From Bacteroidales bacterium (GTDB lineage Bacteria; Bacteroidota; Bacteroidia; Bacteroidales; P3), in the NCBI GenBank assembly GCA_017469625.1, contig JAFUGA010000048.1, positions 1-37,546 on the forward strand: a DNA stretch of 37,546 nucleotides, given 5' to 3'. The position numbers and the translations under genes were made by a program. Below the pieces are notes generated by a model. That model saw only the letters and a list, made by a program, of their open reading frames with translations, made no database searches and was not told the DNA's origin. Numbering within the stretch: position 1 is the stretch's first letter; the number at the start of each line of letters is the position of its first letter. Below, in pieces: positions 1 to 37,546 of the stretch.

Positions 1-119
1 ATCAGCCTATCAATTGATGCCTAATAAACCTCATATAAGATATTTCAATAAACATAACCCTCTAATACCAAATGATATATCAGAAATTTTCCCACTCCTT
101 ATACCGAGTTAGCGTTAAA
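1..119 (+). mobile_element. 3' end of an insertion sequence (left copy)
   Basis: Bases 1-119 are the exact reverse complement of 37402-37520. Identity stops abruptly at 119/120, which marks an element end. The sequence codes for the last residues of a protein resembling a transposase C-terminus, so this is the right end of an IS truncated by the window edge, with its transposase reading into the window. The flanks outside the two copies differ, so they are separate insertions or a repeat at which the contig was broken. The IS family is uncertain; IS982-like is a low-confidence guess from the NIISALSAYQ...NKP pattern. Confidence 0.75.
2..112 (+). CDS. Transposase, C-terminal fragment (5' part outside window)
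   Basis: The open frame enters from the window edge and ends at TAG (110-112), seven bases before the repeat boundary. The visible residues include SAYQLMPNKPHIRY and NPLIPN, ending in LLIPS. No catalytic residues are in view. The same peptide is encoded at 37409-37546 on the other strand. A stop codon almost at the end of the element is typical of compact insertion sequences. Function is inferred from repetition and position rather than from a recognised domain. Confidence 0.55.
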   Translation, partial: SAYQLMPNKPHIRYFNKHNPLIPNDISEIFPLLIPS

Positions 120-205
120 AATAAGACTTTTTCAGTAGCAAAATAGAAGAATTTGATGACAAAACAAGACGGACGCACCCAAAAATAACTATGAAATAAG
201 AGGAA

Positions 206-237
206 AAAGGGAGAGAGAGATTTTAATCTCTCCCTTT
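206..237 (+). terminator. Hairpin, probable terminator after the left IS
   Basis: An 11-bp perfect stem (206-216 with 227-237, AAAGGGAGAGA/TCTCTCCCTTT) closes a 10-base loop. The base of the stem is A-rich on one side and T-rich on the other, so it could work in either direction. It lies between the IS end and the convergent radical SAM gene. Confidence 0.6.
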
Positions 238-254
238 ACTCTTACATAGTTAGT

Positions 255-307
255 AAAAAGCGGACGGATTTTTATATGTATAGGGAATTCCGTTCCGTCC
301 GCTTTTT
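255..307. terminator. Strong bidirectional terminator hairpin
   Basis: A 14-bp perfect stem (255-268 with 294-307) has five A's at its left foot and five T's at its right foot, around a 25-base AT-rich loop. Read on the minus strand it would end the radical SAM transcript after it passes the 21-bp array; on the plus strand it would stop transcription from the IS. Confidence 0.7.
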
Positions 308-343
308 GGTGTAGAAAGATTAAAGTGTTGATTTTGTATAGTT

Positions 344-511
344 TATTATAAAATCTTGTTTCACTCTTACGAAACGAAGTTTTAGAATTCTATCTCTTTG
401 TTTTAGAAAATTAGAATCAAGTTCTACGAAATTAAAACAAAGAGATAGAAATTTCTTTCTTTGTTTTAGAAAATTAAAACGAAGTTCTACAGAATTAGAA
501 TGAAAATCTAT
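344..511. repeat. 21-bp repeat array 1 (about 8 units)
   Basis: Units are contiguous and exactly 21 bp: 365-385, 386-406, 407-427, 428-448, 449-469, 470-490, 491-511, with a degenerate one at 344-364. The core is TAAAACAAAG or TAGAATCAAG followed by a variable hexamer (TTCTAC, AGATAG, TTTTAG). Units 386-406 and 449-469 are inverted without loss of the 21-bp phase. Four related arrays lie at 7627-7815, 14659-14784, 22270-22353 and 29404-29529. Confidence 0.9.
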
Positions 512-517
512 TGAAGT

Positions 518-1474
518 TTATGTTGGGTTTTGGTTGATGAAGCGGTTGTTATCAAAGTCTGGTAGGCAGGTTTCTTGCGAGGAAGTGTCTTGTAAAAAAC
601 CTTTGTAAAAACCTAACTCATAGAAAAAATCAACAAGTTCGGCGTATTCTTCCTTAGTGGTTTTTGTGTTAAGTTCTTCAAAAGGCAGAACGAAAGGCGG
701 AGTGTATTGGCTCATAATAGAGAGAGTTACAGCAGTAGAAATATCCCACGCAATAGTATCCAAGACTTTTTTACTCTCCTCTAAATAATTTGGTAACAGA
801 AGATGACGAATTATAAGCCCACTTTCTATTTTGTCGTCTTTGTCTGTAAGAATAGAAGAGCCTTTTTGTCTGTACATTTCTTTTATTGCCAACAGTGTTT
901 TTTCTCCATAATCCTTTGTCTTTGAGAATTTAAGAGATAAATCTTCACTTATATATTTGAAATCTGGTAAATAAATATCTACAACATTTTCTAAGGATTT
1001 TAAAACCTCAGGATTGTCATAACCATTTGAATTATAAACGATTTTAGGATAAATATTTCTTTTGTGCAATTCTCGTATTATTACATTCATAGCAGGTATT
1101 TGATGTGTAGGAGAAACAAAACCCAAAATATTTTCACTTTTTTGTAAAATTTTCTCTATTTCTGTTACCACGCTACCCACAGTTGGGTAAAGATTTTTTG
1201 GTTCAAGTGAATTGTTTGATATTTTATGATTTTGACAAAAGACACATTGGCAATTGCAATGCGAGAAAAAAACGTTGCAAACGCCTTTTTCCCGAGATAG
1301 AATAGGCTCTTCACCTTTGTGCAAGCAAATAAGGGCAATGTTTATATCTGCATCAAGGTTGCAAAATCCTCTTTCGCCATTCAATCTATTTTTATGACAT
1401 TTTCTTGGGCAAAGAGTACAGTCTTCAAGTATTTTTTTCTCTTCTAAAGTGTAGTATTTTAATATATCCGTCAT
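518..1474 (-). CDS. Radical SAM protein, PflX-like (COG1313)
   Basis: 318 aa. The radical SAM cluster motif CX3CX2C is at C73-C77-C80 within FFSHCNCQCVFCQN, which matches the PflX group of pyruvate-formate-lyase-activase-like proteins. An extra N-terminal cysteine set (CTLCPRKC about 19-26, then GFC at 37-38) is also a feature of that group and may hold a second metal site. The group is predicted to use [4Fe-4S]/SAM chemistry; its substrate is not established, and no formate lyase gene is visible here. It is monocistronic on the minus strand, divergent from the tRNA genes, with a TATCTTTG promoter (1495-1502) about 20 bases before the ATG. It runs towards array 1 and the hairpin at 255-307. 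Confidence 0.85.
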   Translation of the reverse strand: MTDILKYYTLEEKKILEDCTLCPRKCHKNRLNGERGFCNLDADINIALICLHKGEEPILSREKGVCNVFFSHCNCQCVFCQNHKISNNSLEPKNLYPTVGSVVTEIEKILQKSENILGFVSPTHQIPAMNVIIRELHKRNIYPKIVYNSNGYDNPEVLKSLENVVDIYLPDFKYISEDLSLKFSKTKDYGEKTLLAIKEMYRQKGSSILTDKDDKIESGLIIRHLLLPNYLEESKKVLDTIAWDISTAVTLSIMSQYTPPFVLPFEELNTKTTKEEYAELVDFFYELGFYKGFLQDTSSQETCLPDFDNNRFINQNPT

Positions 1475-1494
1475 CGTTTTTCCGTTTTATTTTG

Positions 1495-1502
1495 CAAAGA
1501 TA
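1495..1502 (-). promoter_or_regulatory. Bacteroidota -7 box for the radical SAM gene
   Basis: Minus-strand TATCTTTG fits TAnnTTTG and lies about 20 bases upstream of the ATG. No convincing -33 TTTG is visible. Confidence 0.65.
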
Positions 1503-1524
1503 AATAAATTTTTATCTAAAAAAA

Positions 1525-1556
1525 TTTGTTGGATATTATTTTTCTTTATAATTTTG
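1525..1556 (+). promoter_or_regulatory. Full Bacteroidota promoter for the tRNA pair
   Basis: TTTG (1525-1528), 20 bases, then TAATTTTG (1549-1556): the complete -33/-7 architecture at canonical spacing. The expected start falls about 10 bases before the mature 5' end of tRNA-Glu. It is the best-formed promoter in the window. Confidence 0.8.
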
Positions 1557-1573
1557 CAAAAATTTTTTCACAA

Positions 1574-1645
1574 GGCACCTTCGTCTAACGGCTAGGACGG
1601 CAGATTCTCATTCTGTAAATAAGGGTTCGATTCCCTTAGGTGCTA
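1574..1645 (+). tRNA. tRNA-Glu (anticodon CTC)
   Basis: 72 nt. The acceptor arm GGCACCT pairs with AGGTGCT (one G-U), the T-loop contains GGTTCGATTCC, and the D-arm is of Glu type (TTCGTCTAACGGCTAGGAC). The anticodon loop TTCTCAT puts CTC after T33, so it reads GAG. CCA is not encoded. It is followed after 11 bases by tRNA-Ser and shares its promoter. Confidence 0.88.
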
Positions 1646-1656
1646 CAATGGCTGAA

Positions 1657-1743
1657 GGAAAATTGCCAGAGTGGTTGATTGGGCTTGACTCGAAATCAAG
1701 TGTGCGGGCAACTGCACCATAGGTTCGAATCCTATATTTTCCG
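1657..1743 (+). tRNA. tRNA-Ser (anticodon CGA)
   Basis: 87 nt with the long variable arm of a type II tRNA. The acceptor arm GGAAAAT pairs with ATTTTCC, with discriminator G. The anticodon stem CTTGA/TCAAG encloses CTCGAAA, giving CGA, which reads UCG. The T-arm holds GGTTCGAATCC. CCA is not encoded. Confidence 0.92.
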
Positions 1744-1808
1744 CTGATTTAGAAAAGAAAAGTAGAATTAAATTTTTTTCATAATCATTTTTGTTTTAGT
1801 ATACCGGA

Positions 1809-1847
1809 GGAAGTGGTGTTGTGAAACATCACTTTCTATTTTTTTTA
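1809..1847 (+). terminator. Terminator of the tRNA operon
   Basis: A 10-bp stem (GGAAGTGGTG with CATCACTTTC, two G-U pairs) is followed by TATTTTTTTT. It separates the tRNAs from the TonB receptor operon. Confidence 0.75.
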
Positions 1848-1862
1848 TCCAATAAAATGTTG

Positions 1863-1870
1863 TAATTTTG
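1863..1870 (+). promoter_or_regulatory. -7 box of the envelope operon
   Basis: TAATTTTG fits TAnnTTTG, followed by GC as at most other starts in this window. It lies about 40 bases before the proposed start at 1910. It also shows that an in-frame TTG at 1868 cannot be the translation start, since it is part of the promoter. Confidence 0.65.
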
Positions 1871-1909
1871 CGTTATATTATTGTTCAAAGCAAAAAAGAT
1901 AAAAAAGTG

Positions 1910-4315
1910 TTGAAAAAATATATAATACTAGTAGTTTGTGTTTCGGTGTCTTTACTTTCTTATTCTCAACAAAAGATACAAGGTAAAGTAACTGATAAAC
2001 AGGGTAATGGAATAGAAAATGTAAGTATTGGCACTCTGAATTTAAACAAGCCAATAGGCACAAGTACAAACCAAAATGGTAGATATTCTTTGGATTTGAA
2101 AGCAAACAAAGAGTATAAAATTCGTTTTTCGTGTATAGGTTACAAGGATTACGATACTATAATAACGTTGCAATCTCTACAAAATAAAACAATAGATGTA
2201 GTTTTGGAAAACTCTTCAGAAACCCTTAATACTGTGGAAGTGAAAGGCGATTATTCAAGGGAAGAGGGAGTTACAAGGATTTCTTCTGAGTGGGCAAAGA
2301 ATACAGCAGGTCCTACAGGAGGTGTAGAAAATGTAATAAAATCTACAGAGGGTGTTTCTTCCAATAATGAACTTTCTTCGCAATATTCTGTTAGAGGAGG
2401 AAACTTTGATGAAAATCTTGTCTATGTTAATGATATAGAAATAAATAGACCTATTCTTATAAGAAACGGACAGCAAGAGGGACTTTCATTTATAAATACC
2501 GATATGGTAGGAGATATTCAGTTTTCTTCGGGTGGATTTGATGCAAAGTACGGAGATAAAATGTCTTCTGTATTGGATATAAAGTATAGAAAACCAACGG
2601 AGTTCAAAGGTAATGCAAGTCTTGGTCTTCTTGGTGGAGCCTTGCATTTGGAGGGTTTAATAGGTTCTCGTTTTACTTATCAAGTGGGTTATAGAAACAA
2701 AACAAACAAATATCTTTTGAATTCATTGGAGACAGACGGTGAATACAACACAACTTTCAATGATTTGCAAGCCTATCTTACTTATGATTTGAACGAGAAA
2801 ACAGAGTTATCTTTCTTGGGTAATATTGCAGATAACAAATATAATTTTGTACCACAGACAAGAGAAACACAATTTGGTAATATCTATCAAACACTGAACC
2901 TAAAGATTTATTTTGATGGAGAAGAGGTTGATAGATTTACATCTTTGTTTGGTGCGTTTATGCTAAATCATAAATTGTCAGACAAAGTTCAACTAAAATT
3001 CATTGCCTCTGCTTTTTCCACAGACGAAAAAGAAACTTATGATATACAAGGTCAGTATTGGCTTTATGAAACAGGAGGTTTGGGTAGCGAACAAGAGTTT
3101 GATAGAGGTATAGGAACATACCTTGAACACGCAAGAAATAATTTGAATGCAAATATATTCAATTTGGAACATAAGGGATACAAATATTATGATAATGGAA
3201 CTTTGTCTTGGGGTGTGAAATACCAGAGAGAACAGATAGATGACAAGATAAAGGAGTGGAAAATGGTGGATTCTTCGGACTATACTATACCATCTATTTA
3301 CGATAATATAGGAACTTATGACGGAGCGAAACCTCCACTTTTGCAAAACTATTATAAATCAAATAATGATATATCCAGCAACCGTATAACTGCATTTGTG
3401 CAACGTCAAATAAAGATAGAAAAACAGAAAGGTACGTATTTCTTCAACTTAGGTTTAAGGGGACAGTATTGGGACTTCAATAAGGAGATTTTTCCTTCAC
3501 CTCGTGCAAGTGTAAGTTACAAACCAAACATCAAACAAGATATTTTATTCAGATTTGCTACAGGTATATATGCACAGTTTCCTTTTTACAGAGAATACAG
3601 AAATGAACAAGGAGAAATAAACAAAGATATAAAGAGTCAGAAATCTTGGCATTTTGTTTTGTCTTCTGATTGGAATTTCAAAATGCTTGACAGAAACTTC
3701 AAGTTTGTTACTTCTGCATATTACAAATATCTTTGGGATATAATACCTTATCATATAGACAACGTAAGGCTAAGATATACAGCACTAAACAATGCAAGCG
3801 GTTATGCAGCAGGTTTAGATATGAAACTCTTTGGTGAATTTATAAAAGGTATAGACTCTTGGGTAACTCTATCTTTTATGAAGACAGAACAAGATATAGA
3901 AGGGGACGGTTTGGGATATTTACCTCGTCCTACAGACCAATTGGTTAATGCGAGCGTAAGTTTCCAAGACTATTTGCCTAATATGCCTTGGATGAGGGTT
4001 TATTTGAATTTCAATTATGGAAGTGGATACCCATATTATCCACCAAACACAAGCAACGTTTTTAGAATGCCTCACTATCTTAGAGCCGATATTGCTTTTA
4101 CCTTTAGGATAAAAGACGAAGATGCAAGTTGGGCAAAAGACAACTTTATGAAATTTGCTAAAAAGATATGGCTGAATATAGAATGGCTGAACGTGTTTAA
4201 CAACAAGAACGTTATATCTTATATGTACGTACAGGACTTTGCAGGGGCTACTTATTCAGTTCCTAATTACCTTACACCTACATTGTTGAACGCAAAACTT
4301 ACAGTAGAATTTTAA
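1910..4315 (+). CDS. TonB-dependent outer-membrane receptor with CarboxypepD_reg-like domain
   Basis: About 801 aa. Order: signal peptide (hydrophobic IILVVCVSVSLLSYSQ), carboxypeptidase-regulatory-like beta domain (about 21-105, KIQGKVTDKQGNGIENVSIGT), plug domain (about 125-230, with YSVRGGNFDENLVYVNDIEI), then a beta-barrel ending in aromatic/hydrophobic TVEF. It probably imports a ligand energised by TonB; no SusD partner lies beside it, so the substrate is unknown. No ATG fits the N-terminus: the choice is TTG 1910 or GTG 1907, both placing lysines before the hydrophobic core and both downstream of the TAATTTTG promoter. It is first in an operon with the M16-like gene (14 bases on) and the type-B sorted secreted protein. 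The envelope-operon role is inferred from that context. Confidence 0.85.
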   Translation: MKKYIILVVCVSVSLLSYSQQKIQGKVTDKQGNGIENVSIGTLNLNKPIGTSTNQNGRYSLDLKANKEYKIRFSCIGYKDYDTIITLQSLQNKTIDVVLENSSETLNTVEVKGDYSREEGVTRISSEWAKNTAGPTGGVENVIKSTEGVSSNNELSSQYSVRGGNFDENLVYVNDIEINRPILIRNGQQEGLSFINTDMVGDIQFSSGGFDAKYGDKMSSVLDIKYRKPTEFKGNASLGLLGGALHLEGLIGSRFTYQVGYRNKTNKYLLNSLETDGEYNTTFNDLQAYLTYDLNEKTELSFLGNIADNKYNFVPQTRETQFGNIYQTLNLKIYFDGEEVDRFTSLFGAFMLNHKLSDKVQLKFIASAFSTDEKETYDIQGQYWLYETGGLGSEQEFDRGIGTYLEHARNNLNANIFNLEHKGYKYYDNGTLSWGVKYQREQIDDKIKEWKMVDSSDYTIPSIYDNIGTYDGAKPPLLQNYYKSNNDISSNRITAFVQRQIKIEKQKGTYFFNLGLRGQYWDFNKEIFPSPRASVSYKPNIKQDILFRFATGIYAQFPFYREYRNEQGEINKDIKSQKSWHFVLSSDWNFKMLDRNFKFVTSAYYKYLWDIIPYHIDNVRLRYTALNNASGYAAGLDMKLFGEFIKGIDSWVTLSFMKTEQDIEGDGLGYLPRPTDQLVNASVSFQDYLPNMPWMRVYLNFNYGSGYPYYPPNTSNVFRMPHYLRADIAFTFRIKDEDASWAKDNFMKFAKKIWLNIEWLNVFNNKNVISYMYVQDFAGATYSVPNYLTPTLLNAKLTVEF

Positions 4316-4329
4316 TAACAAAACATATA

Positions 4330-5601
4330 ATGACAATACCAGATTTCAATAGTATAACAATCAAAAATTATTACCCTACGGTAAGAGAATTATCCAATGG
4401 AATAAAGACTTATTGTTTCAATAACAATGAGATGGACGTTATTTTTATGAAGATAATCTTTTACAATGCAGGTACAGTTTCGCAAGATAAGTTTTTCACG
4501 GCTTCATTGACTAAAACGCAACTCAATCAAGGCACAAAAGATTTTTCAGACAAAGAATTGGCAGATAATATTGATTATTACGGATTAAATTCTTCACACA
4601 CAACGGGCAACGAACGTACTGTGTTGGATTTTTCCTTTATGCAACAGTATCAAAAAGAAGTTTTACCACTTATAGAACAAATGGTGAAATATCCAACTTT
4701 TCCTGAAAACAATCTGCAAATAACTATAAACAATTCTAAACAAGACTATATGCTTAAACAACAGCAAACTAACTTCTTATCTCACAGAGCCTTTATGTCA
4801 AATCTTTTTGGTAAAAATCACCCTTATGGAAAATATGCAGAGATAGAAGATTACGACAAGGTGAAAACAGAAGATTTGAAAGCGTTTTACAAGAAAAGAT
4901 ATTCATATAATCAATGCTATATTTTGTTGTCTGGTAATGTGAATGAAGAGTTTTATTCTTTGCTTGACAATGCTTTGGGTAAAGATTTTTGGAACAAAGA
5001 CTCTGCTGATACAAATATAAAACCTATAGATATAAACTATAACCCAAACTCTCAAACGATATTTACTCATCTTCCTTCTGCTGTTCAGGCTTCTATAGTT
5101 ATGGGAAGATTTGTAGATGGTATAAATAGTGAAAACTATGTGCCATTGTCTGTTCTCAACTGTTTGTTTGGTGGATATTTCAACTCAAGGTTGATGTCCA
5201 ACATTAGAGAAGAAAAAGGCTATACTTACGGAATAAACTCAGTTATAGCACCTTTCAAATATGGAAGTATAATGTTTATAGCCACAGATGTTGCTATGGA
5301 TAAATACGAACAAACCTTAGAGGAGATAGACAAAGAAATGTGCCGTTTGAAACAAGAAACGGTGTCTGATTATGAACTATCTATGGTAAAGAATTATATG
5401 ATAGGGGATATGCTTCGCTCAAACGATGGTGTGGATATGATGATGGATAATTACGATTACGTTATACGCTATTCTCTGACAAACGATTACAATTCTATTA
5501 CCTTGAATAAAATTCGCCAAATAACGCCTGAAGATATTAAATCTATGGCACAGAAATATCTAAACAAAGAGAATTTTATAACATCTATTGCTTTAAAATA
5601 G
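4330..5601 (+). CDS. M16-family peptidase homologue lacking the zinc motif
   Basis: 423 aa with M16 fold features: N-terminal ELSNGIKTYCF, a GRFVDGINSENY...LLFGGYFNSRLM-type central region, and the R/Y signature NIREEKGYTYGINS about residue 295-308, which shapes the substrate pocket. The HxxEH zinc motif expected around residue 60 is absent; that stretch reads SLTKTQLNQG, so it should be catalytically inactive. In Bacteroidota and other bacteria, M16 proteins often work as an active/inactive pair. The only active M16 here is at 30880-32118, in another operon. No signal peptide is evident, so the location is unclear. It sits between the TonB receptor and a secreted protein (two bases to the next ATG), suggesting an envelope or secretion-linked role. 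Confidence 0.82.
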   Translation: MTIPDFNSITIKNYYPTVRELSNGIKTYCFNNNEMDVIFMKIIFYNAGTVSQDKFFTASLTKTQLNQGTKDFSDKELADNIDYYGLNSSHTTGNERTVLDFSFMQQYQKEVLPLIEQMVKYPTFPENNLQITINNSKQDYMLKQQQTNFLSHRAFMSNLFGKNHPYGKYAEIEDYDKVKTEDLKAFYKKRYSYNQCYILLSGNVNEEFYSLLDNALGKDFWNKDSADTNIKPIDINYNPNSQTIFTHLPSAVQASIVMGRFVDGINSENYVPLSVLNCLFGGYFNSRLMSNIREEKGYTYGINSVIAPFKYGSIMFIATDVAMDKYEQTLEEIDKEMCRLKQETVSDYELSMVKNYMIGDMLRSNDGVDMMMDNYDYVIRYSLTNDYNSITLNKIRQITPEDIKSMAQKYLNKENFITSIALK

Positions 5602-5603
5602 TT

Positions 5604-7421
5604 ATGCTTTTGTTTGTAAGAAAATATAGAGGAAACCTTTACAACACATCAAAGAAAATACTTTCTTGTGTGGTTCTTCTGTCTTCTTTTCTTTGTTTGA
5701 AAGCACAGGATACTACTGCTTATTTCACTGCTTTTCAAGGGCAACTTCTCAATGATTCTGTTGCACAACTTTCTGCACCTACCGTGAGTGATGGATATTA
5801 CGGTTATGTGGAGAAAAAGCAGTCTTCTAAAGGTAATGTATGGGAAAGGATTTCTGAGTTGGACTCTATGAAGTTTGAAGAACCGTTTTTAGATACTTTT
5901 TCTTACACTTGCAAAGATACTATAACGTATAGACTTATTCAACGTCATTCTACATACGGCAACCCTAACGAAATATGTGTTAGCAACGAAATTCAGTTTA
6001 TAGTAGGCGACACAGAAATACCAGAAATGCCTGCAATAAAGACTGCAACTATTAACCTTAATACTCAGAAATATGAACTTTCTTGGTCTATGTCTGCTTC
6101 TGAAGACGTGGAGGGTTATGTAATTTGTATGGGTAATCCTTGTGTGGCTTTAGATACTGTTTGGGGAAGAGAAACAACAAGTTATGTTTGTAACTCTTGC
6201 GATATTACTCAAGCAAATTCTTTAGCCGTCATGGCTTTTGATACTTGTAGAAACACATCTTTAAGAACTGACAAACAGACAAACATTGTTCTTTCTGCAA
6301 GGATAACGGATTGTGCCAATTCGGCGAAACTTTCTTGGACGGAATATGAGAATATGCCAAACGGATTGAATACATATAATGTATATATGAAGCAGGGTAG
6401 TGGCGAATATACACTTTTAGACCAGACTATCTTTAATAATATAAATGTACAAATACCTTCAAGTAGTCAAACTACAACATTTTACGTTGAGGCGGTGGAT
6501 AATACTTCTACTTTGAAATCAAAATCCAACACTGTTAGTTTGCAACCAAATACAGCAGATACTTTGGATTTCGTTATAATACGTTCTGCCTCTGTGAATA
6601 TGGATAACAAATCTGTAACCGTAAGAGCCTTTGTAGATAACAGCAAAGCAATACAGGATTTTAAACTTTACCGTTCCAAAGATTCAGAAGAGTTTTCATT
6701 GATAAAGACTATACCGTTTGCCAATCAAACAATATTGGAGGTACAAGACGAAATAGGCGAGGAGATTCTTGACCATATTTATACCTATTATATAGAGGCT
6801 TCGGATATATGTGGCAACACTTACACACGTTCAAAAAACAAGGCAACTACTATGAGAGTTGTGGTGGAGGATATTTCGTTTTCTGAAAACAAAGTAACAT
6901 GGACACCTTTCACTCTTTGGGAAAATAATGGTTATCAAGTGTATAGATATATGGACGGTGATATAGAGAACGCCGATTATGTTGGTTTTACTATGGCAAA
7001 TATTTTTGTAGATGATTTGTCTGAAACAGTATCTCAAGCAGATAAGATTTACTATTATGTAACCACAGAAGAGGCTAATGTAGGAGCAGATGACAGAATA
7101 GAAACTTCATCTTCTTCGCACAACTATACAAAGAGAGAAACTATCTTTTTCGTACCAAATGCTTTTGCTCCAAAGGATTATAACGTTGAAATTAACACCT
7201 TTAAACCTTCTTGCCACTTTGTAAAAAATGGAACCTATGAAATGAATATCTATAACCGTTGGGGGACACTTTTATTTTCAACTCATATACCAGAAGAAGG
7301 TTGGAACGGAAAATACAAAGAAGAGTTTTGTCCTGTTGGAGTGTATATTTACAAGATACAATTCGTAAATTCTATGGGCAAGATAGAAAAACATTCTGGT
7401 ACTTTTATGCTATATGATTAA
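5604..7421 (+). CDS. Secreted multidomain protein with type IX (type B, CHU_C) sorting domain
   Basis: 605 aa. An N-terminal signal peptide (hydrophobic to about residue 35, ending LKAQ) is followed by several beta-rich fibronectin-III-like modules (about 140-230, 235-315, 325-420, 425-510; TFYVEAVDN and YYIEASDICGN are typical strands). The C-terminal domain from about 514 (FVPNAFAP, NIYNRWGTLLFST, GWNGKYKEEFCPVGVYIYKIQF) is the gliding-motility-associated type-B sorting domain (TIGR04131-like). Such proteins cross the outer membrane by the type IX system and act outside the cell, often as adhesins. It is last in the operon starting at 1910. The ATG is two bases after the previous stop. No enzymatic motif was seen. 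Confidence 0.85.
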   Translation: MLLFVRKYRGNLYNTSKKILSCVVLLSSFLCLKAQDTTAYFTAFQGQLLNDSVAQLSAPTVSDGYYGYVEKKQSSKGNVWERISELDSMKFEEPFLDTFSYTCKDTITYRLIQRHSTYGNPNEICVSNEIQFIVGDTEIPEMPAIKTATINLNTQKYELSWSMSASEDVEGYVICMGNPCVALDTVWGRETTSYVCNSCDITQANSLAVMAFDTCRNTSLRTDKQTNIVLSARITDCANSAKLSWTEYENMPNGLNTYNVYMKQGSGEYTLLDQTIFNNINVQIPSSSQTTTFYVEAVDNTSTLKSKSNTVSLQPNTADTLDFVIIRSASVNMDNKSVTVRAFVDNSKAIQDFKLYRSKDSEEFSLIKTIPFANQTILEVQDEIGEEILDHIYTYYIEASDICGNTYTRSKNKATTMRVVVEDISFSENKVTWTPFTLWENNGYQVYRYMDGDIENADYVGFTMANIFVDDLSETVSQADKIYYYVTTEEANVGADDRIETSSSSHNYTKRETIFFVPNAFAPKDYNVEINTFKPSCHFVKNGTYEMNIYNRWGTLLFSTHIPEEGWNGKYKEEFCPVGVYIYKIQFVNSMGKIEKHSGTFMLYD

Positions 7422-7562
7422 GTGGTTTTGTTAAGTAATAGCACTCTTTAAATTCATACATTATAAAACAAGTTGCTACTTTACACACCTAATAATTATA
7501 GACCAATAACAATAGTATAATATTACAAGAAAATTATTCTTTTTTAACAAAAAACTATTCCT

Positions 7563-7607
7563 AACGAAGAGATATAAAATAAAACAACAATCTCTTCGTT
7601 CTTTTTT
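7563..7607 (+). terminator. Terminator of the TonB receptor/M16/secreted protein operon
   Basis: A perfect 11-bp stem (7563-7573 AACGAAGAGAT with 7590-7600 ATCTCTTCGTT) is followed by CTTTTTTG. The arm ACGAAGAGAT is the same word as a variant of the 21-bp repeat unit that starts 20 bases downstream. The rest of 7422-7562 is AT-rich with nothing recognisable. Confidence 0.8.
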
Positions 7608-7626
7608 GTTGGGTAAGTATTTTTTT

Positions 7627-7815
7627 AGAAATAAAACTTTATTCTACAAAAATAAAACAAAGTTCTACGAAATTAGAATCAAGTTTTAGAATTCTAAAAC
7701 AAAGTTTTAGAAAATTAAAACAAAGAGATAGAATTCTAAAACAAAGTTCTACAAAATTAAAACGAAGTTTCGTAAAATTAAAGTAAAGTTTCGTAAAAGT
7801 AGGGTAAAGAAATAA
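7627..7815. repeat. 21-bp repeat array 2 (9 units)
   Basis: Nine contiguous 21-bp units (7627, 7648, 7669, 7690, 7711, 7732, 7753, 7774, 7795) with no slip in phase; the first and last are degenerate. Hexamer endings in order include TTCTAC, TTTTAG, TTTTAG, AGATAG, TTCTAC, TTTCGT and TTTCGT. Unit joints can form the palindrome TAGAATTCTA. The array fills the space between the operon terminator and the PagL-like gene. Confidence 0.92.
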
Positions 7816-7832
7816 TAAAATAGTGTAAGTAT

Positions 7833-9056
7833 ATGGGTAAAAAGATTACGGTCTTATGTTTGTCGTTGTTGATAAGCGTTATAACTTTTTCGCAGACGGG
7901 GAAGAATTTTTCTTATGAAATAGCAACAGGTTATGGTTGGGTGGCTCCTATAAACGATTTTGTTAGAGGCAAAAACCAAGACAATACAAAAATAAATGCT
8001 ATGACGAACCTATCTTTTAGATTTACAAAAGAGGTAGATGGTTCTATGGCTTGGCATTATCTTTACAATGGAGTATATTACGGAGTTGGAGGCTTTTATG
8101 GACATTTCAACTATTCCAAACATCTTAATAACCCATTCTCTCTTTATGGTCTGTTTGGTTTCAATGTTTTTCATACTCAGAAATTTGCTTTGAAAACCGA
8201 GGTTGCTCTTGGTCTTTCTGGTATTTGGGACGGCTATTCTGAAACTAATAGATACAATGTAGCCGTTTCTACTCCTGTAGAATGTTATGCACACGCCAAT
8301 ATGGAGGGATTATATTCTTTTTCAGACAATTGGCATATAAATTTAGGAGCATCTTTTATACATTTTTCCAACGGCACTATGCTTCGTCCAAACAAAGGTA
8401 TCAATGTCCTAACTCCTATACTTGGTTTGACTTATACACCACAAAAAATCAACCATATACAAAGAAAAAATATCCCAGAAGATTTGTTGCAAACTCTTTC
8501 TTATACACCACATTGGCAAACCTTAATTACTCTTTACTATGCACAAAAAGGAGTTTATACTTTCTATAAACATCCTTTGCAAGACGGCACTATGAAAGAA
8601 GATACCGCAAGGGGAGTTTATCCTATCTTTGGTTTGCAAGGTAGGTTTATGAGAAAGATGACTTTTAGTCATTCTTTGGGACTTGGTTTTGATGTTTCCT
8701 ACAACGAAAATATAGGAAAAAATTCCAAATACTATTATTACCCCGGACACTTTAACGATAGTTTATCTTTATATCAAAGATTTACTCTATCTGTCTTTAT
8801 TTCATACGAATACAGCATAAATAACTTTTCTATTATCTTGGACCCTGGCGTTTATATCTATAGACACAAAGATGGTTATCTTCCACATTTTTGTCAGAGA
8901 ATAGGACTTAGATACCAACTACCAAAAGGTATTTTTGCTCAGTTGTCTTTACGTGCTTATGATTTCAGAAAAGCAGATTATATAGAATGGGGTGTGGGCT
9001 ATAGAATAAAGCATAATTTCTATAAAGGAAAGACAAGACAGGTGAAAAATTGTTAA
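7833..9056 (+). CDS. PagL-like lipid A deacylase (acyloxyacyl hydrolase family), outer-membrane beta-barrel
   Basis: 407 aa. A signal peptide (about 1-20, ending TFSQ) is followed by alternating amphipathic strands throughout. The sequence FIHFSNG holds H177-x-S179-N180, the catalytic His-Ser pattern of PagL enzymes, which remove the 3-O-linked acyl chain of lipid A in the outer leaflet. PagL itself is about half this length. The second half (about 220-407) is again beta-barrel-like (FGLQGRFM, ILDPGVYIY, LSLRAYDF) but has no second HxSN, so the product may be a larger barrel or a duplicated one. Longer acyloxyacyl hydrolase-annotated proteins occur in Bacteroidota. It is monocistronic, directly after array 2; no clear TAnnTTTG box was seen before it. 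Confidence 0.7.
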   Translation: MGKKITVLCLSLLISVITFSQTGKNFSYEIATGYGWVAPINDFVRGKNQDNTKINAMTNLSFRFTKEVDGSMAWHYLYNGVYYGVGGFYGHFNYSKHLNNPFSLYGLFGFNVFHTQKFALKTEVALGLSGIWDGYSETNRYNVAVSTPVECYAHANMEGLYSFSDNWHINLGASFIHFSNGTMLRPNKGINVLTPILGLTYTPQKINHIQRKNIPEDLLQTLSYTPHWQTLITLYYAQKGVYTFYKHPLQDGTMKEDTARGVYPIFGLQGRFMRKMTFSHSLGLGFDVSYNENIGKNSKYYYYPGHFNDSLSLYQRFTLSVFISYEYSINNFSIILDPGVYIYRHKDGYLPHFCQRIGLRYQLPKGIFAQLSLRAYDFRKADYIEWGVGYRIKHNFYKGKTRQVKNC

Positions 9057-9121
9057 TATCGTGTTGAAAAGATGTTAGAAATAAATCTTACTAAAATTTT
9101 TCTCATACAAGTTTTATAAAC

Positions 9122-9129
9122 TATCTTTG
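9122..9129 (+). promoter_or_regulatory. -7 box of dnaB
   Basis: TATCTTTG followed by C; the ATG is 24 bases further. It overlaps an in-frame TTG (9127), which is therefore not the start codon. Confidence 0.7.
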
Positions 9130-9153
9130 CAACCTAAGAAAAAGGTTATCATT

Positions 9154-10719
9154 ATGGCAGAAACACAGAATACAAACAACACGCAACAACGCAGACGTAG
9201 AATAACTTTGGAGCAAGCTTTTGCATTGAATAATAATATGATACCACCTCAGGCCGATGAAGTGGAAGAGAGTGTTTTGGGTGCATTATTACTTAGTCAA
9301 GACGCATTGGCAAACACCATAGACAGACTGAAAGTTGAGTTTTTCTACAGAAACGAACACCAAGAGATATTTTCGGCCATCAGCGATTTGTTCCGTGATG
9401 GTATTCCTATAGATGTTATAACCGTAACCGAGAAACTGAAAAAGAAAGGTGTGCTTGAACTTATTGGAGGTACGTATAAGATTTCCACACTTACTTCTCG
9501 TATAACTTCTACTGCACATATAGAGTATTACGTCAATATTTTGGCGGAGAAATACATACAAAGAGAACTTATAAGAGTATCTACAGAAACACTAAAAGAC
9601 GCTTACGATGAAACGGTTGATATAGTAGATTTGTTGGACCGTACAGAAACGAAATTCCTTGAGATAAACGATAACAATTCCAATGCTTCTACACAAAACA
9701 TCTCTAACCTACTTGGTGCAGCCTTTAAAGAATTTGAAGAATTACGTCAAGCCGACAACAAGATAACAGGTATAGAAAGCGGATTTATAGCACTTGACAG
9801 AATAATAAATGGTTTTCAACCGGGTACTCTTATCATCTTGGCGGCACGTCCTGCTATGGGTAAGACTGCTTTTGCTGTAAGTATGGCAAGAAATATAGCC
9901 GTGAATTTCAAAAAACCTATTGCTATTTTCTCTTTGGAAATGACGGCTATGGAACTTACTATGAGGCTTATATCTTCAGAACTTGAGATAGAGGGAAAGA
10001 TGCTTAAACGTGGCGACCAAATAACAGAGGAGCAGATGAAGAGAATACAAGAGGGTACAAGACTGTTATCCGAAGCACCTATCTATATAGACGATAATCC
10101 GGGTTTGAGTGTGTTTGATTTAAGGGCGAAATGCAGACGTTTAAAACAAGCCCACAATATTCAGATGATATTTATAGATTATCTTCAATTGATGACAGGA
10201 GGCGAGGGTAGGAACAACGGCAACAGAGAGCAAGAGATAAGTTTCATTTCTCGTCAATTAAAAGCCTTATCCAAAGAGTTAGGCATACCTGTTTTGGCTT
10301 TATCTCAACTTTCTCGTGCTGTGGAAACACGTGGTGGTAGCAAAGAGCCTGTTCTTTCAGACCTAAGAGAGAGTGGTGCTATAGAACAAGACGCCGATAT
10401 AGTTATGTTTATCTATCGTCCTGAATACTACAATATAGACGAAGATGAACATGGTTCTACTAAAGGTATAGCCTATGTAAATATAGCCAAAAACAGAGCA
10501 GGTAGCACAGACAAGGCACGTTTAGGCTTTAGAAAAGAATTTGTTAAGTTCTACAACAAAGAGGACGATGAAACCAGACGTTTGGGTGAAAATGGTAGAA
10601 TAGGAATGCTAAACACTGCTTTTGATTCTTCTACAGGTACTATGACAATAGGTTCTTCTATGAATGCAGAAACAGAAAATGAAAGTATAGACACAGTAGA
10701 AGATAACGATGCTTTCTAA
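9154..10719 (+). CDS. dnaB: Replicative DNA helicase DnaB
   Basis: 521 aa from the ATG at 9154 (MAETQNTN), placed just after the promoter. The N-terminal DnaB domain (about 30-130, PPQADEVEESVLGALL) binds primase; the C-terminal RecA-type ATPase has Walker A RPAMGKTAF (about 232-240), Walker B MIFIDYLQLM, and the SQLSRAVE, SDLRESGAIEQDAD and arginine-finger regions of the family. It unwinds DNA at the replication fork as a hexamer. The length is normal with no sign of an intein, which DnaB sometimes carries. The next gene begins 36 bases on. Confidence 0.97.
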   Translation: MAETQNTNNTQQRRRRITLEQAFALNNNMIPPQADEVEESVLGALLLSQDALANTIDRLKVEFFYRNEHQEIFSAISDLFRDGIPIDVITVTEKLKKKGVLELIGGTYKISTLTSRITSTAHIEYYVNILAEKYIQRELIRVSTETLKDAYDETVDIVDLLDRTETKFLEINDNNSNASTQNISNLLGAAFKEFEELRQADNKITGIESGFIALDRIINGFQPGTLIILAARPAMGKTAFAVSMARNIAVNFKKPIAIFSLEMTAMELTMRLISSELEIEGKMLKRGDQITEEQMKRIQEGTRLLSEAPIYIDDNPGLSVFDLRAKCRRLKQAHNIQMIFIDYLQLMTGGEGRNNGNREQEISFISRQLKALSKELGIPVLALSQLSRAVETRGGSKEPVLSDLRESGAIEQDADIVMFIYRPEYYNIDEDEHGSTKGIAYVNIAKNRAGSTDKARLGFRKEFVKFYNKEDDETRRLGENGRIGMLNTAFDSSTGTMTIGSSMNAETENESIDTVEDNDAF

Positions 10720-10755
10720 TGTTATAGAGATAAACTTAAGACTTATTTTTACAGA

Positions 10756-12030
10756 ATGAAGAAATATTTTTTGAAAACTTTTTTATTTGTTTTTCTTTCT
10801 TTGATTTGTTTTTCTGCTTTTGCCTCATACGTTCTCATACCTATGGACGAAAATCAGAAAAACCACTTAAAAGCCTATGGTATAGCTTATAAAGTATTGG
10901 AAAAAGAGAAAGAAGTCAATTGGCTTTTGAATTACCGTGGCGGAAGTTTCTCTATGGAAGAAGATAGCGAGATAGTGAAACTGTGTCGTCTAAGAGGGGT
11001 AAGTTTTGAGATTATTTCTTCTTCACAAATGGCTAACATAATAGACGAGATTTCAGACCCAGAAATAAATATGGACGTTGTAAAACTGCAAAAAGCACCA
11101 AGGATAGCCGTATATTCTCCTAAAAGCAAAAGACCTTGGGACGATGCGGTTACCTTAGTTCTTACCTTTGCCGAGATTCCTTACGATGTTATTTACGATG
11201 AAGAAGTTTTGAACGATGTTTTGCCTATGTACGATTGGCTACACTTACACCACGAAGATTTTACAGGACAATACGGTAAGTTTTGGGCGAACTACAGGAC
11301 GGCATCTTGGTATAAAGAAGACGTTGCTTTTCAAGAATCTTTGGCAAAACAGTTGGGCTACAACAAAGTTTCACAACTCAAACTTGCAGTGGTGAAAAAG
11401 ATAAGGGATTTCGTGCTTGGTGGTGGTTTTATGTTTGCAATGTGTTCTGCAACAGATTCTTTTGATATAGCATTGGCAGCAGACGGAGTGGATATTTGCG
11501 AAGAAATGTTTGATGGTGATGCTATGGATTCACAGGCTCAACAAAAACTGAATTTTAATAACTGTTTCGCTTTTGAGAACTTCCACATAGAAACAAACCC
11601 TATGCAATACAGAATTTCTGACATAGACGTATCCAAAGAAAGAACTTCTATGGTGAAAGAAAGCAACGATTTGTTTGTTCTTTTTGATTTTTCTGCCAAA
11701 TGGGATTGGATTCCTACCATGCTAACACAAAATCATACAAGAATTATCAAAGGTTTCTATGGTCAGACTACTGCTTTCAGAAAATCGTTTATAAAATCCA
11801 ACGTGCTTATTATGGGAGAGAACAAATCCATAAACGAAGCCCGCTACATACATGGAGAATATGGCAAAGGCACTTGGACTTTCCTTTCAGGGCATGACCC
11901 AGAGGACTACAGGCATTTTGTAGGCGACCCAAAGACAGACCTATCCTTGTTTCCCAATTCAGCAGGTTTCAGATTGATACTAAACAATATACTTTTCCCA
12001 GCAGCAAAAAAGGAAAAGCACAAAACTTAA
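10756..12030 (+). CDS. Exported Bacteroidota protein with class-I-glutamine-amidotransferase-like fold
   Basis: 424 aa. A signal peptide (about 1-23, KKYFLKTFLFVFLSLICFSAFA) is followed by a conserved block (MDENQKNHLKAYGIAY, WLLNYRGGSF). Around residues 120-260 lies a GATase1-like arrangement with GGGFMFAMCSATDSFDIALA, a nucleophile-elbow-like turn centred on Cys. A late HGEYGKGTWTFLSGHDPEDY block resembles the His-bearing segment of such folds. Relatives are, from memory, annotated 'asparagine synthetase B' in Bacteroidota, but no ATP-pyrophosphatase or N-terminal-Cys glutaminase domain is visible, and an exported protein would not make asparagine. Real function unknown. It lies 36 bases after dnaB, perhaps cotranscribed. 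Confidence 0.65.
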   Translation: MKKYFLKTFLFVFLSLICFSAFASYVLIPMDENQKNHLKAYGIAYKVLEKEKEVNWLLNYRGGSFSMEEDSEIVKLCRLRGVSFEIISSSQMANIIDEISDPEINMDVVKLQKAPRIAVYSPKSKRPWDDAVTLVLTFAEIPYDVIYDEEVLNDVLPMYDWLHLHHEDFTGQYGKFWANYRTASWYKEDVAFQESLAKQLGYNKVSQLKLAVVKKIRDFVLGGGFMFAMCSATDSFDIALAADGVDICEEMFDGDAMDSQAQQKLNFNNCFAFENFHIETNPMQYRISDIDVSKERTSMVKESNDLFVLFDFSAKWDWIPTMLTQNHTRIIKGFYGQTTAFRKSFIKSNVLIMGENKSINEARYIHGEYGKGTWTFLSGHDPEDYRHFVGDPKTDLSLFPNSAGFRLILNNILFPAAKKEKHKT

Positions 12031-12072
12031 AAGAAGTTCTGTGCGAAGTATGAAAAAATTTATTATTATTTA

Positions 12073-12879
12073 TTAAATATTTACTTGTCTTAAAGCCTCG
12101 TTTAGACTTGTTTTCTTGTCTGTGCTTTCTTTTCTTTTGCCTATGATTAAAGCACAATTCACGTTATAATCTCCAGCAGGAAAATGTTTTGTTATGCTTC
12201 CCGGTATTACTACAGAGTTTGCAGGTACGTATGCTTTGTATTCCTTTGGTGTATCGCCACTTACATCTATTATCTTAGTAGAAGCAGTTATTACAGTATT
12301 GGCTCCCAACACTGCACCTTCACAAATCCTTGCTCCCTCTACAACTATACATCTTGAACCAATAAAACAATGGTCTTCTATTACAACAGGCTTTGCCCCA
12401 ACAGGCTCTAATACTCCTCCTATACCAACACCTCCAGCCAAATGCACGTTCTTGCCTATCTGAGCACAAGAACCCACTGTTGCCCAAGTATCTACCATTG
12501 TTCCACTATCAATATACGCTCCTATATTCACATAAGACGGCATAAGAATAACACCCGGAGCAATGAAAGCACCAAACCTTGCAGTAGCAGGTGGTACAAC
12601 CCTAACACCCCATTCCATATAATCTTTTTTCGTTGCTATCTTGTCGGCAAATTCCAAATCTCCAGCATTGGTTTTCTTCATAGAACAGATAGGAAAGTAA
12701 AGTAGGATAGCCTTTTTTATCCAATCATTTACCACCCAATCATCTTGCTGTTTCTCACAAACACGTATCTCCCCACGGTTCAACAATGCTATAGTATCGT
12801 TTATTGCGTTTATGCACGCTCTTTCTTTCAATAACTCTCTGTTTTTCCAAGCCTGTTCTATAATTTCTCTATCTGTCAT
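12073..12879 (-). CDS. dapD: 2,3,4,5-tetrahydropyridine-2,6-dicarboxylate N-succinyltransferase
   Basis: 268 aa from the ATG at 12879 (MTDREIIEQAWKNR), which follows the TACCTTTG promoter by 25 bases; the longer frame starts upstream of that promoter. A helical N-terminal domain precedes a left-handed beta-helix of hexapeptide repeats (about 105-230; GVILMPSYVNIGAYIDSGTM, GGVGIGGVLEPVGAKPVVIED). It transfers succinyl from succinyl-CoA in the succinylase branch of diaminopimelate/lysine synthesis, so it feeds peptidoglycan and protein. It is convergent with the gene ending at 12030 and monocistronic. Its promoter region is part of the 128-bp inverted repeat shared with the toxin-antitoxin pair. 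Confidence 0.95.
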   Translation of the reverse strand: MTDREIIEQAWKNRELLKERACINAINDTIALLNRGEIRVCEKQQDDWVVNDWIKKAILLYFPICSMKKTNAGDLEFADKIATKKDYMEWGVRVVPPATARFGAFIAPGVILMPSYVNIGAYIDSGTMVDTWATVGSCAQIGKNVHLAGGVGIGGVLEPVGAKPVVIEDHCFIGSRCIVVEGARICEGAVLGANTVITASTKIIDVSGDTPKEYKAYVPANSVVIPGSITKHFPAGDYNVNCALIIGKRKESTDKKTSLNEALRQVNI

Positions 12880-12902
12880 ATACTTATAATATTTATTTCT
12901 TT

Positions 12903-13030
12903 TGCAAAGGTATAAAAAAATATTTGAAAAGAAAAACAATGTACGGATTTTTTCAATTTTCCTTTGCAAATCTATCTATTAGAAAAGTATTTTTTGAAGA
13001 CAAAAGACGGTAAAGTTACTTTGTTATTCT
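12903..13030 (-). repeat. 128-bp inverted repeat, left copy (dapD promoter side)
   Basis: Its reverse complement matches 14783-14910 without gaps at 125 of 128 positions; the three differences lie near 13019, 12943 and 12941. It carries the dapD promoter pointing left and, at its right end, the last codons and stop of the small open frame at 13016-13168. Confidence 0.93.
12905..12912 (-). promoter_or_regulatory. -7 box of dapD
   Basis: Minus-strand TACCTTTG inside TATACCTTTGCA. The same word with its upstream T-tract recurs at 14901-14908 (toxin-antitoxin) and 15639-15646 (argS). Confidence 0.75.
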
Positions 13031-13168
13031 CTGAGTTAAAGGGTAGTCAGAGATTTCTTCGCCAGCGAAGTGTAGAACGGTGTCGTAATTGGGGATATAA
13101 GTAGGAGATTGTGCTTTTGCTATGATTTGGAAGCACAACATAGCAAAAAAGAAAATCTTTGCTTTCAT
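13016..13168 (-). pseudogene. Truncated exported peptide, 50 aa
   Basis: Starting at ATG 13168, a good signal peptide (MKAKIFFFAMLCFQIIAKAQ) is followed by only about 30 residues (SPTYIPNYDTVLHF, then EEISDYPLTQRITK) before TAA at 13016-13018. The last four or five codons lie inside the 128-bp inverted repeat. The short mature part with an ordinary signal peptide suggests the 5' end of a secreted-protein gene cut off when the repeat was created, though a genuine small secreted peptide is possible. A terminator hairpin lies just upstream (13186-13223), so it would need its own promoter; none is obvious. Confidence 0.45.
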
Positions 13169-13185
13169 AGTTTTTACTTTGTATA

Positions 13186-13223
13186 GAAAAAAGGGAAGCA
13201 AATAAGTTTTTGCTCCCCCTTTT
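13186..13223. terminator. Terminator of the type-A sorted secreted protein
   Basis: Stem GGGAAGCAAA (13193-13202) with TTTGCTCCCC (13209-13218), one G-U or mismatch, flanked by A6 on the left and CTTTTTG on the right. On the minus strand it ends the 13252-14427 transcript with a run of T's; it could also act on the plus strand. Confidence 0.7.
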
Positions 13224-13251
13224 TGTGAATATTCGTTAAATTATCTAATTA

Positions 13252-14427
13252 TTATTCAACAACAACTCTTTTTGATGCAACACCGTTTTGAGTTTTTACT
13301 TGTATGAAATAAACTCCTTTTTGCAAGTTAGAAACTGGAATGTTGTATCCGTTTGCTTTAACTGTGTTTGTATAAACGCTTTGTCCAAGAGAGTTGAATA
13401 AAGTTACTTCGTTTATAAGGTTCAATGAAGAAACTGAAACATAATCTGTAGCAGGGTTAGGATAAACTGTTACGTTGATATTTTCAACCCCATCTGCTAA
13501 ACCAACACCTGTTCCTGTAGTTGTAAATCTAACCTCTTTTGATGTACCTTTTTCGTCATTCACATTGTAAGGAACTGCGAAGAATACATAATCAGTACTA
13601 GCTGTTAAATTTGTTCCCATAGAAGCACCGTTGTATTGGTTAGTTTGTTTGCTTGGATGATTTGTATAATTACCATTGTTATAACCTTCTTCCCATTCTT
13701 CTAAGTAATCTTCTGCTTGACCAAGAGTAGAAACTCCTTCACCAGATAATTGTTCTACTTCCCCCCATAGTGCAAAGTAGTATGCAGTTTGGTCGTTGTA
13801 TGCAAGTGTAATACTTGCAGTGTTGTTGCCTATACCAGAAATAGAAAGTTCTGTTATAGCAGCAAGACCTGTACCACCTTGTTCGTGAGAACGGAATGTT
13901 TTAGAAGCGTATGTATGTTCACTACCTGTAACCATATCTACAAGTATGATATAATCCGTATTATAATCCAAATTATAATAATTTATTGTATCTGGATTTA
14001 TAGTTGAATAAAGTTGTTCTCCTCTATTTTGATAAGCGGTATCATTATAGTAGAATGCTTCTGCTTTTACTTGGTCTTCTGTTTTGTCTTGATTGTTACT
14101 AAGAATATTGTTCCATGTAGTAACATCATAGCAAAGGTATGCATGGGATTCTACATCTGAAGAAAAGTTTACATAAGCATAATAAATGTAACCATATTGT
14201 TGAGAGTAAGTTTCTTCTACGTCAGTAATGGTTACAGATGCTTTTGCATTCGTGTTGAAAACTGCAGGTACAAGGTTAATACCACTAAGGTCTGTTAGGC
14301 TTTTCATTGATAACTCTTTTGCCTCAGTGTTTTGGTTTTTCAAAAGGGTATTACCCATATTGAAAGACTGAGCGAAAACGCCCATTGTTAAGCACAATGA
14401 AAGTGCTAAAAATGTAATTCTTTTCAT
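13252..14427 (-). CDS. Secreted protein with type IX (type A) C-terminal sorting domain
   Basis: 391 aa. A signal peptide (about 1-19, ending GVFAQ) is followed by two beta-rich, acidic, Tyr/Asn/Thr-rich regions (about 55-175 and 180-300) that look fibronectin-like; both contain AYVNFSS or TLAYNDQTAYYFALWG-type strands. From about 315 the type-A sorting domain is clear (VTVYPNPATDYVSVS, EVTLFNSLGQSVYT, GVYFIQVKTQNGVASKRVVVE; TIGR04183-like). The protein should be exported by Sec, then across the outer membrane by the type IX system, with the domain cleaved and the protein released or anchored. The mature function is unknown. It is transcribed alone from TATCTTTG (14482-14489) and lies wholly between the 128-bp inverted repeats. 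Confidence 0.85.
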   Translation of the reverse strand: MKRITFLALSLCLTMGVFAQSFNMGNTLLKNQNTEAKELSMKSLTDLSGINLVPAVFNTNAKASVTITDVEETYSQQYGYIYYAYVNFSSDVESHAYLCYDVTTWNNILSNNQDKTEDQVKAEAFYYNDTAYQNRGEQLYSTINPDTINYYNLDYNTDYIILVDMVTGSEHTYASKTFRSHEQGGTGLAAITELSISGIGNNTASITLAYNDQTAYYFALWGEVEQLSGEGVSTLGQAEDYLEEWEEGYNNGNYTNHPSKQTNQYNGASMGTNLTASTDYVFFAVPYNVNDEKGTSKEVRFTTTGTGVGLADGVENINVTVYPNPATDYVSVSSLNLINEVTLFNSLGQSVYTNTVKANGYNIPVSNLQKGVYFIQVKTQNGVASKRVVVE

Positions 14428-14481
14428 TTTGTTTTACTGTTTTTTTTATTTGTTTATAAATTATTTACACAAAATTTCCTG

Positions 14482-14489
14482 CAAAGATA
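14482..14489 (-). promoter_or_regulatory. -7 box of the type-A sorted protein
   Basis: Minus-strand TATCTTTG followed by GC, about 55 bases before the ATG at 14427. Confidence 0.6.
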
Positions 14490-14658
14490 TTATCTTTTTT
14501 CATAATAATGTACTTTTTTAGTAGTTTTTTTCGCTGTAAAAACTTTAAAACGTTGATTTACAATTAAAATAAAGAATAATATTTTTCTTTTAAAACCTAT
14601 ATTTTATTGCATAGCACACGTATTGCCTATATATTATATATGTAAACAACACTTCACC

Positions 14659-14784
14659 CTCAACGAAACAAAGTTTTAATTCTCTAAAACAAAGAAAGAG
14701 AATTCTAAAACAAAGTTCTACAAATTTAAAACAAAGAAATAGAAAATTAAAACAAAGTTTCGTGAAATTAGAACTTTGCTTTAG
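14659..14784. repeat. 21-bp repeat array 3 (6 units)
   Basis: Units at 14659, 14680, 14701, 14722, 14743 and 14764, all exactly 21 bp. The last unit (14764-14784) has an inverted core (AACTTTGCTTTAG). The array abuts, and overlaps by two bases, the right copy of the 128-bp inverted repeat. The region 14490-14658 upstream is AT-rich and holds nothing else I recognise. Confidence 0.9.
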
Positions 14785-14910
14785 AATAACAGAGTAACTT
14801 TACCGTCTTTTGTCTTCAAAAAATACTTTTCTAATAGATAGATTTGCAAAGGAAAATTGAAAAAATCCTTATATTGTTTTTCTTTTCAAATATTTTTTTA
14901 TACCTTTGCA
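14783..14910 (+). repeat. 128-bp inverted repeat, right copy (toxin-antitoxin promoter side)
   Basis: Reverse complement of 12903-13030 with three mismatches and no gaps. It ends inside the promoter of the toxin-antitoxin pair, just after TTTGCA. Beyond that point the sequence stops matching dapD and instead matches the argS leader up to 14927. Confidence 0.93.
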
Positions 14911-14927
14911 CCGAAATAGAGTAAAAA
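14889..14927 (+). repeat. 39-bp direct repeat, copy 1 (upstream of the toxin-antitoxin pair)
   Basis: Identical to 15627-15665 over 39 bases, offset 738. It contains the T-tract, the TATACCTTTG -7 box and the first 17 leader bases (CCGAAATAGAGTAAAAA). The two copies bracket the toxin-antitoxin genes exactly. Confidence 0.95.
14901..14908 (+). promoter_or_regulatory. -7 box of the toxin-antitoxin operon
   Basis: TACCTTTG, 36 bases before the antitoxin ATG. It is a copy of the argS -7 box. Confidence 0.75.
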
Positions 14928-14944
14928 ATATAGAGGACGAAACA

Positions 14945-15214
14945 ATGCAGACTATAAAGATTGCAAATAATTTGTACAATGAGGCTTTGATATACGCCAA
15001 CCAGCACAACAAAACAATATCTGAGTTAGTGGAAGAGTATATCAAAGACCTGCTTTATACAGAGAAAAAACAACCCTATAAGATGAAAACAATAGAAGAA
15101 CTGCCTAAGGAGTTGCAAGAAATTATAGGTGTAGCATATTCTCCCAATGCAGACGAAAACGATTTGAACGGCAGAAAAGAAATAGAAGAATTTTTATTAG
15201 AGAAAAATAAATGA
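14945..15214 (+). CDS. Antitoxin, DUF6364-like ribbon-helix-helix type
   Basis: 89 aa from ATG 14945; an in-frame TTG upstream lies in the promoter. The N-terminus TIKIANNLYNEALIYANQHNKTISELVEEYIKDLL has the strand-helix-helix pattern of small DNA-binding antitoxins of the DUF6364 type. The C-terminal half is acidic and probably folds on the toxin (IEELPKELQEIIGVAYSP, then NDLNGRKEIEEFLLEKNK). Its stop overlaps the toxin start as ATGA, typical of coupled antitoxin-toxin translation. It likely autorepresses the promoter at 14901. The operon lies between 39-bp direct repeats of the argS promoter. The family name is inferred by pattern only. Confidence 0.8.
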   Translation: MQTIKIANNLYNEALIYANQHNKTISELVEEYIKDLLYTEKKQPYKMKTIEELPKELQEIIGVAYSPNADENDLNGRKEIEEFLLEKNK

Positions 15215-15621
15215 AAAAGATATTTTTAGATACTAATATTATTCTTGATATTCTTCAAAGAAGAGGAGTGTTTTTTCTTCCAGCGTCTAATCTGTTCTCT
15301 TTGGGTATGCAAGGAAAGTATATTATGTATATATCCCCACTAACTTTTGTTAATTGTATTTATATACTTAGAAAGTACTGTGGATACGAGCAGGCATTGA
15401 ATTATATGAGAGTCATAAAAAAGTATGTTTTGCTTACAAATATGAGAGAAGAGGAGTTGAATTTGGCAATAGATACTAAAGGTAAGGATATAGAGGATAT
15501 GTTACAATATTATTCAGCAGTTAATGTTGGTTGCGAGGTTGTAGTAACACGTAATAAGAAAGACTTTCCACAATCTGGTATTCCCATTATGACAGCAGAA
15601 GAATTACTAAATAATTATTAA
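15211..15621 (+). CDS. PIN-domain toxin (VapC-like ribonuclease)
   Basis: 136 aa covering one PIN domain. FLDTNIILDILQRRG carries the first metal-binding Asp (D7, with D14). The downstream acidic set is KDIEDMLQYYSA (D92, D95 region) and the TRNKKDF strand (D118 region). The second-strand position where VapC has Glu reads SPLTFVNCIYIL, with Asn, as in the PIN_3-type subfamily of Bacteroidota. Such toxins cut RNA and halt growth until bound by the antitoxin. Its ATG overlaps the antitoxin stop by four bases. The second 39-bp repeat begins six bases after the stop, so the pair is a compact cassette. Confidence 0.88.
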   Translation: MKKIFLDTNIILDILQRRGVFFLPASNLFSLGMQGKYIMYISPLTFVNCIYILRKYCGYEQALNYMRVIKKYVLLTNMREEELNLAIDTKGKDIEDMLQYYSAVNVGCEVVVTRNKKDFPQSGIPIMTAEELLNNY

Positions 15622-15626
15622 GAAAG

Positions 15627-15665
15627 AATATTTTTTTATACCTTTGCACCGAAATAGAGTAAAAA
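15627..15665 (+). repeat. 39-bp direct repeat, copy 2 (argS promoter)
   Basis: Exact copy of 14889-14927; it supplies the argS promoter and the first leader bases. Confidence 0.95.
15639..15646 (+). promoter_or_regulatory. -7 box of argS
   Basis: TACCTTTG within TATACCTTTGCACC; expected start near 15652, leader about 57 bases to ATG 15709. Confidence 0.75.
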
Positions 15666-15708
15666 GGTAGAACAATATATTAGCAGAATAAAAAAATAAA
15701 CTCAAAAG

Positions 15709-17502
15709 ATGATACAGCAAATTTTACAACAATCTATATCAAAAGCACTTAAAGAATTATACAATATAGAAACCGAAGAGAAAAACATCGTTTTGCAACC
15801 TACAAAGAAAGAGTTTGAGGGCGATTATACTCTTGTGGTTTTCCCATACGTGAAGATTGCGAAAAAATCTCCTGAAATGGTGGCAAAGGAGATAGGAGAG
15901 AAAGCAAAGGAACTTTCAGATATTATCACAGGTTTCAATGTTATAAAAGGTTTCCTAAATTTCTCTGTGAATAAATCTTATTGGAATACATTTTTGGACA
16001 AGAACAAATGCAACGAAACCTTTGGTTACGGTGAGAAAAAGAACGATAGCCCTATTGTAATAGAGTATTCTTCGCCTAATACCAATAAACCTCTGCACCT
16101 TGGACATATTCGTAACAACCTTTTGGGCTGGAGTGTTGCCGAGATATTGAAAGCCAACGGTTACACGGTGAAAAAGGTTAATCTTGTAAATGATAGGGGC
16201 GTGCATATCTGCAAAAGTATGGTTGCATGGCTGAGATATTCCAACGGAGAAACACCAGAAACCTGCGGAGAAAAAGGCGACCATTTGGTAGGAAAGTATT
16301 ATGTTGTTTTTGATAAGGAATATAAAAAAGAGATAGCAGAACTTGTAGCCAAAGGTATGACAGAGGAAGAGGCTAAAAAGCAAGCACCTATTATGGTAGA
16401 GGCTCAAAATATGCTTGTAAAGTGGGAGAACAAAGATAGCGAAGTAAGGACTTTGTGGGAGAAGATGAACTCTTGGGTTTATGCAGGTTTTGATGCTACA
16501 TATAAACGTTTAGGAATTGATTTTGACAAGATATATTACGAAAGTAATACATATTTGCTTGGAAAAGAACTTGTACAAGAGGGATTGGAGAAAGGTGTGT
16601 TCTATAAACGTGAAGATGGTTCTGTGTGGATAGACCTTACAGACGAAGGGCTTGATGAGAAACTTTTGTTACGAAAAGACGGTACAAGCGTTTATATGAC
16701 ACAGGATTTAGGAACGGCTTGTTTGCGTCATAATGATTTCTCTTCAGACCGCCTTATTTATGTTGTGGGTAATGAACAAATATATCATTTCCAGGTATTA
16801 AAGAAAGTGATGGAGAGATTGGGCTTTGAATGGGCTAAGGATTTGTACCACCTTTCTTATGGTATGGTAGAACTTCCAAACGGTAAGATGAAATCTCGTG
16901 AGGGTACGGTTGTAGATGCAGACGATTTGATGGAGGCTATGTACAACGAAGCCAAAGAAATCTCTATCAGTCACGGCAAGAATAAAGATTTAGAAGAACA
17001 AGAGGCAGATAAACTTTACAACACATTGGCTTTAGGTGCGTTGAAATATTTTATGTTAAAAGTAGACCCAAGTAAAACCATGCTTTTCAACCCTAAAGAA
17101 AGCATAGATTTCAATGGCAATACAGGTCCATTTATTCAATATACATACGCACGTATCTGTTCTATAATTCGCAAGGCTAAAGAGGAGAAAAACATAGATG
17201 CTGCTTTGTCAAACATTGATATGAACATAGAACTTTCGGACAAGGAAACAGAACTATTAAAGACTATCTCCACATTTCCAAATGTTGTAAAAGAGGCAGG
17301 AAAGAACTATTCACCATCTTTGATAGCAAACTTTGTCTATGCGTTGGCAAAACAGTTTAATGCTTTCTATCAAGACACATCTATATTAAAAGAAGAGAAC
17401 GAAAACATTATGAAAGAAAGAGTGTGTCTTACTTACTTTACAGGCGAGGTTATAAAGAAAGCAATGCACCTTTTGGGTATAGATGTTCCTCAAAGAATGT
17501 AA
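15709..17502 (+). CDS. argS: Arginyl-tRNA synthetase
   Basis: 597 aa, a normal length. The N-terminal Arg_tRNA_synt_N domain (about 1-90) is followed by the class I catalytic domain with its HIGH motif as HLGH (130-133, in PNTNKPLHLGHIRNN) and the KMSKS-like loop KMKSREG (about 398-404). The C-terminal helical anticodon-binding domain starts about 475 (FIQYTYARICSIIRKA) and ends LLGIDVPQRM. It charges tRNA-Arg in the cytoplasm. It heads a run with clpS (19 bases after the argS stop), nfeD and floA. Expression starts from the copy-2 promoter of the 39-bp repeat and might also receive read-through from the toxin-antitoxin operon, as no terminator separates them. Confidence 0.97.
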   Translation: MIQQILQQSISKALKELYNIETEEKNIVLQPTKKEFEGDYTLVVFPYVKIAKKSPEMVAKEIGEKAKELSDIITGFNVIKGFLNFSVNKSYWNTFLDKNKCNETFGYGEKKNDSPIVIEYSSPNTNKPLHLGHIRNNLLGWSVAEILKANGYTVKKVNLVNDRGVHICKSMVAWLRYSNGETPETCGEKGDHLVGKYYVVFDKEYKKEIAELVAKGMTEEEAKKQAPIMVEAQNMLVKWENKDSEVRTLWEKMNSWVYAGFDATYKRLGIDFDKIYYESNTYLLGKELVQEGLEKGVFYKREDGSVWIDLTDEGLDEKLLLRKDGTSVYMTQDLGTACLRHNDFSSDRLIYVVGNEQIYHFQVLKKVMERLGFEWAKDLYHLSYGMVELPNGKMKSREGTVVDADDLMEAMYNEAKEISISHGKNKDLEEQEADKLYNTLALGALKYFMLKVDPSKTMLFNPKESIDFNGNTGPFIQYTYARICSIIRKAKEEKNIDAALSNIDMNIELSDKETELLKTISTFPNVVKEAGKNYSPSLIANFVYALAKQFNAFYQDTSILKEENENIMKERVCLTYFTGEVIKKAMHLLGIDVPQRM

Positions 17503-17521
17503 CAATAAAACATATACGAAT

Positions 17522-17800
17522 ATGAATAATCAGAAAACAGAATCCGAAGGCTTAGGCTGTTGTATGGAAGTGTCAGAAGAGGGCAACGAACTCATAGTAT
17601 ATAATGACGATGTGCACACATTTGATTTTGTTATAGAGTGTCTTGAGACTATCTGTTTCCTATCAAAAGAACAGGCGGTAACATGTACCAATATTATTCA
17701 TTACAAAGGACTCTGCACAGTGAAACACGGTTCATACGATGAATTATTGCCAATGTGTATTGCTTTGGAAAAGAAAGGATTGAATGTAGAATTGAAATAA
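17522..17800 (+). CDS. clpS: ClpS, adaptor of the ClpAP protease
   Basis: 92 aa from ATG 17522; a longer frame overlapping argS is unlikely. The core NDDVHTFDFVIECLETICFLSKEQA...IIHYKGLCTVKHGSYDELLPM matches ClpS: the ND pair and the following helix form the N-degron pocket, and the His/Gly segment follows. ClpS binds N-terminal destabilising residues and hands substrates to ClpA/ClpC. It lies 19 bases after argS and 19 bases before nfeD, so it is probably cotranscribed. Two neighbouring cysteines (GCCMEV) in the flexible N-terminus are unusual but outside the fold. Confidence 0.88.
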   Translation: MNNQKTESEGLGCCMEVSEEGNELIVYNDDVHTFDFVIECLETICFLSKEQAVTCTNIIHYKGLCTVKHGSYDELLPMCIALEKKGLNVELK

Positions 17801-17819
17801 AACAAAAAAATAAAAAATT

Positions 17820-18284
17820 ATGGAACTATTGTATATAATTATTTTATTAGTCTTTGGTATGGCTCTTATAATACTTGAACTTGTGGCTATACCAGGAACA
17901 ACCATTGCAGGTTTGGGAGGTTTGGCTCTCTCTATATGGGGCATAGTGAAAATATTTGCAGAATATGGCTCTTCGTGGGGCTTTGGTATTCTGTTGTTAG
18001 AAGTAGTCTTTTGCGTAGTTCTTCTTGTCTATTCTTTGAGGACAAAAACTTGGAAACGCTTTGCACTTAAGGAAGAAATATCTTCAAAAGTCAATGAGAT
18101 AAAGACAAACATACAAGTAGGGGATAAAGGCAAAACCATTACACGTTTGGCTCCTACAGGCACGGCTCTTATAAACGGAGAAAGGGTAGAAGTATTTACA
18201 TCAACATCTTTTTTAGACCCAAATACAGAGATAGAAGTAGAGGGAATGGAAGGAAATAGAATAAGAGTTAAACCTTTGAAATAA
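17820..18284 (+). CDS. NfeD-family membrane protein
   Basis: 154 aa. Two or three transmembrane helices (about 3-22, 25-47 with IPGTTIAGLGGLALSIWGIV, 53-75) are followed by a soluble OB-fold domain (about 95-150; VGDKGKTITRLAPTGTALINGERVEVF and NTEIEVEGMEGNRIRVKPL), the NfeD signature. NfeD proteins are paired with flotillin/stomatin-like proteins and are thought to organise membrane microdomains. The floA gene begins 54 bases downstream, which supports the assignment. This is the short NfeD form without the serine-protease ClpP-like domain. Confidence 0.9.
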   Translation: MELLYIIILLVFGMALIILELVAIPGTTIAGLGGLALSIWGIVKIFAEYGSSWGFGILLLEVVFCVVLLVYSLRTKTWKRFALKEEISSKVNEIKTNIQVGDKGKTITRLAPTGTALINGERVEVFTSTSFLDPNTEIEVEGMEGNRIRVKPLK

Positions 18285-18338
18285 AACTTTTTAGATAAAG
18301 AAATAAATTATAGTTATAAACCAAAAAAAGAAAGAATT

Positions 18339-19319
18339 ATGTTATTACAATCATTAGCCTTTGCACTTACACCAGCAGTCTGGATTATAGTAGTACTTGC
18401 TGTTGTTTTACTATTGGTATTTTTCTATTTAATACCTGTCAATCTATGGTTTCAATGTGTGTTGAACGGAGTAAGAATCTCACTTTTGCAACTTATGTTT
18501 ATGCGTTGGCGTAAAGTACCACCAGCACTTATTGTCAATGCTATGATAAACAGCAAGAAAGCAGGATTGGACTTAAGTAGCGATTTACTTGAAGCACACT
18601 ATTTGGCAGGAGGACATGTTCAAAGAGTGGTAAATGCTTTGATTTCTGCCGATAAAGCAAACATTGCATTGGATTTCAAAGCCGCTACAGCAATAGATTT
18701 GGCTGGTAGAGATGTATTTGAGGCCGTTCAGATGAGTGTAAATCCTAAGGTTATAGATACTCCTTCTGTAGCAGCCGTTGCAAGAAATGGTATTCAACTT
18801 ATAGTAAAAGCCAGAGTTACAGTTAGAGCAAACATCAACCAATTAGTAGGTGGTGCTGGTGAAGAAACCATTTTGGCACGTGTAGGCGAAGGTATAGTTA
18901 CCTCTATAGGTAGTGCAGAATCTCATGCCTTTGTTTTGGAAAACCCAGACAGTATTTCAAAAGTCGTTCTTGCAAAAGGACTTGACACAGGTACTGCTTT
19001 TGAAATCCTTTCCATAGATATAGCCGATATAGATGTAGGAAAGAACATAGGAGCAGAACTTCAGATGGACCAAGCCAATGCAGACAAAAACATAGCACAA
19101 GCAAAGGCAGAGGAAAGAAGAAGTATGGCTATAGCAACAGAACAAGAGATGAAAGCCAAAGCACAAGAAATGCGTGCTAAGGTTATAGAAGCAGAAGCAG
19201 AAGTGCCACTTGCTATGGCAGAAGCCTTCAGAAACGGTAATCTTGGTATAATGGATTATTACAAAATGAAAAACATTCAAGCCGATACCGATATGCGTGA
19301 ATCCATCAGCAAACAATAA
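18339..19319 (+). CDS. floA: Flotillin-like protein FloA
   Basis: 326 aa. One N-terminal membrane anchor (about 12-33, [19 protein letters not shown]) is followed by the SPFH-like core (about 60-240; [63 protein letters not shown]) and a Glu/Ala-rich coiled coil (about 240-300; [22 protein letters not shown]). It matches bacterial FloA (formerly YqfA), a scaffold of functional membrane microdomains. It follows nfeD, the usual partner. It ends before the terminator at 19374-19407. Confidence 0.95.
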
Positions 19320-19373
19320 TTTCTTAAAGAAATGAACACAGAAATTTAGACAAAATTTAGTTTTCATAAAAAC

Positions 19374-19407
19374 AAATCCTGCGAATACATAATTTTGCAG
19401 GATTTTT
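19374..19407 (+). terminator. Terminator of the argS-clpS-nfeD-floA run
   Basis: Stem AAATCCTGC (19374-19382) with GCAGGATTT (19397-19405), then T's. The T-tract runs directly into the uvrA -7 box. Confidence 0.82.
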
Positions 19408-19411
19408 TTAG

Positions 19412-19419
19412 TACTTTTG
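19412..19419 (+). promoter_or_regulatory. -7 box of uvrA (likely leaderless)
   Basis: TACTTTTG followed by CAGA and then ATG at 19424. The predicted start site falls at or next to the initiation codon. Confidence 0.6.
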
Positions 19420-19423
19420 CAGA

Positions 19424-22234
19424 ATGAATTCAAACGAGATAAACATAATAGCAAAAGGAATACGTGTAAATAATCTTAAAAACATAGATATACAGATTCC
19501 TCAAAACTCATTTACAGTCATTACAGGCGTTAGTGGAAGTGGTAAATCTTCTTTGGCTTTTGATACTTTATTTGCTGAGGGTCAAAGACGTTACATAGAA
19601 AGTCTTTCATCTTATGCACGACAGTTTATAGGTAGAATGCCAAAACCAGAAGTAGATAAGATAGAAAACATACCTCCAGCCATAGCAGTACATCAAAGGA
19701 CTATCAACCGCAATCCTCGTTCTACCGTTGGTACTATGACAGAAATATATGAATATCTTAAACTTCTTTACACCAAGATTGGCAAGACTTATTCGCCTAT
19801 CTCTGGTAGGGAAGTGAAAAGAGATTCTGTTACTAATGTAGTAGATTATATCTTAGATAATTATAAAGAAAAACGTATCTATATTCTGTGTCCTATACGT
19901 GTAGAAAAAGAAGATAAATTTGAACAAAGGCTGAACATACTCTTGCAGATAGGTTATACTCGTTTGTTTTCAGATGGAGAAATTCAGAAAATAGAAGAAG
20001 TTTTGCAGGATAAAAAACTTTTGAAACAGTGCAAGGATTCTTTCCTACTTATAGACCGTTTGGCAATAAAAGGAGATAGAGAACCACTGCAACTTCGTCT
20101 ATCTGAGAGTGTTCATACTGCTTTCAATGAATCAAATGGCGACTGTACCGTATGGTCAGACGGAGAAACAATGCAGTTTTCCAATCGCTTTGAAGCAGAT
20201 GGTATGGACTTTGTAAAACCTTCTGAGAATTTCTTTTCTTTCAATAATAAATACGGTGCTTGTCCTACTTGTCAGGGACTTGGTATGGTGGAGGGAATAA
20301 GTGAAGACCTTGTCATAACAAAGCCTTATCTTTCGGTGTATGAAGATGTTGTCAATTGTTGGAAAGGTGTTGTGATGTCGCATTTTAAAAACGATTTCAT
20401 AAATAAAGCATATAAAAAATTCCCTATTCACAAACCTTACAACGAACTTTCACAAGAACAAAAAGATTTCCTATGGAATGGAGATAAGAACGTAATAGGT
20501 ATAAACAAGTTCTTTGAATTAGTAAAGAAAGAGAGTTACAAGATACAGTACCGTGTGCTTTTGGCAAGATATAGAGGCAGAACGCTTTGTCCAGATTGCA
20601 AAGGAACACGTCTTAGAAAAGATGTAGATTACGTAAAGATTAACGGTAAGTCCTTGATAGATATATTAGTAACTCCGATAGATGAGTTGGTAGATTTCTT
20701 CAAAAACTTACAACTGAACGAGTATGAACAAAAAGCCTCCGATAGAATACTGAAAGAAATAAACAGCCGTTTGCAATACCTTATGCAAGTGGGACTTGGT
20801 TATCTTACACTCAACCGTCAGGCTTCCACTCTTTCGGGTGGCGAGGCTCAAAGAATAGTCTTATCAACCAATATAGGCAGCCCACTTGTTGGCAGTATGT
20901 ACATTTTGGACGAGCCTACAATAGGTTTGCACACCATAGACACAAACAATCTTATTAAGGTGCTGAAAGATTTGCGTGATGAGGGAAACACTGTTATAGT
21001 TGTGGAACACGATGAAGACGTTATACGCAACGCCGACTATATAATAGATATAGGACCTTTGGCAGGAAAGAATGGAGGTGAAGTTGTCTTTGCAGGAAAA
21101 GCCAAAGAACTTATGAAGAACACCAAATCGTTTACAGCACAGTATCTAAGGAAAGAAAAAGGTATTCCTGTGCCAACTCTTCACCACAAAAGCAAAGAGT
21201 ATTTGGAGATAAAAAATATTTTTGCCAACAATTTGAATAATGTTACTCTACACATGCCATTGAAACAAAAAGTAGTGGTATGTGGTGTTTCTGGTAGTGG
21301 AAAGAGTACTCTTATAAACAAAGTGTTTGTCAATGCTTTACGTATGAAATTGGATATAGCCATAGACTATGCTCCTAAATGCTCCGAAGTAGAGGGTTCT
21401 TTGTCGCTTGTGAAAGATATTCAAGTAATAGACCAAAATGCTATATCTCGTTCTTCTCGCAGTAATCCAGCACTTTACACAGGAATATTTGACGATATTC
21501 GCAACCTATACTCCTCACAGCCTTTAGCAAAGACAAGGGGCTTGAAACCAGGCTATTTCTCCTTTAATGTGGAGGGCGGACGTTGTGAAACTTGCAAAGG
21601 GGACGGCGTAATAGATATACCTATGCAATTTATGGCGGACGTTACTTTAGAATGCGATGAGTGTCATGGCAAACGCTACAAAGAAGAAGCCTTAGAAATA
21701 AAGTATAAAGAAAAGAGTATCAGCGATGTACTAAATATGACCATAGACGAAGCCTATGAATTTTTCTCAGATGTGCAAGATACGACCGTAAGAAAAATAA
21801 ACAACGGGTTAAGTATTCTAAAGCAGGTAGGTTTGGGTTATTTGCAGTTGGGACAATCTCTTTCCACTGTTTCGGGTGGTGAAGCCCAGAGGATAAAACT
21901 TGCAGTCTTCCTTTCCAAAGGAACGAATATGCAACATACTCTCTTTGTCTTTGACGAGCCAACAACAGGACTGCATTTTGATGATATACACAAACTTAAC
22001 GAATGTTTTGATGCACTTATTCAAAACGGACATTCTGTGGTTATAATAGAGCATCACTTGGATATAATAAAGACTGCCGATTGGATTATAGAACTTGGAC
22101 CGAAAGGAGGTAAGAATGGTGGAAAGATTATCTTTGAAGGTACTTTGGAAGATATGATTGCCAATGCAGACACTCCGACTTCTAAGTTTCTGAAACAAAA
22201 AGTAATGGAAGATTCTAAAATAACAAAAAAATAA
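19424..22234 (+). CDS. uvrA: Excinuclease ABC subunit A
   Basis: 936 aa, a normal length. Two ABC ATPase halves are visible: Walker A TGVSGSGKSSLAF (about 34-46) and GVSGSGKSTLI (about 623-633), with ABC signatures LSGGEAQRI (about 467) and VSGGEAQRI (about 821). Zinc modules include CPTCQGLG/CPDCKGTR and CETCKGDG/CDECHGKRY. UvrA dimers find helix-distorting lesions and load UvrB in nucleotide excision repair. It is alone behind its own promoter, between the floA terminator and array 4. The start is fixed by the family N-terminus (GIRVNNLKNIDIQIPQNSF). Confidence 0.97.
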   Translation: MNSNEINIIAKGIRVNNLKNIDIQIPQNSFTVITGVSGSGKSSLAFDTLFAEGQRRYIESLSSYARQFIGRMPKPEVDKIENIPPAIAVHQRTINRNPRSTVGTMTEIYEYLKLLYTKIGKTYSPISGREVKRDSVTNVVDYILDNYKEKRIYILCPIRVEKEDKFEQRLNILLQIGYTRLFSDGEIQKIEEVLQDKKLLKQCKDSFLLIDRLAIKGDREPLQLRLSESVHTAFNESNGDCTVWSDGETMQFSNRFEADGMDFVKPSENFFSFNNKYGACPTCQGLGMVEGISEDLVITKPYLSVYEDVVNCWKGVVMSHFKNDFINKAYKKFPIHKPYNELSQEQKDFLWNGDKNVIGINKFFELVKKESYKIQYRVLLARYRGRTLCPDCKGTRLRKDVDYVKINGKSLIDILVTPIDELVDFFKNLQLNEYEQKASDRILKEINSRLQYLMQVGLGYLTLNRQASTLSGGEAQRIVLSTNIGSPLVGSMYILDEPTIGLHTIDTNNLIKVLKDLRDEGNTVIVVEHDEDVIRNADYIIDIGPLAGKNGGEVVFAGKAKELMKNTKSFTAQYLRKEKGIPVPTLHHKSKEYLEIKNIFANNLNNVTLHMPLKQKVVVCGVSGSGKSTLINKVFVNALRMKLDIAIDYAPKCSEVEGSLSLVKDIQVIDQNAISRSSRSNPALYTGIFDDIRNLYSSQPLAKTRGLKPGYFSFNVEGGRCETCKGDGVIDIPMQFMADVTLECDECHGKRYKEEALEIKYKEKSISDVLNMTIDEAYEFFSDVQDTTVRKINNGLSILKQVGLGYLQLGQSLSTVSGGEAQRIKLAVFLSKGTNMQHTLFVFDEPTTGLHFDDIHKLNECFDALIQNGHSVVIIEHHLDIIKTADWIIELGPKGGKNGGKIIFEGTLEDMIANADTPTSKFLKQKVMEDSKITKK

Positions 22235-22269
22235 AATTTTATTATGATTTTTTGATGACAAAAAGACAC

Positions 22270-22353
22270 TCTGACGAAACTTTGTTTTAATTTTCTAAAA
22301 CAAAGAAATAGAATTCTAAAACAAAGTTCTACGAAAATAAAACAAAGAGATAG
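22270..22353. repeat. 21-bp repeat array 4 (4 units)
   Basis: Units at 22270 (inverted), 22291, 22312 and 22333; a fifth, poorly matching stretch follows at 22354-22374. Two adjacent units (22291-22332) are nearly identical to 14680-14721 of array 3, so blocks of units, not only single units, are shared between arrays. It lies between uvrA and hydE. Confidence 0.88.
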
Positions 22354-22442
22354 AAAAGAGAAGTAAAAACTCAAATAAAATAAACCGTAAATAATTATAA
22401 TACAACGAAAAAAGGGTAGGAGTAAAAACAAGAAAGAAGATT

Positions 22443-23531
22443 ATGGATTTAGAGACTTTATTACAGAAGAATGATTTTGACAAACAGGAGATTTGTTTCT
22501 TGCTTTCTTTACAAGGGGAGCAGGCGAAGAAACTTTTGGATAAGTCGTTGGAGATGAAGTTGAAATACTTGGATAATAAAGTACATCTTAGGGGGTTGAT
22601 AGAGTATTCTAATATTTGCGAGAAAAACTGTCTTTATTGCGGACTTAGAACGCATAATGCTAAACCTGTGCGATATACGATGACGGACGAGGAAGTTTTT
22701 GCTTGTGCAGAATTGGCTATGCAGATGAATTACGGCTCTGTGGCTTTGCAGTGTGGCGAGCGTTCTGATAAGGCTTTTACCGATAAGATTACTCACTTGG
22801 TTGAAAAGATAAAAAAGGTCTCCGATGGCAAATTAGGGATAACTCTTTCTTGCGGAGAACAAACTAAAGAGGTTTATACTCAGTGGTTTAATGCAGGTGC
22901 TCATAGATATTTACTCAGAATAGAATCCTCAAACGAAGACCTATATTATAAAATTCACCCAAAGAACAATATGCATTCTTTTTTCAGAAGATTGGAATGT
23001 ATAGACACTTTGCAAAATATTGGTTATCAAACAGGAACAGGAGTTATGATAGGTCTGCCATTTCAAACTGTGGAGGATTTGGCAGAAGATATACTTTTCT
23101 TTAAAAAGAAAGACGTTGCTATGGTTGGTATGGGACCGTTCATACCTCATTCAGATACACCTTTATGGCAATATTCTGAGATTATTCCAAACAAAAAAGA
23201 CCGTATGCTTTTGACTCTGAAAATGATAGCCGTTTTGCGAATAATGATGCCAGAGATAAATATGGTATCTGCAACAGCCAATCAGACGCTTGACCCATTG
23301 GGGAGAGAGAAAGCAATAATGGCAGGGGCTAATGTTATAATGCCAAACCTTACACCAAACAAGTACCGAGAGGAATATTTGATATACCCGGACAAGGCTT
23401 GCGTTGGCGATAAACCAGAGGAGTGTTACCACTGTTTAGACCTGAGAATGCACTCCATAGACCACGAAATACTTTACTCCGAATGGGGAGATTCTAAGGC
23501 TTTTTTGAAAAAGAACGCCATAAAACAATGA
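22443..23531 (+). CDS. hydE: [FeFe]-hydrogenase H-cluster maturase HydE (radical SAM)
   Basis: 362 aa. The radical SAM motif CX3CX2C is C59-C63-C66 (NICEKNCLYCGLR). The C-terminal CX7CX2C (ACVGDKPEECYHC, about 333-343) matches the second iron-sulfur site found in many HydE proteins but not in BioB. TIM-barrel segments follow the family (LRGLIEYSNICE, LQCGERSD, YLLRIESSN, TGTGVMIGLPFQT). HydE acts with HydF and HydG in building the diiron subcluster of [FeFe] hydrogenase. None of those, nor the hydrogenase, lies in this window. It is monocistronic behind array 4. The related PylB and BioB families are less likely given the C-terminal cysteines. Confidence 0.9.
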   Translation: MDLETLLQKNDFDKQEICFLLSLQGEQAKKLLDKSLEMKLKYLDNKVHLRGLIEYSNICEKNCLYCGLRTHNAKPVRYTMTDEEVFACAELAMQMNYGSVALQCGERSDKAFTDKITHLVEKIKKVSDGKLGITLSCGEQTKEVYTQWFNAGAHRYLLRIESSNEDLYYKIHPKNNMHSFFRRLECIDTLQNIGYQTGTGVMIGLPFQTVEDLAEDILFFKKKDVAMVGMGPFIPHSDTPLWQYSEIIPNKKDRMLLTLKMIAVLRIMMPEINMVSATANQTLDPLGREKAIMAGANVIMPNLTPNKYREEYLIYPDKACVGDKPEECYHCLDLRMHSIDHEILYSEWGDSKAFLKKNAIKQ

Positions 23532-23549
23532 AATACCGATAAAAAATTG

Positions 23550-23557
23550 TAATTTTG
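23550..23557 (+). promoter_or_regulatory. -7 box of the DUF4838 gene
   Basis: TAATTTTG, 27 bases before ATG 23585. It shows that the in-frame TTG at 23555 lies in the promoter and is not the start. Confidence 0.65.
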
Positions 23558-23584
23558 TTCGTTGATAATTTTAAGAAAAAAGAA

Positions 23585-25837
23585 ATGAAACGCATTTTAA
23601 CGATACTTGTTTTGCTTTTGTCCTTTGTGTCTTTGAACGCACAAAAAGACTATATTAACATAGTGAAAGACAATAAGACAGAGTACGTTATAATATTGCA
23701 AAAAAATGCTATACAAGAAGAAAAACTATCGGCGGAACTTCTTCAACAATCTTTGAAAAAAGTTTTCTCAATCACAGTGCCTATTTTTGATGAAACTTAC
23801 CCAAGACAAAGCAAAGAATTTCTTATAGGAAACGCACGAGGTATAAAAAATAATAAGGTGGATTTTCGTAAAGAAACTTCTGCTTATAGTATTGTGGGAG
23901 AGAAGATTATATTCAATGGAGAGAATACTTACTATTCGGTTGTGGATTTTTTGGAAAGAGAGTTGGGGGTAAGGAAATTTGCTCCAGATTGTGAGATTTA
24001 CAACAACAGAACCTCTTTTTCTCTGCACAAAAATACCTCTTACGGTTACACATCACCAAATACTTTTCGTCAAGTCAATTCTACATTCACCAAAAGGAAC
24101 AAAGATTTTGCTCTTTGGACGAAAACTCATCTGTATCAGGAAACTTTTGCGGTGGGATACTTTGTTCATACGGCCTCAAAACTGTGTTCGGATAAGGAAT
24201 ATTTCAAATCTCACCCCGAATATTTCGCTATGGTGAATGGAAAAAGGGTTAGGGAACAGGTTTGTTGGTCAAACGATACGGTGTTTGAAATAATGAAAAA
24301 AAATCTTTATCAAGCCATGATTTCTCAACCAGACAAGGTGTGGTGGAGTGTAAGTCAGAACGATAATGATACTTATTGTCAATGCGTTAGATGTAAATCT
24401 TTGATAGAAAAAGAGGGTTCTCCTGCTGCACCAATCATAGTTTTTGTAAATAGAATGGCAAAAGCTTTTCCCGACAAGATTATCTCCACTTTGGCTTACC
24501 AATATTCACGCAAATGTCCTAAGACTTTAAAGCCAGAAAAGAACGTTCAGATAATGCTTTGCACTATAGAAGCCAATAGAAACATTACCATAGAAGAGGA
24601 GAAACAAAGAAATACAAAGAACTCATTTGCAAAGGATTTGGAGGATTGGGGAAAGGTTTCCAAGAATATTTTTCTTTGGGATTATGAATGCGATTTTGCT
24701 TATTATGTGTCGCCGTTTCCAAACTTCCATGTCCTGCAAAAAAATATACAATACTTTGTTGAAAATGGTGCTTTTCTACAATTTCAGCAGGCTAACTGTC
24801 AAAGAGGCAATGATTTATCCGAATTGAAAAACTATCTCCTTGCAAAACTTCTTTGGCAACCTTATCTCAATCAAGACTCTGTTATGAATGAGTTTTTGCA
24901 AGGATATTACGGCAAACAAGCAGGAAGAATGATAGGTGAGTATATCAAGGATATAGACTCTGTAGCAATAAGTTACAAAGATGAAGTGGGCTTGGATATT
25001 TACGGAGCACCTATTCGGTATGCCGAAAACATACTCAACGAAGAGAACCTTAAAAGATACGATAGTATTTTGCAGATTGCAGAGGATTTGTCCCAAAGCA
25101 ATAAAACCTATCTTCTTAGAGTGCAAACTGTAAGACTTGCAATAGATTACGCTATTATGGAGATAGCCAAAGCAGATATGTATGGCAAAAGAGGTTGGTA
25201 TGAAAAACAGGACGGAAAGTGGGTTTTAAAAGAGGATATCCAACAAAGGTTGGAGAAATTTCATTCTGTGTGCCAGCAAGCAAAGGTAGAGAATATGAAT
25301 GAAAGTGGCTTTAAACCAGAGGTTTATTACAAGACTACTCTAAGGTTTATAGATAACGATATAGAGGACGACCTCGCTTTTCAGAAACCTGTAACAGCAG
25401 AGCCATTGCCATCAAAGAACTACAGCAAAGGCGATGTTACAACTCTAACAAACGGTGTTAAAGGTGCGAGTGATTACAAAATTCATTGGCTAGGTTGGCA
25501 GGGAGATGATTTTCAAATAGATATTGATTTACAACAAGTTGTTAAAAATAAGACTATTTATATTTCTTCACTGAATGTTCCAAAAAGTTGGATACTTCAC
25601 CCAAACAAAGTTACCTGTCTTGTGTCTGTTAATGGTAAGACTTATAAGGAGATAGGCACTCAAGACGGCGATGGAAACAATAGAAACAACCCGACTATAA
25701 AGGAGTATTCTTTTAAGTGCAAAGAGAGTTTTCGTTACGTAAGAATACAAGTAGAGGGAACGCATACCTTACCGTCTTGGCACCCATCTTACACGAAAAA
25801 ATCTTGGGTTTTTATGGACGAAATAATTGTGAAATAA
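23585..25837 (+). CDS. Exported DUF4838 protein with C-terminal discoidin-like domain
   Basis: 750 aa from ATG 23585. Order: signal peptide (about 1-20, ending LNAQ); an N-terminal alpha/beta domain like the N-terminal domain of GH67/GH20-type glycosidases (about 20-115, IVLQKN...ELLQQSLKKVFSI); a TIM-barrel-like DUF4838 core (about 170-440; HPEYFAMVNGKR, WWSVSQNDNDTYCQCVRCKSL, IFLWDYECDFAYYVSPFPNFH); a helical region; and a beta-sandwich at about 610-750 of the F5/8 type C (discoidin) kind (VRIQVEG). It is probably a periplasmic or surface carbohydrate-active protein. The substrate is unknown and no polysaccharide-utilisation genes (SusC/D, sensor) adjoin it. It is transcribed alone. Confidence 0.75.
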   Translation: MKRILTILVLLLSFVSLNAQKDYINIVKDNKTEYVIILQKNAIQEEKLSAELLQQSLKKVFSITVPIFDETYPRQSKEFLIGNARGIKNNKVDFRKETSAYSIVGEKIIFNGENTYYSVVDFLERELGVRKFAPDCEIYNNRTSFSLHKNTSYGYTSPNTFRQVNSTFTKRNKDFALWTKTHLYQETFAVGYFVHTASKLCSDKEYFKSHPEYFAMVNGKRVREQVCWSNDTVFEIMKKNLYQAMISQPDKVWWSVSQNDNDTYCQCVRCKSLIEKEGSPAAPIIVFVNRMAKAFPDKIISTLAYQYSRKCPKTLKPEKNVQIMLCTIEANRNITIEEEKQRNTKNSFAKDLEDWGKVSKNIFLWDYECDFAYYVSPFPNFHVLQKNIQYFVENGAFLQFQQANCQRGNDLSELKNYLLAKLLWQPYLNQDSVMNEFLQGYYGKQAGRMIGEYIKDIDSVAISYKDEVGLDIYGAPIRYAENILNEENLKRYDSILQIAEDLSQSNKTYLLRVQTVRLAIDYAIMEIAKADMYGKRGWYEKQDGKWVLKEDIQQRLEKFHSVCQQAKVENMNESGFKPEVYYKTTLRFIDNDIEDDLAFQKPVTAEPLPSKNYSKGDVTTLTNGVKGASDYKIHWLGWQGDDFQIDIDLQQVVKNKTIYISSLNVPKSWILHPNKVTCLVSVNGKTYKEIGTQDGDGNNRNNPTIKEYSFKCKESFRYVRIQVEGTHTLPSWHPSYTKKSWVFMDEIIVK

Positions 25838-26120
25838 TAAATATAGCAAAAAAGAGTTCTTATTTGTAGAGAAAAGAAAGGTGTTATAGAAATGAAAAAG
25901 TAGTTATTTTTAACAAAGTATAATAATTGTAAAAACAGAGGATAATTATTTGAAATAAAGAAAGATATTTATAAGATAAAGAAACTAATATTTGAAATAT
26001 AAAAAATGGTTTTTATAGTAAATAAAGAGATTTATTTAACATAATAAAAAAGTTCATAAGACAATGGAAATATATTATAAAACAAAGAAATAGAGATATA
26101 TAACAAAATAATAATAGATT
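25838..26120. other. AT-rich intergenic region with one stray 21-bp-like unit
   Basis: 283 bp without a convincing gene, terminator or TAnnTTTG box. At 26073-26093 a single sequence (TTATAAAACAAAGAAATAG) matches the 21-bp unit core, isolated and not part of an array. Confidence 0.5.
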
Positions 26121-26660
26121 ATGACAGAAGAAAAAAAGATATATTTACAACATTCATTTCGTTGGGGTTCCATCATAGGATTTGTAAGTTTTATTTACTA
26201 TCTTGTGTGCTTTTACACGAAATTTGAAAAAAATACTATGATTTTCAACAACATTTATTTCTTTCTAAGTATGGGACTTTTGATAGCGATGTTCACTGCT
26301 TATAGACGTCAGATGGGGGAAACCAAAGTAAAATATGGAAGATACGTCCTTATGGGATTGGTAGCCAGTGTGGTAACTTCATTTTTTACCACTCTTTTCC
26401 TTTGGGTGAGAATGAAATTTTTAGACCCTTTCCATTTCTCTCAAGTCCTTATAATCATACAAGAATCTATGAAAGATTACAAGTTTATAGACACCAACAC
26501 TCTTGCAAGTAACCCTAACTTTATTCCTATGATGAAGGTTTCCTATCTTTTCTCTAATTTTATAATGAGTATAGTTAGTAACCTGTTGTATATCTTAATA
26601 ATAGCGTGGGCAATGACTATGAATACAAGATTTTATAACCGTAACAATCAACAAAAATAA
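26121..26660 (+). CDS. DUF4199-family membrane protein
   Basis: 179 aa with four likely transmembrane helices (about 15-33, 42-58, 72-96, 140-168). Short cytoplasmic-looking loops carry basic residues (AYRRQMGETKVKYGRY). The helix layout and phylum fit the uncharacterised DUF4199 family. It is the first of two adjacent paralogues (seven bases apart) directly before a GT2 glycosyltransferase, so the set is probably one operon. In Bacteroidota DUF4199 genes are often next to such glycosyltransferases, which suggests, without proof, a role in lipid-linked sugar transfer. Confidence 0.65.
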   Translation: MTEEKKIYLQHSFRWGSIIGFVSFIYYLVCFYTKFEKNTMIFNNIYFFLSMGLLIAMFTAYRRQMGETKVKYGRYVLMGLVASVVTSFFTTLFLWVRMKFLDPFHFSQVLIIIQESMKDYKFIDTNTLASNPNFIPMMKVSYLFSNFIMSIVSNLLYILIIAWAMTMNTRFYNRNNQQK

Positions 26661-26667
26661 AACGACT

Positions 26668-27219
26668 ATGAGTTTGATAAAAAGATACCAATCCGAAATA
26701 CACGGCAACTACTCTCGTAAGAGTTTAAAATACGGTCTTGTCTTGGGTTGTGTGTTGAGTGTTGTGCTGTTGTTTCGCTATCTTTTGGGCGTTCCACCCA
26801 ATGCTCCAATAGCCAAAGACGAAACTTGGACAGTGTTTGCCTTCTTGTTCTTGGGTAATTGTGTTGCTTTGTGGATTTATCGCAACAGTTTAAAAGACAA
26901 GAAAATAACTTTCAAAGAGGCTTATCTTCTTTGCCTTATTGCCGATGTTGTGGCCTGTATGATATACGGAATGTTCATCTACATTTACGCTTATTACATA
27001 GACAACGGACAACCTTCTTTCGTGGAAAGATGTGCTACTGTTATGTTTAACTCTCTGAATGAGAGCGGACAACAAACTACTAACCTACCACCTCCTCCTA
27101 TGTCTTATTTGGTTATTTATTCTATGATGAGCAACGTAATAATGGCAGTTTTGGCTTCTTTTATGTCCTCTTTGTTGTTGAGAAACGAAAAAGCACAAGT
27201 TTATACAAAAGAAAAATAA
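26668..27219 (+). CDS. DUF4199-family membrane protein (second paralogue)
   Basis: 183 aa with four predicted helices (about 22-42, 53-70, 88-112, 152-172). It shares organisation with the preceding protein: basic N-terminus, a mid-protein YRNSLKDKKITFKEAY loop comparable to the first copy's YRRQMGETKVKYGRY, and a final helix before a charged tail. This points to a tandem duplication with considerable divergence. The GT2 gene follows after 27 bases. Confidence 0.65.
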   Translation: MSLIKRYQSEIHGNYSRKSLKYGLVLGCVLSVVLLFRYLLGVPPNAPIAKDETWTVFAFLFLGNCVALWIYRNSLKDKKITFKEAYLLCLIADVVACMIYGMFIYIYAYYIDNGQPSFVERCATVMFNSLNESGQQTTNLPPPPMSYLVIYSMMSNVIMAVLASFMSSLLLRNEKAQVYTKEK

Positions 27220-27246
27220 TAAAGAAACAAATATTTTCAATCATTT

Positions 27247-28218
27247 ATGGAAAATACTAACATATCAATTATAGTACCTTTGTTAAATGAACAGGAGTCC
27301 TTACGTCCTCTTACAGAATGGATTGCAAAGGTTATGCAACAGCATTCTTACACTTATGAAATAATAATGGTAGATGACGGTAGCAAGGACAAATCTTGGC
27401 AAGAGATAGAAAAACTTTCTTTGGAGAACACTAATATTAGAGGTATAAAATTCAGAAGAAATTATGGCAAAAGTGCGGCCTTAAACGTTGGTTTTGAGCA
27501 TTGTAAAGGTGATGTGGTTATAACTATGGACGCCGATTTGCAAGACTCTCCTGAAGAGATACCAGGACTTTATGATATGATAACAAAGGAGGGTTATGAT
27601 TTGGTATCTGGCTGGAAGAAAAAGAGATACGACTCCAAATTGGCTAAAAACATTCCGTCAAAACTCTTCAACGCTACCACAAGAATGTTCTCGGGAATAA
27701 AACTTCACGATTTCAATTGCGGACTAAAAGCCTACAAAAAAGACGTTGTCAAAAGCATAGAAGTTTATGGTGAAATGCACCGATATATCCCTGTTATTGC
27801 AAAATGGGCAGGTTTTTCCAATATAGGTGAAAAAGTTGTCCAACATCAGAAACGACAATTTGGCAAAAGTAAATTTGGAATGAACAGATTTATAAATGGT
27901 TACCTTGACCTTGTGTCCATTATGTTCGTTTCCAAATTCTCAAAGAAACCTATGCACTTCTTTGGTGCCATTGGTTCTATTATGTTTTTTATTGGTATAG
28001 TAGCGGCTTTAATACTTGGAATACAGAAACTTGTGGCTCTTTCAAGGGGTTGGAATCCTCAAATGCATCTTGTTACCGATAGCCCTTATTTCTACATTTC
28101 TTTGGTTATGCTAATACTTGGTGCTCAACTATTTTTGACAGGTTTTCTTGCAGAATTGGTTGGCAGAAATTCCTCAACGAGAAACAATTACCTAATAGAA
28201 AAGGAACAAAATTTTTAA
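27247..28218 (+). CDS. Family 2 glycosyltransferase, polyprenyl-phosphate type (GtrB/DPM1-like)
   Basis: 323 aa. The GT-A domain (about 1-215) starts SIIVPLLNEQESL, has the nucleotide-binding Asp in EIIMVDDGSKDKSW and the DxD-like MDADLQDSPEEIP. The Q/R-rich acceptor region VVQHQKRQFGKSKFGMNRF is typical of enzymes that load sugar onto undecaprenyl phosphate. Two C-terminal transmembrane helices (about 238-262 and 278-305) match the GtrB/DPM group. It probably makes an undecaprenyl-phosphate sugar for surface-glycan modification. It is followed after 15 bases by gmhA and then the gmhB-like gene, so an LPS/glycan operon is likely. Confidence 0.85.
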   Translation: MENTNISIIVPLLNEQESLRPLTEWIAKVMQQHSYTYEIIMVDDGSKDKSWQEIEKLSLENTNIRGIKFRRNYGKSAALNVGFEHCKGDVVITMDADLQDSPEEIPGLYDMITKEGYDLVSGWKKKRYDSKLAKNIPSKLFNATTRMFSGIKLHDFNCGLKAYKKDVVKSIEVYGEMHRYIPVIAKWAGFSNIGEKVVQHQKRQFGKSKFGMNRFINGYLDLVSIMFVSKFSKKPMHFFGAIGSIMFFIGIVAALILGIQKLVALSRGWNPQMHLVTDSPYFYISLVMLILGAQLFLTGFLAELVGRNSSTRNNYLIEKEQNF

Positions 28219-28233
28219 AACCATTTTTGCTTT

Positions 28234-28806
28234 ATGAGAATACAAAAAATAATCAACGAGGCAATAGAACTTAAACAACTATTGATAAACGATGTAGAGT
28301 ATATGGAAAGCGTGGAAAAGGCTGTAAATCTTTTGGTTAAGGCTTTCAACGAGGATAAAAAACTCTTGCTCTGTGGTAATGGTGGTTCGGCTGCCGATGC
28401 TCAACATATAGCAGCAGAGTTTTCAGGTCGTTTTGCTTTTGATAGAAAACCTTTATACGCTGAGGCTCTGCATGTTAATACCTCTTATCTTACTGCCGTT
28501 GCCAACGATTATTCCTACTCTGAAATATATTCTCGTATGACTCAAGCCTCTGGTAGAGAGGGTGATGTGCTTTGGGGTATATCCACCTCTGGCAATTCTG
28601 CTAATGTGGTGAATGCTATGATTACTGCTAAACAGCAGGGTATGAATACTATAGCATTTACGGGACAGACGGGTGGTGAGATGAAAAAGTACGCTGATGT
28701 TCTTGTTGCTATACCATCAACTTCCACGCCTCGCATACAAGAAAGTCATATAATGACAGGGCATATTATTTGCGAATTGGTAGAAGAAATTTTGTTTAAA
28801 AAGTAG
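28234..28806 (+). CDS. gmhA: Sedoheptulose-7-phosphate isomerase
   Basis: 190 aa, one SIS domain. LLCGNGGSAADAQHIAAEFSGRF (about 44-66), the DVLWGISTSGNSANV loop and the C-terminal QESHIMTGHIICELVE are all GmhA signatures; the His and Glu residues of these segments bind zinc and act in catalysis. It makes D-glycero-D-manno-heptose-7-phosphate, the first step of heptose for LPS. DiaA is a paralogous alternative, but the E-F-SGRF segment and the gmhB-like neighbour favour GmhA. It is cotranscribed with the GT2 gene upstream. Confidence 0.9.
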   Translation: MRIQKIINEAIELKQLLINDVEYMESVEKAVNLLVKAFNEDKKLLLCGNGGSAADAQHIAAEFSGRFAFDRKPLYAEALHVNTSYLTAVANDYSYSEIYSRMTQASGREGDVLWGISTSGNSANVVNAMITAKQQGMNTIAFTGQTGGEMKKYADVLVAIPSTSTPRIQESHIMTGHIICELVEEILFKK

Positions 28807-28837
28807 ATTGTTTTTCTGAAATAAAACCTTAGGAAAA

Positions 28838-29389
28838 ATGTGTAAAGAATTCAAATACTTGTTCTTAGATAGGGACGGAGTTATAAACGTAAGGAAGATG
28901 GGGGGCTATATTACCTTTTATTCTGAGTTTAGGTTTATGGACGGAGTTTTAGAGGCTCTAAGTATTTGTAACACATTGTTTGACAGGATATTTATTGTAA
29001 CAAATCAACAGGGTATAGGAAAAGGTTTATTTACAGAAAAAGGTTTTGAAGAACTTAATTCTCAGATGTTGAGAGAAATAACCGCCAACCAAGGTCGAAT
29101 AGACCGTGTGTATATGTGTCCAGCACTGAAAGAGGAAAATTCTCCTAATAGGAAGCCTCGCACAGGTATGGGTTTGCAAGCACAAAAGGACTATCCAGAG
29201 GTAGATTTTTCCAAAAGTATTATGGTGGGAGATTCTAATTCGGATATGCTTTTTGGTAAGGCTTTGGGAATGTATAACATCTTCATTGACAATCAAACAG
29301 GTGAATTTTACGATAAAGAAATTATTAACGAAAAATACGATAGTTTAATATCTTTTGCTAAAAAATATGAAGAGATTTTGATAAAATAG
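28838..29389 (+). CDS. HAD phosphatase, D-glycero-D-manno-heptose-1,7-bisphosphate 7-phosphatase-like
   Basis: 183 aa. HAD motif I is FLDRDGVIN (nucleophile D11, acid D13), motif II is IVTNQQGIGKG, motif III lies in RKPRTGM and motif IV is VGDSNSDM; this is the HAD-IIIA layout of GmhB and histidinol-phosphatase. GmhB usually carries a zinc site of Cys/His around CPHHP...CxCRKP; here only the first Cys is kept (MCPALKEENSPNRKP), so the zinc loop appears lost. The position 31 bases after gmhA supports the heptose pathway. Confidence in the exact substrate is moderate. Confidence 0.75.
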   Translation: MCKEFKYLFLDRDGVINVRKMGGYITFYSEFRFMDGVLEALSICNTLFDRIFIVTNQQGIGKGLFTEKGFEELNSQMLREITANQGRIDRVYMCPALKEENSPNRKPRTGMGLQAQKDYPEVDFSKSIMVGDSNSDMLFGKALGMYNIFIDNQTGEFYDKEIINEKYDSLISFAKKYEEILIK

Positions 29390-29403
29390 ATTGATTTTTT
29401 TTA

Positions 29404-29529
29404 AGAAATAAAACGAAGTTTTAATTCAGCGAAACGAAGAAATAATTTTCTAAAACGAAGAGATAGAAAATTAGAATCAAGTTTTAGAAAATTAAAACAA
29501 AGTTTCGAGAGAATGAAGTACGATTGTAG
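29404..29529. repeat. 21-bp repeat array 5 (6 units)
   Basis: Units at 29404, 29425, 29446, 29467, 29488 and 29509 (last one degenerate), all 21 bp. The core is more often AAACGAAG here than AAACAAAG. It lies between the gmhB-like gene and the MORN-type gene. Confidence 0.88.
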
Positions 29530-29617
29530 AAATAGGGCAAAAGAATTTTGGGATAAGAAAGTAAGATTATAAACAAATAGACATAAAAAAGAATAGTATA
29601 ATAAAAGATATAAGAAG

Positions 29618-30628
29618 ATGAAACTTAAGAGTTTAACAATTATTTCGGCAACTTTATTGATTGCATTTTCATATTCTGCTCAAGCACAAAACAAAAAGGA
29701 CGACAAGAGCAGAAAACAAGGTCATTGGGTGAAGACTTCACAGGCTGGCAAGAAGGTTTATGAAGGAAATTTTGTAGATGATTACCCTGTGGATACGTTC
29801 TATTATTACGATAAAAAGGGTAGGGTGAGTCTGAAAAATATTTTCACCAACGAGGGCAAGGACAACTATTCCATTCTCTACCATTCCAATGGCAAAATGA
29901 AGGCAGAGGGTAATTATATTGACAAGAAAAAAGAGGGTAAGTGGTTGTATTATAACGAGAAAGGTAAAAGAATAACTGAACTTTTTTATAAACAAAACTT
30001 AAAAGACGGACAGGAAAAAGTTTGGGACGATGACGGCAAAGAGGTCATAGAGATAACGACTTATAGGCAAGGCAAAAAAGAGGGAGAATTCTTTAAAAGT
30101 CTTTATTCCTCAGGCTATTACACCTGTACTTATAAGAACGACAAACTTAACGGCACATATAAGGAACATTTCCCAGACAAGAAAATTAGGGTTCAAGGAG
30201 AATATGTTGATGATAACAAGCAGGGTGAGTGGCTTGTATATACATCGTATAGTCAAGTGGTTCAGAAACTTACGTATAAAGATAACGTACTTGTGAAAGA
30301 TATACTTGTGTTGCACACCGACAAAGGCGACATAGAGATTTCGCAAGACGAGATAGCACTTCTAAGGTCTACAGGCAAGCAAACTCAAGTAATAAAAAAG
30401 AACTCTGAAAAGATGGCTTGCATACAGGATTTTGAGACATTGTTAAACTATGTTAATGCAGAGAAATTCTACCTTATGGACGCAAAATCAAAGATTTACG
30501 TTAATATATCTACTATCAAAGGTATAAATCAAGACGGTAGCCTAAGAACAAGTGTAGATTTTGGTTTCAAAATCATACCAGACAAAGACGGTTTGCAAAT
30601 GGTAAATACCTTAATTAGAAAAGATTAA
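29618..30628 (+). CDS. Exported MORN-variant repeat protein
   Basis: 336 aa. A signal peptide (about 1-23, ending SAQAQ) is followed by six to seven repeats of about 23 residues with the pattern GxW..Y...G....E..Y..(N/K)(L/K).G (for example GHWVKTSQAGKKVYEGNFVD, GKWLYYNEKGKRITELFY, GEWLVYTSYSQVVQKLTY) over about 30-220: the MORN_2 / YwqK-type repeat. The C-terminal 100 residues lack repeats and look alpha/beta. MORN-type proteins bind membranes or proteins; the exact role here is unknown. It is monocistronic and ends at the terminator 30773-30810. Confidence 0.75.
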   Translation: MKLKSLTIISATLLIAFSYSAQAQNKKDDKSRKQGHWVKTSQAGKKVYEGNFVDDYPVDTFYYYDKKGRVSLKNIFTNEGKDNYSILYHSNGKMKAEGNYIDKKKEGKWLYYNEKGKRITELFYKQNLKDGQEKVWDDDGKEVIEITTYRQGKKEGEFFKSLYSSGYYTCTYKNDKLNGTYKEHFPDKKIRVQGEYVDDNKQGEWLVYTSYSQVVQKLTYKDNVLVKDILVLHTDKGDIEISQDEIALLRSTGKQTQVIKKNSEKMACIQDFETLLNYVNAEKFYLMDAKSKIYVNISTIKGINQDGSLRTSVDFGFKIIPDKDGLQMVNTLIRKD

Positions 30629-30772
30629 CCTAAAAAAGTTACTCTGTCAATATTGTTTCTCTGTGTAGTCAAATTTTTTCTAAGTACTTAGGTTTGGATA
30701 TGCAATAGAAAGAAAATATTACGCAAAACACTGAGAGCGTTTTACAGAAAGCCTACAGTATTTCAATAGGAT

Positions 30773-30810
30773 AGGGAAGTTTATTAGGAAAAACTTCCCT
30801 TTTTGTTTTT
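30773..30810 (+). terminator. Terminator of the MORN-type gene
   Basis: A perfect 10-bp stem (30773-30782 AGGGAAGTTT, 30791-30800 AAACTTCCCT) is followed by TTTTGTTTTT. Bases 30629-30772 upstream contain no other feature I can name. Confidence 0.82.
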
Positions 30811-30879
30811 CTATGGTTTATTATGGTAAAGTTTCTGTGCTAATACTATGTTAAAAAAGTGCTATTTGATAAAGACATT

Positions 30880-32118
30880 TTATTCGTAAATAATGGTGGA
30901 AAGGTTTGATATACAAAATATTTCACCTGCTACAGTGAGTATATCTTTTGGTGTAATGCTATCTATCTCGTTAAAGGTTTCTTGCAGAGTTTCTACCTTA
31001 CCATAATTCAACAGGGACTTGCCTATGGAAAGCATTTCCTCCTTGTTGTAATCGTATTGAATGGCAAGTTGTCCTTTCAACTGCTCTTTGGCACGAAATA
31101 TTTGATTTTGAGTTAATCTTTTCTCTGCAAAACGTTCTAATGTTTTGTGAATGAGAGATATAATCTTGTCTATATTCTTTGCTTCAGTACCTGCATATAT
31201 CTGAAAAATACCGTTATCGCTATAAGGCACAAAAGAGGATTCTATGGTATAAACCAAACCGTGCTTTTCTCTTATGTACATATTCAGTGCCGAATTCATA
31301 GCAGGCGAACCCAAGATATTGTTTAACAACGTGAAAGCTACACGTTTATTATTCCTGTAGTCGTATGCTTGATTGCCGATAATTATATGCGTTTGAAATG
31401 TATCCCTGTTCTGTCTTATGAATTGAGGTTTATAATTGTATTTCTTATGCTTTCTAACGGTGGTTTGTTTGTTTGGAAACGGCGAAAAAAACTTCTCGCA
31501 CATTCTTGCCCAGCGGTCAAACTCTATATTACCAACGGTGGAGATAACTATATTTTTTGCAGACCAAGAGTTTGATATAAAGTCTTTTACATCGTTGGAA
31601 GAAAACCTCATAACGTTCTCTGGTGTTCCCAAAATCATACGACCTAACCCTGTATCACCAAATACTAATCTCTCAAACTCATCGTAAATCAAATCGGCGG
31701 GGGAGTCCTCGTAAGAGTTTATCTCCTCTATTATTACTGTCTTTTCCTTTTCCAACTCCTTGTCGGGAAAGGTTGAATTTAGGATAATATCCGATAAAAG
31801 TTTTATGGCTCTTTGATAGTAATTATTTAAAAATGTGGCATATACGACCGTTTCTTCCTTAGTAGTGTATGCGTTGAGTTCTCCTCCTACACCGTCTATC
31901 CTTGACAAAATCCTATTGGAAGAAAGTTTCTCCGTCCCCTTGAAAATACAGTGTTCTATAAAGTGTGCCATACCGTTCTCACTCTTTTTTTCATCTCTAC
32001 TGCCAACATCTATAAATACACCAAGATGAGCCACTTGCGATGGAGTGTAACGATGTACCAACCTTATACCATTGCTCAAAGTATGATAGTTATAAGGGTA
32101 TTGTGCAAGATTTATCAT
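30880..32118 (-). CDS. M16-family zinc metallopeptidase (active type)
   Basis: 412 aa. The inverted zinc motif is HFIEH (H52, E55, H56), with the third ligand about E132 in VIIEEINSYEDSP. The C-terminal half has the R/Y signature MYIREKHGLVYTIESSF. No signal peptide is seen, so it is probably cytoplasmic, like the pitrilysin/processing-peptidase-like M16B members that degrade peptides. It is the last gene of the leftward operon dNK-kdsB-HU/SPOR-M16, 51 bases after the previous stop. The catalytically dead M16 at 4330-5601 is a candidate partner 25 kb away. Confidence 0.92.
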   Translation of the reverse strand: MINLAQYPYNYHTLSNGIRLVHRYTPSQVAHLGVFIDVGSRDEKKSENGMAHFIEHCIFKGTEKLSSNRILSRIDGVGGELNAYTTKEETVVYATFLNNYYQRAIKLLSDIILNSTFPDKELEKEKTVIIEEINSYEDSPADLIYDEFERLVFGDTGLGRMILGTPENVMRFSSNDVKDFISNSWSAKNIVISTVGNIEFDRWARMCEKFFSPFPNKQTTVRKHKKYNYKPQFIRQNRDTFQTHIIIGNQAYDYRNNKRVAFTLLNNILGSPAMNSALNMYIREKHGLVYTIESSFVPYSDNGIFQIYAGTEAKNIDKIISLIHKTLERFAEKRLTQNQIFRAKEQLKGQLAIQYDYNKEEMLSIGKSLLNYGKVETLQETFNEIDSITPKDILTVAGEIFCISNLSTIIYE

Positions 32119-32169
32119 TATAATTTCGCAATGCTTGTCTAAACCAACAAAATTTTGTGGCTACATTAC

Positions 32170-33783
32170 CTACCTTGAGATAACGTAATAATTGCCACCC
32201 ATTTTTGTTTTCATGCTCTGCATTAGGTCGTTAGCCTCTGTAAGAGTACGGCGAGAACCATAACTTACGTAATAGATAGGTTGTCCGCTTTTTATCTTTG
32301 AAAGCACGTAACTATCATAACCTAAAGACTTTGCTTTCTTTGCTTGCTGTTCTGCACGTTTTTTATCTGAATAAGTACCATCTACAACATCAAAACCAAG
32401 TTTAGAATAGTTTTGTGTCAATACAGGCGTATTATCTTCAACCAAAGTTACAGGTTTAGACTCCTGTTTTGGAGTTGTTTCTTTCTGTGTTTTGTTATTG
32501 GTTTTGTTGGTCTTAGGCTTGTTTGTATTCTGTTTTGCAGTAGCGTTTTGAGTGTTGTCCCCATAATTATAAACAGGGTCCGGAGCGTTGTAAGGTATCT
32601 CTGGTGCAGACTCTTCCGTTGCAGATACTTCCTGCACGTTTATCTCTGGTTCATCAGATACCGTTTCCTCTTTTTTAACCTCTGCTTCCACAGTCTTTTT
32701 CGCCTTATCTGTTCTTGCAGGTATGTAATACTCAAGCCTTTGCGTAATAGGTTTCAAAGCCTTTATATCTTTCAACCAACCCATATAATGAGCCCCAACA
32801 AAACAAAGACACAAGAACAAAAGTATAAGAACTATCCAGCAAAGCACCTTCCAAAACTTCTTTCTTGCATTCTTTTTGCGTTTGTTTTTCTTCTTCTGTT
32901 TTTCTTCTTTCTCGCTGAATTTGTTGATAATATCTTTTGCTTCTTGCTTCAAATCATCATCATCTTTTTCCTCAACAGCGACCTGTTTTTCTTTCATCAA
33001 ATCCTCTTTTTCTACTGGTTTAATATCCTCTACTACAACATCTTCCTTGAATTCTTCAGCCCTATCTATAGTCTGCTGAGTCTTATCCTCTGTAGGTGTA
33101 GCATCTACAGAAAGTCTCTCTGTTATCTCACTTTCTGATACAGGCTTTTCTACATCTGTATCAATCACTGCTTCAGAATGTTGAATGATACGAGTAGTTG
33201 TCTGTTCTTGCGTTTCGTTTATCTTATTTTCCTCTTTCAGTTGTTTAGTTTCCTCTATCTTCTTTTCTATCTCTTTCTTTTTCTCCAAAGCCTCTGTGTA
33301 AAGTGTTTCTTGTTCCACTTTCTCAGGTTCTGTCTTGGTACGAATAGGGGACAAAGTATCTGAATGTGAGTATGTTTTAACGTTTTTCAATTCTCCTAAA
33401 GCAAAACTATCACCCATAAGGTTCAAGCCCTGTGCTGGTGTGAAACTGTACTCACCTATAATCCCTTTTGACAAAGTTCCCAACTTATCCACATTCACCG
33501 TTTCGCCTTTGTCCAACTTATCTTTCACAAAATCAGCATACTGTTTTATCCAAGTGTTCGCCGTTTCTTCTGAAATAAACTCCTTTTGTGCCATATAAGA
33601 AACAAAGGATTTGTCTGAAGAACAGTTAGTTGTAAAACTTACCTTACGAGAAGGAGGGAGTATGTTTCCCAAAGAAAAGTTGATTTCGGCTGAATGCTCT
33701 TTTACCGTAAATGTACCCAAACCAGGTATTTCCGCCAAATTATTATGTTTTAAATAATCGTATAAATTTTCTGCAACGTTCAT
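32170..33783 (-). CDS. HU-CCDC81-like and SPOR domain membrane protein
   Basis: 537 aa. Two HU/IHF-like modules of the bacterial CCDC81 type (about 1-55, IPGLGTFTVKEHSAEINF; about 58-130, VDKLGTLSKGIIGEYSFTPA) are followed by a long Glu/Lys-rich linker with coiled-coil tendency (about 150-300). A single transmembrane helix follows (about 311-333, WKVLCWIVLILLFLCLCFVGAHY), then a Pro/Thr/Asn-rich linker and a SPOR domain (about 455-537, GTYSDKKRAEQQAKKAKSLGY). SPOR binds denuded glycan at division septa, so the protein probably joins a cytoplasmic HU-like domain to periplasmic peptidoglycan. It lies 11 bases after kdsB. Its role in division or envelope organisation is inferred. Confidence 0.88.
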   Translation of the reverse strand: MNVAENLYDYLKHNNLAEIPGLGTFTVKEHSAEINFSLGNILPPSRKVSFTTNCSSDKSFVSYMAQKEFISEETANTWIKQYADFVKDKLDKGETVNVDKLGTLSKGIIGEYSFTPAQGLNLMGDSFALGELKNVKTYSHSDTLSPIRTKTEPEKVEQETLYTEALEKKKEIEKKIEETKQLKEENKINETQEQTTTRIIQHSEAVIDTDVEKPVSESEITERLSVDATPTEDKTQQTIDRAEEFKEDVVVEDIKPVEKEDLMKEKQVAVEEKDDDDLKQEAKDIINKFSEKEEKQKKKNKRKKNARKKFWKVLCWIVLILLFLCLCFVGAHYMGWLKDIKALKPITQRLEYYIPARTDKAKKTVEAEVKKEETVSDEPEINVQEVSATEESAPEIPYNAPDPVYNYGDNTQNATAKQNTNKPKTNKTNNKTQKETTPKQESKPVTLVEDNTPVLTQNYSKLGFDVVDGTYSDKKRAEQQAKKAKSLGYDSYVLSKIKSGQPIYYVSYGSRRTLTEANDLMQSMKTKMGGNYYVISR

Positions 33784-33794
33784 AATATATCTTG

Positions 33795-34541
33795 TTAATT
33801 GATTATCTGTTTAATGTGTTCTAAATCTTGTGGAGTATCAACCCCTATGGAATCAAACTCAGACTCCATTACATTTATATGGTATCCGTTTTCCAACCAA
33901 CGCAACTGCTCCAAACTCTCCGTTTGTTCCAAAGTGCTTTTTTCTAACAAAGTTATCTCGTGTAAAACCTTAGGTAGATATGCGTAAATGCCTATGTGTT
34001 TGAAATATACACCTTTTTTTACCAAAGATTTTAAATCTTCGTCCCTATTAAACGGCACTATGCTACGTGAAAAATAAAGAGCCTTATTTTGTGCTTTTAC
34101 TACCTTTACCACATTCACATCTTTCACATGTTCAATATCTTCTATCTTCTTTGCAAGTGTAACTATTTCAGCGTCTTTGTCCTCAAAACCCTCCAATACT
34201 TTTGCCATCTGCTGAGTTTTTATCAAAGGTTCATCGCCCTGAATATTCACAACAACATCGTACTTTTCACCTCTTTGTTCTAAAATCGTCAAAGCCTGTT
34301 CGCACCTCTGAGTACCGCAAGAGAGTTCTTTTGAAGTCATAATGTACTTTGCCTCATACTGTTGCAAAACTTTTTCTATCCTTTCATCGTCCGTTGCAAC
34401 ACAGACTTCGGAGAACAAACCCGAATTTTTTACAGCGTCATAAACCCACATAACTATAGGCTTGCCTTTTATCTCTGCCAAAGGTTTGCCACAAAATCTT
34501 TTGCTTTCGTATCTTGAAGGTATAAGTGCTAATGCTTTCAT
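33795..34541 (-). CDS. kdsB: 3-deoxy-manno-octulosonate cytidylyltransferase
   Basis: 248 aa. The N-terminus ALIPSRYESKRFCGKPLAEIKGKPIVMWVY is the KdsB nucleotide-binding signature, followed by VCVATDDERI, VVNIQGDEPLI (metal/CTP site) and the C-terminal GVDTPQDLEHI. It activates KDO as CMP-KDO for the LPS inner core. It lies two bases after the kinase gene and 11 bases before the HU/SPOR gene in one leftward operon. Confidence 0.95.
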   Translation of the reverse strand: MKALALIPSRYESKRFCGKPLAEIKGKPIVMWVYDAVKNSGLFSEVCVATDDERIEKVLQQYEAKYIMTSKELSCGTQRCEQALTILEQRGEKYDVVVNIQGDEPLIKTQQMAKVLEGFEDKDAEIVTLAKKIEDIEHVKDVNVVKVVKAQNKALYFSRSIVPFNRDEDLKSLVKKGVYFKHIGIYAYLPKVLHEITLLEKSTLEQTESLEQLRWLENGYHINVMESEFDSIGVDTPQDLEHIKQIIN

Positions 34542-34543
34542 TT

Positions 34544-35155
34544 TTAAAACAATCCGTTAATTTCTGCATTTATCATTTCCACCACCTTTCCAAAATCCTC
34601 TGGTGAGTCTATAATGTTAAGATTATCAACATCTACCATAATTTTCCTACCCTCAAAACCATCTATCCATTCATCGTAACGCTTGTTCAAAGAAGTTATG
34701 TAATCCAAACGAATAGACGACTCATAATTTCTGCCTCTTTTGGTTATAAGGTTGATAAGTGTAGGCACCGATGCTTTCAAATATAAAAGCAAATCTGGTT
34801 TCGGTGTAAGAGATATAAGTAAATCAAACAGAGAACGATAGGTTTCATAATCCCTTGATGACAACAAACCCATAGCGTGCAAAGTAGGTGCAAAAATATA
34901 TGCATCTTCGTAAAGTGTACGGTCTTGTACTATGTTCTTATGTTCTTTGCATGAGGCAATTACGTGTGCAAACCTTCTGTGAAGAAAATACACCTGAAGA
35001 TTGAAAGCCCATCTTCGCATATCCTCGTAAAAGTCTGATATATAAGGATTATTGTCTATATGTTCATATACAGGCACCCAACCAAAATGTTCTGCTAACA
35101 TATTGGTCATAGTCGTTTTTCCACTACCTATATTCCCCGCTATTGCTACATACAT
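34544..35155 (-). CDS. Deoxynucleoside kinase (dNK/dGK-dCK type)
   Basis: 203 aa. P-loop GNIGSGKTT (about 7-15), the EHIDNNPYISDFYEDMRRWAFNLQVYFLHRRF substrate region, the DRT motif (QDRTLYEDAYIF; family DRS), and a lid-like segment LITKRGRNYESSIRLDYI. It phosphorylates deoxynucleosides in salvage. It is first in the operon with kdsB, HU/SPOR and M16, from the TAACTTTG box at 35203-35210. That promoter is one copy of the 34-bp repeat flanking the restriction-modification genes. Confidence 0.92.
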   Translation of the reverse strand: MYVAIAGNIGSGKTTMTNMLAEHFGWVPVYEHIDNNPYISDFYEDMRRWAFNLQVYFLHRRFAHVIASCKEHKNIVQDRTLYEDAYIFAPTLHAMGLLSSRDYETYRSLFDLLISLTPKPDLLLYLKASVPTLINLITKRGRNYESSIRLDYITSLNKRYDEWIDGFEGRKIMVDVDNLNIIDSPEDFGKVVEMINAEINGLF

Positions 35156-35200
35156 ATTACTTATAATTACTTAACTCTTTTTGTCTTTAAAAAATTACCG

Positions 35201-35234
35201 TGCAAAGTTACAAAAACTTATGTAAATAAAGAAA
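35201..35234 (-). repeat. 34-bp direct repeat, copy 1 (deoxynucleoside kinase promoter)
   Basis: Identical to 37266-37299 over 34 bases, offset 2065; flanking bases differ on both sides. It contains TAACTTTG and the sequence upstream of it (minus strand), that is, the promoter of the kinase operon. The two copies bracket the restriction and methylase genes. Confidence 0.95.
35203..35210 (-). promoter_or_regulatory. -7 box of the deoxynucleoside kinase operon
   Basis: Minus-strand TAACTTTG followed by CA, 47 bases before the ATG at 35155. Confidence 0.7.
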
Positions 35235-35248
35235 AATTTACACCACTT

Positions 35249-35935
35249 TTAAATATTCCTCAATCGTTGTATTTCCTTTTCTATCTCTTCTATTACACCC
35301 TTATTTGCTATTTCTCCGTCTAAACTATAGAGTATAAACACTTTGCCACCAAATTCATTTTTAAAGTTTTGAAAACTCATTTGCATTCTTTCGCTTATAG
35401 GAGTGCTACCAAAATTGGCTTGAGCAGTTATGGGTTTTATCTGAAAACCTATTTGATATTTTCCTATTTTTGCAACGTAATCTATATCTCCAGCGTGGTC
35501 TAATTCTGGATTACTTTCCTCAAAAACAATATTTGGAAAAATATTAGAAAGTTCATCATTTATTACAGATTTTTCTCTCAAATAGCCATCGTAGGTTCTG
35601 TTAATAGTAAGGTTGTAAATATATTCAATACAGTCTTTTTCAGTTAGTTCTCTAAATGCTTGTTCCCATTCTGGTATAACTATTTGAGTTATTTTGCTAT
35701 ACAATCTTTCTCCAATTTCTTTTAGACTATCTTGTGTTATTTTTACTGAATTTTTTCCTGTAGTTATAGTATTCTCAAAATACCATTTTTCCCATTCTTT
35801 GAAAGACGAAGGCTGACACTCCCTAATCAAAGCCATAACTGCTCCTACTTTGTTTGGACGAGATAATTGATAGGTTTGGCAAGCGTAATTCAAAACACGT
35901 TCTTTTTTACCAAAATCCAATGAATATCTTTTCAT
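35249..35935 (-). CDS. Type II restriction endonuclease, MjaI-like
   Basis: 228 aa. The catalytic block is PELDHAGDIDYVAKIGKYQIGFQIKP: D150 or D152, then Q165-x-K167, a PD-(D/E)xK nuclease core with Gln in the middle position. The N-terminal SRPNKVGAVMALIRECQPSSFKEWEKWYFE and the IYNLTINRTYDGYLREKSVI middle match my memory of the MjaI family, whose type member cuts CTAG; the specificity here is inferred. It begins five bases after the methyltransferase stop, so the methylase is made first. It ends 14 bases before the kinase promoter repeat, with no terminator between. Confidence 0.78.
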   Translation of the reverse strand: MKRYSLDFGKKERVLNYACQTYQLSRPNKVGAVMALIRECQPSSFKEWEKWYFENTITTGKNSVKITQDSLKEIGERLYSKITQIVIPEWEQAFRELTEKDCIEYIYNLTINRTYDGYLREKSVINDELSNIFPNIVFEESNPELDHAGDIDYVAKIGKYQIGFQIKPITAQANFGSTPISERMQMSFQNFKNEFGGKVFILYSLDGEIANKGVIEEIEKEIQRLRNI

Positions 35936-35940
35936 ATTTC

Positions 35941-37206
35941 TCAGTAGTTTATGAATTTGTTTTTGTATTTATAATCTATGCTTGTGTCTGGCAAAACAAG
36001 TTTTTCTTTCAAAAGATGAGCGTTTATAAACATTTTGTTTTCCAAATAAAGATAGCACAACAAGTTGTTTTTGTCATCGTGTTTTATATCGTCAAACCTC
36101 ATATAAACCCTATGACCTTTAGTTTTTTCTTTAATGAAAATATTTGCTTTCTCAACCATTGAAGGTATAGGTTCTATACCTAAAAGTTTTATAACCAAAT
36201 CATTATTAAGTTTCAAAAGATTAGGAGCCAACACATCTTTTACGGAATAATAATCCTCTCGTTGTGAAGAATTTTTATCTATCTTAGAACCAAATTGCAT
36301 AGTTTTAGGGTCTATTTTCTTTTCCATTTTCACATTATCTTTGAAAAGATAGGGTAGGGATTGTATATTCTTTTGATAATCAAATGATAGAGTATCTTGC
36401 AGAAAATCATAAGTAGAGTATTCAAAGATACCATCTGAACATACTTTTTGTTTATAATAGTCTTTGAATGAGTCGTTTATTTCGTACCCTACAGAGTTTC
36501 TTTGTAGATTTTTTGCTGCTAAGGCAGTTGTTCCGCTACCCATAAAGGGGTCAAATACTGTTTCTCCCACGAATGAAAACATTTTTATCAACCTATGAGG
36601 TAATTCTTCAGGGAAAACGGCAATATGCCCATCTTGTTTTGCTCCTACAAAATTCCAATGCGAAGAGAAATAATTATTCCATTCTTGTTTGTCTATGGCG
36701 GATAGTTCTTTCTGTTGTTTGGTAGGTTGAGGGGCTTTGCCTTGCTTTTTGAATATCAAAATAAATTCATAATCTATCTTTACAATACCATTTCTTGGGT
36801 AAGGATAACTACCCATTACCACAGCACCGCCTGTTGTGTGCATAGAAGTTTGTTTCTGCCATATTATAGCCCCCATATAATCCAAACCTATTGACTCACA
36901 AAACCTTATTATCTCTGTTCTAATAGGAATAACTTTGTAACGTCCATAATAAACGCTACGAGCAAATTGGTCGCCTATGTTTATACACAATCTGCAACCA
37001 TCGTGCAGTATGCGATTACATTCAGACCAAACCATATTTAGATTGTTTATATAATCCTCATAACTATCATTGAAACCTATCTGCTGTTGAGTGTCATAAT
37101 CCTTTAATTGCCAATATGGAGGAGATGTAATAATCAAATGAACCGATGAATCTTTCATCAAGGTCATATTTCTACTATCACCATTTATCAAAATATGTTT
37201 TCCCAT
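35941..37206 (-). CDS. DNA methyltransferase (probably N4-cytosine, beta class) with C-terminal SNase-like domain
   Basis: 421 aa. Motif IV TSPPYW (27-32) precedes motif I DPFMGSGTT (219-227), the beta-class order; SPPY favours N4-cytosine methylation. A target-recognition region lies about 85-200 (WQKQTSMHTTGG...SSHWNF). The last 85 residues (about 337-421) are foreign to ordinary methylases and read like a staphylococcal-nuclease/OB fold: VIKLLGIEPIP, GHRVYMRFDD, LLCYLYLENKMFINAHLL, YKYKNKF. The SNase catalytic arginines appear replaced (K at the first, N at the second), so the domain is probably not a nuclease. It is cotranscribed with the MjaI-like endonuclease, protecting host DNA. Confidence 0.88.
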   Translation of the reverse strand: MGKHILINGDSRNMTLMKDSSVHLIITSPPYWQLKDYDTQQQIGFNDSYEDYINNLNMVWSECNRILHDGCRLCINIGDQFARSVYYGRYKVIPIRTEIIRFCESIGLDYMGAIIWQKQTSMHTTGGAVVMGSYPYPRNGIVKIDYEFILIFKKQGKAPQPTKQQKELSAIDKQEWNNYFSSHWNFVGAKQDGHIAVFPEELPHRLIKMFSFVGETVFDPFMGSGTTALAAKNLQRNSVGYEINDSFKDYYKQKVCSDGIFEYSTYDFLQDTLSFDYQKNIQSLPYLFKDNVKMEKKIDPKTMQFGSKIDKNSSQREDYYSVKDVLAPNLLKLNNDLVIKLLGIEPIPSMVEKANIFIKEKTKGHRVYMRFDDIKHDDKNNLLCYLYLENKMFINAHLLKEKLVLPDTSIDYKYKNKFINY

Positions 37207-37265
37207 ATAAACTACTATATTTTCTTATAGTTATGCTTTTAAAACAATTCTTTTTTTTTCTTCGT

Positions 37266-37299
37266 TGCAAAGTTACAAAAACTTATGTAAATAAAGAAA
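37266..37299 (-). repeat. 34-bp direct repeat, copy 2 (methyltransferase promoter)
   Basis: Exact copy of 35201-35234, here driving the restriction-modification pair. Confidence 0.95.
37268..37275 (-). promoter_or_regulatory. -7 box of the restriction-modification operon
   Basis: Minus-strand TAACTTTG followed by CA, about 61 bases before the ATG at 37206. Confidence 0.7.
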
Positions 37300-37331
37300 T
37301 TTTTTTGGAATATATCTAATAAAGCAGGTAA

Positions 37332-37358
37332 CCACGTAGCACGTGGGGGCAATATTGC
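37332..37358. other. Adjacent palindromes next to the right IS
   Basis: CCACGT-AGC-ACGTGG (37332-37346, 6-bp stem with 3-base loop) is followed by the perfect palindrome GCAATATTGC (37349-37358). There is no T-tract, so it is not a classical terminator. It could be a remnant of another mobile element end or a protein site. Confidence 0.4.
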
Positions 37359-37401
37359 TATACGCACTTATGGTTTGATAGGTAATAATATAATACTATA
37401 G

Positions 37402-37546
37402 TTTAACGCTAACTCGGTATAAGGAGTGGGAAAATTTCTGATATATCATTTGGTATTAGAGGGTTATGTTTATTGAAATATCTTATATGAGGTTTATTAG
37501 GCATCAATTGATAGGCTGATAAAGCAGAGATGATATTAACAAGAAA
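37402..37546 (-). mobile_element. 3' end of an insertion sequence (right copy)
   Basis: 37402-37520 is the exact reverse complement of 1-119, with the boundary at 37401/37402; a further 26 bases of the element are visible to the window end. It faces left, so the two IS copies point towards each other across the window. Confidence 0.75.
37409..37546 (-). CDS. Transposase, C-terminal fragment (5' part outside window)
   Basis: Last 45 residues, starting FLVNIISALSAYQLMPNKP and ending LLIPS before TAG (37411-37409). It is eight or nine residues longer than the left fragment because more of the element is in view. No catalytic residues are visible. Transposase identity is inferred from the repeated context and general likeness to IS transposase C-termini. 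Confidence 0.55.
   Translation of the reverse strand, partial: FLVNIISALSAYQLMPNKPHIRYFNKHNPLIPNDISEIFPLLIPS

Follow-up and report, generated by a model that had tools for sequence, protein, structure and literature searches.

A toxin-antitoxin and a restriction-modification cassette between repeated promoter regions in a Bacteroidales bacterium: probable insertion with target duplication

We identified two gene cassettes in a Bacteroidales bacterium, a predicted toxin-antitoxin (TA) pair before argS and a predicted restriction-modification (RM) pair before a deoxynucleoside kinase gene, each of which lies between two perfect copies of a putative promoter region. The window analyzed here, 37,546 nucleotides long, is the whole contig JAFUGA010000048.1 of a 2.37-Mb assembly (GCA_017469625.1). 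We put the probability at roughly 70% that both cassettes arrived by insertion with a long target duplication, in which the upstream copy would drive the cassette and the downstream copy would leave argS or the kinase gene its own promoter. A sequence-only reading of this DNA had described two pairs of same-strand genes without a recombinase, enclosed by perfect direct repeats of 34–39 bp that lie 5 and 14 bases past the last stop codons. The coordinates confirm this arrangement, and Pfam and NCBIfam scans identified no recombinase among the four enclosed genes. Host direct repeats longer than those left by a transposon are present on both sides of the two units (39 and 34 bp, perfect), and across the 25 events collected in this study the repeats vary in length and have locus-specific sequences.

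The TA cassette is encoded on the forward strand and is bracketed by a 39-bp perfect direct repeat (14889-14927 and 15627-15665), which gives a unit of 738 bp. The upstream copy, the putative promoter of the pair, contains the −7 motif TACCTTTG at 14901-14908. The antitoxin gene (14945..15214 from its ATG start; a longer frame covers 14906-15214) encodes a DUF6364 protein (PF19891) and overlaps the gene for a VapC-like toxin, assigned by its domain match to PIN_3 (PF13470; 15211..15621). The toxin stop codon ends at 15621, the downstream repeat copy begins after 5 bases, and argS (arginine--tRNA ligase, TIGR00456; 15709..17502), a host gene, follows in the same direction, with the downstream copy as its putative promoter and leader. 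The best ungapped match between the flanks scores 39, compared to at most 12 in 60 shuffles. With a small antitoxin gene followed by an overlapping PIN-domain toxin gene in one predicted operon, the cassette resembles VapBC-like type II TA systems; it differs from these in its DUF6364 antitoxin, and its toxin is a predicted one.

The RM cassette is encoded on the reverse strand between the two copies of a 34-bp perfect direct repeat (35201-35234 and 37266-37299), in a unit of 2065 bp; the repeat can be extended to 39 bp with 2 mismatches. The copy at 37266..37299, upstream on the coding strand and the putative promoter of the pair, has its −7 motif TAACTTTG at 37275-37268. It is followed by a gene for a DNA methyltransferase (N6_N4_Mtase, PF01555, 3.1e-45; 35941..37206) and one for a restriction endonuclease of the RE_MjaI family (PF09568, 1.1e-27; 35249..35935), the stop codon of which, ending at 35249, is separated from the downstream copy by 14 bases. 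The deoxynucleoside kinase gene (dNK family by domain match, PF01712; 34544..35155) is read in the same direction and is followed by kdsB (33795-34541), also on the reverse strand. An RE_MjaI endonuclease after an adjoining N6/N4 methyltransferase is the arrangement of MjaI-type RM systems, to which we assign the cassette by prediction. Database matches do not point to a carrier: 397 of 50,697 phage records match the methyltransferase, none of them over >80% of its length, and 3 of 72,556 plasmid records match the endonuclease, at about 25% identity.

The sequence-only reading had taken the repeats for promoters of the downstream co-directional genes. TAnnTTTG is present in both repeats, and the comparison with relatives makes a strong case for the kinase gene and a weaker one for argS. 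The sample contains one genome per species, so that the comparison is with other species of the genus and not with strains of the same species. The kinase comparison covered all of the 11 other loci except G010 and G002. In five of the nine relatives compared, the match of the RM repeat to the region upstream of the orthologous kinase gene ranked beyond the 99th percentile among 1490 upstream regions of genes (scores of 50, 44, 42, 40, and 37; 99th percentile 36, maximum 40); it exceeded the highest other score in three relatives, and four of the nine were below the 99th percentile. Since the repeat follows the orthologous promoters, including the bases between the −33 and −7 regions, the downstream copy at 35201..35234 is most probably the native promoter of the kinase gene and the RM repeat host DNA. 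The TA repeat was similarly compared with the regions upstream of argS in 12 relatives, with G004 considered apart. The match ranked in the top 0.1% of 1474 upstream regions in G008, at 1.1% in G009 and at 5.6% in G001, and was ordinary (11% or worse) in the other 9 of 12, which makes the case for a host argS promoter region weaker. The relatives thus appear to have a single homologous promoter at these places, clearly for the kinase gene and weakly for argS (2 of 12 near or above the 99th percentile). The RM homologues in G010 and G012, both near contig ends, have only the genes in common with the cassette of the window and not the borders. The RM homologue of G007 (L018) directly adjoins the genes on both sides, any repeat of at least 14 bp being absent, and G004 has a different PIN TA pair directly before argS, without duplication.

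The first ATG of each cassette lies 17–59 bases beyond the upstream repeat copy. Because the gap between this copy and the first gene is without a second TAnnTTTG in both cassettes of the window, the upstream copy is probably the cassette promoter. Over the 25 events, a second motif in this gap was found in 0 of 9 events with a motif-bearing repeat, compared to 9 of 16 other events (p = 0.008); L182, with a motif in both repeat and gap, is counted among the 16. The downstream copy lies at most 100 bases from a gene start in 6 of the 9 motif-bearing events. In the remaining loci, L115, L120, and L128, the next called gene starts 308–325 bases beyond the downstream copy, and a spared neighbor is therefore not evident.

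To see how such repeats are distributed in the genus, 100 stretches together with the window (1.885 Mb) were scanned with a tight repeat filter. Motif-bearing repeats were found twice in the window, twice in L113 and once each in L115 and L120; a further motif-bearing repeat of 46 bp, in L128, was missed by the filter because an open reading frame overlaps it. All five repeats beyond the window enclose TA pairs: DUF4160/DUF2442 in L113 and again in L120; in L113 also PIN_3 together with a small gene and an additional frame of 232 amino acids; a YoeB/ParE-like pair in L115; and a PIN pair in L128. Each of the four stretches concerned contains a PIN match as well, which for four of these five repeats is not the pair enclosed. 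The same filter returned no motif-bearing repeat in 88 other stretches, that is, the 100 minus 12 with PIN matches or otherwise near them. The expectation that promoter-bearing repeats enclose selfish pairs thus held throughout the genus sample, where every tight repeat of this kind contains a TA or RM pair. Random upstream windows of matching lengths contain the motif in 6–16% of cases; multiplied by hand over the five repeats beyond the window, this gives a chance of about 8e-6, although independence does not hold for the two L113 repeats, which have a promoter in common. Among small, close, co-directional gene pairs in the 100 stretches, 3 of 53 are bracketed by repeats of at least 20 bp, and all 3 are TA pairs; the other 50 may include further TA pairs. 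Short repeats mean little in this genus, where at a limit of 18 bp one encloses 35 of 498 genes. At the PIN places of the genus an imperfect repeat was present at 3 of 9 and none at 6. In L113 three TA pairs follow each other with the same promoter copy before each and a fourth, diverged copy after the last; the two borders of the older unit have at least 89 bp in common, 83 of them identical.

More distant homologues of these modules show where the architecture extends and where it does not. Among 40 RM loci (40 of the 68 matches listed, mostly the best-scoring), 4 are bracketed by perfect repeats of at least 18 bp and 36 are not; in a further set of 80 loci, the genomes of which may overlap with the first, 8 are bracketed and 72 are without a repeat. 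As raw counts without a matched control, and with a limit of 16 bp, 6 of 30 DUF6364 loci and 1 of 30 DUF4160 loci are bracketed, leaving 24 and 29 without a repeat. That most homologous modules lack a detectable repeat is as expected if repeats decay or other routes exist. After extension the repeats of the 25 events measure about 22–147 bp, and the repeated sequence differs at each locus. In L205 it is the 3′ end of an IMPDH gene including the stop codon, in L304 the start of a PurF-like gene, in L346 the start of a transketolase gene, and in L284 the start of a 5-FTHF cyclo-ligase gene with its promoter. Outside the genus 2 of 18 events have promoter repeats without doubt, or 3 with L182. 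The common insertion route that had been proposed from the window therefore stands as far as the architecture shared by TA and RM modules is concerned, and not as a rule that insertion occurs at promoters. The repeat of L324 is low in complexity, those of L336 and L352 rest on 18–22 bp, and L168 and L182, which have longer repeated flanks around them, may belong to repeated arrays.

Repeat bracketing is enriched at RM loci, and the enrichment is real but modest. Repeats of at least 25 bp within 4 kb were found at 7 of 105 usable RM loci, compared to 1 of 94 genes from the same loci (one-sided p = 0.046) and 9 of 574 genus genes (p = 0.006). At a second cut-off the counts were 5 of 105, 1 of 94 (p = 0.13), and 3 of 574; at a third, 7 of 105, 1 of 94, and 11 of 574; and at a fourth, 5 of 105, 0 of 94, and 6 of 574, so that the difference from the same-loci control is not significant at one of the four. 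An earlier, looser count had given 8 of 80 RM loci (58 with enough flank) vs. 1 of 41. Many of the matches in the genus controls resemble dispersed intergenic repeats.

Several other explanations of the repeats were considered. The cassettes could have brought their own promoters and recombined with similar host promoters, in which case the repeat would be a tract of homology rather than a duplication. In this genome a stretch of 22 bp can be common to two promoters (the region at 14890 and 12903-12924), and the TA promoters of G007 and G006 are alike; the identity of 39/39 and 34/34 bases exceeds those 22 bp, however, the RM repeat follows the orthologous kinase promoter through the spacer from −33 to −7, and the coding duplications found elsewhere cannot be promoter homology. 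We regard this explanation as unlikely. A site-specific recombinase acting in trans, which would recognize Bacteroidota promoters, insert cassettes and leave att-like repeats, is somewhat less probable still. It would account for cassettes that have no recombinase of their own and for the presence of TAnnTTTG in all 7 repeats around TA or RM pairs in the genus sample, but a constant phase of the repeat relative to the promoter, which the sequence-only reading had set beforehand as its own touchstone, was not found. On the cassette strand the motif begins at position 13 of the 39-bp TA repeat, which extends past it into the argS leader, and at position 25 of the 34-bp RM repeat, which stops 2 bases past it; among the perfect repeats the start ranges from base 5 to base 25. 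Repeat lengths also vary, there is no common core beyond the generic −7 motif, and similar modules outside the genus duplicate gene ends instead. The varying phase and the non-promoter repeats weaken the case for a promoter-specific enzyme, and the proposal of one acting in trans is not supported. Gene arrays that are bordered by repeats and use a dedicated site, whether integron-like or of another kind, have very little in their favor: L113 shows that TA pairs can form chains with similar repeats between them, and L168 and L182 have the longer repeated flanks mentioned above, but the window's two repeats do not resemble one another and are each unique to their own host gene, and the cassettes lack terminal inverted repeats. 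A transposon or MITE was rejected on the latter ground, as in five cassettes no terminal inverted repeat scored above shuffles (6–7, with shuffles reaching 8–11). Chance or convergence of AT-rich promoters with a common consensus is ruled out by the length of the repeats, with 39 matches vs. at most 12 in shuffles and with 3 mismatches in the best other genus promoter match to 21 bases of the TA repeat.

In an insertion with target duplication, entry of the cassette would duplicate the host promoter region and place one copy on each side, and the upstream copy would then serve as the promoter of the cassette. The duplication may form during repair. Template switching back upstream is one possible route and the filling of a staggered break another, and the data do not distinguish between them. 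Selection would favor the insertions that leave the neighboring gene intact, which would be the ones that survive.

Insertion of some RM systems with long, variable target duplications, in the order of 100 bp, has been reported since 2000 (Nobusato et al., 2000; Furuta et al., 2010, as cited in PMC3874152) and is likewise stated in PMC1643837 and PMC3031569. As in these systems, the RM genes of the window have no transposase and are enclosed by long host-derived direct repeats of the variable kind; the repeats described here differ from the Helicobacter duplications of about 100 bp in that they measure 34–39 bp, lie at promoters and also enclose TA modules. Direct repeats flanking inserted genes are also a property of transposons and composite IS elements as treated in PMC3031569, from which the window cassettes differ in having no transposase and a far longer target duplication, and the tested cassettes in being without terminal inverted repeats. 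RM mobility has been likened to TA mobility (PMC2654758), and the portions of this literature consulted that deal with target duplication describe no TA or promoter case. The DUF4160/DUF2442 pair, a demonstrated TA system in Dickeya (dhiTA; PMC8198452), is the same domain pair as in the L113 and L120 cassettes; it is absent from the window and lies between promoter repeats in the relatives. The kind of event is thus already known for RM systems; what may be new are its TA cases and its promoter-capturing form.

We tentatively suggest, as an idea that may well turn out otherwise, that this genus has promoterless addiction cassettes (PIN, YoeB/ParE-like, DUF4160/DUF2442, and MjaI-type RM) that live by duplicating host promoters, and that new cassettes can enter the promoter of an old one and so build chains like that of L113. 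If true, gene pairs bracketed by promoters could serve to find addiction or defence modules that are still unknown. Because the repeat gives the borders of an insertion exactly, the route is open to direct testing. How RM and TA modules move when they have no transposase is a question of long standing, and one route may serve both: the duplicated host DNA would keep the neighboring genes whole, while a promoterless cassette could capture a promoter.

A second toxin-antitoxin (TA) pair at argS was found within the genus: stretch L026 (genome G004), 700 bases upstream of argS, carries a different PIN TA that lies immediately 5' of argS, its stop codon and the ATG of argS being approximately 18 bases apart; this pair stands there without a duplicated promoter.

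In a further stretch of the genus, L113, three TA pairs form a chain (11300-15200) in which each is preceded by a copy of one promoter. The chain is followed by a frame that contains a run of G and could be phase-variable. The arrangement in L120 is similar: immediately 3' of a promoter copy that comes after the DUF4160/DUF2442 pair stands another short frame, which has a long run of G (approximately 1900-1967, minus strand).

Two more matches to the MjaI-family endonuclease, each with an internal stop codon, are present in the same genome (L063, and L019 at G000:C38, 54964-56242). Upstream of the RM cassette of the window, 24 bases (approximately 37402-37425) are identical to L121:19833-19856, close to the ends of the two contigs, and may be where a repeated element terminates. 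One repeat set with an identical spacing of 5063 bp occurs on two contigs of a single assembly (L104 and L107; G007:C4 and C7), which would be due to a duplication or else to the assembly. Intergenic arrays of the dispersed repeat families D1 and D2, built from a 21-base period, are scattered across the window (351-524, 7613-7828, 14624-14797, 22235-22408, and 29369-29521).

In L131 (8376-10293), an 80-bp perfect repeat brackets two larger genes, one of which has a GNAT/FemAB-like match, indicating that long duplications are not confined to TA or RM pairs.
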